Virus record (IMG/VR): IMGVR_UViG_3300012920_000087
Span: 1-42,366 of that record
Strand: one strand, 5' to 3'
Length of the DNA: 42,366 nt
Source of the DNA: a virus
Below the pieces are notes generated by a model that was not told the origin of the DNA, made no database searches, and worked only from the letters and a program-made list of their open reading frames with translations. Positions 1-42,366 of the stretch are shown piece after piece; positions within the stretch are counted from its first letter, which is position 1, and every line of letters starts with the position of its first letter. The position numbers and the translations under genes are program-made.

Positions 1-209
1 AACCGCTTGACTTCGGCTAGAAGTTTTGGTGCGTCTGCCGCAAGCAAGGCATCTTCTTTCTTCCAATCAATGCGTAAGCACCCATCGGATTCCATGACGA
101 CCCAATGGTCGCCACCTCTTACAGTCCAAGCCTTACCTTCCTCAACTTCTTCTTCCTCGGCATTCCACGGCCCTTGTGTATGTCCTTCGTATTTGTCTGT
201 GTCAATCAT
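1..209 (-). CDS. MIDTDKYEGHT-family small protein (3' end cut by window edge)
   Basis: The reading frame opens with MIDTDKYEGHTQGPWN and runs off the left edge after about 69 residues, near LLAADAPKLLAEVKR. The GPW near the N-terminus and the ADAPxLLAEVKR segment resemble a widespread phage family of unknown function whose members end in NARLIAxAPELL-like helices. That comparison is from memory of the family. It is the last visible member of an array of genes with the same first residues. Its ATG overlaps the stop of the upstream gene, so it is probably translationally coupled and transcribed from the promoter at 1999-2018. Function unknown. Confidence 0.75.
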   Translation of the reverse strand, partial: MIDTDKYEGHTQGPWNAEEEEVEEGKAWTVRGGDHWVVMESDGCLRIDWKKEDALLAADAPKLLAEVKR

Positions 210-795
210 TCATCATCACCATCTCACCATCTTCATCCAAATATACAAAATAGCGACCAAACTCACTAACCATATCATATCCATCAGCATGAAGGGTATG
301 CCCACTCACAATACTCACCCCTAACACATCAGCAATTTCTTGGCATTTTTCGTATTCTTTCTTAACCGACACTTCACCTAACATATCTTCACTTCTAACA
401 TCGTCAAGATATGATTGTGCTGTTATCTTTAACAAACCACGTAACCTCTTGACTTCTGCTAAGAGAAGTGGTGCGTCTGCGATGAGGTTCATGTCGGCTT
501 GCTTACGAGGCAACCTCTCCCTTGAATGAGAGCAGTAAGTAAAACTCTCAAGAGGTGTGGTGATGTTGTTTCCTGTCATGCAATCGGATGCGAGGTTGAG
601 GATGCGCTCATCCCAATTAAGAGCAGCGTGAGTTTCAAGCGGTTCTCCTGTCTCTTCATCGACCCCCCACCACAAATCATTGGGGTCGGGTTTTACATCA
701 TCGTGCAACGGGCAAAGAATCCAATCACCATCATTGAACTCATACCAAACCCATTTGTTTTCTGTGTGTCCTTCGTATTTGCCTGTGTCAATCAT
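202..795 (-). CDS. MIDTGKYEGHT-family protein, 197 aa
   Basis: This is the longest member of the MIDTDKYEGHT array. It begins MIDTGKYEGHT, has an acidic and aromatic first half (residues about 12-50), and carries the family segment LIADAPLLLAEVKRLR at about 104-119. Behind that is a C-terminal extension of some 75 residues not shared by its neighbours. The start is the first ATG, overlapping the upstream stop by four bases, and the C-terminus overlaps the start of the next gene. No catalytic motif is visible. Function unknown; probably an early accessory protein. Confidence 0.75.
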   Translation of the reverse strand: MIDTGKYEGHTENKWVWYEFNDGDWILCPLHDDVKPDPNDLWWGVDEETGEPLETHAALNWDERILNLASDCMTGNNITTPLESFTYCSHSRERLPRKQADMNLIADAPLLLAEVKRLRGLLKITAQSYLDDVRSEDMLGEVSVKKEYEKCQEIADVLGVSIVSGHTLHADGYDMVSEFGRYFVYLDEDGEMVMMND

Positions 796-1067
796 TCTTT
801 CACCTCATAGATTGGTTTGATTATCATTTCATACACCTCGTCATAAGTTGGAACGGGTGAGTCGTCAACATGATTCACTATACCATCATTGTGATGCACT
901 CCTGTATCAGCATTGAAGAACTCCCATGTTCTATCCTCCCAAGTGTCGTGATGCCCTGCACAGTCTATTGCTATACGCACATACTGTCCGTTCACAAGGT
1001 ATCTGTAAGTGCAAACATAACCTAAGAATGTAGGCGTATGTTCTTCATATTTATCTGTGTCAATCAT
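792..1067 (-). CDS. MIDTDKYEEHT-family small protein, 91 aa
   Basis: Begins MIDTDKYEEHT, then a short beta-rich sequence with several tyrosines and histidines (DCAGHHDTWEDRTWEF). It ends in an acidic segment. It keeps the shared N-terminus of the array but lacks the ADAPLLLAEVKRLR helix, so the N-terminal peptide moves independently of the rest. Stop and start overlap both neighbours (ATGA type). Function unknown. Confidence 0.65.
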   Translation of the reverse strand: MIDTDKYEEHTPTFLGYVCTYRYLVNGQYVRIAIDCAGHHDTWEDRTWEFFNADTGVHHNDGIVNHVDDSPVPTYDEVYEMIIKPIYEVKE

Positions 1068-1195
1068 TCAATCATCTCCTTATTTTCAGCGCAAGTGTTA
1101 TGAGGCCCACAATACCAAGCGGGAGTCCACAATCCTTTGTTCACCACATTCTTTGTAGTTCCACAACATTCACATCTTTTGTCTGTGTCAATCAT
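1064..1195 (-). CDS. Tiny MIDTDK-leader zinc-knuckle-like protein, 43 aa
   Basis: A 43-residue frame starting MIDTDKRCECCGTT. It keeps the MIDTDK leader and then has a C-E-C-C cluster followed by CGPHNTC, which could bind one zinc ion. Its ATG overlaps the stop of the gene before it, and its stop overlaps the ATG of the gene after it, as throughout this array. The shared leader and perfect overlaps are the main reasons to call it real despite its length. Function unknown. Confidence 0.6.
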   Translation of the reverse strand: MIDTDKRCECCGTTKNVVNKGLWTPAWYCGPHNTCAENKEMIE

Positions 1196-1371
1196 TCTTT
1201 CACCTCTTTCAATCCCCATTCTATATTCTCAACAAATCTTTTCAATTTGTAATTATCTTTTCGCAACCGCTTGACTTCTGCGAGTAGGTCTTTGTAATCA
1301 TCAACCGAAAGGTTGCTGAATCTCTCAAGTAATTCTTCGTTTGTCATTCCGTATTTGCCTGTGTCAATCAT
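1192..1371 (-). CDS. Tiny MIDTGKY-leader coiled-coil protein, 59 aa
   Basis: A 59-residue frame beginning MIDTGKYGMTNEELLERF and containing DLLAEVKRLRKDNYKLKR, which corresponds to the AEVKRLR helix of the larger family members. The rest is predicted helical and charged. It overlaps its neighbours by ATGA at both ends. It looks like a minimal family member made only of leader and helix. Function unknown. Confidence 0.6.
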   Translation of the reverse strand: MIDTGKYGMTNEELLERFSNLSVDDYKDLLAEVKRLRKDNYKLKRFVENIEWGLKEVKE

Positions 1372-1718
1372 TCAATCACTCCCATTTCTCTCATTATCCT
1401 ACAGAACTCTAACGAGTCTATCTTCTCATCCAAGAAATCTTGAACGCTCATTTCAACAAGTCGCAACCGCTTGACTTCCTCAAGTAGAAGTGGTGCGTCG
1501 GCCATGAGTTTTATGTTGGCTCGTCGCTCTTCCAAAGAGTGGCTATCTTTACCTCCAACTATGTACCCAATGGCAGGGTTAGCGAAGTCATCAGTCTCCG
1601 TCTCCATGAACGGTATATCGTGGTAATAATCTTCATCACAAGACATGGGTGAACCATCACCAAGGTTACGAGCCCACCATTCTTTCGTGTGTCCTTCGTA
1701 TTTGTCTGTGTCAATCAT
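1368..1718 (-). CDS. MIDTDKYEGHT-family protein, 116 aa
   Basis: Starts MIDTDKYEGHTKEWWARN, continues through an acidic, Asp/Tyr-rich stretch, then has LMADAPLLLEEVKRLR at about 73-88 and a short helical tail. It is the first gene of the leader-sharing series in transcription order. Its ATG overlaps the stop of 1715-1981. The family resembles phage small proteins of unknown function. No enzyme motif seen. Confidence 0.75.
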   Translation of the reverse strand: MIDTDKYEGHTKEWWARNLGDGSPMSCDEDYYHDIPFMETETDDFANPAIGYIVGGKDSHSLEERRANIKLMADAPLLLEEVKRLRLVEMSVQDFLDEKIDSLEFCRIMREMGVIE

Positions 1719-1981
1719 TGTGATTCCTCCTTCTTATACCAAATAGTTTCATGGCAACCTATGACGACCACTGAGATATCTTCAAGGTCTATTCCTTCAT
1801 TTTCTACCAAGTGTTGCACATTTGTTTCGGGAGAACTTGATGCAAACATCACATAACCATTGTGAGGTGGGTCAATCTTATTTCTTGCTTCCCATAGCAC
1901 AGTCTCACAAATGTAGTAATCATTTATTATCTCACAGTCCCCGCTTTGGTAAATGTATTCTTCATCTTTTTCGTAATTCAT
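1715..1981 (-). CDS. Hypothetical acidic protein, 88 aa
   Basis: First gene behind the promoter at 1999-2018. The frame could open at a GTG at 1990, but I prefer the ATG at 1981 (MNYEKDEEY), because a GGAAG element lies eight bases upstream of it. The same arrangement, GGAAGTGAAA followed by an A-rich spacer and ATG, precedes the gene ending at 2494. The protein is acidic with four Cys scattered; no recognised domain. It heads the operon that includes the MIDTDKYEGHT array. Confidence 0.65.
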   Translation of the reverse strand: MNYEKDEEYIYQSGDCEIINDYYICETVLWEARNKIDPPHNGYVMFASSSPETNVQHLVENEGIDLEDISVVVIGCHETIWYKKEESQ

Positions 1982-1998
1982 TTCTTTCACTTCCTTTC

Positions 1999-2018
1999 CT
2001 TTGTTAGTTCTTTATATA
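1999..2018 (-). promoter_or_regulatory. Conserved early promoter copy (TATA box)
   Basis: Minus-strand core TATATAAAGAACTAACAAAG. It drives 1715-1981 and the array behind it. The stop codon of the upstream gene (ending at 2020) directly abuts the TATA box. Confidence 0.8.
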
Positions 2019-2019
2019 C

Positions 2020-2253
2020 TCAATCTCTTCCGTTTTCTATTTGTCTAAGTATTTCTCTTTCTGTTAGTGGATGGTTTTTCTTATCCATCATTTGACTGTA
2101 AGTAAGTTCTCCGTCGCCACCGTCACCGTGATAGTTACAAGCATAGCCGATGTTTAGTTGGCATGCTTTCTTGTGAATCCACTTAGCGATAGTCGCTCTT
2201 TGGAAAGGTGTCATATCACCTTGTAGTATGAATAGATATTCTTGCTTGTTCAT
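2020..2253 (-). CDS. Hypothetical protein, 77 aa
   Basis: Begins MNKQEYLFILQGDMTPFQRATIAKWIHKKACQ and ends with a helical, charged tail. The first half looks like two short helices. The centre is Gly/Asp/His-rich (YACNYHGDGGDGEL). An AGGAATAA element sits just before the ATG. It is the last gene of the operon starting at 2733, and its TGA touches the TATA box of the next promoter. No family recognised. Confidence 0.7.
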   Translation of the reverse strand: MNKQEYLFILQGDMTPFQRATIAKWIHKKACQLNIGYACNYHGDGGDGELTYSQMMDKKNHPLTEREILRQIENGRD

Positions 2254-2255
2254 GT

Positions 2256-2411
2256 TTATTCCTCTTCAAGTAATTCTAGTTCGTCATTGTCAATGCAACG
2301 CTGTACATATTCAAGGAAAGTTTCTTCCATGACCCATCCGTGATTCTGGTAGTACCATTCTTGATATTCCTTGTAGTCATCATAGAGTGCTTGTATTGTT
2401 TCAATCTTCAT
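2256..2411 (-). CDS. Small helical acidic protein, 51 aa
   Basis: I place the start at the ATG at 2411 (MKIETIQALYDDYKEYQ) because GGAGGAATAAG lies immediately upstream; a longer frame opens at 2438 but has no ribosome site. The product is a short, helical protein with many Tyr and Glu residues and an acidic C-terminus. It sits between the tiny zinc-ribbon gene and 2020-2253 with almost no spacing. Function unknown. Confidence 0.65.
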   Translation of the reverse strand: MKIETIQALYDDYKEYQEWYYQNHGWVMEETFLEYVQRCIDNDELELLEEE

Positions 2412-2413
2412 TC

Positions 2414-2497
2414 TTATTCCTCCGTTAGACAACCACAATTACTACAAATATGGTTTTTGGAATCATTCCACCCATTACAAATATCACATGGTGTCAT
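2414..2497 (-). CDS. Tiny zinc-ribbon protein, 27 aa
   Basis: A 27-residue frame, MTPCDICNGWNDSKNH followed by ICSNCGCLTEE. Two CxxC pairs separated by a short loop make a complete minimal zinc ribbon. The ATG overlaps the stop of the upstream gene and the frame ends two bases before the next start. The four cysteines and tight packing support it as a real gene. Possible roles include a partner of a nucleic-acid-binding protein, but that is a guess. Confidence 0.6.
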   Translation of the reverse strand: MTPCDICNGWNDSKNHICSNCGCLTEE

Positions 2498-2733
2498 TCT
2501 TCATCCCTCGGATTGATTACCATGATTGGTTTGTTTATGTTATAGGCATCTATTGATACTTTACAGTCATGCGCTTTACCAGTGACGAGGTTGAATCTGC
2601 CAAGCATAAACAACAGCCCGTTAGTAGTATATCCTTCTTCGATATATCGGACTATCTTGTTACGCATTGTTTCTTCTGCTTCGTTCTTGATTGTGTTTGC
2701 ATAATCGTTTAGTTCTTGTAATGTTATTTCCAT
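2494..2733 (-). CDS. Hypothetical protein, 79 aa
   Basis: First gene behind the promoter at 2751-2770. I choose the ATG at 2733 (MEITLQELNDYANTIK) over an in-frame GTG at 2742, because GGAAG lies just upstream of it. The N-terminal half is a helical region rich in Glu and Asn; the C-terminal half is beta-like, ending MVINPRDEE. No family recognised. Confidence 0.65.
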   Translation of the reverse strand: MEITLQELNDYANTIKNEAEETMRNKIVRYIEEGYTTNGLLFMLGRFNLVTGKAHDCKVSIDAYNINKPIMVINPRDEE

Positions 2734-2750
2734 TTTTTTCACTTCCTTTT

Positions 2751-2770
2751 CTTTGTTAGTTCTTTATATA
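2751..2770 (-). promoter_or_regulatory. Conserved early promoter copy (TATA box)
   Basis: Minus-strand core TATATAAAGAACTAACAAAG in front of 2494-2733. The stop of the preceding gene at 2772 adjoins the TATA box. Confidence 0.8.
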
Positions 2771-2771
2771 T

Positions 2772-3209
2772 TCAATATTCTTTTAGCCCGACACCGTACT
2801 GATTGTTCAAGTATGCGTTTTCGGCTGATGTCGTGAATCTGTAGCCGTTTTTCATAGCGTGACAGCATTCGTAACAGAAGTCCTCGGTTGTCGTTTTTTC
2901 ACCTTTACACTTTCCATTGTAGTGCCAATTGAAATGCTTGCCGTTTCTCAGTGGGTTTCCATCATCATCAAATGTAACTTCGCTGAGTGGTATGTTCGAC
3001 CATGCTCTACCGTTGTTAGGGCAAGCGTTGTATTCATCAATTGAAGTCACTTTAGGTCTGTAATCGTGAAGTCCATAAGCGTCGTGGTAATGAGCCTCAT
3101 GGTTTTCTACCATTCTCAATGCTTCTGCTTTCGATGTTGCTTCAACTGCAAAGCAGTATGCTGTTTTTTCTATTCTTTCAATGTTATAAATTCTCTTTAT
3201 TATTGCCAT
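2772..3209 (-). CDS. Hypothetical protein with Cys cluster, 145 aa
   Basis: Starts MAIIKRIYNIERIEKTAYCFAV. The first 40 residues look like a beta-alpha unit (a strand, then a helix through ATSKAEALRMVENHEAHYH) of the kind common in small phage proteins. Later there is CKGEKTTTEDFCYECCH at about residues 101-117, a possible zinc site. An AGGAATAG element precedes the ATG. It is the last gene of the ArdC operon. Function unknown. Confidence 0.7.
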   Translation of the reverse strand: MAIIKRIYNIERIEKTAYCFAVEATSKAEALRMVENHEAHYHDAYGLHDYRPKVTSIDEYNACPNNGRAWSNIPLSEVTFDDDGNPLRNGKHFNWHYNGKCKGEKTTTEDFCYECCHAMKNGYRFTTSAENAYLNNQYGVGLKEY

Positions 3210-3211
3210 AT

Positions 3212-3442
3212 CTATTCCTCCTGTTCAATATCCCTGTGGTCGGATAGTTTAGCATATCTTAGGACTTCGATTGTGTGACCGCATTCTTCCCAGTCTTCGT
3301 CGTCTCCTATTTCGTTGTCACAATAATGTGTGAATCTAAAGATTAGGTGGTCATCGGCCACATCTTCTAAGTCTCCTTGCCACATATCTTCGTCATCTAC
3401 ATCTGTTATTTTACAGCACTTTGCACATCTTATTTCTGTCAT
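3212..3442 (-). CDS. Zinc-ribbon-like acidic protein, 76 aa
   Basis: The frame is open further upstream, but I set the start at the ATG at 3442 (MTEIRCAKCCKITDV), which overlaps the stop of the gene before it and follows an AGGAAC site. CAKCC near the N-terminus and two further cysteines (HYCDNE, EECGH) suggest one bound zinc. The middle is very acidic. Function unknown. Confidence 0.65.
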   Translation of the reverse strand: MTEIRCAKCCKITDVDDEDMWQGDLEDVADDHLIFRFTHYCDNEIGDDEDWEECGHTIEVLRYAKLSDHRDIEQEE

Positions 3443-3627
3443 TCTTGTTCCTCCAATTCTCTTATTTCTTCGTTGATTTTTCGTATCATAATACATAGTC
3501 CCTCGCTCACAGTAGCATAAAGAAAATTCTCTTTTTTATCAAATAGGGTTTCGTGTTTCCAATTCTCTACTATTCGTTGCGCTTGTCGTAGTATTAATCT
3601 AATATCTTGCTTGTTTTCTGTATTCAT
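3439..3627 (-). CDS. Small helical protein, 62 aa
   Basis: Starts MNTENKQDIRLILRQAQRIVENW and ends MIRKINEEIRELEEQE. It is predicted almost entirely helical with a coiled-coil-like C-terminus. Its ATG overlaps the stop of the ArdC-like gene, so the two are probably co-translated. No recognised family. Confidence 0.65.
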   Translation of the reverse strand: MNTENKQDIRLILRQAQRIVENWKHETLFDKKENFLYATVSEGLCIMIRKINEEIRELEEQE

Positions 3628-4592
3628 TGTTCTTCATCTCCTTTTTTGATTGATTCAATCATGTAGTCAGCCGCTTTTTGGGCTTCGTGGAATGCTAGAC
3701 CTAGAGCCTCATCTTTGTCTTCACAGGCTTTCAACCATGACTGTAGATAAGCCGCATTGTTAGCGTTCTCCTCTTGTACTGAATCCGGCACGAATTCGCC
3801 ACCGAGTCGCATGACTACAAGCATGGATGATAGTTCCGCTATCAGTTCTTCAAAGGCGTATGCTTTGGTGCCGAAACCGTTGCCTAGTGGTCGCTTCAAT
3901 CTACTTGAGTGACCTGTCGAGTGACCTGCTTCGTGGAATGCTGTCATGACCTCACCGATTGGAGTGATGAAAGAATCATGAGTAGGTAATTGGATAAGGT
4001 CAGCACTGCTTCGATAGAAAGCCCTGTTGCCGCCAGTCTTGAAGGTGATACCTTCGTTCTTGATGTAGTCGTTAAAGTGCTTCATCATATCATGAGTCGG
4101 CTTGACTTCTGCTGTCGGGTCAGGCTTTGGTGCTTCGTAGTCCTCGCACTGCTCAATGTTGAATACCTCATACCACTTTCTAATCCATCGGTATTTGATT
4201 TCGATAGTGCCGTCGTCTTGCTCTTCCTCGTATGGCTTTCGTTCAGCATACTTGATAATAGTCCCAGTGTTATTCTTTAGTCCTACAATCGAATGACCCA
4301 TTTCTTTCAGTTGGTTTCTTGTAGCGAATCTTAGGTCAGTCCAACCTCTAAACATCGCTTCAATCATAAGTGTTGTAGTATTACCACCTCGGTAATCCTT
4401 CTTGTTCTTTAAGTTAATAGGGATGCCGTCGAATCCAGTGCCGTTAGGCTTCCACGGCTTTCGCCACGGAAGGTTATTTGTTTGGATTGCCTCAGCAAAT
4501 CTGTCAAACCATGCTTGCTCGCATTTGTCATTCCATTCTTTTGATTTCTTTGGGTTATATTTTCTCTTGCTCTTGCTCTTGCTCTTTGCCAT
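3624..4592 (-). CDS. ardC: ArdC-like antirestriction protein
   Basis: ArdC family proteins combine an N-terminal ssDNA-binding domain with a C-terminal zincin-like metallopeptidase domain and protect incoming DNA from restriction enzymes. Here the N-terminal domain shows the family's NNLPWRKPW and a GGN preceding a short helix. The metallopeptidase site is HEAGHSTGH at about residues 220-228, with EELIAE at 248-253 giving the likely third zinc ligand. At 322 aa the length is normal for the family. The ATG at 4592 is chosen because the GGAG overlaps too closely with the in-frame ATG at 4601. The N-terminus is a Lys/Ser/Arg-rich tail. It leads an operon of four genes behind the promoter at 4610-4629. 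Confidence 0.85.
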   Translation of the reverse strand: MAKSKSKSKRKYNPKKSKEWNDKCEQAWFDRFAEAIQTNNLPWRKPWKPNGTGFDGIPINLKNKKDYRGGNTTTLMIEAMFRGWTDLRFATRNQLKEMGHSIVGLKNNTGTIIKYAERKPYEEEQDDGTIEIKYRWIRKWYEVFNIEQCEDYEAPKPDPTAEVKPTHDMMKHFNDYIKNEGITFKTGGNRAFYRSSADLIQLPTHDSFITPIGEVMTAFHEAGHSTGHSSRLKRPLGNGFGTKAYAFEELIAELSSMLVVMRLGGEFVPDSVQEENANNAAYLQSWLKACEDKDEALGLAFHEAQKAADYMIESIKKGDEEQ

Positions 4593-4609
4593 AATTTTCA
4601 TCTCCTTAT

Positions 4610-4629
4610 CTTTGTTAGTTCTTTATATA
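4610..4629 (-). promoter_or_regulatory. Conserved early promoter copy (TATA box)
   Basis: Minus-strand core TATATAAAGAACTAACAAAG followed by ATAAGGAGATGA, in front of the ArdC-like gene. The 3' end of the upstream gene reads through this promoter and stops at the TAA inside AACTAAC. Confidence 0.8.
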
Positions 4630-4857
4630 GTGAATGTTTGGTTCAAGTTCTTCCGTAGTAGTATTGTAAATGTAAAATTGCTTTGACTCTAAGAGTTCAA
4701 TTAACCTGCCTTCTTCCGCTAACATTTCTTTAATGGTTTCATAAATTCTGTTGAATGCTTCGCTTCCTTCCTCATGGCGTTCAAGTTCCTCGTAAAGTTC
4801 GCCTCTCGCATTTGATAACTTCATTATCCTCAAGTTTAGCACACTTACTTCGTTCAT
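4615..4857 (-). CDS. Coiled-coil protein, 80 aa
   Basis: Begins MNEVSVLNLRIMKLSNARGE. Residues about 10-55 form a strongly amphipathic, Glu-rich helix likely to be a coiled coil, followed by a short beta-like tail. The last codons are encoded by the promoter of the next gene, which supplies the residues HYIKN and the stop. Preceded by its own promoter and GGAAG. No family recognised. Confidence 0.65.
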   Translation of the reverse strand: MNEVSVLNLRIMKLSNARGELYEELERHEEGSEAFNRIYETIKEMLAEEGRLIELLESKQFYIYNTTTEELEPNIHYIKN

Positions 4858-4875
4858 TCTTGGTCACTTCCTTAT

Positions 4876-4895
4876 CTTTGTTGGTTCTTTATATA
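4876..4895 (-). promoter_or_regulatory. Conserved early promoter copy, one-base variant
   Basis: Minus-strand TATATAAAGAACCAACAAAG, one change (CTAAC to CCAAC) from the consensus. It drives 4615-4857. Confidence 0.75.
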
Positions 4896-4902
4896 TTCAA
4901 AT

Positions 4903-5121
4903 CTACATTTTCGTTTGTATCTCGACAATAGTGCCGTAGTAGTGTGTTAATTTAGACCTCCATAATCTGTTAGGGTATTGAGTTCTCAAATGCTTGAGTA
5001 GTCCTCTAACAGTAGGAAAGTGAATAGCCTCTTCATGTTGGCGGCCTATCAAGTGGTTGCCATTGACTAGTGTTATCCCTGCATCTTTGCTGTAACAGTA
5101 TTGTGTTCTCCAAGTTTTCAT
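4903..5121 (-). CDS. Hypothetical basic protein, 72 aa
   Basis: Starts MKTWRTQYCYSKDAGITLVNG. The protein is short and basic, with several Arg/His and a helical centre (TVRGLLKHLRTQYPNRLW). Preceded by AAGGAGATGA and the promoter at 5140-5159, as a single-gene unit. Function unknown. Confidence 0.65.
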   Translation of the reverse strand: MKTWRTQYCYSKDAGITLVNGNHLIGRQHEEAIHFPTVRGLLKHLRTQYPNRLWRSKLTHYYGTIVEIQTKM

Positions 5122-5139
5122 GTTTGGTCATCTCCTTAT

Positions 5140-5159
5140 CTTTGTTAGTTCTTTATATA
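5140..5159 (-). promoter_or_regulatory. Conserved early promoter copy (TATA box)
   Basis: Minus-strand core TATATAAAGAACTAACAAAG followed by ATAAGGAGATGA, in front of 4903-5121. The upstream gene's TAA lies inside the TATA box. Confidence 0.8.
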
Positions 5160-5722
5160 TTCAATCGAACAGTTTCTTCTTTGATGAGTTCGTTCAAGTC
5201 ACCATTACAATATACATAACCATCGCTTTCTACATAGACATCGCACTCGTAAAGTAAGTGCGATACTAGTCTGTCTTTTTGCTCATCAGTCAAGTCATCA
5301 TTGTCTATGCACATGGCAACCATTTCTCTTTCCCATTCATAGTATCGCTCATCCTCACTTGCTAATTGTAAATAGTCGTAACCATTGTCTTGTATGTATT
5401 CGTAGATTATCTCACCTGCTTTGGTGAGTCTGCCATTTACGATTGGTCGAGTGTTCATTTGCATGACATAGCCACAAGCCCAATGTTTGAACCTAACTAC
5501 ATCGTGGTTGTCGATGTCTGTGTCTGTCAATTTTTCATCAAGTATAGCAAAAGCAACCTCTTCAAGTTTAGTCTGTGTTGGATTCCATGACACGGTGAGT
5601 AACCATCCGTCATCATCCCAAAAGTTATCACCACCGTAATCGCTAGGGTACTGTTGTTCTTTCATCAAGGACTCAAAGTAGTCCATCGCTTCTTTCTCGT
5701 ACTGTGTTATCTCTTCATTCAT
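5153..5722 (-). CDS. Hypothetical acidic protein, 189 aa
   Basis: I start this at the ATG at 5722 (MNEEITQYEKEAMDYFESLMK), which has an AGGTGATAA ribosome site; the open frame continues upstream to 5815 but that part overlaps the previous gene. The protein is acidic and aromatic-rich, with WDDDGWLLTVSWNPTQTKLEE near residues 35-55. Its last codons run into the next promoter and end at the TAA of its TATA box. No domain recognised. Confidence 0.65.
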   Translation of the reverse strand: MNEEITQYEKEAMDYFESLMKEQQYPSDYGGDNFWDDDGWLLTVSWNPTQTKLEEVAFAILDEKLTDTDIDNHDVVRFKHWACGYVMQMNTRPIVNGRLTKAGEIIYEYIQDNGYDYLQLASEDERYYEWEREMVAMCIDNDDLTDEQKDRLVSHLLYECDVYVESDGYVYCNGDLNELIKEETVRLNI

Positions 5723-5747
5723 GTTATCACCTCGTACTGTGTTAGTT

Positions 5748-5945
5748 TCATTCTTCTTCATTTCCATTTTCCATCCATGCGGGTTCATCTTCATCCCCCA
5801 TGTATGTCCATTCAATAAATTTGGGAGGCTTGCCTGTAAATGATTGAGTTATTCTTTCAGCCTCTTCTAAGCCTGTAACATAACCAACCTTTTCAACATA
5901 ATACACTCCAACCTTTTCAATTGGTCTATCGCTCTTTTCTGTCAT
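5748..5945 (-). CDS. Hypothetical protein, 65 aa
   Basis: Starts MTEKSDRPIEKVGVYYVEKVGY. A short alpha/beta sequence with GLEEAERITQSFTGKPPKF, ending in an acidic tail (NGNEEE). First gene behind the promoter at 5964-5983 with GGAGATGA in front. Function unknown. Confidence 0.65.
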   Translation of the reverse strand: MTEKSDRPIEKVGVYYVEKVGYVTGLEEAERITQSFTGKPPKFIEWTYMGDEDEPAWMENGNEEE

Positions 5946-5963
5946 CTTTCTTCATCTCCTTAT

Positions 5964-5983
5964 CTTTGTTAGTTCTTTATATG
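5964..5983 (-). promoter_or_regulatory. Conserved early promoter copy, variant TATA end
   Basis: Minus-strand CATATAAAGAACTAACAAAG, where the TATA box starts CATATAAAG instead of TATATAAAG. It drives 5748-5945 and then 5153-5722. Confidence 0.7.
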
Positions 5984-5990
5984 GTGAATC

Positions 5991-6137
5991 TTACTCACCT
6001 ATTGTTTCCGCTAATTCTTGAAACTCATCAAGGGTATCATTGATTGACTCCATCAATTCGATGAAGTGATAATGTAGTGCTGTGTTCAAGTGTGATAGTG
6101 TCATGTCTAGCATAGCGTCTTTGATATCTTGAAACAT
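5991..6137 (-). CDS. Small helical acidic protein, 48 aa
   Basis: A 48-residue frame, MFQDIKDAMLDMTLSHLNT and onward, ending FQELAETIGE. It is all-helical and acidic. The ATG is preceded by GAGGAGTGAATCA and follows the upstream gene by five bases, so it is the second gene of the operon that starts at 6604. The strong ribosome site is the main support. Function unknown. Confidence 0.6.
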   Translation of the reverse strand: MFQDIKDAMLDMTLSHLNTALHYHFIELMESINDTLDEFQELAETIGE

Positions 6138-6142
6138 TTGAT

Positions 6143-6604
6143 TCACTCCTCTTCCTCGCTGAATAATGACTCTCTAAATTCGCTTACCTTATCCCATTTG
6201 GCTTGATTGATATGTTGACCAGTCCTTTCGATTTTGACTTTGAATTGTATGCTGTAATCATCAATCTCAATGGAAAATTCATTTTCTGCGGTATCGTAAC
6301 CGTTTTCTAAATCACTTTCGATGTCACTTAATCCACTCTTCCAATAGCCCTCAAGTAATTGCCTTGCTTGTTGAATGCCGACTTCTATACTTGCTCTTGT
6401 ATAAATGCCGCAGTAGACAGTAAATTTAGTCGGTAATGGTTCATCGCTATAGACACTCCTTGTGTGACCTCTTTCAGTCCAGTATTTTTGATATTGAATC
6501 GCATCCTTGAGCATTTGCTTTGCTTCTTTCAAATCTCTAGTTTTCCATTCTTGGTGTTTGTATTCTGTTTGACCTGCAATTATGTGCATTAATCTGTTAC
6601 TCAT
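6143..6604 (-). CDS. Hypothetical protein, 153 aa
   Basis: I choose the ATG at 6604 (MSNRLMHIIAGQTEYKHQEW) over an in-frame ATG at 6613 that sits directly on the AAGGAG element. The protein is a mix of helices and charged strands, with KEAKQMLKDAIQYQKYWTERG near residues 26-46 and an acidic C-terminus. It begins the operon behind the promoter at 6622-6641. No family recognised. Confidence 0.7.
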   Translation of the reverse strand: MSNRLMHIIAGQTEYKHQEWKTRDLKEAKQMLKDAIQYQKYWTERGHTRSVYSDEPLPTKFTVYCGIYTRASIEVGIQQARQLLEGYWKSGLSDIESDLENGYDTAENEFSIEIDDYSIQFKVKIERTGQHINQAKWDKVSEFRESLFSEEEE

Positions 6605-6621
6605 TTTTCTCATCTCCTTAT

Positions 6622-6641
6622 CTTTGTTAGTTCTTTATATA
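6622..6641 (-). promoter_or_regulatory. Conserved early promoter copy (TATA box)
   Basis: Minus-strand core TATATAAAGAACTAACAAAG followed by ATAAGGAGATGA. The TGA of the upstream gene at 6643 abuts it. Confidence 0.8.
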
Positions 6642-6642
6642 T

Positions 6643-6948
6643 TCAAAGCCACCTTTGATTGATAGCGTAGCCGTCACCATATAGGACATAAGATAAGTTA
6701 TAGATAAGGTCAAAGCCCATATCCATACCGCATCCTCTTCGCTCGATGCCGTCATATTTGTCGCTGATTTTGCCGTCGATTGCTTTTGCTACAAGGTAAG
6801 TATAATCGTAAGGGTAATCATTTTTCAAGAATCTTACCGCTATATGTCGAGTCATACCCGACTTAGATACATTCTTCAATTGTGTATAAAGTGTATCTCC
6901 TTCTTTGATTGCTTCTTTCAGTTTCGCTATTGCTTCTTCTTTATTCAT
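6643..6948 (-). CDS. Conserved phage-type protein with SGMTR and GCGMDMGF motifs, 101 aa
   Basis: The sequence has KEGDTLYTQLKNVSKSGMTR near residues 15-34 and GCGMDMGFDLIYNLSYVL at about 73-90. I recognise this pair of motifs (SGMSR, then GGCGMDMGFxxVYxLSxxL) from a small protein of unknown function that occurs in many phages and mobile elements. The length is typical. Preceded by its own promoter and an AAGGGGATGA element. The biochemical role is not known. Confidence 0.75.
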   Translation of the reverse strand: MNKEEAIAKLKEAIKEGDTLYTQLKNVSKSGMTRHIAVRFLKNDYPYDYTYLVAKAIDGKISDKYDGIERRGCGMDMGFDLIYNLSYVLYGDGYAINQRWL

Positions 6949-6966
6949 GTTTAGTCATCCCCTTAT

Positions 6967-6986
6967 CTTTGTTAGTTCTTTATATA
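6967..6986 (-). promoter_or_regulatory. Conserved early promoter copy (TATA box)
   Basis: Minus-strand core TATATAAAGAACTAACAAAG in front of 6643-6948; the stop codon of the upstream gene at 6988 abuts it. Confidence 0.8.
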
Positions 6987-6987
6987 T

Positions 6988-7221
6988 TCAATTGAATATA
7001 TCCTTTAGACTGAATGGTTTTTCTTCTTTAGGTTCCGGTTTGTCAATACAACCGATACATATAACTTCGACTTCAATAGTAGGACAGCCGCTTAATATGT
7101 GGCTAGTGGTTGTTATTTTTTTGTGTGGCACTTTATCCATGTATTTCCAGTTTGGAGTTCGGCCACAAGCCTTACAATTTTGTTGAATTATCTCCTCTTT
7201 TATTGTGGTATCTTTGTTCAT
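6988..7221 (-). CDS. Zinc-ribbon protein, 77 aa
   Basis: Starts MNKDTTIKEEIIQQNCKACGRTPNW. CKAC near residue 16 pairs with CIGC near residue 56, giving a four-cysteine zinc ribbon separated by a beta-rich loop. The tail KPFSLKDIF could be a short peptide ligand for a partner such as a clamp; that is speculative. Single-gene unit behind a variant promoter with GGAGATGA. Function unknown. Confidence 0.7.
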   Translation of the reverse strand: MNKDTTIKEEIIQQNCKACGRTPNWKYMDKVPHKKITTTSHILSGCPTIEVEVICIGCIDKPEPKEEKPFSLKDIFN

Positions 7222-7239
7222 GCTTAATCATCTCCTTTT

Positions 7240-7259
7240 CTTTATTGGCTCTTTATATA
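7240..7259 (-). promoter_or_regulatory. Conserved early promoter copy, diverged variant
   Basis: Minus-strand TATATAAAGAGCCAATAAAG, three changes from the consensus but with the TATA box intact. It drives 6988-7221. Confidence 0.7.
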
Positions 7260-7311
7260 TTGAATTTCATCTATTGAGGGCATACAAGGCATTCAATAAA
7301 GCGAGTTTTGC

Positions 7312-7410
7312 TTTATTCAATATTTCCCTTTCTTGGGGTCGTGTTGCATTATCGAGTAATTTATGCAAAAAACATATATTGATTATTAGTTTCTTTCGAC
7401 TAACTTTCAT
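7312..7410 (-). CDS. Tiny basic protein, 32 aa
   Basis: A 32-residue frame, MKVSRKKLIINICFLHKLL and onward, ending EREIIE. It has the full upstream unit of its neighbours: conserved promoter, AAGGAGATGA and a correctly spaced ATG. That context is the reason to call it a gene. A basic, hydrophobic first half and acidic end; no family recognised. Confidence 0.5.
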
Positions 7411-7428
7411 GTTTATTCATCTCCTTAT

Positions 7429-7448
7429 CTTTGTTAGTTCTTTATATA
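7429..7448 (-). promoter_or_regulatory. Conserved early promoter copy (TATA box)
   Basis: Minus-strand core TATATAAAGAACTAACAAAG followed by ATAAGGAGATGA, in front of the 32-residue gene. Confidence 0.8.
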
Positions 7449-7522
7449 GTGAATGTGAATGTTACAATTGAGTCGGCTCGCAGTGAATCGTTTATGATGT
7501 TTTCAAGGTGTTCAATAGTCAT
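7442..7522 (-). CDS. Possible tiny gene or gene remnant, 26 aa
   Basis: Minus-strand frame MTIEHLENIINDSLRADSIV and six further residues, ending at a TAA inside the TATA box of the next promoter. Several real genes here end in the same way. The frame is open upstream for about a dozen more codons without a good start codon, and no conserved promoter precedes it, so it may be a broken gene. Confidence 0.3.
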   Translation of the reverse strand: MTIEHLENIINDSLRADSIVTFTFTI

Positions 7523-7629
7523 ACTTGGAATAGTTATGATGATTACAGTAACTCCCTAGAGAGATATATTATAGAATGTAATAGTGTAATACTTGTAATA
7601 ATTGTAATAATAATATGATAATAATATGA

Positions 7630-7750
7630 ATTGCTTAGCAGTAAAGCGTTTGCTTATGTGAATAAGAACGCATGAAAATGACCGAGCGTGGCGATGTGGG
7701 TGAGTGGGTCAGGTTCGGAGGCGCTCTCCGACCAAACCGAGGTTAGTCAG
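7630..7750 (-). ncRNA. Candidate small RNA behind orphan promoter 1
   Basis: The conserved promoter at 7759-7778 has no GGAGATGA and no ATG-started frame behind it. The downstream sequence is unusually GC-rich for this window and contains the hairpin at 7712-7733. Ends are approximate. This is an inference from promoter context and folding only. Confidence 0.35.
7712..7733 (-). other. GC-rich hairpin within candidate small RNA
   Basis: GGTTCGGAG pairs with CTCCGACC around a five-base loop (one bulged T). It lies 26 or more bases downstream of the orphan promoter at 7759-7778 on the minus strand. Confidence 0.45.
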
Positions 7751-7758
7751 CACCTATT

Positions 7759-7778
7759 CTTTGTTAGTTCTTTATATA
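7759..7778 (-). promoter_or_regulatory. Conserved promoter copy without a gene (orphan 1)
   Basis: Perfect minus-strand TATATAAAGAACTAACAAAG, but followed by AATAGGTGCTGAC rather than the ATAAGGAGATGA-ATG seen at the coding units. Confidence 0.75.
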
Positions 7779-7905
7779 CTCAACCGGATGGTCGAGCAGA
7801 AAACCGCCACACTGCGACCCAGTCTCAGCGAACTGGCTCAGAACTGAGCCAATTCAACCGTACTGGGCTGGTTTGTTTGTTGGTTGATGTGGTGATTTTC
7901 AGTAC
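7779..7905 (-). ncRNA. Candidate small RNA behind orphan promoter 2
   Basis: Lies between the two orphan promoters. GTACTG (7860-7865) can pair with CAGTAC (7900-7905), and GGCTCA-GAAC-TGAGCC at 7835-7850 forms a six-base-pair hairpin. The sequence is GC-rich and has no credible ORF. Ends are approximate; existence is inferred from promoter and structure. Confidence 0.35.
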
Positions 7906-7910
7906 CGTTA

Positions 7911-7930
7911 CTTTGTTAGTTCTTTATATA
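7911..7930 (-). promoter_or_regulatory. Conserved promoter copy without a gene (orphan 2)
   Basis: Perfect minus-strand TATATAAAGAACTAACAAAG followed by TAACGGTACTG, with no ribosome site or start codon at the usual distance. Confidence 0.75.
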
Positions 7931-8032
7931 CTCAACCAGCCGAATGGCTCGCAGTACAGCGTTTAGCCCCCTGTAAATGACTATCATGCAGCCCGCTTGA
8001 ATTTCCGCTTAGTTAGATAACGCATGAGTGTA

Positions 8033-8094
8033 GCGTTCTATAGAATGCAACACTGCGAGCCGGACAGCAGCGACGGACAGCGTTCTATAGAACG
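8033..8094. repeat. TTCTATAGAA palindromes
   Basis: CGTTCTATAGAACG at 8081-8094 is a perfect 14-base palindrome. GCGTTCTATAGAATGC at 8033-8048 is a near-perfect copy. A half-related TCTCTATAGACC follows at about 8136-8147. They are interleaved with the CACTGCGAGCC elements. Confidence 0.6.
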
Positions 8095-8107
8095 GGTGAC
8101 TGCGTTA

Positions 8108-8131
8108 GGGTTTAGGTTTCAACCTAAACCC
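8108..8131. repeat. 24-base inverted repeat GGGTTTAGGT / ACCTAAACCC
   Basis: GGGTTTAGGT is followed after TTCA by its exact complement ACCTAAACCC. It would form a ten-base-pair hairpin in DNA or RNA. Confidence 0.7.
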
Positions 8132-8177
8132 CTCTTCTCTATAGACCGATGCACTGCGAGCCTGTCCACCCCCGTCT

Positions 8178-8241
8178 GGGTTTAGACGGCGTTGGGTTTA
8201 GACGCTTAGGCGGAGGCTTGGGTTTAGATGTGGGTTTAGAC
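8178..8241 (+). repeat. GGGTTTAGAC direct repeats
   Basis: GGGTTTAGACG at 8178-8188 and 8194-8204, then GGGTTTAGA at 8220-8228 and GGGTTTAGAC at 8232-8241. The first two sit in small hairpins (GTCT...AGAC and GCGT...ACGC). One further copy overlaps the start of the tagged gene near 8701. Confidence 0.6.
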
Positions 8242-8307
8242 TCCTTTTAACCACACACGGCGCTCGACCAAAAAAAATTTTTAGAAAATTTTTGGTATAC
8301 CAAAGCA

Positions 8308-8316
8308 TTTATTAAC
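8308..8316 (+). promoter_or_regulatory. TATA-like box for leaderless start at 8337
   Basis: ATTTATTAA is centred 25 bases before the ATG at 8337. There is no ribosome site between them, which fits a leaderless archaeal mRNA. Confidence 0.5.
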
Positions 8317-8336
8317 CTGTGGATTAATCTGGTACC

Positions 8337-8672
8337 ATGAAAGACGAAGGTTACTTTTCAGCCCCTTGCCCGCAGTGTAATGAATCTATTGAGTTTCACG
8401 AGTCGTATGCTAGTCGAGATGACCCGTTTGAATGCACAGAGGGCATGTGTGTAAACTGTGCAGTGGTCGGTTACTCGGAGGCTAAAGCCAGCGGGCTGAC
8501 TAGGACTTACACTCATCTGAATGATGAGATGACCCTTTTTGGTATCAACGGTCTGGCTGGCCCTGACAAAATAGAATTGTGCTTAGTCGCTGATGGATTC
8601 GAGAGCCGATTCACCTATACCAGAGAAGAGGTTGAGAAAATTTCTGCTGCCCTCATCAACTACCTTGGCTAA
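8337..8672 (+). CDS. Zinc-binding hypothetical protein, 111 aa
   Basis: First rightward gene. Near the N-terminus CPQC (about residues 11-14) and CTEGMCVNC (about 33-41) form a likely zinc ribbon, followed by an alpha/beta segment ending EEVEKISAALINYL. It lacks the AFEQAW tag of the genes that follow. Probably leaderless, from the TATA-like box at 8308-8316. Function unknown. Confidence 0.7.
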   Translation: MKDEGYFSAPCPQCNESIEFHESYASRDDPFECTEGMCVNCAVVGYSEAKASGLTRTYTHLNDEMTLFGINGLAGPDKIELCLVADGFESRFTYTREEVEKISAALINYLG

Positions 8673-8710
8673 CCGATGGCTTTTTGTCCTGTTCACTCAT
8701 GGGTTTAGAC

Positions 8711-9133
8711 ATGGGCGCATTTGAACAGGCTTGGCAATTTCTCAAGGCTGACGCTTCTCAAATATACAATGACGCTAGAACTCGTAGACAAACAATGCAT
8801 CCAGCGATTACTAGCATAGTAGACCGTGAAAATAAAAGGTTGTTAGCAGAATTAGAAAAAAAACCCCTCTCCCTTACCAATTTGTTCAGTCCTTCTCCTC
8901 AAGCAGAGGTTAGTTTAGTAGACCAGCCTCGAAATAGACATTTTCCAGCCGAAGTAACAATGGGAATAAGAAATTTCCCAACAGAGGGTGGACCTGATAA
9001 CGAAACTAAAAACTTTAGACCTGTAGACAGACCTAAAGATAAATTTGGTCGACCTATATTCAACGACCCAGAAACTGGAATGCCAATGGTAATGCGAGAT
9101 GGTATACCAGTTGAGTTTACAGGAGATTATTAG
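8711..9133 (+). CDS. AFEQAW-LKAD tagged protein, 140 aa
   Basis: I set the start at the ATG at 8711, giving MGAFEQAWQFLKADAS. This matches the first residues of paralogues, and it lies about 27 bases after the TATA-like CTTTTTGT at 8680-8687; an in-frame ATG at 8699 would be too close. After the tag come ARTRRQTMHPAITSIVDREN and a low-complexity, proline- and asparagine-rich body that looks disordered. The HPAI-x4-(D/N)R segment also occurs in 9747-10262. Likely a virion or packaged protein by inference from the tag; no enzyme motif seen. Confidence 0.75.
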   Translation: MGAFEQAWQFLKADASQIYNDARTRRQTMHPAITSIVDRENKRLLAELEKKPLSLTNLFSPSPQAEVSLVDQPRNRHFPAEVTMGIRNFPTEGGPDNETKNFRPVDRPKDKFGRPIFNDPETGMPMVMRDGIPVEFTGDY

Positions 9134-9138
9134 ACCGC

Positions 9139-9148
9139 TGACTTTTTA
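9139..9148 (+). promoter_or_regulatory. TATA-like box before 9173
   Basis: ACTTTTTACC, about 29 bases before the ATG at 9173; no ribosome site is present. Similar T-rich boxes precede several tagged genes. Confidence 0.4.
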
Positions 9149-9172
9149 CCATCAGCCCCTATCGGATAACGC

Positions 9173-9712
9173 ATGAGACCTTTCGAGCAGGCTTGGCGTT
9201 TGCTCAAGGCTCCTGTCTATACCGATGACAATCTGCCACCGATGGAACAGAGTCGCCACTACAAGATGCTACCTTATCTCGACCAGATGGGCGGATTCAT
9301 GTGGCAGTCAGAAGACGGGATGGCTCGTGGAACTATGAGACCTGATTATTTTCTAAACAGTTTGTTGATAAATAATTTTGAGATGGCTGGCCCTGTTAGG
9401 GGACAAAACAAGTCTCGTCAGTATATTCAAGACATGATTGACCAAGGACACGCACATTTTGACCACGAATTAGATGGCACACATGTGACCAATGTTGAGA
9501 GGCATTCGGCTGGTTATTGGAACAAATTAGTTGACGAGGGCGTGCTCGACGGTGCTCATGAACGCCCTAACATACGCACCAACTTAGATGGAGACCAGCA
9601 TTTTGTTTATGCTTACGACAAAGAAAGCAAGCAACCTTGGAGCCATGAACTAAGTGAAGACTACGCTGATTATCACGGCCTACCTACCGATGCGGTCTAC
9701 GATAATATCTAG
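9173..9712 (+). CDS. AFEQAW-tagged protein, 179 aa
   Basis: Begins MRPFEQAWRLLKAPVYTDDN. The body is rich in Asp, His and aromatic residues (DMIDQGHAHFDHELDGTHVTNVERHSAG at about 86-113). It could be a small folded domain, possibly metal-binding given the histidines. Separated from its neighbours by about 35 bases on each side, with its own TATA-like box, so it is probably transcribed as a unit. Function unknown; packaging inferred from the tag. Confidence 0.75.
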   Translation: MRPFEQAWRLLKAPVYTDDNLPPMEQSRHYKMLPYLDQMGGFMWQSEDGMARGTMRPDYFLNSLLINNFEMAGPVRGQNKSRQYIQDMIDQGHAHFDHELDGTHVTNVERHSAGYWNKLVDEGVLDGAHERPNIRTNLDGDQHFVYAYDKESKQPWSHELSEDYADYHGLPTDAVYDNI

Positions 9713-9717
9713 TAACG

Positions 9718-9727
9718 CTTTTATCTT
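9718..9727 (+). promoter_or_regulatory. TATA-like box before 9747
   Basis: CTTTTATCTT centred about 24 bases before the ATG at 9747. The same box recurs before 12893. Confidence 0.5.
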
Positions 9728-9746
9728 TAACAGCCATAGGGCTCAC

Positions 9747-10262
9747 ATGGTCGGGGCTTTTGAGCAAGCATGGAGTCTTTTGAAAGCGTTACCTCAGCAA
9801 CAGATGTATGAACAAATGTCAAGACCTATGCCTTATGGGTATAACCCTGACATACAACAACAAAGACTTGGTACTGTTCACCCTGCGATTATAAACATGA
9901 TAAATAGAGTGCAGAACCCACATGAGTATAAATTCATAGATGACGAACATGACCGCAGGCTAATAAGAAATGATTTGTTTTCTAATGTTCCAATGAGACC
10001 TAACTTAAGAGTTTTAGGAAGAGCAGAAGAAGGTCAATTTGCCGATGACCCTGCTATGATTGAAGGTAGAACACCCTTATCTATAGAGAATTATGGCAAA
10101 TACTTCGATGAGGATAGAGCCGCTGGTGGACAAGGTCCGTCTTTTATGATGGGCGATAGTGGGGATTTACACACAGAGCACTTCAACATACCATTAGCAA
10201 CTGGCGGCACCATTACTAACAATGCTCCTCTTAGACCAAGAGATATTTCTTACGAGGTGTGA
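9747..10262 (+). CDS. AFEQAW-tagged protein, 171 aa
   Basis: The frame is open from 9654, but the ATG at 9747 gives MVGAFEQAWSLLKALPQQQ, the family tag, and lies at leaderless distance from a TATA-like box. After the tag there is a Gln/Pro-rich linker, then VHPAIINMINRVQN, matching HPAITSIVDR in the gene at 8711. The rest is rich in Asp and Arg and looks partly disordered. The two genes are probably paralogues. Function unknown. Confidence 0.75.
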   Translation: MVGAFEQAWSLLKALPQQQMYEQMSRPMPYGYNPDIQQQRLGTVHPAIINMINRVQNPHEYKFIDDEHDRRLIRNDLFSNVPMRPNLRVLGRAEEGQFADDPAMIEGRTPLSIENYGKYFDEDRAAGGQGPSFMMGDSGDLHTEHFNIPLATGGTITNNAPLRPRDISYEV

Positions 10263-10268
10263 ACAACA

Positions 10269-11027
10269 GTGACAGCATTTGACCACGCTTGGACACTACT
10301 TAAGCAGCGTGGATTTGAAGTAGACCCACGCTATGAAGACCAAAGGTTAGAGAACTTACAGACAACAAGAGACGATATTGATACACTCAGAGACCATAGA
10401 GCAAAAGTATTGGCAGAAATAAATCGCTTAAGTCAATTAAGAACACCGGAAAGCGATGCCAAAATTCAACAATTGATAGAAGGAGGGCACACTAGTCCAT
10501 TAGCGTATGAAATGTTCCCCGCCCAGTCTATTCCAACAGGGGGCTATGTCGGTGGTGGTTTAAGAGATGTATCCGATGAAATGCATTTTTTAACCGACTT
10601 TGATGCTGATATACAGGGTCCACCTTTTTTTAACACGGCGTTCCTAGAGCCATTTACAGGTGCTATGTTCCAAGAACAACAAAGGCAAGAAGCAATGGAA
10701 AGGGAGGCTATGGGTCGCCCAAGTACCGTGTATGATATAGAACATGGCTTTGACCGCTCTGATTTTTCAGATGAATATTTCCCGTTTGAGCCTACTGAAA
10801 AACCACCTGCTGACATAGGGCGGGCTGGTAGCATTTCTAACATAATTAACCCCCGTAATGACAAGGACCCAACAATTCCTAGACCCGACTTTAGTTTTAA
10901 TCCATTCGACCCTAATGAAGTCGCTTTAAGACGACAGACTATGGCCAACGAGCAAACGCCGCTAGGACAAGCGCTGGCAAGAGTTAGGGCTGGTAGTGGA
11001 CCTCGACCACTACAGTTCGACCAATAA
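10269..11027 (+). CDS. AFDHAW-tagged protein, 252 aa
   Basis: GTG start, MTAFDHAWTLLKQRGFEVD. Residues about 22-75 form a charged, likely coiled helix (RLENLQTTRDDIDTLRDHRA and onward). The remainder is low-complexity, rich in Pro, Phe and Asp, and probably disordered. It follows the upstream stop by only six bases without a clear TATA box, so it may be co-transcribed with 9747-10262. Packaging is inferred from the tag. Confidence 0.75.
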   Translation: MTAFDHAWTLLKQRGFEVDPRYEDQRLENLQTTRDDIDTLRDHRAKVLAEINRLSQLRTPESDAKIQQLIEGGHTSPLAYEMFPAQSIPTGGYVGGGLRDVSDEMHFLTDFDADIQGPPFFNTAFLEPFTGAMFQEQQRQEAMEREAMGRPSTVYDIEHGFDRSDFSDEYFPFEPTEKPPADIGRAGSISNIINPRNDKDPTIPRPDFSFNPFDPNEVALRRQTMANEQTPLGQALARVRAGSGPRPLQFDQ

Positions 11028-11029
11028 AT

Positions 11030-11040
11030 TTAATTTTTAA
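11030..11040 (+). promoter_or_regulatory. TATA-like box before 11059
   Basis: TTAATTTTTAA centred about 24 bases before the ATG; AATTTTTA also precedes 11875. Confidence 0.5.
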
Positions 11041-11058
11041 ACCGCTTTAGACTGACAC

Positions 11059-11286
11059 ATGAGACCTTTCGAGCAGGCTTGGAAAATTTTAAAAAATTTA
11101 GACTATAGGGGAAACCCTCTACTTTGTCCTAAATGCCAAGGCACTGGTATTGACAACGAAACTAAATACGGTGAAACACCTTGTCGGTTATGTAACGGTA
11201 GCGGTATGCGAATGAGCGTTAATCCTATGGCTATGCAGCAGTATCAAAGTCAATTACCAGAAGAACCTTACGAATACGAATCGTAA
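11059..11286 (+). CDS. Tagged DnaJ-type zinc-finger protein, 75 aa
   Basis: Starts MRPFEQAWKILKNLDYRGN, followed by CPKCQGTGIDNETKYG and then CRLCNGSGMRM. Two CxxCxGxG repeats are the hallmark of the DnaJ central zinc-finger domain, which binds unfolded protein. Only about half a DnaJ zinc domain (one zinc) is present, and there is no J domain. The combination of packaging-type tag and DnaJ-like finger is unusual. The short C-terminal tail is acidic. Confidence 0.8.
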   Translation: MRPFEQAWKILKNLDYRGNPLLCPKCQGTGIDNETKYGETPCRLCNGSGMRMSVNPMAMQQYQSQLPEEPYEYES

Positions 11287-11300
11287 CAGGAGCGATAAAC

Positions 11301-11849
11301 ATGGGCGCATTCGACAAGGCATGGGCTTTACTCAAAGGTCAATATATGCACCCTAGTGTAATGGGTCACTTTGCTCGTGGCTCAATGGTTCGAGAAGCAG
11401 ACGGCCCACAGGCTACTGAATATGCTTTTGATGACTTTGGTGACCCTGCCAAAACACCGAAAATGTTTTCAGGGACAGAAGCAGACCTTAAATATAGGCA
11501 ACAAGAAAAGATTGCTAATAGCCTTGGATTTGAAACTGCTCAAGAAATGAGAGAGGCAAGTTTTAGACCTAGAGTGAGAGAAAGGGCCTCGGCTATACCT
11601 CAAGAACAAGTTGAGGATTTCATTCAAAACAGATTGGTAAATCCTCCAGTAATACCGGCTGAGTTCCATCCAAATGCATATCCCGGTGAAAGGGCTTTGT
11701 ATTTCTCTATGCTTGACGGGCCTGACGAAATCAATCTCAGGAGATTAGTTGCTGCAAGACAAAGAGGACATTATGATGGTGGGCCTGAGTTTGGTTTGAG
11801 CGAACCTACAGGTAGACGAGATTTGTTCCAACCTAACCGACAACTTTAA
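11301..11849 (+). CDS. AFDKAW-tagged protein, 182 aa
   Basis: MGAFDKAWALLKGQYMHPSV opens the protein. The body is soluble, with a helical charged segment near residues 58-100 (DLKYRQQEKIANSLGFETAQ). A good ribosome site AGGAGCGATAAAC precedes the ATG, and it follows the DnaJ-finger gene by 14 bases, so the two are probably an operon. No recognised domain. Confidence 0.75.
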   Translation: MGAFDKAWALLKGQYMHPSVMGHFARGSMVREADGPQATEYAFDDFGDPAKTPKMFSGTEADLKYRQQEKIANSLGFETAQEMREASFRPRVRERASAIPQEQVEDFIQNRLVNPPVIPAEFHPNAYPGERALYFSMLDGPDEINLRRLVAARQRGHYDGGPEFGLSEPTGRRDLFQPNRQL

Positions 11850-11855
11850 TTTTTA
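11846..11855 (+). promoter_or_regulatory. TATA-like box before 11875
   Basis: TTAATTTTTA centred about 25 bases before the ATG; no ribosome site between. Confidence 0.5.
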
Positions 11856-11874
11856 CACTGCTTTAGGCTCCGTC

Positions 11875-12051
11875 ATGAGTGGCGTTGAATTACTTGGATA
11901 CTTTTTGGTAGCCCTTTTGGTGGGCTATGTTTGGGCTTGGTACATGATTATTAATGAAGAAACTACTGACTTCAAAGTCTTTAGTAGTGAAGAAGAGATA
12001 GAGGAATTCCACAAGTCCTGCTTTCACGGTATGAGGAAGGGGATTGAATGA
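11875..12051 (+). CDS. Single-span membrane protein, 58 aa
   Basis: Starts MSGVELLGYFLVALLVGYVW; residues about 5-26 form one transmembrane helix, followed by an acidic cytosolic tail (EEEIEEFHKSCFHGM). Probably leaderless from the TATA-like box at 11846-11855. Its stop overlaps the ATG of the lyase-like gene, so the two are coupled. It may tether or partner that enzyme; this is inferred only from the overlap. Confidence 0.65.
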   Translation: MSGVELLGYFLVALLVGYVWAWYMIINEETTDFKVFSSEEEIEEFHKSCFHGMRKGIE

Positions 12052-12875
12052 AGGTAACCGTCTATGAGGTCGGCCCTCGTGACGGTTTACAATATCTTGA
12101 GCATATCATCGACACAGACGACAAAAAGAATCTCATTAACGCACTCTATAGGGCAGGGATAGAAAATATCGAAGAGGTAAGTTTTGCTCATCCTAAGCGT
12201 TTGCCTCAGATGGCTGATGCAGAAAAGGTGTTTACTGGCTTTGGTGCTGGGTTGGTAATGAATAAGCGGGGCTATGACCGGGCTGTTAAGGCAGGTGTGA
12301 AAAAAATTAACATTGTATTTAGTTCATGTGAGACATTTAATGTTAACAACATGGGTAAAACACGCCAAGAAATCGTGCTAATGTATAAAACATTCATGGA
12401 TAAAGTGCCAAAAGAAAATGTCAGAGTATACATCAGCATGGCTTTCGGTAGCCCTTACAGTGGTATTGTTAAGCCACAGACTATGCTTTCTTGTTTGAGA
12501 GATGCTAAGATGTTTGGCAACACTGTTGTATTCGCTGATACAGTTGGCGTAGCAAGTGAACAAGAAGTTGCTCTGTGGGCTGAGATGGCACTTGATGAAG
12601 GCTTGACACCTGCGTTACACTTACATCATAAAGGTAACGAATCGAGAGCAGTCTCGTTAGTAAGAAGTGGCTTACTTAGCGGTATCAAAGAGTTTGACAG
12701 CAGCATCAACGGTTTGGGTGGTTGTCCGTTTGCTGATGGTAGCGGGGCTAATCTGAGCACTCAAACTTTGGTACGCCATCTAAACGCATGGGATTTTGAT
12801 TGCGGTATACAAGAAGAAGACCTCGCTGATGCTGCTCGAATCGCTCGTTCTTTAACCAATGTTCTTTTATCTTAG
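12048..12875 (+). CDS. HMG-CoA lyase-like DRE-TIM metallolyase, 275 aa
   Basis: HMG-CoA lyase splits 3-hydroxy-3-methylglutaryl-CoA into acetoacetate and acetyl-CoA. The barrel begins VYEVGPRDGLQ (R11, D12 at the catalytic and metal site). HPKRLPQMADA at 48-58 corresponds to the lyase VPQMAD step. The metal pair is H191-L-H193, and GLGGCPFADGSGAN at 222-235 carries the catalytic-type Cys226 and ligand Asn235. These last features favour HMG-CoA lyase over homocitrate or isopropylmalate synthases, and the short length fits. One oddity is HLHHKGN where lyases usually have HxHDTxG. No AFEQAW tag. Substrate is unproven, and hydroxy-acyl-CoA relatives remain possible. Confidence 0.8.
   Translation: MKVTVYEVGPRDGLQYLEHIIDTDDKKNLINALYRAGIENIEEVSFAHPKRLPQMADAEKVFTGFGAGLVMNKRGYDRAVKAGVKKINIVFSSCETFNVNNMGKTRQEIVLMYKTFMDKVPKENVRVYISMAFGSPYSGIVKPQTMLSCLRDAKMFGNTVVFADTVGVASEQEVALWAEMALDEGLTPALHLHHKGNESRAVSLVRSGLLSGIKEFDSSINGLGGCPFADGSGANLSTQTLVRHLNAWDFDCGIQEEDLADAARIARSLTNVLLS
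12864..12873 (+). promoter_or_regulatory. TATA-like box before 12893
   Basis: CTTTTATCTT, same as the box before 9747, centred about 25 bases before the ATG. It overlaps the end of the lyase-like gene. Confidence 0.45.
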
Positions 12876-12892
12876 GTGTTCATACGCCACAC

Positions 12893-14116
12893 ATGATGAG
12901 AGCCTTTGAGCAGGCATGGAGTGTTTTGAAAGCAGACCCTTTGGCACAAGGTGGAATGGGCACTTTACCACCTGCTGTTAGAAGCATGATAGAAAGACAA
13001 AGGGCAGGTAATGTTGGAGACTTCTCTCAAATTGCAGCGGCAAATCGTGCCCGTCAATTAGAAAATATTAGAACAATGACAAACCCTAATTTAACTATGT
13101 TTCCAAATGCAGAGGTAGCAAGGGCAAACGCTTTAGAAATGATGGGTCAGACAGCGAGAAACATAAAGATGGGCAGAGGTGAAGATACACAAGAATTGCC
13201 TCCTTTTATTGATTTTTCTGGTGCAACAAGACAGGGTTACCCCACAGTCATGCAAGATATTAGTCCAATAACTGGTGGAACTACTATGGCGACAATGGGT
13301 GGCAGGGGACAAGAAGCGACTGTTCCGGTAACTATGAGAAACAAGATTACTGGAGAAACTACTATTGTTAACACTATGCCGGGACAATCTATGGCAAATT
13401 TACCAGACCACATGGAAATTGTAAGCACCGGTCAACCTCAAATGCCTCCAGTTGCATCTATACCAATTACAGAAACTATGCCGGAAGAAGCCTTCATGGC
13501 TCAACCAGAAAGTAGAATGGCTCGTAGAGGGGTAGGTGCTGCAAGGCGTAGAATGGAAAGCGGTGCTAGAGGCCCAACAGGTCAGGGTATGACTCCTTAT
13601 CGAACTAAAGAAGGCATGCTTGCATCAAATGTCGGTGTAGCAAGTCCAACTAGGTTGAGAAGAGATACCAGACCTGTAGAAACTCAACAAGAAAGAACAG
13701 GCAAGCCTACCGTTGCTCAAAATACAGCAGATATACTCGCACAGTTTGCTCAACAGCAGAGCACCGAGTTTGACAGGCCAGCAGAAGTAGACTTGAAGCC
13801 TGAACCAAAGTCCGGCGGAATCAACGAACAAATAGATACAGCAGGTCGTGGAGGAAGAAGAGCACTCAGAACACGACAATCAATTGCGGGTCAAGATGAC
13901 AGACCTAATTTCCCGATTCGAGGTTTTGAAAGAGGTAGCCAGCCACCTGTTCCTATGAGAGGTCTCCCCCCTGTTGACCCACAGCGTTTGCAGCAAAGTA
14001 TCGACATGGGTAGAGCAGACCCGGATTTGATGAATGAAGAGAGGTTACTTGAACTTGCGAGACAACTTGGTAAACAAAACGGCGCTCAACAAACTGCTGT
14101 TGACCGAACTGCTTGA
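12893..14116 (+). CDS. AFEQAW-LKAD tagged large disordered protein, 407 aa
   Basis: Starts MMRAFEQAWSVLKADPLAQG, the closest match to the tag on 8711-9133 and the same K-A-D step as the major capsid protein. The following PPAVRSMIERQRA recalls the HPAI-x4-(D/N)R segment of its paralogues. Most of the rest (Met-, Gln-, Arg- and Pro-rich) looks disordered and basic, with many RxxR patches. This composition would suit a DNA-interacting internal virion protein, but that is inference. Confidence 0.75.
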   Translation: MMRAFEQAWSVLKADPLAQGGMGTLPPAVRSMIERQRAGNVGDFSQIAAANRARQLENIRTMTNPNLTMFPNAEVARANALEMMGQTARNIKMGRGEDTQELPPFIDFSGATRQGYPTVMQDISPITGGTTMATMGGRGQEATVPVTMRNKITGETTIVNTMPGQSMANLPDHMEIVSTGQPQMPPVASIPITETMPEEAFMAQPESRMARRGVGAARRRMESGARGPTGQGMTPYRTKEGMLASNVGVASPTRLRRDTRPVETQQERTGKPTVAQNTADILAQFAQQQSTEFDRPAEVDLKPEPKSGGINEQIDTAGRGGRRALRTRQSIAGQDDRPNFPIRGFERGSQPPVPMRGLPPVDPQRLQQSIDMGRADPDLMNEERLLELARQLGKQNGAQQTAVDRTA

Positions 14117-14166
14117 AGTTACTAAGTGACACCAAAGTTCAAGTAGGGTATCGTTTACCCACAAGC

Positions 14167-14355
14167 ATGTTCTGGGATTTAATTACTGGTCTAAGTATAG
14201 TCGCTTTAGCCTTGGCGAGTTACACACTTGCTAAAAAATTAGAATCTACTCAGTCGGAAGTTAATGATTTGTCTTCGATGGTCAGAGTACTCAGATACAA
14301 CGCCATGGAGAAGTTGAAACAAGGTGAAAAGGATGAAAGGCAAACAAAGAAGTAA
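14167..14355 (+). CDS. Single-span membrane protein with coiled coil, 62 aa
   Basis: MFWDLITGLSIVALALASYT gives a transmembrane helix at about 3-22, then KKLESTQSEVNDLSSMVRVL suggests a coiled coil and a basic tail. A TTG at 14113 would lengthen the frame by 18 residues and overlap the previous stop; I prefer the ATG at 14167, though either could be used. Overlaps the following gene. A small spanin- or holin-like role is possible but unsupported. Confidence 0.6.
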   Translation: MFWDLITGLSIVALALASYTLAKKLESTQSEVNDLSSMVRVLRYNAMEKLKQGEKDERQTKK

Positions 14356-14476
14356 GGAATGTTCTCATTGTGGCTATCATCCCACAAAGCGAGTCTACAT
14401 CAAAAAGTCGGGTATCTTTCGTGGCATCGCTTGGTTCTGTAAAGAATGCGGCGAGTTTACTTTGGATATGAGTTGA
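14333..14476 (+). CDS. Small basic zinc-ribbon protein, 47 aa
   Basis: MKGKQRSKECSHCGYHPTKR, then CKECGEFTLDMS. Two CxxC pairs 23 residues apart form a zinc ribbon; the N-terminus is basic. GGTGAAAAGG precedes the ATG, and it overlaps the end of the upstream membrane-protein gene. A nucleic-acid-binding role is likely from composition, not proven. Confidence 0.6.
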   Translation: MKGKQRSKECSHCGYHPTKRVYIKKSGIFRGIAWFCKECGEFTLDMS

Positions 14477-14478
14477 GT

Positions 14479-14487
14479 TTATATATA
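14479..14487 (+). promoter_or_regulatory. Strong TATA box in 14477-14613 gap
   Basis: TTTATATAT directly after the stop of the zinc-ribbon gene. A start about 25-30 bases later would lie near 14510, more than 100 bases before the next ATG, so a leader or small RNA is implied. Confidence 0.5.
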
Positions 14488-14613
14488 CGAAAGCAAAGCC
14501 GAGTTTGGTCTGCGGTTTTTGGTATTTCCCTGATGTTCGGTTTGCATTCATTCTATCACCTCCTTTCTCCGCACGACCACTATCTTTTTGTTTAGTTCTT
14601 ACTTAGGCGCATT

Positions 14614-14955
14614 ATGGGCGGAGACTTTGAGTTTCAGTTTTGTGACTGTTGTAGTCCTGCTGAACTCGCTTTTGAAGTACTAAAAGCAAGGTCAAAGCCG
14701 TTTCACGGTTACAATCCTAACAAACATAGTCGCAAAGGTGGTTTAAACGCCAAAGGTCGTGCTGCGGCTAAGCGTAAAACAGGTGCAAACCTTAAGCCAC
14801 CTGTTACTACCAAGCCTTCTAAACTCAAACCCGGCGGTAAAAAAGCGAAGCGTCGTAAGTCTTTCTGTGCTCGCATGAGTGGGGTCAAAGGTCCAACTAG
14901 TAAAAAAGGTAAACTGACACCAAAAGGTGCAGCGTTGAAAAGGTGGAATTGCTAA
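14614..14955 (+). CDS. DUF6321-like basic protein with internal tag, 113 aa
   Basis: The central and C-terminal part (RKGGLNAKGRAAAKRKTGAN, later RRKSFCARMSGVKGP, ending KRWNC) matches the DUF6321 family, which I recognise from many phage and mobile-element proteins of unknown function. It is strongly basic and likely binds nucleic acid. In front of it is a Cys-containing leader and then PAELAFEVLKARSKPF, a variant of the AFEQAW-LKA tag at about residues 16-31. Start at the first ATG. The gene ends with a TAATG overlap to the next. Confidence 0.8.
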   Translation: MGGDFEFQFCDCCSPAELAFEVLKARSKPFHGYNPNKHSRKGGLNAKGRAAAKRKTGANLKPPVTTKPSKLKPGGKKAKRRKSFCARMSGVKGPTSKKGKLTPKGAALKRWNC

Positions 14956-15362
14956 TGACAGCGTGGTGGGAAATTTTAAAACAAGATACTGAGCAAGTTA
15001 TTTTGCGTGAAATAGAAAAGGAAGGCGGCGCTCTAGGTATGAAGAATCTTAGAGAAGTGGTGCCTGACGAAGATGAATTAAAGTCTACACTTACTAACAT
15101 GATTAAACAAGGTAAGTTATTTGTTCACGAAGACGGTGATATCTATACTCACGAGCCTAAAGACCAAATGGAAAAAGGTTGCGACTGTGGACACTGTGTC
15201 GGTATAGACAATGCATTTGACTTTTTAGAAAAGAAATTGTGTCCTGCTGGTAAAGCAGCAGCCAAGCGCAAATTCAAAGTTTACCCCTCTGCTTATGCGA
15301 ACGGCTGGGCGGTGCAATATTGTCGTGGTAAGTTTCGTAAGAAAAAGGGGAAGAAGAAATGA
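14955..15362 (+). CDS. Winged-helix-like protein with DUF5872-type C-terminus, 135 aa
   Basis: The start at 14955 gives MTAWWEILKQDTEQ, a shortened version of the tag (AW then ILKQ). Residues about 12-60 (EIEKEGGALGMKNLREVVPD, then TLTNMIKQGKLFVHEDGDIY) read as a winged helix. The C-terminus LCPAGKAAAKRKFKVYPSAY followed by ANGWAVQYCRGKFRKKKGKK is the basic phage module commonly labelled DUF5872. Probably nucleic-acid-binding. TAATG overlap with the previous gene and ATGA overlap with the next. Confidence 0.75.
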   Translation: MTAWWEILKQDTEQVILREIEKEGGALGMKNLREVVPDEDELKSTLTNMIKQGKLFVHEDGDIYTHEPKDQMEKGCDCGHCVGIDNAFDFLEKKLCPAGKAAAKRKFKVYPSAYANGWAVQYCRGKFRKKKGKKK

Positions 15363-15760
15363 TACCTCTTAGTCAGGCTTGGCTAGTCGTCAAACAAAGG
15401 CAGACCTGTCCAATGGCGACTAGAGATTTAAAACTCAATACTAAAAATAGGAATATCGCAATAAAATCAAACCACATTAATTATGGCCCGCTTAATTTAT
15501 CTGATGAAAAGTATTGGGAAGACGCAGCAGACCATTGGAAGACTACGCCAGAAGTTGCTAAAAAATCTAATTGTAGTAACTGCATTGCTTTTGATATTAG
15601 TCCGAGAATGAAAAAATGCATGCCGTTAGAAGGAGATTTAGGTTATTGCTGGATGCATGATTTCAAGTGTCACAAAGATAGAACTTGTTATACTTGGGCA
15701 GCGGGTGGACCGATAACCGAAGATAAAATTTCTATGCAAAATCAAGAAAAACGAGGTTGA
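15359..15760 (+). CDS. Cys-rich phage-type protein with tag, 133 aa
   Basis: Starts MIPLSQAWLVVKQRQTC, a diverged tag. The rest contains YWEDAADHWKTTPEVAKKSN, then CSNCIAFD, a later cysteine, GYCWMHDFKC and RTCYTWAAGGP. This arrangement (CxxCxAFD, GYC, FxC, RTCxxWxxGGP) occurs in a widespread phage protein of unknown role; the spaced cysteines could hold an iron-sulfur cluster or zinc. ATGA overlap with the previous gene. Confidence 0.75.
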   Translation: MIPLSQAWLVVKQRQTCPMATRDLKLNTKNRNIAIKSNHINYGPLNLSDEKYWEDAADHWKTTPEVAKKSNCSNCIAFDISPRMKKCMPLEGDLGYCWMHDFKCHKDRTCYTWAAGGPITEDKISMQNQEKRG

Positions 15761-17598
15761 TATATTTGCCAGAATGCACTTGTCACGATGTTCTTATTGT
15801 CAAGAACCTTAACAGGTGGTTCAAAGAAAAGTGGGTTGATGTATCTCGCAAAGACCCGAAAACTGGTAAGCATCCACCATGCGGTAGGTCAAAAGCCAAG
15901 AAGGGTCGCAAAGGCTACCCGAAATGCCGACCAAGTGTAAGAGTATCGAGTAAGACTCCAAAGACTAGCGGCGAGATGACTAGTGGACAGAAGCGAGCAG
16001 CGACTAAGCGCAAGCGAGCCAAGAGACAAGGGGTGGGTGGTAAGCCAACTATTGTTAAAGGTCGGGACATGTCTCATTGTAATTGTAATGCGCCCAAGGG
16101 CTTCTCTTGTAAAGCGCATTGTAAAAGCAAACAGATGAAAAAAAGCGTGTTGGTAAAAGCCCCACGCATTCCTCGTAAGAAAGGTCAACCCGCAGGTTCA
16201 AAGAAACATTCCGATTTGTATACTGATGAGAATCCGAAAGGTACTATTCATGGACTTGGTTTCAAAGACCCGGCTAAAGCAAGACAGTCAGTTAGTAAAA
16301 TCAAAAACAGCAGTCGCAGTCATGCTCACAAAACACAGGCAGCCATCGCCATGGAACAAAGAGCAAGAGAGATGGGTAAAACCAAAGAAGCCGGTGTCTA
16401 TAGAAATTTTATCGAACAACAGAAAAAGAAAACTAAGCAGATGAAAAAATCATTGATATTAGTAAAGCAAGATGGGTTTCCCGAAAACATGCCCGATGCT
16501 GCACCGGAGTTAATTAGCGTAGGTAGTATGCTAGGCGTAGACGCTCCAGAAACTTGCACGATACCCGGTTGTAACAATCCTCCTATGATGAAAGCAAGGT
16601 ATGCCAACCCGCTAAGAAGTGTAGATTATACTCATCATATGTGCACTGAACACGCTATGCAGTATGAGCCAGACCTCGCTCAAGTGCTTGTGCAAAAAAT
16701 GAACTCGATAATAAAAGCAGTTAGGCGAGGTGACTACGCTCGTCACTTACCTACCGAAATGGATTATGACTTGTTACAAACTCATCTAAGAAATAATCCC
16801 AACGCTACAATTAGAGATTTATTAGTTCCTTATTTGACAGGTAAGTTTGTTAAACCGGATTCTCAAGTTATGGCTCGCCCACCTTCTTATCAGGGTGGAG
16901 AGTTACCGTTCCCTTTATCTCAGCAAAAAGCCAAAGATTTTGTTTCAAGAATTCCAGAGACTATGATGATGTCCGGTGGTAGGCGAACCCCTCAGTTAGA
17001 AAATGATTTCAATGTTTTGAATAATTCTGTAAGAGTATTACAAGGTAGAATTAGGCAACAACCCGACATGTTTGAAATGCAACCTCCAAAAACTCAACGA
17101 GCATTTACTACAACAAATAGGTATGGTTCTGGGTTCGGAGATGTAAGAGGTAATCCAGATTTACCTACGGGCAAGTTTGGCAGAATGAAGCAAAGAATGA
17201 CAGATTATCTGAATACTCCAGTTGGACTTATGGAAGATTCACCTATGTTAGAAGAACAGGAAGAAGAAATGATACAAGCAGGTGAGCCAATAGACCTTTC
17301 TTGGCGACTTCTCAAGAACCCAGTAAGTCCAGAGGCTAAGCGTCACAAGTTAGAGTATGACAAAAAGTATGAATCGACACCTGAGCGGGTAAAATATCGT
17401 GAAGAGTTAAATCGTGAGCGACGAAGAAGAGGCATTTACGGCAAGGGTGGCCCTGACATGAGCCATACTAAGCAACACACGCTAGTTGCAGAGGACCCGC
17501 ACACCAATCGAGCCCGTCATTTCAAGGAAAGAGGTACACTTAAAAGCACAAAGCCTATTGACCGGGAGTTGATTCTCGTTACCACAGGTAGATTGTAA
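15757..17598 (+). CDS. Composite (polyprotein-like) virion protein, 613 aa
   Basis: TTG start overlapping the upstream stop. It strings together modules that I know as separate small phage proteins. First, WFKEKWVDVSRKDPKTGKH to about residue 70 is a DUF5872-like basic domain. Second, KKHSDLYTDENPKGTIHGLG to about 225 is the family ending in SHAHKTQAAIAMEQRA. Third is a Cys/His segment near 266-300 (CTIPGCNN ... HMCTEH). Fourth, PERVKYREELNRERRRRGIY, near the C-terminus, with DMSHT. Between the modules lie MKKSVLVKAP (about 127-136), MKKSLILVKQ (about 228-237) and DLSWRLLKNP (about 514-523), each resembling the packaging tag. Proteolytic maturation into several proteins is inferred. Confidence 0.8.
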   Translation: MIYLPECTCHDVLIVKNLNRWFKEKWVDVSRKDPKTGKHPPCGRSKAKKGRKGYPKCRPSVRVSSKTPKTSGEMTSGQKRAATKRKRAKRQGVGGKPTIVKGRDMSHCNCNAPKGFSCKAHCKSKQMKKSVLVKAPRIPRKKGQPAGSKKHSDLYTDENPKGTIHGLGFKDPAKARQSVSKIKNSSRSHAHKTQAAIAMEQRAREMGKTKEAGVYRNFIEQQKKKTKQMKKSLILVKQDGFPENMPDAAPELISVGSMLGVDAPETCTIPGCNNPPMMKARYANPLRSVDYTHHMCTEHAMQYEPDLAQVLVQKMNSIIKAVRRGDYARHLPTEMDYDLLQTHLRNNPNATIRDLLVPYLTGKFVKPDSQVMARPPSYQGGELPFPLSQQKAKDFVSRIPETMMMSGGRRTPQLENDFNVLNNSVRVLQGRIRQQPDMFEMQPPKTQRAFTTTNRYGSGFGDVRGNPDLPTGKFGRMKQRMTDYLNTPVGLMEDSPMLEEQEEEMIQAGEPIDLSWRLLKNPVSPEAKRHKLEYDKKYESTPERVKYREELNRERRRRGIYGKGGPDMSHTKQHTLVAEDPHTNRARHFKERGTLKSTKPIDRELILVTTGRL

Positions 17599-17801
17599 TG
17601 ATGGACTGGTGGAAAGAACTCTTTGAAGAAATGCTACATGTTGCTTTGTGGAACTTGGGCAAAATAGAGCACCACTGTGATGGTTCTTCGCAAAGCCTCA
17701 GTCTATTGATGGAGGCTGCCGACCACTATCAATTTATCCAACAGGCTTATGATGAGTGGTGTCGTGCGAATGAACATGTCGGAATCATCATATGCGATTG
17801 A
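17598..17801 (+). CDS. Small acidic helical protein, 67 aa
   Basis: MMDWWKELFEEMLHVALWNL opens a short helical protein ending RANEHVGIIICD. It overlaps the previous stop (TAATG), and its 3' end overlaps the next gene by 26 bases. Histidine- and acid-rich, no motif recognised. It may be translated only as a coupling element for the tagged gene behind it. Confidence 0.6.
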   Translation: MMDWWKELFEEMLHVALWNLGKIEHHCDGSSQSLSLLMEAADHYQFIQQAYDEWCRANEHVGIIICD

Positions 17802-19017
17802 TTCTGCATGGTCGTTGTTACAAAACGACGACAAGATAGAAAAAATTGCTTTCGCCCCTTTATTAATTCCTGCTGCAATGGCAGCATATGGCGGCTATCA
17901 AGGTTACAAGAATGTCAAAGATAACAAAGTTACTGACCCGTTTCTTGGAATTAAAGTAGGAGAAGGAGGCGACTCTTTTGGAAGCAATTTGGCAGAATTT
18001 GGTACAGGTGTAGCGCAAGGATTTACATTGGGTGGTTTGCTAGGCGCTGGTGCTAAAAGAGCAGGTGGTAAAGTAGCAGCCAGACATAGTGCTAGAGAAG
18101 CCGCTGCTATACGGGCACGAGAAGAAGCAAGACAAAAGGCTGCTCGTGATTTAGTAGGAGCGCCTTCTATTGGCCCCTTAACTTCTCGTCAAACTTTAAA
18201 CCAAGCCGCTGCTTTAGGTCCCGGTAAAACTGGTAGTTACGCTACAAGCATGGGTAATCAGGCTTACAGGGCTGCTGGTGGTGGAAAACCACCTAGTCGC
18301 CTAGCAAGCACATTCGACAGTATGGCTAATGTAAATAGAAAAAGAGGAATGAAGGGGGCGTTAGGATTGGGCGCAGTAGGCGTACTTGCAGACAAAGCAC
18401 CTAAACTTCTTCCCTATATTGGTGGCGCAATTGCACAAATTATCAAACCTGACGGAGTTGATGTAAATACATCTGGCTACGGTTCTTCTACATCATCAGC
18501 CGGGGCAACCGGCGCAACTAATACTCCAGTTTTGGGTAACCAAGACCCTACCAGACGAAAAAAAATATGGCAGGGAGTGGAGGACAGCGCACAATACGGT
18601 GGTAGGGCAGTGGCCACCGGAGAAGAAATGCACATTGCCAATAGGTTACTAAAGAGTGATAATATGTTTGTAAATAGACTAGGAAATGAATTGCTAAAAG
18701 CATTACAAGAAGAAGAAAACAAAGCCCATTGTATGACTGAACAAAAAGCAGAGTGCTCAGCGTGTAAGAAAGAAGATTGTTTGGGCAAAGCCCACTGCAT
18801 GGGAGAAAGAAAGGCAGAAGGTTTGGAAATGGTCGAGCATGATGGCAAAAAAGTACCAAAGTTTGCCGCTGACGGTAAGGGTGCTAAGGATATGAAAAAG
18901 AAAGATGACAAGAAACCTGCACATGGTATGGTTATTGTTATTGGTTCTAAAGCAGGTCCCGGCCCTTCAAAGAATGGAAAGAGGCAAAAACTGGACTCTG
19001 AAAAGAAAGACGATTAA
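17776..19017 (+). CDS. Tagged Ala/Gly-rich protein with Cys-rich tail, 413 aa
   Basis: I use the ATG at 17776, giving MSESSYAIDSAWSLLQNDDK, which places the tag at the N-terminus. Residues about 25-45 (IAFAPLLIPAAMAAYGGYQG) and a Gly-rich stretch near 80-100 are hydrophobic and may be membrane-active. The middle is Ala/Arg-rich. The C-terminus has two more LLK sites (RLLKSDN, ELLKALQ) and KAHCMTEQKAECSACKKEDC with a second KAHCM repeat. An internal virion protein involved in genome delivery is one possibility, inferred only from composition. Confidence 0.7.
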   Translation: MSESSYAIDSAWSLLQNDDKIEKIAFAPLLIPAAMAAYGGYQGYKNVKDNKVTDPFLGIKVGEGGDSFGSNLAEFGTGVAQGFTLGGLLGAGAKRAGGKVAARHSAREAAAIRAREEARQKAARDLVGAPSIGPLTSRQTLNQAAALGPGKTGSYATSMGNQAYRAAGGGKPPSRLASTFDSMANVNRKRGMKGALGLGAVGVLADKAPKLLPYIGGAIAQIIKPDGVDVNTSGYGSSTSSAGATGATNTPVLGNQDPTRRKKIWQGVEDSAQYGGRAVATGEEMHIANRLLKSDNMFVNRLGNELLKALQEEENKAHCMTEQKAECSACKKEDCLGKAHCMGERKAEGLEMVEHDGKKVPKFAADGKGAKDMKKKDDKKPAHGMVIVIGSKAGPGPSKNGKRQKLDSEKKDD

Positions 19018-19046
19018 TTTCAAGACATATTAGTGCATAGCATTAA

Positions 19047-19085
19047 TGGGTCGGAGTATGCAACCCTCTCGCAAACTTCGACCCA
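19047..19085 (+). other. Strong RNA-type stem-loop
   Basis: TGGGTCGGAGT pairs with ACTTCGACCCA (one G-U), then an A-A mismatch, then TGC with GCA, around a nine-base loop. It lies in the 148-base gap between the tagged-protein block and the GTPase module, so it could end transcription, stabilise an mRNA end or be a small RNA. Confidence 0.6.
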
Positions 19086-19119
19086 TCCCACTTTAGTTAT
19101 ACTTAAAATTTTATAGTAT

Positions 19120-19130
19120 CACTTTATTTA
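19120..19130 (+). promoter_or_regulatory. TATA-like box for the GTPase module
   Basis: CTTTATTTATG, about 40 bases before the GTG at 19166, with GAGAGGGATT as a weak ribosome site in between. Best candidate promoter for 19166-22633. Confidence 0.4.
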
Positions 19131-19165
19131 TGATATCAAATGTGGACTGACTGAGAGGGATTATC

Positions 19166-19720
19166 GTGGAAGCCAATCGTGAGCACGACCAAGCAGAAAT
19201 TAGATTGATGGGCCTTATATTGACCCAAGCAGTGAGTATAGGTATAGCAGTTGGTGTTTTCGATGCTGCTTTGTGGATTGATTTAGACAACCCGACTACC
19301 AACGGAGTTACTTATGCGATGGCAGCATTTGCCGTTCAAGGTTTAGCCTATTATTTGTTTAAAATGTTCTTTCAACAAGGTATGGATGAAAGAGCAAGGA
19401 TGGCAGCCCAAGAAAGAGAACGCAGAAACCGATATCGAAGTATGGAGTTTACTTTTGACCGTAGGCGACAAGACATGGAAATGCGTATGCAAGAAGCCCA
19501 ATTAGAGGCCGAACTAAAATGGATGGAAGAGCATCCGGGCGAAACACCTCCTTGGATAGAGGCTAGAATGTATGGCACCGATTATAGCACTGCTGATTTT
19601 GTCCCTGAAACACCTAAAGCAAAAAATCCATTAACACTTGGTGTTGATTTTGCTGAGGAAAAAACGGACAAGTCTGGTAGACTCAGAGGTGCTGACGGTA
19701 AATATAAGAAAAAGGAGTGA
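19166..19720 (+). CDS. Two-span membrane protein with cytosolic coiled coil, 184 aa
   Basis: GTG start. Transmembrane helices at about 13-37 (LMGLILTQAVSIGIAVGVFD) and 49-70 (TYAMAAFAVQGLAYYLFKMF). They are followed by a long charged helix rich in Arg, Glu and Met (about 72-123), probably a coiled coil, and a Pro/Lys-rich tail. First gene of a tight plus-strand module; the next gene starts after six bases. A membrane anchor or platform for the GTPase downstream is a reasonable inference. No family recognised. Confidence 0.7.
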   Translation: MEANREHDQAEIRLMGLILTQAVSIGIAVGVFDAALWIDLDNPTTNGVTYAMAAFAVQGLAYYLFKMFFQQGMDERARMAAQERERRNRYRSMEFTFDRRRQDMEMRMQEAQLEAELKWMEEHPGETPPWIEARMYGTDYSTADFVPETPKAKNPLTLGVDFAEEKTDKSGRLRGADGKYKKKE

Positions 19721-19726
19721 ACCTAA

Positions 19727-19975
19727 GTGGGTCGCATCTTCAAGACTCCCAGCGACGATGCCGTTGAGGAAACTTTGAGGAGTATGCACATAGCAAACAC
19801 AGTGGATGTAGCCTATGAAAGGGGCATGGGCTGGATTAAAGTAGTGATTTTTTCTACGGCAACTGCCTTTACTATCAGCGCTTTTGAATATTATACCGAT
19901 TGGAATCTTTGGGAATCTACAGGTAACTGGCTAAAAGAAAAGTTACAAAGTTGGTCTAATTCTATTTTTGATTGA
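19727..19975 (+). CDS. Single-span membrane protein, 82 aa
   Basis: GTG start preceded by AAGGAGTGA. MGRIFKTPSDDAVEETLRSM is an amphipathic head. Residues about 34-56 (MGWIKVVIFSTATAFTISAF) form a transmembrane helix, and a helical Trp-containing tail follows. Nine bases separate it from the GTPase gene. Likely a small partner in the same membrane complex. Confidence 0.65.
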   Translation: MGRIFKTPSDDAVEETLRSMHIANTVDVAYERGMGWIKVVIFSTATAFTISAFEYYTDWNLWESTGNWLKEKLQSWSNSIFD

Positions 19976-19984
19976 GGTTTACTT

Positions 19985-20704
19985 ATGTCGGCATTAGGTG
20001 GTTCTGCTCTCGTTGGTGGGGTAGTATTTGCTAAAGAGTTGTGGCATTATTGGAAACCAAGGAAGGTTGGCGTATACGGACCCACTATGGTGGGTAAGAC
20101 TACCTTAGACAGATATATGACTACGCCGGGGGAAATGGAAGAAATACCTTTGGCAGATAGAACAAAACATTTCAAAGTTCCCGGCATCAATCGGTTTTTG
20201 TTACCTAGACCAAGTAGAAAGCGAGTTACCTACAAAGGTGATACAAGAGTAGTTTACTCTTCTGATGTTGGTGGCGAAGAGCGTTTTTGGAATCTTTGGG
20301 TTGATGATTTAGTCAATAGACAGGTAGAAGCAGTAATATTCTTAATCGACCATCGAAGTAGCAAAGGTGGCGATGAAGCAGTGCAGGCTGTTGGCGGCTT
20401 CAAATACTTAGTCGATGCCATACTACACAGACAATATCGTTATCGTAAACTCAAGGCTTGGTTCAAAGGTAAAAAATACGCACCAAAGTTAATTATGTTA
20501 GTGGCTAACAAGGCAGACCAGTGGTGGGATGACCAAGCGAATGTGCTCTGGCAACAACAAAGGCTGGGGGAACATAAGATATTTGACCCATTTAGAGAGG
20601 ATTTGGTTAGACTTCAAAAGGCCGGAGTGCCAACAAAGCGTGGTATGATGGCAACAAAGATAGGATGGAATGTAGAAAATACAATGTTAGATTTACTTAG
20701 TTAG
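19985..20704 (+). CDS. Small Ras/Arf-like GTPase with hydrophobic N-terminus, 239 aa
   Basis: The GTPase motifs are easy to read. G1 is GPTMVGKT at 32-39. G3 is DVGGEERFW at 94-102; DxGG followed by an acidic residue is like Arf, SR-beta and Gtr-type proteins. G4 is NKAD at 175-178, and ATKIGWNVENTMLDLL at 223-238 resembles a G5 plus final helix. Residues 1-18 are hydrophobic and may hold it at a membrane, as for SR-beta. It would switch between GTP and GDP states; the partner is unknown. Such a GTPase is unexpected in a head-gene neighbourhood. Confidence 0.85.
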   Translation: MSALGGSALVGGVVFAKELWHYWKPRKVGVYGPTMVGKTTLDRYMTTPGEMEEIPLADRTKHFKVPGINRFLLPRPSRKRVTYKGDTRVVYSSDVGGEERFWNLWVDDLVNRQVEAVIFLIDHRSSKGGDEAVQAVGGFKYLVDAILHRQYRYRKLKAWFKGKKYAPKLIMLVANKADQWWDDQANVLWQQQRLGEHKIFDPFREDLVRLQKAGVPTKRGMMATKIGWNVENTMLDLLS

Positions 20705-20712
20705 GTGATAAG

Positions 20713-21738
20713 ATGAACAATTGGGGATTTGGAGGATACGGAAGGGTGCCACAGGGTGACGCTAATTTAGCAAACATGAGTCAGGCTCATTTAGCAGCAT
20801 TGGGACAGCAGGGTAACGCTAGTCATGAGCAGTTGCTTGAGATGCAAGCAGCACAACAGGGTATGAAAGAGGTCGCAACTAAACAAAATATCGAAGTTCC
20901 TAAAGTAAACTTCTACCCAAGCAGACATCCAGACCCAAGAAAGGCTAGAAAGCAGGATATCAAACAAGCAAGAAAACTTCTGACCCCTACCAAGCGGGCT
21001 TGGTATAATCCGATTAGGTGGATTTGGGGTCGAAAATACCGATATAACCGCCAAAGTAATCTTTGTGTAGTTGACGGATGTAACTGTGAAGAACTAATTA
21101 AGTATGATAACCTCTATGCAAAAATCACTGATGAAGAGTCCGGCCAAAGTCTTTGGGATTTGTATTGGAGAAATCCGGTGACACAGACACCGGAGCCGTT
21201 TGTTGCCAGAGAGCAAGTAACTAATGGTAGGAAAATGAAAGGTACTTATTGTCCTGAGCACCTGCACCTTTACCATCTATTGTGCAAATGGGAACTAGAG
21301 GCTGATAAAGAGCACAACAAGACTAAAACTGGCATGAAAGAGATGGTTAAAAAAGGCGTTTCGACAATTGCGGTGCCAATTTCTATCGTTAAGAAAAAAG
21401 ATAACACTCCTGAGTTTCTAAAAAAATATGAGCCATTTTTTATGGAACTTGAAAAGGATTCTAAGACACAGGCTGGCATTAGTCTAATACACTACAAAAA
21501 TCCAGAGACTGGTATTAACGATATAACGGCGATATATTTTGATTTGAGACTTTTCCAAAAGGAAATATTAGCAGCAAATCCACAACTCAGTGATGCGATT
21601 GCTAACTTAGGTATAACGCAAAATGTCGTACCAAGCGCTGGAGGCTCGCTTGGTACGGCAGTAAATAACACGACCAATGGTGTTATCAATCAAAACACCT
21701 TGGAACAATCAGAACAGATGAGCCTTCCTCAACAATAG
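20713..21738 (+). CDS. Hypothetical zinc-binding protein of the GTPase module, 341 aa
   Basis: Follows the GTPase by eight bases. A low-complexity head (Gly, Gln, Asn) to about residue 60, then a basic segment near 75-115 (RHPDPRKARKQDIKQARKLL). Next is a metal site with CVVDGCNC (about 118-125) and CPEHLHLYH (about 185-193). An alpha/beta domain follows to about 300, ending in a Ser/Asn/Gln-rich tail. The cysteine-histidine pairs probably bind zinc. Possibly an effector or regulator of the GTPase; no family recognised. Confidence 0.65.
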   Translation: MNNWGFGGYGRVPQGDANLANMSQAHLAALGQQGNASHEQLLEMQAAQQGMKEVATKQNIEVPKVNFYPSRHPDPRKARKQDIKQARKLLTPTKRAWYNPIRWIWGRKYRYNRQSNLCVVDGCNCEELIKYDNLYAKITDEESGQSLWDLYWRNPVTQTPEPFVAREQVTNGRKMKGTYCPEHLHLYHLLCKWELEADKEHNKTKTGMKEMVKKGVSTIAVPISIVKKKDNTPEFLKKYEPFFMELEKDSKTQAGISLIHYKNPETGINDITAIYFDLRLFQKEILAANPQLSDAIANLGITQNVVPSAGGSLGTAVNNTTNGVINQNTLEQSEQMSLPQQ

Positions 21739-21746
21739 GTGATATA

Positions 21747-22391
21747 ATGGGATTATTCGGAAACAACCAGCAAAGTAGCGGAACACTAAATTTAGGCGTA
21801 GGTCAGCCGGGTCAGATGCCTGTACAAAGTCAAACCCAAAATCCATTTGCTCCGCAGAGCGGAATGATGCAACAGGCTGCTCAAAATCCTTTCATGGCGG
21901 GTATGATGGGTGGCGCAGGTATACAACAGGGCATGATGAGTCAACCCATGATGCCTCCAAGTGAGGCTGATATTATGCTGGCCTTAATGAAAAGTTTAGC
22001 GCCTGCTGACAGATTTATTGCTGGCGCACAAATGCAAACTCTATTACAGTTGCTCAATGACTTGGTGAGTTTTTCAGTTTTAGAAATACTCAAAAATGCT
22101 AAATTTGTTATTGACGAAGAAGGCGGTACTATGCAGATGGATGTGACAAGTTTGCCTCAAAGCCTACAAACAATGAGCGGAGAAAATGTATCCAACCAAT
22201 TCAATGCCCTCAAAATGGCAAGTCAGCAAAACATACAAAACGCTGAGATGCAACAACAACAAATTGCAGCGTTGGCACAACAGTCAATGATGGGTGGAGC
22301 ATTAAGTGCAGCATTAGCCGATGAAGGTTTCATGAATAAAGCCGGAACTGCTGCGGGTAGTTTTATGGGCAGAATGATGGGGATGAGATAA
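21747..22391 (+). CDS. Met/Gln-rich protein of the GTPase module, 214 aa
   Basis: MGLFGNNQQSSGTLNLGVGQ begins an N-terminal third rich in Gln, Met, Gly and Pro. A helical, hydrophobic centre follows at about 75-125 (DIMLALMKSLAPADRFIAGA then LLQLLNDLVSFSVLEILKNA). After that is another Gln/Met-rich stretch with a Gly/Ala-rich C-terminus. Preceded by TAGGTGATATA. Looks like an oligomerising or membrane-associated structural component; function unknown. Confidence 0.65.
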   Translation: MGLFGNNQQSSGTLNLGVGQPGQMPVQSQTQNPFAPQSGMMQQAAQNPFMAGMMGGAGIQQGMMSQPMMPPSEADIMLALMKSLAPADRFIAGAQMQTLLQLLNDLVSFSVLEILKNAKFVIDEEGGTMQMDVTSLPQSLQTMSGENVSNQFNALKMASQQNIQNAEMQQQQIAALAQQSMMGGALSAALADEGFMNKAGTAAGSFMGRMMGMR

Positions 22392-22633
22392 TGATAGACA
22401 ATAATCCACTTTATAGTATTTCAAATACTGCCATGGGTATATTTTCTCCCATAAAAAGCGTTATTATTGATATGGTAATGGTTCAATTGCTAGCGATAAT
22501 AGTTACACTTGGTCTTATTTTAGTTACGGGTGCTGATAATCTAAGTAGTGATACCATGGCCTACTTAGTCGCTGGTTTGTTCGGCGCTTTTTTTATGCTC
22601 GGTGGTATCTACAGTAGAATCTCTAGCATCTAG
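22391..22633 (+). CDS. Two-span membrane protein, 80 aa
   Basis: The ATG overlaps the previous stop. Transmembrane helices at about 24-46 (IIDMVMVQLLAIIVTLGLIL) and 56-76 (MAYLVAGLFGAFFMLGGIYS). Last gene of the GTPase module; its 3' end overlaps the convergent minus-strand gene. Unknown function. Confidence 0.65.
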   Translation: MIDNNPLYSISNTAMGIFSPIKSVIIDMVMVQLLAIIVTLGLILVTGADNLSSDTMAYLVAGLFGAFFMLGGIYSRISSI

Positions 22634-22900
22634 TATCACTAGTCTACCCCATTTACCGAGTGGACACTCGCTTGATGTGAGGCTAGTTTTTACTCTCATT
22701 TGACAACCGCACTCTAAACATCTGTTACTTCTGTGTTCCCAACTTGGACATATCATACAATGTTCCATTCTGCTTCTTTTTACATCATCTGGAACATATC
22801 TTCTCATTGCTATGTCTCTACCAGCCTTTGCTAAGTTTCTAGCGGTCTCTATAGAAACGGGTACACCCATAATTCTTGGCTGTATTCTAGGTAGTTTCAT
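22565..22900 (-). CDS. Cys-rich phage-type protein (DUF6171-like), 111 aa
   Basis: The only convincing minus-strand gene in the right three-quarters of the window. The core is CMICPSWEHRSNRCLECGCQ followed by MRVKTSLTSSECPLGKW, a pattern (CxxCP, RCxxCGC, KTxLxxxxCPxGKW) seen in many tailed phages, usually near head or tail genes. It likely binds zinc or, given the motif, an iron-sulfur cluster; the role is unknown. Its last 69 bases are antisense to the end of 22391-22633. Confidence 0.75.
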   Translation of the reverse strand: MKLPRIQPRIMGVPVSIETARNLAKAGRDIAMRRYVPDDVKRSRMEHCMICPSWEHRSNRCLECGCQMRVKTSLTSSECPLGKWGRLVILDARDSTVDTTEHKKSAEQTSD

Positions 22901-22959
22901 ACACCTGACTAAGGCTTCTTGTTCAAAAGGGTTATCCGTGTAAATACCATGGGCGTTGT

Positions 22960-23661
22960 ATGGCGGGCCAGCGTCAGACTAAACGGTCATGTCCTTTTTG
23001 TCAACACGGTGACCGTGAAATGTTAGAGCAGAACATCATTGATGGTATCGCTAATCCTCAAGTTATGGACAAAGATATGGGGTGGCGAGCCAACACCGCA
23101 GAGCGGCATATGAAAAACCATGTCGGTGAATATCATGAAGGTGCAAATCATTCATGTAGAGTATGCACTGACGATAACAGGAGAATGTTAGAAGTTGATT
23201 ATTTTGAAGGTAAAGTTACTACAGAAGAAATCGCTCAACAATTAGAGTGTAGTGAAGAAGCAGTTTATCGACACATGAAACATCATTTTCAACCACTGGT
23301 AAAAAAGAGTTCTACTGCACTCGTTTCAATAAAGGTAGGAGAGGAAGTTACCATTCTGAGAAACAATGTTCAAGGTTTGAACGGTAAACTAGCACAGTTT
23401 ATGGAAGAGACCAGTATACACGATGACGGCGTTATATCTGATATGGTTAGATTGCATAAAGAAGTTAGAGAAACGCTCAAAGATTTAACAGCCTATCAAG
23501 AAAAATGGGCAGAGCCAACTCAAAACATCGCCAACAACACTATCAATGTGCTCAAAGTGGAGTTAGGTAAGGAGAGCCCAGAGACTTGGAAGCGAGTAAA
23601 AGCCGGTTTGCTTGCTCAGGCTGATGGCGAAATAGAAGACGATTTGTTAGATTTGTTGTGA
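22960..23661 (+). CDS. HTH/zinc protein, candidate small terminase subunit, 233 aa
   Basis: Starts MAGQRQTKRSCPFCQHGDRE. There are two Cys/His segments (CPFCQHGD and CRVCTDD). Each is followed by a helix-turn-helix-like unit ending in a histidine pattern (TAERHMKNHV and ECSEEAVYRHMKHHF), which is typical of phage DNA-recognition domains. The C-terminal half is helical. It opens the packaging block, some 4 kb before the large terminase. A small-terminase role is inferred from motif and position; a transcription regulator is the alternative. Confidence 0.6.
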   Translation: MAGQRQTKRSCPFCQHGDREMLEQNIIDGIANPQVMDKDMGWRANTAERHMKNHVGEYHEGANHSCRVCTDDNRRMLEVDYFEGKVTTEEIAQQLECSEEAVYRHMKHHFQPLVKKSSTALVSIKVGEEVTILRNNVQGLNGKLAQFMEETSIHDDGVISDMVRLHKEVRETLKDLTAYQEKWAEPTQNIANNTINVLKVELGKESPETWKRVKAGLLAQADGEIEDDLLDLL

Positions 23662-23671
23662 GTTGAGAGTT

Positions 23672-25030
23672 ATGCCAATGATTACAGGTTCGGACACTAG
23701 GATGTATAGTCCTCGTAGCGAATCTAACATGGGCTATTCCAAAGATGATGACGATTACAAATACGGGGCTGGCGACCCTGAACACATGGAAGAGTTGAAA
23801 GATAAAAAAATGGCTGAAAAAGATAAGCCAAGCGAAGTCTCTCAGTTACCTCATTTGCAGTTATCTATACCTAAGCCCGAACTACCTCAACTTCCCGGTT
23901 TGATGGAAGAAGAAGACCCTCTTATGATGGATGACCAATTCAATGAAGGTCAACAATTTGGCGCTATGACGGGAATGCCTGACATGGGTAATCTGAGTAT
24001 TGGTAACGCTACGGGTACTATGCCAGCACCCGGTGGTATGCTTGCTACTGGAGAGCCGATGGAAAATGCTTGGTCTACTTTGATAAAAGAGGATGAGGAA
24101 GACGATGAAAAACCAGACCCTAAGAAATTTACTAAGCCGAAAAAAATCCCTAGGCCTTTTTTTGACCCAGAAATAGATGTCCCTCGCCTCAGAAGATTAG
24201 CAGATGAAAATGTAGTAGAAACAAGAGAAACTGACAAGTTTCCACCTACTGCTTATGGTAATCCTGATTATTTTACTACAGGTGAGCCAATGGATAATGC
24301 TTGGTCTAGTCTGATTAAGAGTAGACTTGACAAGATAAAAGGTAAAGAGCAAAAGCCTTTCACAAGAGAACAGTTTGAAATTCAACCCGGCGGTGCAGAT
24401 ATCACTACTGCCAACACTCGTAGAGCCAAAAGAGCATCTCGTCAGATGTCACCAATGAAAAACAGAGGGCTTGATTTAAGCCCTCACAGTGTAGATTATT
24501 CTCATTTGGGTATCGAAACAAAGCAACCGCTTCGCTTGTTTCCTAGAGATTACGACCAACAGTTAGGCACTCAACAAAAACGGCAGTTGTTGGCAAATGT
24601 GCCACAAGTGCAGGCCGGTCACGCTCTTGGTCCAGAAAGCAGATATAATCCAAAACCTCACAAGTTATCTTCCCCTAAAGGTAGACCTATCAAAGAACCG
24701 GGTGAACCTAAACTCCGAGGTCAAAAGTTATCTAAATCAGCCAACTTGCTTAGAAAAGATATAGAAGACTTGAAGAAAAAAGTAGATTATATGAAATTCA
24801 ATCAAATAAGAAGGCTGCTTAGTCAATTGAAAAATTCTGTGGAAAGGCAAGAGCGTAGACTCAAAGCCGCTAAACAAGGCGGTCATGGTAATAACAGAGA
24901 GGCTGGTCATATGGAAGCACAGAACAAAACAACTAAACCAACTGGTGGCACTGACACTATTGATTTACCTGACAGTTGGGGCGCACCTTCCACTATGTTT
25001 GCAGCAAGAGGTAGTGGGAGAGTAGGCTGA
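23672..25030 (+). CDS. Protein with two internal AW-LIK tags, 452 aa
   Basis: I prefer the ATG at 23672 to a TTG at 23663. The protein is low-complexity and basic/acidic by turns. It carries two nearly identical peptides, TGEPMENAWSTLIKEDEED (about 128-146) and TGEPMDNAWSSLIKSRLDK (about 203-221), which match the AFEQAW-LLKA tag. The C-terminal part has a long charged helix (about 345-395). A multi-part virion protein cut at the two tags is one reading. No enzymatic domain seen. Confidence 0.65.
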   Translation: MPMITGSDTRMYSPRSESNMGYSKDDDDYKYGAGDPEHMEELKDKKMAEKDKPSEVSQLPHLQLSIPKPELPQLPGLMEEEDPLMMDDQFNEGQQFGAMTGMPDMGNLSIGNATGTMPAPGGMLATGEPMENAWSTLIKEDEEDDEKPDPKKFTKPKKIPRPFFDPEIDVPRLRRLADENVVETRETDKFPPTAYGNPDYFTTGEPMDNAWSSLIKSRLDKIKGKEQKPFTREQFEIQPGGADITTANTRRAKRASRQMSPMKNRGLDLSPHSVDYSHLGIETKQPLRLFPRDYDQQLGTQQKRQLLANVPQVQAGHALGPESRYNPKPHKLSSPKGRPIKEPGEPKLRGQKLSKSANLLRKDIEDLKKKVDYMKFNQIRRLLSQLKNSVERQERRLKAAKQGGHGNNREAGHMEAQNKTTKPTGGTDTIDLPDSWGAPSTMFAARGSGRVG

Positions 25031-26892
25031 TGTTTAAGATACATTTTCCTGCTAACTATGGCAAGCCTAAGCCTTTGGTTTTTGGCAGCGATGATTTTCA
25101 TAAGGCTTACTTTAAACCTTTATTGAAATCATTTGGTCTTACTTTTGTCGGAGACGGAGGACAAGTACCTCACGGATGGGCACCAACGGATGCTGGTATA
25201 AGCCAAGACCCGGAAGAGCCTGACCACCCACCTTGGAATCATCACCCTGAAACAGGAGAATTGTTACCGGGCGGTAAGCACACCATTGATTTCGTAAGAG
25301 ATGATTTAGTAAGGCGGTTCAAACTTACTCCAGAAGAAGCCGAGTATGTTTTACAAATGTCTATCGACAGATATAATCAGAAGCATCAAGATGAATACGG
25401 TGATGACAGTCAACATACTTTGCCTGATTTCAATAGTAATCAGTGGCGCAAAGTGCATGTCGGTCCTTGGTATGAGCACGACATGGAAACTCACATGAGA
25501 AAAGCCAGAAGAGGCGAGCCTCAGCAACCCGGTGGTCCGAGACCTTTGATTACCTACGCTTACAACCAAGGTAATGTTGAGGGCGGCGCAACTGGTCGAT
25601 GGATAGACAGCGGACTTATCCACATGAACCAAGAGATTGGTGAAGTGTTACAAGAGTTAGGTGCACCTGCTGATGTTGTCAACGGTTTGAACTATGTTCA
25701 ATATAACGGTTTGAAGCCGGGCTCACTTTCTGGTGGACTGGTTCAGTCTATATCTCCAAGAGACGGCAAAGAATATTTGAAAACAGGTATACTACCTAAT
25801 CAATATCTTAGTGATGAGCAAGTGCAACAAATCAGTGACCAAAGGATGCATCCAGAAATACATGCTCATCAGATTGCCGAATTGTTACCTGATTCTTTTT
25901 ATTATCCAGCGTCCTTTTCAACTGCTAAAGGTGGGTTGTCAGGTGAAAGGTTACGAGAAGAACTTGAAAGTATGGGACTGAGTCACAATTATAGCGATGA
26001 ACAGTTAGACGAAATCGCTAGCACTAGGGCTATGAAACTTTTATTTCAAAACACTCACAACATCAATAGCGATTCGGGAGTAGGGTCAGTAAAGATGTTA
26101 ACTAGGGCCTTACTTAACGATATAGGTTCTCATCACGATGATGAAACATATAATCTGCATAGAAACCACATTGAAAGAGCGCCTACTCACAAAGGCACTA
26201 ACTTTCACAACAGGGCTAACTTAGTTGCTAGAAAGATAGGGGCGCACATGAGTAACGCCGCTGGTAAACTTATAGCACAAGGCATGAGTCAGGAAGAAGC
26301 CAAAGAACAGATAGCCAGACAAATGCGAGAATCAAAAGTAAACCACTACGAAAGAGCATATCAAGGACCAAAAGAAGGCTTAAGAAGAAATGTCGAAGGT
26401 CTGATTGCCGGTATGATGGACATTACTGGGCACGAAAGATTCTCTTTGGGCGATATACCGACAGATGCTGCGACACAGGGCATCGCTACTCCTATGCCGG
26501 AGTTCCCGCACTACGCTGCACCTGACCACTGGGGGCCAGATGGCCATGACCGTATAGCACTTGGTGAACACGAGATGGCACCTACTGGAGACGAAGTTCG
26601 TGTAGAGCCATCTTATCCAAGACCCGAAACTACTGCCCCTGCCATGCCTCCGCAAGTTCCTTCGATGATTGATTTACCAGCACCTCCATTGCAGGTTCAG
26701 TCAAGTAATCCAGCAGATTTGGCAAGAAGAGCGCTGGGTAGCAGAGGCTATCCTCAAGGTATACCTGACAATCAGTTAACATTTGGTGACAATGGTTTCA
26801 TAATGAATCGCTCCTTCGATGTAGCCAGTGGGATGGATGCAATCAAGAAAAAGATTGGATACTTTGACGGATTTCTAAGGGGGCTAAAGTAA
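25030..26892 (+). CDS. Large hypothetical virion-type protein, 620 aa
   Basis: Starts MFKIHFPANYGKPKPLVFGS, with FHKAYFKPLLKSFGLTFVGD near residues 23-42, again an LLKS step after an aromatic helix. A His/Asp/Pro-rich body (about 45-500) looks folded in parts; the end is Pro-rich and then GFIMNRSFDVASGMDAIKKK. ATGA-type overlap upstream and near-overlap downstream. It resembles no family I can name; position suggests a capsid-associated or ejected protein. Confidence 0.65.
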   Translation: MFKIHFPANYGKPKPLVFGSDDFHKAYFKPLLKSFGLTFVGDGGQVPHGWAPTDAGISQDPEEPDHPPWNHHPETGELLPGGKHTIDFVRDDLVRRFKLTPEEAEYVLQMSIDRYNQKHQDEYGDDSQHTLPDFNSNQWRKVHVGPWYEHDMETHMRKARRGEPQQPGGPRPLITYAYNQGNVEGGATGRWIDSGLIHMNQEIGEVLQELGAPADVVNGLNYVQYNGLKPGSLSGGLVQSISPRDGKEYLKTGILPNQYLSDEQVQQISDQRMHPEIHAHQIAELLPDSFYYPASFSTAKGGLSGERLREELESMGLSHNYSDEQLDEIASTRAMKLLFQNTHNINSDSGVGSVKMLTRALLNDIGSHHDDETYNLHRNHIERAPTHKGTNFHNRANLVARKIGAHMSNAAGKLIAQGMSQEEAKEQIARQMRESKVNHYERAYQGPKEGLRRNVEGLIAGMMDITGHERFSLGDIPTDAATQGIATPMPEFPHYAAPDHWGPDGHDRIALGEHEMAPTGDEVRVEPSYPRPETTAPAMPPQVPSMIDLPAPPLQVQSSNPADLARRALGSRGYPQGIPDNQLTFGDNGFIMNRSFDVASGMDAIKKKIGYFDGFLRGLK

Positions 26893-27929
26893 TGGGAAGA
26901 GTATTAGTTAAGTCTGCTCTTCCTAACAAAGTCTTAGTCAAGAGCAACTATGCTTTCGATGCTTTTGGTAATCCAGTGCTATTGTCAACTCCCTCTACAA
27001 GAGAAGGTGCACCTGTAAGAGGAGAAAGATTGGCTGGTATTTTAGGCGGAGCAGCAGGTGCTGGTTTGGCTCTTACGCAACCAGTAAATTCTTTGTCTCA
27101 GTTAATCAACAACCTAAGATATGGTATGTTTGAAGGTGCTAGAGACGCTCGTGGTTTAAGAAGAGGGTTGTCAAGTCGTCGAGAAAGGATAAGGGCTAAT
27201 AGAGCAGCAGACCTTGCCAATCAATATGCCGCTTTGAGAGCACAAGAACCTCTTGACCAAAGAAGGCAAAGAGGTTTATTTGACAGATTGACTGGTGGTA
27301 ATTTTATGACTGCTGGTCAACAAGAACAAGCATTGTATGAGGCGGATGTGCAAAGAAGACTTGCCGACGAAAGGGCTGCTAGAAACGCTGCTTTGGGTCG
27401 ACAAGTGTTCGATATGGCTGGCAGAATGCGTGGAGAAAGACCAGAAGATTTGACTTTAGAAGCAGGTGAAGAAGCCCTCCGTAACATCAACCAGTTGGTA
27501 GTAGCAGGTGCACAACGAGGGAATAGAATAGATGTTCCAGAATCAGTGCCGCTACCTAATTTCGCAAATCAAAATCCCGAACTGATAGCGGATATAGAAC
27601 GAGAGTTACAAACAAGAAATGTTATGCCTCAAGAAGGGGATGTAAATGTGACGAAGCCCGGTGGAGTAAGAGTTGTGAATGCATTAAATCAAGTAGAAGA
27701 TTTGCACCCTGCACAAATAACACCTGTTCTAAGCAGTATACCAATCCCTCCACAAGGTGCCTCAGAAGCCGCAAAAGAAGAAGAAAAAGGCACACCTAAT
27801 CCTAACGCAATGGTTCCTATTATTAAGCCAGAAAAAGAAGAGTCTGCTGAGCAAGAAGAAGGACCTAGTATGTTACGAACTGGCATTGAAAACAAATTGA
27901 GAAATTTTGAACCGGAGGTTGAGGCTTGA
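26892..27929 (+). CDS. Tagged Arg-rich protein with duplicated LVKS, 345 aa
   Basis: Starts MGRVLVKSALPNKVLVKSNY; two VLVKS steps lie within the first 18 residues. Then follow YAFDAFGNPV and a Gly/Ala-rich hydrophobic patch (about 52-66). A very Arg-rich helical stretch (about 85-200) precedes an acidic, Pro/Glu-rich tail. The ATG shares an A with the previous stop. Composition fits a DNA-associated internal protein, by inference. Confidence 0.65.
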   Translation: MGRVLVKSALPNKVLVKSNYAFDAFGNPVLLSTPSTREGAPVRGERLAGILGGAAGAGLALTQPVNSLSQLINNLRYGMFEGARDARGLRRGLSSRRERIRANRAADLANQYAALRAQEPLDQRRQRGLFDRLTGGNFMTAGQQEQALYEADVQRRLADERAARNAALGRQVFDMAGRMRGERPEDLTLEAGEEALRNINQLVVAGAQRGNRIDVPESVPLPNFANQNPELIADIERELQTRNVMPQEGDVNVTKPGGVRVVNALNQVEDLHPAQITPVLSSIPIPPQGASEAAKEEEKGTPNPNAMVPIIKPEKEESAEQEEGPSMLRTGIENKLRNFEPEVEA

Positions 27930-29407
27930 GTGATGTCAACAACCTCATCCGAGACATGGACATAGAGATGTCCAAAAAGTCATTTAAGTATTTCTTTACT
28001 GAGATTTTAGAGTTTGATTTTTCAGACCACCATCGAGATTGGTTAGCAGGTCTAAGTGAAAGTAGAAGATACTGCGTCAAAGCAAGTCGTGACCACGGTA
28101 AGTCAGTATTTTTTATGTCTTATGCACTTTGGTTGGCCGCTTTTAAACCGAATACTCACATTATGGTATTCAGTCACAGCCTTGAGCAGACACTTGAACA
28201 CATGCGATTCATCCGTAACAACATCGAAAGTGCTGATATTCTGAAAGAATTAAAGCCAACAGGTAAGCCTTGGGCTAAATCTTACTTTGAATTCACTAAC
28301 GGTAGCCGTATCATGGCTAAATCGGTTGGTGGTGCTACTCGTGGTTTCCACCCTGATGTCGTAGTATGTGACGATATTTTGTGGGGTACCACTAGTTCTG
28401 AATTACAAAGAGCAGCAGACTGGTTCTACACTGTTCTACTACCTGTATTGCACCACACAGGTAGGCTGATGATGGTCGGTACACCGTTTAGTTACAACGA
28501 TTTATACGCTGAATTAGAAGACAAACCTGCATTTAGGGTCGAGACATACCCTGCTATATTACCCAACGGTGAACCTCTTTGGCCCGGTAGATGGCCACTG
28601 GATGCACTAAAGGTACGAGAAGAGTCAATGCCAGCCATCAAGTTCGCTCGTGAGTATCTTTGTGAGCCTATTCACGACATGTCGAGTATGTTCCCAATGA
28701 CTTTGTTAGAAAAAGCAAGGGACAAAGACCTGATTTTGATTGACAAAGCAGAACAAGAGTTTGATGAAAACGGCGACCCATCGGGAGTATTTGGCCAGCA
28801 CTTCATTGGCTGGGACCCGGCTATTGCGTCAGATGCTAATGCTGACTATACTGCTATGTCTGTTCTGAGAATGCTACCGGATAGTGACGAAAAGCAACTA
28901 ATTCATATCGTGAATGAGAAAGGCTTGGGTAGTAACGCACAGAAAAGAAAAATAATCATGCTCAACAGTCGATTTAGACCAGACCTCATCGAACTTGAAG
29001 GTAACAACTTCCAAAGAATGTTTGAGGCGGAACTCAAAGAGATGCGTGACGACATTCCTATCAAGACATTTATGACCACTCGGCAAAAGAAAGAAAGTAT
29101 GTTTATGTCTTTACTCATGGCTTTTGAACAGGGTAAGATAAAAACACCTTGGGGCGACGAAAGAAGTAAAGAATTTACTCGTAATCTTGAAACCCAACTC
29201 AGTAGATTCGGTATGCAGAAGAACGGTAGACTAGAGTCTGTGGGTACTCATGATGACTTAGCCATGAGTTTGGCTTTGGCTAACTGGGCTACTAAAGAAT
29301 TCAAGGGCACTATGGTTATGCTTGATGATTACCTTGACGGATTTAACGATTGGTTTGGTGATGTTTCGCAAAGAAATGTAGCGGGTGCGTCTTGGTTCAC
29401 GATATAA
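27926..29407 (+). CDS. terL: Terminase large subunit (packaging ATPase-nuclease)
   Basis: The DNA-packaging motor subunit that pumps and cuts viral DNA at the portal. The ATPase domain shows Walker A ASRDHGKS at 53-60, Walker B VVVCDD at 145-150 and the coupling motif LMMVGTPFSY at 181-190. The nuclease domain shows the RNase H-like acidic residues in GWDPA (D297), ELEGNN (E358) and THDDLAMSLALA (D443/D444). At 493 aa, the length is normal. Starts with GTG or TTG-type overlap to the previous gene. No intein or intron seen. Confidence 0.95.
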   Translation: MSDVNNLIRDMDIEMSKKSFKYFFTEILEFDFSDHHRDWLAGLSESRRYCVKASRDHGKSVFFMSYALWLAAFKPNTHIMVFSHSLEQTLEHMRFIRNNIESADILKELKPTGKPWAKSYFEFTNGSRIMAKSVGGATRGFHPDVVVCDDILWGTTSSELQRAADWFYTVLLPVLHHTGRLMMVGTPFSYNDLYAELEDKPAFRVETYPAILPNGEPLWPGRWPLDALKVREESMPAIKFAREYLCEPIHDMSSMFPMTLLEKARDKDLILIDKAEQEFDENGDPSGVFGQHFIGWDPAIASDANADYTAMSVLRMLPDSDEKQLIHIVNEKGLGSNAQKRKIIMLNSRFRPDLIELEGNNFQRMFEAELKEMRDDIPIKTFMTTRQKKESMFMSLLMAFEQGKIKTPWGDERSKEFTRNLETQLSRFGMQKNGRLESVGTHDDLAMSLALANWATKEFKGTMVMLDDYLDGFNDWFGDVSQRNVAGASWFTI

Positions 29408-29436
29408 TTAAATGACACCAAAAGTTGGAGAGTATT

Positions 29437-30744
29437 ATGTGGCCGAGTCTAAATGTAACAAATAGTGATTATGTTGTAGACATGGGTCACGCTATTCTTA
29501 ACGATATAGCAATCAACCTCATGGCACATCCGAGAGTAGACGAAACAGTGGCTAAGTCAATTGCTTCTCAGACTGTAATGTTTGAAGAAGATAAATTGCC
29601 TGAGCCACAGTATGCACCTTTTGCACCTACTGGAGAGGGTTGGTTTGAGGACAGAATAGGCAAAAGTGCTAATGAAATCATCAAAGATTTGCGAAAGGCT
29701 AGGCGAGTTATGAAAGATAATAAATTAGAAATCGACAACATCATATCCAGCGTCAGGGCTCTCAAAAGCGCAGAAGTAGACGCTACTCTTGCTATGTTGT
29801 CTTGGGGCAAACCTCATTATGATACGATGAGAAAAATGGGATTGTCTGACAGAGACCTGCGCTCGCTTAGACTGTTCGGCAAATCACGCAAATCTAGTTT
29901 ACTTCGTGCTTGTAACTTATGGGAAAGTGCAGAAGATGCATTAAACAAACTCGACGAGTTTGAAGATGTTTGGGGCGAAGAAGAAAAAATGGCTTGGGTT
30001 AACGCTATGGAAACTAAACAAGACGCCCGTAAGATGTGGAAGAGTTCACTACATCAAATCGACAACCTTTCCAAAGAACAGCAGAAATGGATGAGGCTCG
30101 CTAAAGAAGAAGTAAGTAATCACGGCTCAATGTCTGCTAGAGCGATTACTGAAAACCTCATAGAAAAGGGCGTACCAAGACTGAATTCTAACAGACTGTC
30201 TAAACTTCTTAATATGTATGGCGAAGAAATAAACATAGTCAAGGCTCACCGTAAGGGCGAATATATGTGTATAGACCGAGACGGATTAGTTATCAAGGAC
30301 CCTTGGTCTTATGCGGCTGGCTTCTTTGACTCTAATGGTTATATCAACATCTCAGACCGTGGGGAGCCTAAAGTTGGTTTAGTGACCAAGGGTAAATCTG
30401 GTAGAATGCATTGCGAACAATTGTATAAGGGGATAGGTATAGGAACTTTACAACTAGACCAAAAAATATACGACGACCCTGCACAAAGCCAGCATCGGGT
30501 GACATTTTTTAAATCAGAAGATATATTACAATTCTTACAAAATATTTTTTCTGAGTTGAGAATCAAGAAAGATTTAGCAAAAGCGATGATGTTTTATGTT
30601 GATTCTGACGACGAAGTCAAAAAGAGTAAAGTCAAGAAGTTTCTACAGTATACTAATGCGGAAGGTACTGCCAAGGGCGACAAGTTACTAATGAAGTGGG
30701 ATTTAGACCGTGATACAGTATTTAATTGGCTGGAGGAATTTTAA
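29437..30744 (+). CDS. Protein with C-terminal LAGLIDADG-like domain, 435 aa
   Basis: Start at the ATG at 29437 because GGAG lies six bases upstream; an in-frame TTG at 29425 is less likely. The N-terminal 260 residues are helical and charged, without a recognised fold, and contain a possible regulatory helix-turn-helix near 236-270. From about 288, WSYAAGFFDSNGYINI resembles the first LAGLIDADG helix of homing endonucleases (D298 kept). The following VGLVTKGKSGRM and SEDILQFLQNIFSEL fit that fold. Located between terminase and portal. It may be a domesticated DNA-binding protein rather than an active nuclease. Confidence 0.65.
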   Translation: MWPSLNVTNSDYVVDMGHAILNDIAINLMAHPRVDETVAKSIASQTVMFEEDKLPEPQYAPFAPTGEGWFEDRIGKSANEIIKDLRKARRVMKDNKLEIDNIISSVRALKSAEVDATLAMLSWGKPHYDTMRKMGLSDRDLRSLRLFGKSRKSSLLRACNLWESAEDALNKLDEFEDVWGEEEKMAWVNAMETKQDARKMWKSSLHQIDNLSKEQQKWMRLAKEEVSNHGSMSARAITENLIEKGVPRLNSNRLSKLLNMYGEEINIVKAHRKGEYMCIDRDGLVIKDPWSYAAGFFDSNGYINISDRGEPKVGLVTKGKSGRMHCEQLYKGIGIGTLQLDQKIYDDPAQSQHRVTFFKSEDILQFLQNIFSELRIKKDLAKAMMFYVDSDDEVKKSKVKKFLQYTNAEGTAKGDKLLMKWDLDRDTVFNWLEEF

Positions 30745-32489
30745 TGGCAGAAAAGGGCAGAATAGGTAAACTCATAGAATCAATCGGCAACCCGTTCCGA
30801 AGAAGAAGGACACCAGAGCCACAGATGCCGCTTTGGACTACAGGTATACAAGAGCCTGTACTAGTACAAGGTATCACCATACCTGCATTGTACGCAGTTG
30901 CTAATGAAAATCTTATTCTTAGAACGGTTCTTTCTACACTTCAACAAGAAATATTCCGTCGTGGTTACTACTGGGAAAAGAAATTTCAAAAGAAATGCAC
31001 TTCTTGTGATGCTGAGTTCCAGCACGATGTCGACGAATGCAGAGAATGCGGCGATACAAACTTAGCAGAGCCTAACCCTGACCAATTAGTATATCCTCGT
31101 TGGTTAATCGAGCAAAGAAACTCTATGGAACAGACCTTTATGGATGTACTTAGGGAAGTAGAATACGATTTGAACATTACAGATGATGCTTTCTTAATTC
31201 TTATCAAAGAATATTACATGGACCCAGAAACAAATGAGTTAGCGTTTTACAGAATCAAAGAAATTGTTAGAGGAGACCCTATTTTTATGCGTATCATTGC
31301 CGATAAGCGTGGTGTTAGAGGAGGACGCTTCCGAGTTTGCCCTATACATCGTAGTGAAGTTAAAGCCTACTCTGGTGACGACAAACACTGTCCTATTTGT
31401 GGAACAGAAATGCTAGATGTGCACCATGTCAACACTGCTGGAAGTGGTAAGACACAGCATTATCTTGAAGGGGAGGTAATTCATGTTAGTAAATATCAAC
31501 CTTCTAAACTATACGGCAGGAGTCCTGTTTCCACTCTTTGGCGACAAGCCATGACTCTGACAGCAATGGACAATTATATGTATACTGCTTATTCAAAGCG
31601 AAGAATACCAAGAGGTATATTGAGCGTTACTACTGATAATCTTGAGTCCATGAAGTCGTTTTTCAAGGCTACCGACGAAAAGTTAGAGCGTGACCCGCAC
31701 TACATACCTAAGATTGGTATTGAATCTGGTAGCGGCAGAGGCGGCATTAACTGGGTTAAACTAATGGACAGTCTTGAGGAGATGCAATACATACCTGCAA
31801 GAGACGAAATGCGACAAAGAATTGCTGCTTTCTACGGCGTATCTAATGTATTTATGATGGACACTGGTAAGTCCGGTGGCCTGAACAACGAGGGTATGCA
31901 AATACTTGTGACTAATAGAGCAGTAGAGTTTGGTCACAAAGTATACACTGACCATCTGTTCCCACGACTAATGGAACAAATGGATGTCACCGATTGGAAA
32001 CTAACATTGTATCCAAACGAAGAAGAAGACGAAGTTACCAGACTACGCCGTGATGAGATGGAAGTGAATATTGCTCAAAGGATGATGATGATGGGTTACA
32101 AACCAACACTATCCGAAGACGCTAATCGTGATATTCGATTTATTTACAAACAACCTGACCCGACTGACCCTGCTCAGCAACCTCAGCAACCTACCCCTAT
32201 GGGCGGTATGCAAATGGGTGGCGGTATGGGTACGCCGGGCGCACTTCCAAGCCGTAATATTAGTCCACAAGGCGCCGCTCAGATGGCAAGACAGGCCCAA
32301 ATGGGTATGTCCCAGCCCGGCGGCGAAGGCGTGGGTCTAAGAAATAGAGGTCCGGCCAGTCCACAAAATAGAACCAGCATGGGCTCTGGTTCTCCAATGT
32401 CAAGTGTTCAACAGAGAGGCCCTCAACCGGGAGCAGTTCAGCAAGCCAGTCAAAATATATTAGATGCTAGAAATCCAAGAGGGGCTTAG
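30744..32489 (+). CDS. Portal protein with two zinc insertions, 581 aa
   Basis: The portal forms the dodecameric vertex channel through which DNA passes. The start at 30744 has GGAGGAATTTTA in front and overlaps the previous stop. The core shows the portal pattern YLEGEVIHVSKYQPSKLYGR, then SPVSTLWRQAMTLTAMDNYM and RIPRGILSV. Unusually there are two zinc-ribbon-like insertions, C85/C88/C99/C102 and C199/H202/C216/C219. The C-terminus is long, Met/Gly/Pro-rich and disordered. Its position after the terminase supports the assignment. Confidence 0.85.
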   Translation: MAEKGRIGKLIESIGNPFRRRRTPEPQMPLWTTGIQEPVLVQGITIPALYAVANENLILRTVLSTLQQEIFRRGYYWEKKFQKKCTSCDAEFQHDVDECRECGDTNLAEPNPDQLVYPRWLIEQRNSMEQTFMDVLREVEYDLNITDDAFLILIKEYYMDPETNELAFYRIKEIVRGDPIFMRIIADKRGVRGGRFRVCPIHRSEVKAYSGDDKHCPICGTEMLDVHHVNTAGSGKTQHYLEGEVIHVSKYQPSKLYGRSPVSTLWRQAMTLTAMDNYMYTAYSKRRIPRGILSVTTDNLESMKSFFKATDEKLERDPHYIPKIGIESGSGRGGINWVKLMDSLEEMQYIPARDEMRQRIAAFYGVSNVFMMDTGKSGGLNNEGMQILVTNRAVEFGHKVYTDHLFPRLMEQMDVTDWKLTLYPNEEEDEVTRLRRDEMEVNIAQRMMMMGYKPTLSEDANRDIRFIYKQPDPTDPAQQPQQPTPMGGMQMGGGMGTPGALPSRNISPQGAAQMARQAQMGMSQPGGEGVGLRNRGPASPQNRTSMGSGSPMSSVQQRGPQPGAVQQASQNILDARNPRGA

Positions 32490-32518
32490 GAAGTTTAAAG
32501 TCAAGGAAGGTATTGGGG

Positions 32519-32866
32519 ATGAGCATGGACCTAAAGAAATTGGACCCGATGGCTAGAAAAATGAGAAGTCATGTTGATGCATTTTACAAAGCGTTAGAAC
32601 AACAAGACGGTGTCTCGGCAAGAAGTCACATAACCGAAGTTATCAAGTACGCAGATTATCTAAACAAAGACATAGAGACTACGATTTCAAAATCTGACTC
32701 TGTAAAATCTGTTGGTATAAACGATATCTATGTTGGCGGAGTACCTGTTCTTAAATCAGGTTCTGCTCAAAATGTCCACACAGCACAAAGCGATGTGTTG
32801 CCGGGCATGATTAGAACTACTAGAGCGGGTCCAACTCACCGAAGATTGTCTAACCGCACAGTTTGA
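32519..32866 (+). CDS. Small head-region protein, 115 aa
   Basis: ATG at 32519 chosen for the GGAAGG nine bases upstream; a TTG at 32513 is an alternative. Residues about 5-65 are helical (KLDPMARKMRSHVDAFYKAL then THVIKYADYLNKDIETT-like), followed by TISKSDSVKSVGINDIYVGG and PVLKSGSAQN. LKSG and SKSD again resemble the cleavage step. C-terminus basic. Probably a minor head or scaffold component. Confidence 0.6.
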   Translation: MSMDLKKLDPMARKMRSHVDAFYKALEQQDGVSARSHITEVIKYADYLNKDIETTISKSDSVKSVGINDIYVGGVPVLKSGSAQNVHTAQSDVLPGMIRTTRAGPTHRRLSNRTV

Positions 32867-32875
32867 GGTGATTAA

Positions 32876-33244
32876 ATGAGCGAAGAGAGGGAAAATGTCG
32901 CCGAAAAGTTGATGGGTGCACTCATCACTAAAATGGAAAACATGGATGCAGGTCTTCAATTGTTGAAAGCAGAAAACGCTGAACTCAAAAAAGCCCTGCT
33001 CAATCCAGCAGTGTTGCTTAGAAAGGCTGGTTTTGTATCTGCTAAGAATAATATGCCAGAAGATGTGATGCCTGATTTGTTTAGGGGCGATGCTGATGAT
33101 GTATTGTTGAAGGAAGACGGTAATCCAATAGAAATACCAAAGACCAATCAAGACTTTTACAAGACAGATTGGAGTGAAATTCACGCACTGGCTGACCAAG
33201 CAAAGAACAGCGGTGCAATAGGAAACGAAATAGGAATGGAATAA
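32876..33244 (+). CDS. Coiled-coil head-region protein with DWSEIHALA tail, 122 aa
   Basis: MSEERENVAEKLMGALITKM then a coiled coil (about 14-45), NPAVLLRKAGFVSAKNN, and a C-terminus TDWSEIHALADQAKN. The last motif recurs almost exactly at the end of the protease-scaffold protein (MDWSEVHSLAGS). That suggests both ends bind the same partner, perhaps the capsid protein. GGTGATTAA precedes the ATG. Confidence 0.65.
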   Translation: MSEERENVAEKLMGALITKMENMDAGLQLLKAENAELKKALLNPAVLLRKAGFVSAKNNMPEDVMPDLFRGDADDVLLKEDGNPIEIPKTNQDFYKTDWSEIHALADQAKNSGAIGNEIGME

Positions 33245-33245
33245 T

Positions 33246-33641
33246 ATGAAGCCAAGATTTGAACAAGCAAGTAAAGAAGTGTATGACCTGCTAAAAGCAG
33301 CGCAGAACTTAGAAAGTCGTATCGCTAAGAAAGAAGGTAGTATGCCAAATTATACAAGTCAACCCGAAGGGGCTACCGTAGGTTACGCTCGATTTGAAGC
33401 ACAGCCTTCTGGAGTGCCTAACGCATATTATAATACAAACAATGTTTTGCTTGCCGATGTAGAAGATGTAACTAACAAAGGTGCTATTTCAGAGAACAGC
33501 GATGTACTGACAAGAGAGTCACCTTATTATCCTACAGCGTTTAGCACAACAGGTGCACTTGAGAACTTCAAAGGTGGTGACGGTCCAACCTTGTCAGAAC
33601 TAAAGAAGTCTATTGACCGATTAGCCAGCCGTCTAAATTAA
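33246..33641 (+). CDS. Small head-region protein with FEQA...LLKA, 131 aa
   Basis: Starts MKPRFEQASKEVYDLLKAAQ, a spaced-out version of the tag. Then comes a Ser/Pro/Asn-rich segment and a C-terminal coiled helix (LSELKKSIDRLASRLN). It follows the previous gene by one base. Probably a minor capsid or scaffold protein; function inferred only from position and tag. Confidence 0.6.
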   Translation: MKPRFEQASKEVYDLLKAAQNLESRIAKKEGSMPNYTSQPEGATVGYARFEAQPSGVPNAYYNTNNVLLADVEDVTNKGAISENSDVLTRESPYYPTAFSTTGALENFKGGDGPTLSELKKSIDRLASRLN

Positions 33642-33657
33642 GCGGCTGGTGATGTAG

Positions 33658-36600
33658 TTGAGAGAAGGACCACTACAGACTCTTGATAGAACACGAGGTG
33701 TGTTCGTTAAGTCTCTAATAGATGGTATTGGTAAAGCAGACGCTGGTGCTGAGTTTTATTTTGCAGCCGTTAGCGCTGAGCGAAAGGGTTACGAGTTATC
33801 AGGTCATGACAAAGGCTTGCTAAACATGTTTAGTTCTGTTATACAGAAACAAGAAGATGAAGATGAGTGGGCTCCGCACACTCATCAAAGCATCAATGAG
33901 CGACAGATGGGCTTTGAAATAGATTATACCGCTGGTATGGAATTAGCCGACAACCCATCTATGAATCCAGACAGAGTCGTTCCGCCTAACGCAGACGATT
34001 TAAGATATTCTGGCAGACCCTTCACACTAATTAATGGCGAGGCTAACGACCCCTATCGAACACGCAATGCTCTGGGTCAAGGTTTCAATCCTTTACACGG
34101 TAATTATCACCAAATCTTAGCAGATTTTTATTTAGCAAACGAGGCTGGTAGCGAGCCTCAAAGTCAAAAAGACGCTAGGAAAGAACTTGCTTGGGAAGAA
34201 CACGCCGCAAAGAATGACCACAGTTTTTTACAAACACCTTTGCATCTCGGTAAGTTGAACGAAGATGCTACTAATCATCAACTCTATCTTAATCACTACA
34301 AAAGGTGGGAAGAAAGTAATCGAGATATAGTCGATAAAGTTCGAGCAGATAGAAAGGAACAAGGTTTATCGGAGGCAGAAATAGCCCACGAGTTGAAGCA
34401 ATCTCATATGGAAGATGCCAAAAGAGATTGGCAACAAAATCTAGGCTTTATGGATTATTTTCTTGGCATGGAATGGTTTAGTCCAGAAGAAAGAGAAAAA
34501 GCCTATAGGCACTTGTATGACCATGGAGGGGCAGATAGCACTAGACCTTTGACTTTTGACAGCAGTCCACAAATAGAAAATTTGTTGCCTAGACTTAAGC
34601 GAAATTTCCAACAAAGGTTTTCTGGCTTATACGACTGGTGGACTAGAGTCCCTGAACATTCTCAGCATCCTTTGGCAATTAAACCAAAGCGTTTGCCAGA
34701 AGATACTGAGAATATTCAAAGAGTTCATAACTGGATGGCAATGCAAGGTAGTAGTCTTGGAAAGAAAAGAGACTGGGAAAGGGCAGTAGACCATTATAAC
34801 AAAATGTATAGAATGTATAATCCAGATGCTAATGCTTTTAGTTATAGCCAAGTCCCTTATTTCGACGATAAGAGAAACGAGATACATTGGAGAAAACAAT
34901 CTATTGGTAACGGTAAGAAACAGAATTACCTTAGTGAACCTATGCTAAGACATATGCTCAATATTGATAGTGAAGGTAAGTTACATGAAGACGGGGAACA
35001 TCCTGTTTGGGGACCTGCTTGGAAAAAGGCCGATTCGCCATTTAGCCAAGAAGAACTCGATGAAATTATGAAAAAGAGGCGAGACGAGTCTATCAAGATG
35101 AGGGCGGCAGGCAGGGTCGCTCGAAATCACGGTGCGATAAACTATGGCACTCATATGCACCCTGACCACTATGATTATCTTGATGACCATGATACACTCG
35201 CTACTCATTGGAAAAGACCTTTCCAAGTAGGCGGGATGGGTAAGAAAGCCAATGAATTATTCAATTTGCTACATCATCATACTCTGGCTTACAGACCTGT
35301 AGAGACAGAACAATCAGCAGACTCTCAGGCTTTGAGAGAGCGTTTTGGCGATTACCTACAAGACATTGGTGCAGATGGAGAACAAGTCGGAGAATTTGAG
35401 CCTACGACGGAAAGAACCATGATGGGTGACAAAGAAGTGAGTTTATTCTTTGAAAAAACTGGCAACAGAATAGGTATACAGCATATTGAGGGCGGTAAAA
35501 GTATGGATGCTTTTTTAGCACCATTTGGACAGGGTGGATTGAGTTTGTTTCCTGATGCGGAGGGTAAAACCACGGCGTTCAGAGGCGATTTTGCCAGACC
35601 TAGTTCTTTGATGAACCCACAGAGTGCTGTTGCTTCTTCAAGAATAAAAGGTGCAGGCGGTCAGAATGCTCACACCGAAAGACACTCTAGCGGAACAGAT
35701 GGTAAATACAGTAACGAGGTACACAGTGATTATCACGCTGCGAGAGAATCAGGTGACGGTGATGCTGCTACAGATGCTTTTGACAAATTGCGTGGTGAAA
35801 CTCCCGACCATCTAAGAATGGTCAATATACACCAAGGGACATTCAACAACGACGAAGTTGAACAAAGTGCTGCTTATAGTTATCACACTATAGGTACTAT
35901 GGTTGGTATGGGTAATAACCCAATGGAGCCGCTTAGAAGAGTAATTAGTTACAAAGACCCCGGTCTTTTACAAGAAGGAACGGGCTTGCGTTCTACACTT
36001 GCTGACCACAGTGATTTAGTAAACGACCTTAGTGCTAGATTTGAAACACTTGGTGAGTTCGATATCAAAGAAGAAAAGCAGCAAATAGAGGCTAGTATAG
36101 AAAACTCCAGAAGTCGGATAGAGCGAGAACTTGAAAATTTAAATCAAAGAAAAGCCCCACCTAACTTAACAGATGAAGAACTCATTGAGTTTAATAGAGT
36201 GCTGTCGACTGAAAAAAATCTGCTAATGGGAGAACTACAAGAGTTACCAAAAGCCAAAGAAAGAATGATTGCTGACTTGGATGACAAACTTAGACAACAC
36301 ACTATTGGTAATCAACTCACCGACAACGAAGGTAATGTGGTTCTTGGTCCAGATGGTAAACCTATAGATATAGGCGTGATGACTAATCTTGGTATACCTA
36401 GAGAACTAAATCCAGAAGGTCAGGTTTCTAGGAGGCTGTCTGCGTCTCAAAGACCGATGGCGGCTGAGCAAGAGTCACAGTATTTTGAAGGTCTGATGGA
36501 CAGGGCTGGCGAAATAGAAGAGTTGTTAGAATCTGGTAGTCTGACACAAGGTGAAAGACTGACTTTACAGGGTGAGTTAAATCAATTAGATAACCAGATG

Positions 36601-39555
36601 GAAGCGTGGGAGAGACAAAATATCAAAGGAACTCGTTATTATGGCGGTAAAGGTCATCATAATACTCTACAAAGAAAGTTGGATGCTGATATCAAAGCGA
36701 TTGCAGATGCAGGTGAGCATCTATACAGGATGCTTGGGCAAACTCCAGAAGGTAGGGCTCAACTTGCTCAGATATTCAACCCTAATGCTGACCACGAAAC
36801 AGTGGCTGCTAATATGCGTATGTGGGCAGCAATGTCAAATGATTTCTTACAAAAAGCACCCGAAGACAGCCACGACATCACGACACTAGGTAATACGAAG
36901 TTTGAAGTTAAAGGTCAGTCAAAGCCAACTACAGATTTTGCTACAGGTATGAAAACTGCGATTTCTAATTTTGGTAGCACTTTTGACAATAATGATGTCT
37001 TTAATTATGTTAGTGGTCTGGATGCTATTTCACAAATACAGAACAGCGCTATCATGCAGGCTGACCCTGAACAAGCACAAGCCTTACTCGAACAAAATGA
37101 AGCGGCTAATCGCCAGTATGAAGATTCCTTCATGGATTCGCTTGGTTTGAATAAGTCTGATAATAGATTGCGACAAACGGTAAAAGATTATGTCGACAAT
37201 ACTCTACTACCCAGACTCAACGAAAACAAACCTATGCCTTCTGTTATGACAGGTCGACAATTGTTTAGTCAAATGTATCCTGATATAGACATCGACGCTA
37301 TGCTTGCAGACATGCTCAATCGTAAACAAGTAAACAGACCTGATGTAAAAGACTTCGTTAGAAAGGTAGGACAAATATACAATACATTGGGTAGAAATGC
37401 AGAAGAAAGAAACCGACAAACTGGTATCGGTTTCCAACTTGCACATAATTTAGACGATAGGTTTGAAGAAGATTTGCATACGAGTCGTTCTAAATTTTCA
37501 AGAGATTTGAAAGGTAAGGGTAAAGCAGACGCAAAAAATTTAGACGACCAGCAAAATGCTATACAGACACTCAATTCTTTAATTACTAATTTTTCAGATG
37601 TAGAGGTTCCACAAGAAATCACTCAAACTAAATCTGGTCTTGGTCGAGTTAAGGTCGGGCCAAACGGTCACGACACACATACCGTCAAGAGTCTGTATAA
37701 CTCAGGCGGTTTCAAACATGAGTTTGGAGATGACCTTTCACCTAATTTCAATTATTACATAGGCTCTGATGGAACTCCTAAAATTACTATGGTTGGACCT
37801 AACGAAGATAATATTCACGCTTTAGTTCCACTGACTAGTCACTTTTGGGACAAGATGATTTCAGTAGCGGCACCTGCTTGGCAGAGTTTACTTTACGGCC
37901 CTGAGCATAAAGAAGCAAGAGAATCACTGGCTAGAAATGAACGAAGAGCCCCTCAGTTTACAGCCGATAATCTTGGCCGAACACTCAATCAAGATTCTAG
38001 TTCCACGACTAAGTCTGACATCGGTCTGGCAGACTTAACTAATCCTGACATTATCAGAAAAGACTTGGGCCCGGAAGTCCCTACGCTACAGCCGATGCAC
38101 CGTATCTTTGAACTCAAAGACCTTGAACATCTGCGTGGGTTTACAGGTGACTGGATAGTTTCTGTCATGCCAGAGGGTGAAAGAGGGTTTGTTAAGAAAG
38201 ACGATGATGAAATTACATCTCCTACTTTCGATTTGTCAGACGAAGACAAAGAAAATTTCAAGAAAGTAGCAGACGAAGATTACCACGCTGATGTCATAAA
38301 AACAAAAGATGGTTACTATATTTTTGATGTCTTGGAGTACGATGACAAAGAAACCCATGAAATACCTATTGACGACAGAATAAAGATACTTAGGGGTGCT
38401 ATGGAAGGGATAGACAATATACATTTACCAAGCGCTAGTGATACTCGGCTTACTGATGATGCTGGGCTTAAGTTAGCGGTAGATGATTTACAGAAAGACC
38501 ATGGCTCAGTATTACTAAGAGACGCTAAGTCGACATATATGGCTGGAGAATTAAGACATCCTAAGTGGGTCATGCTCAAACCCGGTAAGGATGTAGTACT
38601 AAGAGTATTAGACAGAAGAGGCAACGGGCCTTACACATATCGTTTAGGCACTGGTCCGATTACTCAAGCAGAAAAAATAGGCAACCGAGCAGTAGAGTCA
38701 GAAGGTGAAACTTACATGGATGTAGGAGTTGCTTTCAATAGTCCAGAAAAGTACAACAAGGGTGACCATGTTAGAGTCAATGCGGCCAATGTAACTAAAG
38801 TAGAATCGGTAGATGAGGAAACGGTTTACACTTTGACTGGCTCAGAAATAATCGGTGAAGCAGAAGGCGAAGGTCTTGTTAGTAGGGAAACTCTAAGTTT
38901 ACTTGCCAAGTCATTAGATTCACAGTGGATGTGCGAAGTTCATAGGGCTAAGAGTGGTATTCGAGTAGTGATGCCGCAAGGAGATGTGGTTTACAAGGCC
39001 ACAGAATCTCAAGGACATTGGTCAGTCCATAGTCCCTTGTCATCTAATAATTACCTGATTAGACTATCTGAAAGTCAAAGAGTATATTGGAGTCCTATAG
39101 CGGGGGCACTACTCAAGGCTAATCTTGATATTGCAGAATCAGATAACGAAGATAAAGCAGAAGTACACGAATCAAAGGGTGATGGTAAGCCGTTAATCCC
39201 ACCTAAAAAAATCAAAGACTCTGACTGGAAAATACCAGACAAACGGATGGTAATGGTCAAAGGTTTACAATTGATAGAGAAACTTTTGAAAAGTGGGGTA
39301 GGCGCTGTAGGCCAATCGAGTACAGGCACTATGGGTCTAGGTATAGGTTATGCTACACCTATAGAATCGCCTATGGGTCCGACAAACTTACACGACGAAA
39401 AAACAATGCCGGACTATGATAACAAAAAACGACCCGGAGAAGATTCTTCTATAGAACCGGAAACGGAAGACCAAGAAGACAAAAAACACTTGGTCATACC
39501 TGTATCAGATGGCGTTTTAGAAGTGGATTCAGATAAGGCCGTCTTCCATACTTGA
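33658..39555 (+). CDS. Giant protein (1965 aa) with degenerate ATP-dependent DNA ligase fold
   Basis: TTG start after GGTGATG. Beginning REGPLQTLDRTRGVFVKSLID, then over 1400 residues of unrecognised, partly coiled sequence with His/Asp-rich stretches. From about 1480 the sequence follows a DNA ligase. DWIVSVMPEGERGF fits motif I but has Met1504 where the AMP-accepting Lys should be. FDVLEYDDKETHEIPIDDR (1556-1574) and GSVLLRDAKSTYMAGELRHP then KWVMLKP (1616-1642) match later motifs. An OB-like part contains VGVAFNSPEKYNKGDHVRV. Further LLKA (1818-1821) and LLKS (1876-1879) sites lie behind it. Probably a structural or ejected protein with an inactive ligase-like domain. Confidence 0.7.
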   Translation: MREGPLQTLDRTRGVFVKSLIDGIGKADAGAEFYFAAVSAERKGYELSGHDKGLLNMFSSVIQKQEDEDEWAPHTHQSINERQMGFEIDYTAGMELADNPSMNPDRVVPPNADDLRYSGRPFTLINGEANDPYRTRNALGQGFNPLHGNYHQILADFYLANEAGSEPQSQKDARKELAWEEHAAKNDHSFLQTPLHLGKLNEDATNHQLYLNHYKRWEESNRDIVDKVRADRKEQGLSEAEIAHELKQSHMEDAKRDWQQNLGFMDYFLGMEWFSPEEREKAYRHLYDHGGADSTRPLTFDSSPQIENLLPRLKRNFQQRFSGLYDWWTRVPEHSQHPLAIKPKRLPEDTENIQRVHNWMAMQGSSLGKKRDWERAVDHYNKMYRMYNPDANAFSYSQVPYFDDKRNEIHWRKQSIGNGKKQNYLSEPMLRHMLNIDSEGKLHEDGEHPVWGPAWKKADSPFSQEELDEIMKKRRDESIKMRAAGRVARNHGAINYGTHMHPDHYDYLDDHDTLATHWKRPFQVGGMGKKANELFNLLHHHTLAYRPVETEQSADSQALRERFGDYLQDIGADGEQVGEFEPTTERTMMGDKEVSLFFEKTGNRIGIQHIEGGKSMDAFLAPFGQGGLSLFPDAEGKTTAFRGDFARPSSLMNPQSAVASSRIKGAGGQNAHTERHSSGTDGKYSNEVHSDYHAARESGDGDAATDAFDKLRGETPDHLRMVNIHQGTFNNDEVEQSAAYSYHTIGTMVGMGNNPMEPLRRVISYKDPGLLQEGTGLRSTLADHSDLVNDLSARFETLGEFDIKEEKQQIEASIENSRSRIERELENLNQRKAPPNLTDEELIEFNRVLSTEKNLLMGELQELPKAKERMIADLDDKLRQHTIGNQLTDNEGNVVLGPDGKPIDIGVMTNLGIPRELNPEGQVSRRLSASQRPMAAEQESQYFEGLMDRAGEIEELLESGSLTQGERLTLQGELNQLDNQMEAWERQNIKGTRYYGGKGHHNTLQRKLDADIKAIADAGEHLYRMLGQTPEGRAQLAQIFNPNADHETVAANMRMWAAMSNDFLQKAPEDSHDITTLGNTKFEVKGQSKPTTDFATGMKTAISNFGSTFDNNDVFNYVSGLDAISQIQNSAIMQADPEQAQALLEQNEAANRQYEDSFMDSLGLNKSDNRLRQTVKDYVDNTLLPRLNENKPMPSVMTGRQLFSQMYPDIDIDAMLADMLNRKQVNRPDVKDFVRKVGQIYNTLGRNAEERNRQTGIGFQLAHNLDDRFEEDLHTSRSKFSRDLKGKGKADAKNLDDQQNAIQTLNSLITNFSDVEVPQEITQTKSGLGRVKVGPNGHDTHTVKSLYNSGGFKHEFGDDLSPNFNYYIGSDGTPKITMVGPNEDNIHALVPLTSHFWDKMISVAAPAWQSLLYGPEHKEARESLARNERRAPQFTADNLGRTLNQDSSSTTKSDIGLADLTNPDIIRKDLGPEVPTLQPMHRIFELKDLEHLRGFTGDWIVSVMPEGERGFVKKDDDEITSPTFDLSDEDKENFKKVADEDYHADVIKTKDGYYIFDVLEYDDKETHEIPIDDRIKILRGAMEGIDNIHLPSASDTRLTDDAGLKLAVDDLQKDHGSVLLRDAKSTYMAGELRHPKWVMLKPGKDVVLRVLDRRGNGPYTYRLGTGPITQAEKIGNRAVESEGETYMDVGVAFNSPEKYNKGDHVRVNAANVTKVESVDEETVYTLTGSEIIGEAEGEGLVSRETLSLLAKSLDSQWMCEVHRAKSGIRVVMPQGDVVYKATESQGHWSVHSPLSSNNYLIRLSESQRVYWSPIAGALLKANLDIAESDNEDKAEVHESKGDGKPLIPPKKIKDSDWKIPDKRMVMVKGLQLIEKLLKSGVGAVGQSSTGTMGLGIGYATPIESPMGPTNLHDEKTMPDYDNKKRPGEDSSIEPETEDQEDKKHLVIPVSDGVLEVDSDKAVFHT

Positions 39556-39571
39556 TTAAATAGTATGAGCA

Positions 39572-40978
39572 TTGTCTATAGAACCAATGGCAGCGATGGC
39601 TTCACTGAGAACTTCCCCCGTCAATCACGGTGGAACTATTAGTATAGTTAAGGCTGACAACGACCTTGTAATCGCTGGATATGCATCTGTTGAGATGGTA
39701 GACAAGCAAGGAGATTTGATTACCAGAAGTGCTTTGAAAGATGCTTTTGGTGATTTTATGAAAGCAGATGGATTTAGAAATGTTCAACTGGCTCACTCAA
39801 ATATACAAGTTGGAAGTGTCATTCCATCTTATACTGACTCTGATGGTAGAGTTTGGAAATCCGGTGTTGACGATGCTGGTATGTTCGTGGTCATTAAACT
39901 ACGAGATGACATAGAAAAGGCAAGAGAAGTTGCTAAAGAGATTCGCAAAGGAGCCCTTAGAGGTTTTAGTATTGGAGGACAAGCATTTAAGAGAATGCGA
40001 AAGAGTGACCAGCAGCACGGTGACTACACAGAAATCTCCAAACTGGAACTACATGAGGTCACTATTTGTGAAAAAGGTATTAACCCGGAGGCGACATTCC
40101 GTATATTGAAGGAGGACACAAACATGAACGATGATAATGTATTAAATGAACTGTCGAGCACATTGGACAGACTGAATGGAAGATTAGACGCTATGGAAAA
40201 AGAAGATAAAGACATTCCAGAGGGTCTGAAAGAACATATGAAAGACAAGAAAAAAGACAAGGGTGAAGAGATGTCAGATAAAGATGAAAAAGAAGCAATG
40301 TATGGCTCTGAGCATAAAGGCATGCATGGTGATATGGAAAAAGGATATTCTGATGTCATTACTAGCGACTACCTAAACTGGATGGAAAACACTCTAAAAT
40401 CAGCAGGTGTTGACATTGCAGGTGCAAGAGACCACTTTGACCAAGTTTCCAAGGCTAACCTAGGAAGCACACCAGAAGCAATTGGTGACGGTGCAGACTA
40501 CTTCGCTGGACAAGTTAAGGGTCGAGCACAAGAAGGTGGCTCCCCATCAACTAACGCAATCGGCAAACTCAACAGTGGCGGAAGCGGCGAAGTAGCAAAA
40601 GGTTACCTACACCCAGACTTAGTTACCGCATCTGATTTAGAAGCAGCATACGAAGTTTACAAAGCAGCATCCCTAGAGGAACAATTCAAATCTAATCTAG
40701 GAAATGTTTTTGCTGACAGACTAAACAAAGAACTTACCGAAGAGGCAAATGCAAGAGAAGCGGCTTCTTTTGATGCAAGGACACCACTTGCTAACATCGA
40801 AAAGGCTCTATCAGACTTGAGTGAAAGAATTGACAACATCAGTAAGTCGTCTGATTCAGTAGAAGCAGCAACAATTAGAAAGCAACTTTCCACTGTCGAA
40901 GTCCCTTCGACACAGGACTTAGCGAGCATGGACTGGTCAGAAGTCCACAGCCTTGCTGGGAGCGTATTTCATAACTGA
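39572..40978 (+). CDS. HK97-type prohead protease fused to scaffold
   Basis: The N-terminal 180 residues are a prohead protease of the HK97 family. The catalytic His75 lies in LAHSNIQVGS and the nucleophile Ser133 in RGFSIGGQ, with LELHEVTICEKGINPEA after it. The rest (about 185-468) is acidic, coiled and Gly/Ser-rich, as for a fused scaffolding domain, ending MDWSEVHSLAGS. IVKAD at 25-29 and ILKED at 178-182 bracket the protease domain and look like self-cleavage points. The frame opens at a TTG; an ATG at 39587 is an alternative start. It sits directly before the capsid gene, the usual order. Confidence 0.9.
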   Translation: MSIEPMAAMASLRTSPVNHGGTISIVKADNDLVIAGYASVEMVDKQGDLITRSALKDAFGDFMKADGFRNVQLAHSNIQVGSVIPSYTDSDGRVWKSGVDDAGMFVVIKLRDDIEKAREVAKEIRKGALRGFSIGGQAFKRMRKSDQQHGDYTEISKLELHEVTICEKGINPEATFRILKEDTNMNDDNVLNELSSTLDRLNGRLDAMEKEDKDIPEGLKEHMKDKKKDKGEEMSDKDEKEAMYGSEHKGMHGDMEKGYSDVITSDYLNWMENTLKSAGVDIAGARDHFDQVSKANLGSTPEAIGDGADYFAGQVKGRAQEGGSPSTNAIGKLNSGGSGEVAKGYLHPDLVTASDLEAAYEVYKAASLEEQFKSNLGNVFADRLNKELTEEANAREAASFDARTPLANIEKALSDLSERIDNISKSSDSVEAATIRKQLSTVEVPSTQDLASMDWSEVHSLAGSVFHN

Positions 40979-41015
40979 ATAGGTGGATAAAATAAGATTA
41001 AGGAGATGACAAGAT

Positions 41016-42149
41016 ATGGCAAGAAATTACATGAGAACAATCAATGACATGGAGCGTTACTACTACGGTGCTGGACAAAGTATGGGATACTCATACACTG
41101 GTTCAGAACTATTGAAGGCTGATGCACCATTGCTAAGCACAACAGCAGGAACATACCAAGCAATCTACGGTAGAAAAGTTTGGTCACAACTAAACCAAGA
41201 ATTCAACGCATTTTCAATTCTACCAAAGAAACCATGGGACAGAAGTGGATGGAGAGTAGTTACTGCTAAACCTTCCAAGACTGTTGGTGGCGGAATTGCA
41301 GAGAACGGTACACTACCAGACACAACCAAACCTACTTTCCAGAATGTTGCAGCAAAGCCTAAAACTATCGCTCACTCATTCGATATGTCTGAGGTAGCAA
41401 TTTTCCTAAACGACAAAGACGACGGTCTAGGTGACATTCGTTCAGTCTTGAAAGAAGAGATGGGTAAGCACCACGCAGAGCACATCAACGACATGCTAAC
41501 TGAGGATGTAACAACTGTAGCAGGTAACGACTTTGAATCACTTGACAGAATTACCACTGGTAACAACTCAATGGCATCTGGTACTCACTACGATGCAGGT
41601 GACGAAGACATTTACTCGATTGACAGAAGTGCAGCCGGTAACTCTTGGGCATTTGCTGAGGATTCTGCTGACAGCGGTTCTACTAACAGAACTCTATCAC
41701 TTGACCACTTAGATGAGATGTTTAGACTTATCTGGACTCGTGGTGGAAATCCAAAGGTCATGTTAACTGGATATGACACCTTGATGAGAATACAACAACT
41801 TCTACAAAGCCAACAAAGGTTCATGGAAGAAAAGAGAGTAGTTCCAACATTCAACGGTGTAAAAGGTGTTCCGGGTATGGAAGCAGGTTTCATCGTAGCA
41901 ACTTACAACGGTGTTCCAATTATCCCAACCAAGGAGATGGCAAGCGACGGCATCAGCAGAATTTACATGCTTGATACTGATTACCTATACTTTAGCACTG
42001 CAAAGCCAACACAATACTTTGAGTCTGGTATCGAAACCGGAGACCCATTCGCCATTAACCGCCTCGGTCAAGAGGGACTTTACCGAACAATGGGTGAAGT
42101 ATGGACAACTTTCTTTGGAGGTCAAGGTTCTATCCGTGACTTGAAGTGA
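41016..42149 (+). CDS. HK97-fold major capsid protein, 377 aa
   Basis: The main shell protein. Position after the protease, length, a strong AAGGAGATGACA ribosome site and an internal pattern (FSILPKKPWDRSGWRVVTA, later EEMGKHHAEHINDM, then LTGYDTLMRIQQLLQ and YNGVPIIPTKEM) all fit an HK97-type capsid protein. An N-terminal arm of about 34 residues ends at SELLKADAPLLST. K-A-D at 34-36 is the same step as in the protease and in the tagged proteins, so the arm is probably removed by the protease. Codon use here seems more biased than in neighbouring genes, as expected for high expression. Confidence 0.9.
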   Translation: MARNYMRTINDMERYYYGAGQSMGYSYTGSELLKADAPLLSTTAGTYQAIYGRKVWSQLNQEFNAFSILPKKPWDRSGWRVVTAKPSKTVGGGIAENGTLPDTTKPTFQNVAAKPKTIAHSFDMSEVAIFLNDKDDGLGDIRSVLKEEMGKHHAEHINDMLTEDVTTVAGNDFESLDRITTGNNSMASGTHYDAGDEDIYSIDRSAAGNSWAFAEDSADSGSTNRTLSLDHLDEMFRLIWTRGGNPKVMLTGYDTLMRIQQLLQSQQRFMEEKRVVPTFNGVKGVPGMEAGFIVATYNGVPIIPTKEMASDGISRIYMLDTDYLYFSTAKPTQYFESGIETGDPFAINRLGQEGLYRTMGEVWTTFFGGQGSIRDLK

Positions 42150-42159
42150 GGATTAATGG

Positions 42160-42188
42160 AGAATAAGATATTAAGGAGATGATTAAAT
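42160..42188 (+). promoter_or_regulatory. Ribosome binding site for 42189
   Basis: AAGGAGATGATTAAAT immediately before the ATG, nearly the same as the site before the capsid gene (AAGGAGATGACAAGAT). Confidence 0.7.
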
Positions 42189-42366
42189 ATGGCAGCATTA
42201 ACACACAGAGGAATAACATATACGCTAAGCAGTGCAGTTACACCAGTAATGAACTTGGATTTACAACTTCAAGGCGGAGTAGACCAAGATGAAACTGGTT
42301 GGCTAAGTGGTGCAGGAGCAGCACCGGGTACTTATCCGGGCGCTTTGACAGGTTTTCAAGCAACTA
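42189..42366 (+). CDS. Start of a gene after the capsid protein (cut by window edge)
   Basis: Begins MAALTHRGITYTLSSAVTPV and runs off the window after 59 residues, in a Gly/Ala-rich, beta-like sequence. Its strong ribosome site suggests a highly expressed virion protein. A capsid decoration or head-completion protein is usual at this place, but the visible part does not identify it. Confidence 0.7.
   Translation, partial: MAALTHRGITYTLSSAVTPVMNLDLQLQGGVDQDETGWLSGAGAAPGTYPGALTGFQAT

Follow-up and report, generated by a model that had tools for sequence, protein, structure and literature searches.

Why should a series of neighbouring virus genes, whose products are otherwise unrelated, begin with the same short peptide? 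The question is raised by an IMG/VR record of 42,366 bases (the window, meaning the whole stretch analysed), where minus-strand genes occupy about 0.2-7.2 kb (22 genes, early) and plus-strand genes take up the rest from 8.3 kb onwards. With these opposed blocks, an HMGL-like gene at 12048 in the plus-strand block and marine relatives that number in the hundreds and reach 109 kb, the window fits a fragment from a magrovirus-like tailed virus of archaea, the yardstick being the published ICTV description of these uncultured viruses, with their oppositely transcribed replication and virion blocks, B-family polymerase, chaperonin and HMG-CoA lyase (PMC10768690). Chaperonin-like genes, picked by eye, occur in 11 of 14 genomes, and a genome contig collection searched for a host link gave no match. 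Magroviruses are very abundant marine archaeal viruses. The late block includes these four genes:

27926-29407, plus strand: large terminase, whose strand defines the late strand in the strand tests
30726-32489, plus strand: portal protein
39572-40978, plus strand: S78 prohead protease (PF04586, 4.6e-10), with a helical, scaffold-like C-terminal half
41016-42149, plus strand: major capsid protein (MCP) of the SU10/HVTV-1 type

The copies of the peptide in the window, hereafter the tag, are the following:

8711-8749, plus strand: N-terminal tag MGAFEQAWQFLKA of the 8711-9133 product
9173-9211, plus strand: N-terminal tag MRPFEQAWRLLKA of the 9173-9712 product
9744-9785, plus strand: N-terminal tag MVGAFEQAWSLLKA, with ATG at 9744; the listed ORF begins upstream, at 9654
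10269-10307, plus strand: N-terminal tag (V/M)TAFDHAWTLLKQ, GTG start
11059-11097, plus strand: N-terminal tag MRPFEQAWKILKN of a small DnaJ-type zinc-finger protein (75 aa)
11301-11339, plus strand: N-terminal tag MGAFDKAWALLKG
12893-12934, plus strand: N-terminal tag MMRAFEQAWSVLKA of a 407-aa product, from an ortholog family of five genomes with every member tagged
14650-14688, plus strand: displaced tag CSPAELAFEVLKA; the body that follows is basic and belongs to a DUF6321-type family retained in 9 genomes
14943-14984, plus strand: N-terminal tag variant (V/M)ELLMTAWWEILKQ; the body ends in a basic DUF5872-type module
15359-15397, plus strand: N-terminal tag variant MIPLSQAWLVVKQ
17278-17316, plus strand: internal tag AGEPIDLSWRLLK at residue 520 of the 613-aa 15757 product, with a phrog_6437 module directly after it
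17788-17823, plus strand: tag SYAIDSAWSLLQ close to the start of the 17749 product, with A[WF]xxL[KQE] kept in 10 genomes
24047-24088, plus strand: first internal tag TGEPMENAWSTLIK of the 23663 product, residue 136
24278-24319, plus strand: second internal tag TGEPMDNAWSSLIK of the 23663 product, residue 213
33255-33299, plus strand: degenerate tag RFEQASKEVYDLLKA of the 33246 gene, its LLKA part conserved in 11 genomes

The strict motif M-x-[PA]-F-[ED]-x-A-W-x-x-L-K starts seven plus-strand genes and was never generated in 500 composition-preserving shuffles of the window proteins. These are the seven N-terminal tags of the preliminary description, whose position 9747 is a GTC codon after the true ATG at 9744. 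The looser AWxx[LIV]{1,2}[KQ] was observed 12 times in the window proteins (0.25 expected, shuffle maximum 3), and none of the 22 minus-strand genes carries a tag, loose pattern included. Among the displaced copies proposed earlier, those at 14614 (AFEVLKA, residues 19-24 of the product), 14955 (here 14943; AWWEILKQ), 15359 (AWLVVKQ) and 17776 (here 17749; AWSLLQ) hold up; the pair at 23672 (here 23663) is present, not at the N-terminus, and the copy at 33246 is a degenerate form. The internal copy in the 15757 product, which also has shorter Phi-Phi-K sites at residues 16, 101, 134 and 237, is new, as are the polyproteins and tagged relatives described below. Since the conserved A, L and K are encoded by codons that vary from copy to copy and upstream DNA is not shared, selection acts on the peptide, with conservation at the protein level.

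The profile search of related genomes that had been suggested was made possible by 16 further genomes of 59-109 kb, giving with the window 17 magrovirus-like genomes. Tags are present in 16 of these 16, and the plain pattern occurs 3-12 times per genome, with about 0.6 in shuffles (first 13 further genomes). A position weight matrix recovered 176 late-strand and 4 early-strand copies from the 17 genomes, and 0-1 in shuffles at the same threshold; since its training set consisted of AW copies from the late strand, the untrained plain pattern is the fairer measure of the strand contrast, with 118 late-strand versus 4 early-strand copies in 14 genomes. At 160 shorter TerL/MCP loci, all 112 tag copies lie on the structural strand. 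Tag and S78 protease also go together in the relatives, as the preliminary description expected: the protease was found in all related genomes examined, and both are present in 17 of 17 magrovirus-like genomes. No tag was found in five relatives (38-57 kb records) whose MCP is about 57% identical or less to that of the window, nor in the 91 kb examined of haloarchaeal HVTV-1, while vir519 gave a single, chance-like internal match; because of these tagless relatives and HVTV-1, we take the tag to be restricted to the magrovirus-like clade sampled here. That a portable tag marks late proteins in these viruses can, with hardly any doubt, be regarded as established from sequence.

In short, the tag is a 12-residue peptide, [PA]-[FMIL]-[DE]-x-A-W-x-[LIV]-L-K. 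The logo of the 103 copies with the commoner spacing reads [P62 A28]-[F43 M21 L15 I13]-[D51 E36]-x-A-W-x-[L49 I22 V21]-L93-K93-[A33 Q14 E13 G10], with most information preceding the Lys and a fall to background past +7. A second form, [GS]-E-P-M-[DE]-x-A-W-S-[STE]-L-[LMI]-K, lies within the 23663 product and its orthologs (present in 17/17 genomes), each sampled one having 1-3 copies, with AF replacing AW in two of them, and a third, internal form reads [GS]-E-P-M-D-[IL]-A-[MFTW]-[RQ]-L-L-K. Positions were assigned to 129 copies, 96 of them N-terminal, 28 internal and 5 C-terminal, of which at least two internal or C-terminal ones look like chance. About a quarter of the AW-type copies are internal or C-terminal; internal ones are found at the module junctions of polyproteins, and some copies end 2-4 residues from the C-terminus. 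Gln or Glu stands in place of the tag Lys in some orthologs of the 17749 product. The tag is mildly amphipathic, with hydrophobic moments of 0.49-0.70 (random 10-mers: mean 0.29, 95th percentile 0.57, under which about half of the tags fall).

The bodies behind the tag were described as unrelated, and so they mostly proved: once the tag was removed, 211 segments formed 110 clusters, 77 of them singletons, and these bodies are fast-changing as well. The DUF6321-like body named earlier was recovered, together with DUF5872; the DnaJ-type finger at 11059 scores 28.6 bits, under the Pfam curated cut-off of 32.7. The term "virion-block" is correct as a location, but none of the tagged proteins has been proven to belong to the virion. 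Most N-tagged proteins are acidic (median pI 5.7; 24/90 above 8.5), and thus lack the small basic character of the T4 internal proteins (IPs), a property that is not strictly defining. Several tagged proteins are polyproteins of 470-911 aa with 3-5 tags, one per junction:

G008_4998, 829 aa: tags at 46, 240, 440, 579 and 768
G023_66935, 911 aa: tags at 9, 335, 608 and 826
G017_43, 671 aa: three tags; begins at the contig edge
G027_398, 620 aa: three tags
G005_100304, 470 aa: three tags

Modules recur in both settings. The HExxHxLIxPE family makes up whole N-tagged proteins in G002 and G004 and follows tags within polyproteins in two more genomes, as the first of two modules in G010 and the third module in G023. 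An ART-like family starting QTxLGExHxDxPSxYGPV is N-tagged in G001 (twice) and G023, where it is also internal; a GNAT-like family is N-tagged in G008, G013 and G023 and internal in G017; and the family shared by G010_4248 and G008_4998 is likewise both stand-alone N-tagged and internal behind a tag. Homology between these portable modules starts at the tag Lys (LLK) or a few residues beyond it. The search of internal against N-terminal bodies was swamped by portals through a chance AF..LIK match, and its non-portal matches were used.

The cargo may include effector-like enzymes, of which an HD phosphohydrolase module has a significant match (phrog_990, 1.4e-35; PF13328, 8.5e-5, under the curated cut-off) and the others are leads. 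Pfam gave nothing significant for the ART-, GNAT-, HExxH- and kinase-like modules, so that the names ART-, GNAT-, zinc-protease- and kinase-like stand for motif-level leads: two E values of ART-like modules against the KptA/Tpt1 profile were 0.12 and 0.33, that of a GNAT profile on another module was 0.015, and PDB sequence searches with ART-like and kinase-like proteins returned nothing useful. The kinase-like family, with GxG, VK, DxKxxNW and DPxF motifs, is encoded far from the main tag block, yet 7/7 members seen are tagged; its AlphaFold2 model (pLDDT 39) was unusable.

Is the tag removed, as a leader would be? The residue after the tag Lys is preferentially A, Q, E or G. In the protease itself, the protease domain lies between two candidate cleavage sites, Lys27 (ISIVK|A) and Lys180 (FRILK|E); neither varies across an alignment of 31 sequences, and in 76 sequences the sites are 96-99% kept. 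Conserved Phi-Phi-K sites occur in 10 late versus 0 early ortholog alignments, a modest signal, since a few of them fall within folded enzymes such as the portal. In untagged late proteins with orthologs removed, Phi-L-K-[ASQE] is 2.2-fold enriched (z 6.8), with Lys the strongest outlier in Phi-L-X-[ASQE]; the count was 2.7-fold before ortholog removal and early proteins are also raised (1.7-fold, z 3.9), so we treat this short-site signal as weak and not specific. On the strength of the next-residue preference, the Phi-Phi-K sites flanking the protease domain, the late-only conserved sites and the Lys outlier, we would lay even odds on cleavage after the tag Lys by the S78 protease. The MCP was considered as a further substrate: its LLK (residues 32-34) is invariant in 69 sequences, and the magrovirus protein aligns from the end of the N-terminal extension of HVTV-1, leaving no delta domain to cleave, so that cleavage at LLK34|AD is unlikely. 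AlphaFold2 modelled the protease at pLDDT 49, with a helical C-terminal half and nothing found by Foldseek at E<=0.001; with structure predictions this poor (pLDDT 39 and 49), no binding partner of the tag is supported.

Dozens of otherwise unrelated late proteins bear the tag, and most likely it marks them as cargo for loading into the head and delivery to the host. In the reading that we prefer, with a probability of roughly two in three, the tag is a portable cargo docking peptide. The amphipathic tag would bind a part of the assembling prohead, within which tagged proteins would become trapped; possible partners are the scaffold-like half of the protease, the MCP on its inner face and the 23663 product. 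The S78 protease would then cut past the Lys (Phi-Phi-K|A/Q/E/S), freeing mature cargo and splitting polyproteins into single modules, and the cargo would leave the head with the DNA and act on the host. We infer binding, trapping and ejection by analogy with T4, and the cleavage step is weakly supported by the sites described above. Targeting or docking appears better supported than cleavage, since C-terminal copies are not explicable by leader removal; N-terminal, internal and C-terminal positions all fit docking, and the C-terminal tags and Gln/Glu variants point to docking rather than cutting as the main function. The full model has against it that C-terminal tags gain little by cleavage, that the tag Lys is sometimes Gln or Glu, that the short-site excess extends to early proteins, that N-tagged proteins are mostly acidic where those of T4 are basic, and that the MCP is without a delta domain.

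Among the alternatives, the internal and C-terminal copies and the Gln/Glu replacements favour a docking motif that is never removed, the Lys being only the end of a helix; it would serve to assemble the virion or to bind some other late partner (scaffold, portal, tail or the virus-encoded chaperonin, for which the chaperonin-like genes mentioned above speak). The concentration of information before the Lys would agree with it as well; the preference at the following residue, the placing of tags at module junctions, which are sensible places to cut, and the conserved Phi-Phi-K at the edges of the protease domain do not, and we consider it unlikely. Polyprotein junctions and Phi-Phi-K preferences could also be read as signs of a mere protease recognition site, splitting or trimming late proteins with no targeting. 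Such a site would hardly need some 10 conserved residues, with F/M, D/E, A and W far from the cut, where the part of the SPN3US account drawn on here gives AXE for gp245 (PMC10052503); copies 2-4 residues from the C-terminus and small proteins pointlessly losing a functionless 12-residue leader make this reading quite improbable. More improbable still is a signal acting in the infected or newly infected cell (on host membrane, machinery, degradation or modification) instead of in assembly: the amphipathic character and effector-like bodies would suit it, set against a near-strict tie to late-strand genes by head genes and a tag within the 23663 ortholog family in every genome. Inheritance through recent gene duplications or a shared translation-start DNA element, to which the commonness of N-terminal copies and some paralogous neighbours (G001_52421/52984, G006_99514/100163) might point, is very improbable given the differing codons, unrelated upstream DNA, mostly unrelated bodies, internal and C-terminal copies, and retention across genomes whose proteases are about 60% identical, with neither significant homology in most bodies nor nucleotide-level conservation of the tag.

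Returning to the docking peptide, a tentative extension, for which the odds seem slightly short of even, is that magroviruses run a modular loading system, where the tag, single or as a polyprotein spacer, loads into the head a strain-specific set of enzymes that the S78 protease frees at the Lys for delivery to the host: the HD phosphohydrolase, with zinc proteases, acetyltransferases, ADP-ribosyltransferases and kinase-like proteins as further possible members. In that case the tag would be enough to tell, from sequence, which proteins an uncultured virus injects. If the cargo reading is true, the packaged proteins of uncultured magroviruses become listable from their sequence, which would supply proteins to test for a part in taking over Poseidoniales hosts early in infection or in countering their defences, and the tag could be tried for loading cargo into archaeal capsids. 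Repeated targeting tags in cargo polyproteins would, as far as found, be a new arrangement among tailed viruses.

How does the tag compare with known systems? It is likely a head-targeting leader functionally like the capsid targeting sequence (CTS) of T4. That earlier proposal is favoured by one tag on many unrelated late proteins beside head genes, an S78 prohead protease, and a length and design near those of the CTS; what did not stand is a solely N-terminal prosequence. As in T4 (IPI-III and Alt; protease gp21), a short leader, of about 10-19 residues, is common to unrelated, fast-evolving proteins in a genome with a prohead protease, and the magrovirus cargo may include enzymes, as T4 has the ADP-ribosyltransferase Alt. 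In T4 IPIII, the first 10 residues suffice for incorporation, with residues 4 and 7 serving targeting and 8 and 10 processing by the prohead protease, and gp21 also processes the Alt C-terminus (PMC9026906). Unlike the CTS, whose packaging role is experimental, the magrovirus tag is known from sequence alone; it looks unrelated in sequence, though a leader this short says little about descent, and is presumably cut at Lys (T4 at Glu) by an S78-family protease, with many internal or C-terminal copies, multi-tag polyproteins and mostly acidic cargo (T4 IPs are basic), in an archaeal virus.

The giant Salmonella phage SPN3US likewise has a prohead protease with a short motif (gp245, AXE) and self-cleavage, and many packaged ejection or head proteins; unlike the tag, its propeptides are mostly long (two of 20-24 residues, others 111-254), and the part of the report drawn on describes no common 12-residue leader (PMC10052503). 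The Dar proteins of phage P1 are head-loaded internal proteins, the DarA N-terminus being removed by the prohead protease Pro; in the portion of the account used here they differ in having no described common short tag, and Hdf is not processed (PMC12810830).

A search of the literature, which was not exhaustive, found no head-cargo targeting signal for an archaeal virus. HVTV-1 and HCTV-1 (Druskaviridae) share with the window a related MCP (32-34% identity) and an adjoining protease, the HVTV-1 MCP having an N-terminal extension of about 70 residues that the window MCP is without. Encapsulin cargo-loading peptides are short and portable, and load unrelated enzymes into an HK97-fold shell, in cellular compartments and with no protease step. 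It is to these that the tag may also be likened, by description and not by sequence.

The S78 prohead protease of the window (39572-40978, plus strand) ends in a W-[SD]-[ED]-[VI]-H-x-[LM]-A motif (40934-40975), whose W, V and H are invariant across 76 sequences. This motif appears again, as DWSEIHALA, close to the C-terminus of another late-strand protein (32876-33244), and the counterparts of the latter also carry it near their C-termini. The common motif could be a shared scaffold tail through which both proteins contact the capsid protein.

The tag of the late proteins, for its part, is present at both the N- and C-terminal ends of two proteins from related viral loci, L212:15671-17008 (G006_95668) and L185:15992-16813 (G011_35989), which end 2-3 residues past the Lys of the C-terminal copy. 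In L179:3097-4248 (G010_3097_4251), an N-tagged HExxH-like module is fused to an HD phosphohydrolase, which is preceded by a second tag. Kinase-like motifs occur in a tagged family of ~270 residues (L231, L232, L233, L238, L239 and orthologs in genomes G006 and G011), whose genes sit far from the main tag block and for which fold prediction gave no usable model.

Several consecutive small early ORFs (202-1718, minus strand) share a different N-terminus, restricted to early genes: MIDT(D/G)K(Y/R), extended to MIDT(D/G)KYE(G/E)HT in three of them and followed downstream, in some, by a MADAPLLLxEVKRLR-like segment.

A protein family of ~5,500 residues in most members (e.g., G006_40370_56839 and G003_53585_70648) was found in 8 of the 14 clustered magrovirus-like genomes. 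All 14 keep a small GTPase-like protein, encoded next to tagged genes in the window (19985-20704), with a GPTMVGKTTL motif and a sub-threshold match to PF00025 (Arf; E = 0.006). An HMGL-like enzyme gene without the tag (12048-12875; PF00682, 4.5e-21) lies within the tag block; HMG-CoA lyase is listed among the genes of the Aoguangviridae (PMC10768690).

Follow-up and report, generated by a model that had tools for sequence, protein, structure and literature searches.

A putative lysine-specific head maturation protease and a candidate capsid-targeting helix in a marine virus related to Druskaviridae

Our analysis favours, with moderate confidence, an account in which a marine-clade virus combines a lysine-specific maturation protease with a helix that targets proteins to the capsid and whose end often matches the consensus of that protease. 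The S78 prohead protease would mature the head by cutting after lysine in [LIVM]-x-K↓[ASGEQ]-[DE] (the arrow marks the cut): the capsid arm would be trimmed between K34 and A35, removing its helix and linker, the protease would be freed from the scaffold between K180 and E181, and the C-terminal helix pair of the scaffold, probably its shell-gripping part, would be released between K437 and Q438. In Poseidoniales viruses, a 12-residue amphipathic helix (P/A-F/M-D/E-x-A-W-x-L-L-K) would be carried by about ten late proteins per genome; its most likely role would be to direct these proteins into the prohead, as the capsid-targeting sequence of T4 or P1 does, and its N-terminal copies may then be cut off at a K↓A/E/Q/S step like that of the head sites.

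The window and its relatives

The window, that is, the whole stretch of DNA analysed here (IMGVR_UViG_3300012920_000087, 42,366 nucleotides), is a linear virus contig of 42 kb that carries terminase, portal, S78 protease-scaffold and HK97-fold capsid genes. The nearest annotated records were the Haloarcula viruses HVTV-1 and HCTV-1 (Druskaviridae), its closest cultured relatives, with 33% identity in the capsid protein and also 33% in the protease domain. In a published capsid tree, Druskaviridae fall among viruses of marine archaea, magroviruses included (PMC8651126), and the capsid protein of the window belongs to a marine clade next to Druskaviridae, which matches that tree. ORFs were called mechanically, and the contigs compared are related to one another and partly incomplete.

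Archaeal and bacterial genomes were scanned twice: the capsid protein of the window as query gave no match, and a profile query then gave four capsid genes. A 106 kb contig (CACGHY010000002.1) in the record 'uncultured Candidatus Poseidoniales archaeon isolate AG-422-I20', 72 kb of which were masked in the sequence used, has a capsid gene 64% identical to that of the window over its length, and on the same contig a protease gene and two tagged genes. Host evidence of this kind, viral genes in an archaeal isolate assembly, has been called for (PMC10160649).

Other genes of the window also resembled known proteins. By eye only, the minus-strand gene at 3624-4601 has the appearance of an ArdC-type anti-restriction protein (HEAGH metalloprotease motif), and the gene at 19985-20704, in the late gene region, that of a small P-loop GTPase (GPTMVGKTT). 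Between portal and protease, the gene at 33658-39555 encodes a 1965-aa protein with a weak match to a DNA-ligase domain (E 2e-4); it occupies the place of the 'zeta toxin' gene of HVTV-1, and its relatives carry LLKAN, LLKAD or MLKAD near the C-terminus.

Lysine sites in the capsid and protease-scaffold proteins

The major capsid protein (41016..42149, + strand, 377 aa) matched phrog_24667 (major head protein, E 4e-56), and its AlphaFold2 model matched HK97-fold capsids and encapsulins (Foldseek: Mic1, T5 and HK97, with encapsulins among the top fold matches). An N-terminal helix at residues 9-17 of the model, TINDMERYY (41037..41063, +), forms a block conserved in the outgroups. Downstream of it lies LLKAD (residues 32-36; 41109..41123, +), inside a stretch predicted to be disordered (18-45) that joins the helix to the folded core. 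We compared conservation across 40 capsid homologues (8 effective lineages, weighted at 70% identity), as the original prediction had suggested: K34 and D36 were invariant, residue 32 was always hydrophobic, residue 33 was free and residue 35 was A, rarely S, Q or I. From this conservation and the position in a predicted-disordered linker we infer cleavage, and a cut between K34 and A35 is quite likely. The mature protein would then start at A35 and have a mass of 37.85 kDa, as compared with 41.85 kDa for the full-length protein, and its predicted first tryptic peptide is ADAPLLSTTAGTYQAIYGR.

The prohead protease gene (39572..40978, +) adjoins the capsid gene and encodes 468 aa in which an S78 protease, identified by a match above the cut-off to PF04586 (E 4e-10) and by phrog_23555, is fused to a scaffold. 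AlphaFold2 was run on a 462-aa construct, whose residue numbers plus 6 give those of the full ORF; the whole model gave no significant Foldseek match, for which disorder of the scaffold is the probable reason. At the protease-scaffold junction, ILKED (residues 178-182; 40103..40117, +) lies inside a linker predicted to be disordered (167-185 of the construct). Over weighted lineages its lysine was present in 19/20 and the acidic residue (D/E) in 19/19, with the weighted profile I/L/V - L/A/I/S - K - E/S/Q/A/D/G - D/E, and we consider a cut between K180 and E181 as likely as that in the capsid arm. A third conserved site, IRKQ (40874..40885, +), lies in a predicted-disordered stretch (423-433 of the construct) ahead of the C-terminal helix pair of the scaffold. 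It has the form I/L/V-x-K-S/A/Q/G, with K in 17/20 weighted lineages (R in 2) and a hydrophobic P3 in 18/20, and makes a cut between K437 and Q438 probable, if a degree less so than the other two. Beyond the protease domain, among about 295 scaffold residues, the columns at least 85% identical were A168, K174, D176, K431 and P439 (construct numbering), three of which are the junction lysine, the junction aspartate and the third-site lysine. A random 14-mer of scaffold composition contained the pattern 2% of the time.

The C-terminal helix of the scaffold, MDWSEVHSLAGSV (40928..40966, +, from the AlphaFold2 model), is a candidate shell-binding element. The gene at 32876..33244 (+) encodes a second scaffold-like protein in which LLKED (33104-33118) is followed by a helix resembling the C-terminus of the scaffold; its lysine is invariant, and a hydrophobic pair precedes it in nearly all of 16 relatives. 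After their conserved lysine site, both proteins have the helix pattern DWSE[VI]HxLA, and they are possibly two scaffold proteins with one shell-binding element. The original prediction, whose coordinates (39572-41125) span no more than the protease and the first part of the capsid gene, listed neither IRKQ nor this LLKED.

Two further KAD strings lie within the protease itself. IVKAD (residues 25-29; 39644..39658, +), originally put forward as a site of self-cleavage, is situated in the first β-hairpin of the model (strands E17-21 and E27-36), and its lysine occurs in 12/20 weighted lineages; it is therefore probably no site, and we rejected it as a likely autocleavage site in favour of a structural role. 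FMKAD (39755..39769, +), absent from the original list, is located in the interior of the protease fold (helix 46-58 region of the model) and serves as a built-in negative control, indicating that the string alone marks no site.

Across relatives, the sites suggest a rule in which P3 is hydrophobic, P2 is free and P1 is an invariant lysine. P2 is leucine only in the clade of Poseidoniales viruses and free across the wider family, so that the consensus first proposed, hydrophobic-L/V-K-A/S/E followed by a variable, often acidic residue, survives in its lysine and its hydrophobic P3 and not in its L/V; P1' is A/S/E/Q/G, and the acidic residue is the D/E found at P2' of the capsid and junction sites. 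The capsid and junction sequences were MSKAD and VSKAD in HVTV-1, LQKSD and LAKSD in L214, LGKAD and VAKSD in L283, and LTKAD and LAKSD in L296, while in L281 the capsid site was LMKAD and the assignment of the junction is doubtful. Outgroups conformed in both proteins despite highly divergent sequences. Capsid genes fetched later from named genomes had hxK at both places in 4/4 (LLKAD/ILKMD, IAKAD/VAKAD, VNKAD/VAKSN and LQK-D/VAKSD for capsid/junction), the capsid step being KAD in three and KD in one.

The HVTV-1 capsid protein has two KAD steps, at residues 68-72 and 100-104. The first (70-72) aligns with the region around the start codon in the marine capsid proteins, which are shorter; it looks as though the marine viruses start where HVTV-1 is cut. 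The main cut of HVTV-1 could accordingly be at this first step, sparing the equivalent of K34, which tells against the proposed rule for the capsid arm.

A tag peptide on unrelated proteins

The original prediction had extended a single L-K-A-D step from the capsid protein and protease to two further proteins. All five of its strings occurred where it placed them (FLKAD at 8738-8752, VLKAD at 12923-12937 and the other three as given above), and a shared step holds for the capsid arm and the protease-scaffold junction. What the tagged proteins share is FExAWxLLK instead, AD following the lysine in only 2/11 tagged proteins of the window. We rejected LKAD as a unit common to all the proteins because the tags vary after the lysine and the head sites vary before it.

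FLKAD and VLKAD are the ends of a longer tag, P/A-F-E-x-A-W-x-L-L-K, which over the window and 20 related contigs takes the form P/A-F/M/L/I-D/E-x-A-W-x-L/V/I-L-K; an example of a tag peptide is AFEQAWSVLKADP. It occurs 2-15 times per contig in about 75 unrelated protein families. Among the contigs compared, the tag was confined to Poseidoniales (magrovirus-type) viruses. It was absent from HVTV-1 and a related haloviral contig (G022), which suggests that, compared with the capsid site, the tag is younger or narrower in distribution; the remaining outgroup contigs without a tag are short. A search of the single-cell genome AG-422-I20 with a DNA pattern of the tag gave no match, though two tags are visible in translation, because the pattern left out Val codons and the contig is mostly masked. 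The tag is not mentioned in the passages that we read from the magrovirus literature after its original descriptions. Pfam and PHROGs searches gave hardly any hint of what the tagged proteins do, the matches being DnaJ-type zinc repeats, an HD phosphohydrolase and DUF5872.

All 11 tagged genes of the window are on the + strand (below, the hyphen follows the tag lysine). Tags near the N-terminus were AFEQAWQFLK-AD (8717-8752, gene 8711..9133), PFEQAWRLLK-AP (9179-9214, gene 9173..9712), AFEQAWSLLK-AL (9756-9791, gene 9747..10262), AFDHAWTLLK-QR (10275-10310, gene 10269..11027), PFEQAWKILK-NL (11065-11100, gene 11059..11286), AFDKAWALLK-GQ (11307-11342, gene 11301..11849) and AFEQAWSVLK-AD (12902-12937, gene 12893..14116), together with the variants LLMTAWWEILK-QD (14949-14987, gene 14943..15362) and PLSQAWLVVK-QR (15365-15400, gene 15359..15760). 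The product of 11059..11286 has DnaJ-like CxxCxGxG repeats, and PF00684 was found in tagged relatives. Amid these genes, the untagged gene at 12048-12875 looks by eye like a metabolic enzyme of the HMG-CoA-lyase type. Internal tags were found in the gene at 15757-17598, where GEPIDLSWRLLK, followed by NP (17287..17322), stands just before a C-terminal phrog_6437 domain, and in the gene at 23663-25030, with PMENAWSTLIK and PMDNAWSSLIK at 24056..24325. Relatives of the latter gene, which lies a few kb upstream of the terminase, have one to three tags of the variant AWSxL(L/M/I)K at a spacing of about 70-140 residues; the arrangement is reminiscent of docking helices in series or of a polyprotein.

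Counted in the window together with its 20 related contigs, tags were N-terminal in 113 cases, internal in 58 and C-terminal in 6. The C-terminal tags (6-7) stop 2-4 residues after the lysine, so that cutting could not remove the tag, and targeting and cutting may be separate; on these grounds we argue that the first job of the tag would be binding and not cutting. What we observed are the sequence pattern, its clade distribution and a strand bias; packaging, the binding partner and delivery we infer. By a narrow balance, we hold that the tag targets proteins to the head; that it is also cleaved falls a little short of probable. We offer more tentatively still the fuller picture of a position-independent, encapsulin-like cargo peptide that would load about ten different proteins per virion into the HK97-fold head, with N-terminal copies clipped by the lysine-specific protease of shell trimming and a set of effectors reaching the archaeal cell together with the DNA.

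Alternatives and comparison with known systems

The tags may instead be helices that dock onto another partner, perhaps a host protein or a factor of replication or assembly, and be unrelated to protease and packaging. The internal and C-terminal copies are in keeping with this, as are the capsid sites of the tagless HVTV-1 and G022 and the P2 leucine, which is nearly always present in tags, as a helix would require, and free at head sites. We nevertheless consider it unlikely, given that arginine never replaces the tag lysine beyond chance (AWxhhK occurred 74 times where 0.75 would be expected, AWxhhR once where 1.2 would be), that tagged genes are nearly all on the capsid strand (137/141 against 916/1723 of the others, p 2e-30), and that the residues after the tag lysine follow the preferences of the head sites. 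The lysine is invariant and the 'AD' after it merely enriched: out of 77 family-weighted positions, A/E/Q/S follows in 53.7, where 20.8 would be expected, and D comes next in 12.6 against 5.0. A preference for helix could account in part for the enrichment of A/E/Q.

It is improbable that the head sites are structural and uncut, with the folded N-arm simply beginning at the capsid K-A-D and the last element of the protease ending at the junction lysine. The vir519 capsid protein, in which N replaces the site lysine and A and D are kept, would suit such a role, as would the TTxxG that directly follows the capsid site and is also conserved. Against it, the hxK-[small/E]-acid pattern recurs at three unrelated places (capsid, junction and scaffold C-terminus), all predicted to be disordered between folded parts; the residues flanking each lysine are less conserved than the lysine itself, except for capsid D36. 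Moreover, capsid and junction sites co-occur in 13/14 lysine-bearing lineages, the exception being the doubtful placement in L281, and in vir519, which lacks the capsid lysine, we found no junction site.

Recent gene duplication or a conserved translation-start DNA element, to which the adjacency of several tagged genes might point, was rejected as a very remote source of the tags, in that 149 tagged proteins of at least 110 aa fell into 73 BLAST families without detectable similarity to one another, internal and C-terminal copies exist, and codons vary freely at the fixed residues (with three codons for Ala, six for Leu and both for Lys). Chance matching of LKAD strings, of which FMKAD in the protease core is an example, is equally remote, with 44 hhKAD strings against 5.7 expected in 13 contigs, five [LIVMF][LIVMF]KAD in the called ORFs of the window against 0.25 in shuffles, and position-specific conservation; it is contradicted for the capsid and junction sites and plausible only for FMKAD, perhaps IVKAD.

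Few phages have a prohead protease whose cleavage rule is known, and we found none for an archaeal virus in the literature surveyed. The rule h-x-K↓small/E-acid would predict cut sites from sequence and is applicable to the cultured virus HVTV-1. Should the tags be head-loading signals, they would name about ten candidate virion-delivered proteins per virus, nearly all of unknown function; the finding would apply to abundant uncultured ocean viruses and yield a short, portable packaging tag.

As in HK97 (gp4/gp5), the S78 protease gene directly precedes the gene of an HK97-fold capsid protein whose N-terminal part is removed, here by prediction. HK97 virion chains (PDB) start at gp5 residue 104, where the genome gives F-N-K↓S, with a hydrophobic P3, lysine at P1 and a small P1', which fits the site rule; beside it, phage P1 has M-L-E↓S, that is, hydrophobic-x-Glu. 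HK97 differs in losing 103 residues, compared with 34 predicted here, and in having its scaffold fused to the capsid protein and not to the protease, while the window virus has an acidic P2' and an extra site before the C-terminal helix of its scaffold. HVTV-1 and HCTV-1 share the capsid (MSKAD) and junction (VSKAD) sites and differ in a capsid N-terminus that is longer by about 70 residues and contains another KAD, and in lacking tags. Encapsulin cargo-loading peptides, which are short and often terminal, load cargo into an HK97-fold shell; the likeness we draw is in this shell and the short loading peptide and not in sequence, and encapsulins undergo no protease maturation.

In T4, a short N-terminal peptide sends unrelated internal proteins into the head and permits their proteolytic processing, and the DarB signal of phage P1 is a second precedent for head targeting (PMC9024508). 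Like these sequences, the tag is a short peptide common to otherwise unrelated proteins; it differs in sequence and in occurring also internally and C-terminally, and its targeting role is the one we propose. The protease gp245 of SPN3US/phiKZ recognizes A-x-E↓, with Ser preferred at P1', and cuts the protease, capsid, portal and ejected proteins, some of which have propeptides of 20-24 residues (PMC10052503). One short motif thus serves many head proteins there, as we propose for the window virus, with Glu at P1 in SPN3US/phiKZ and Lys here.
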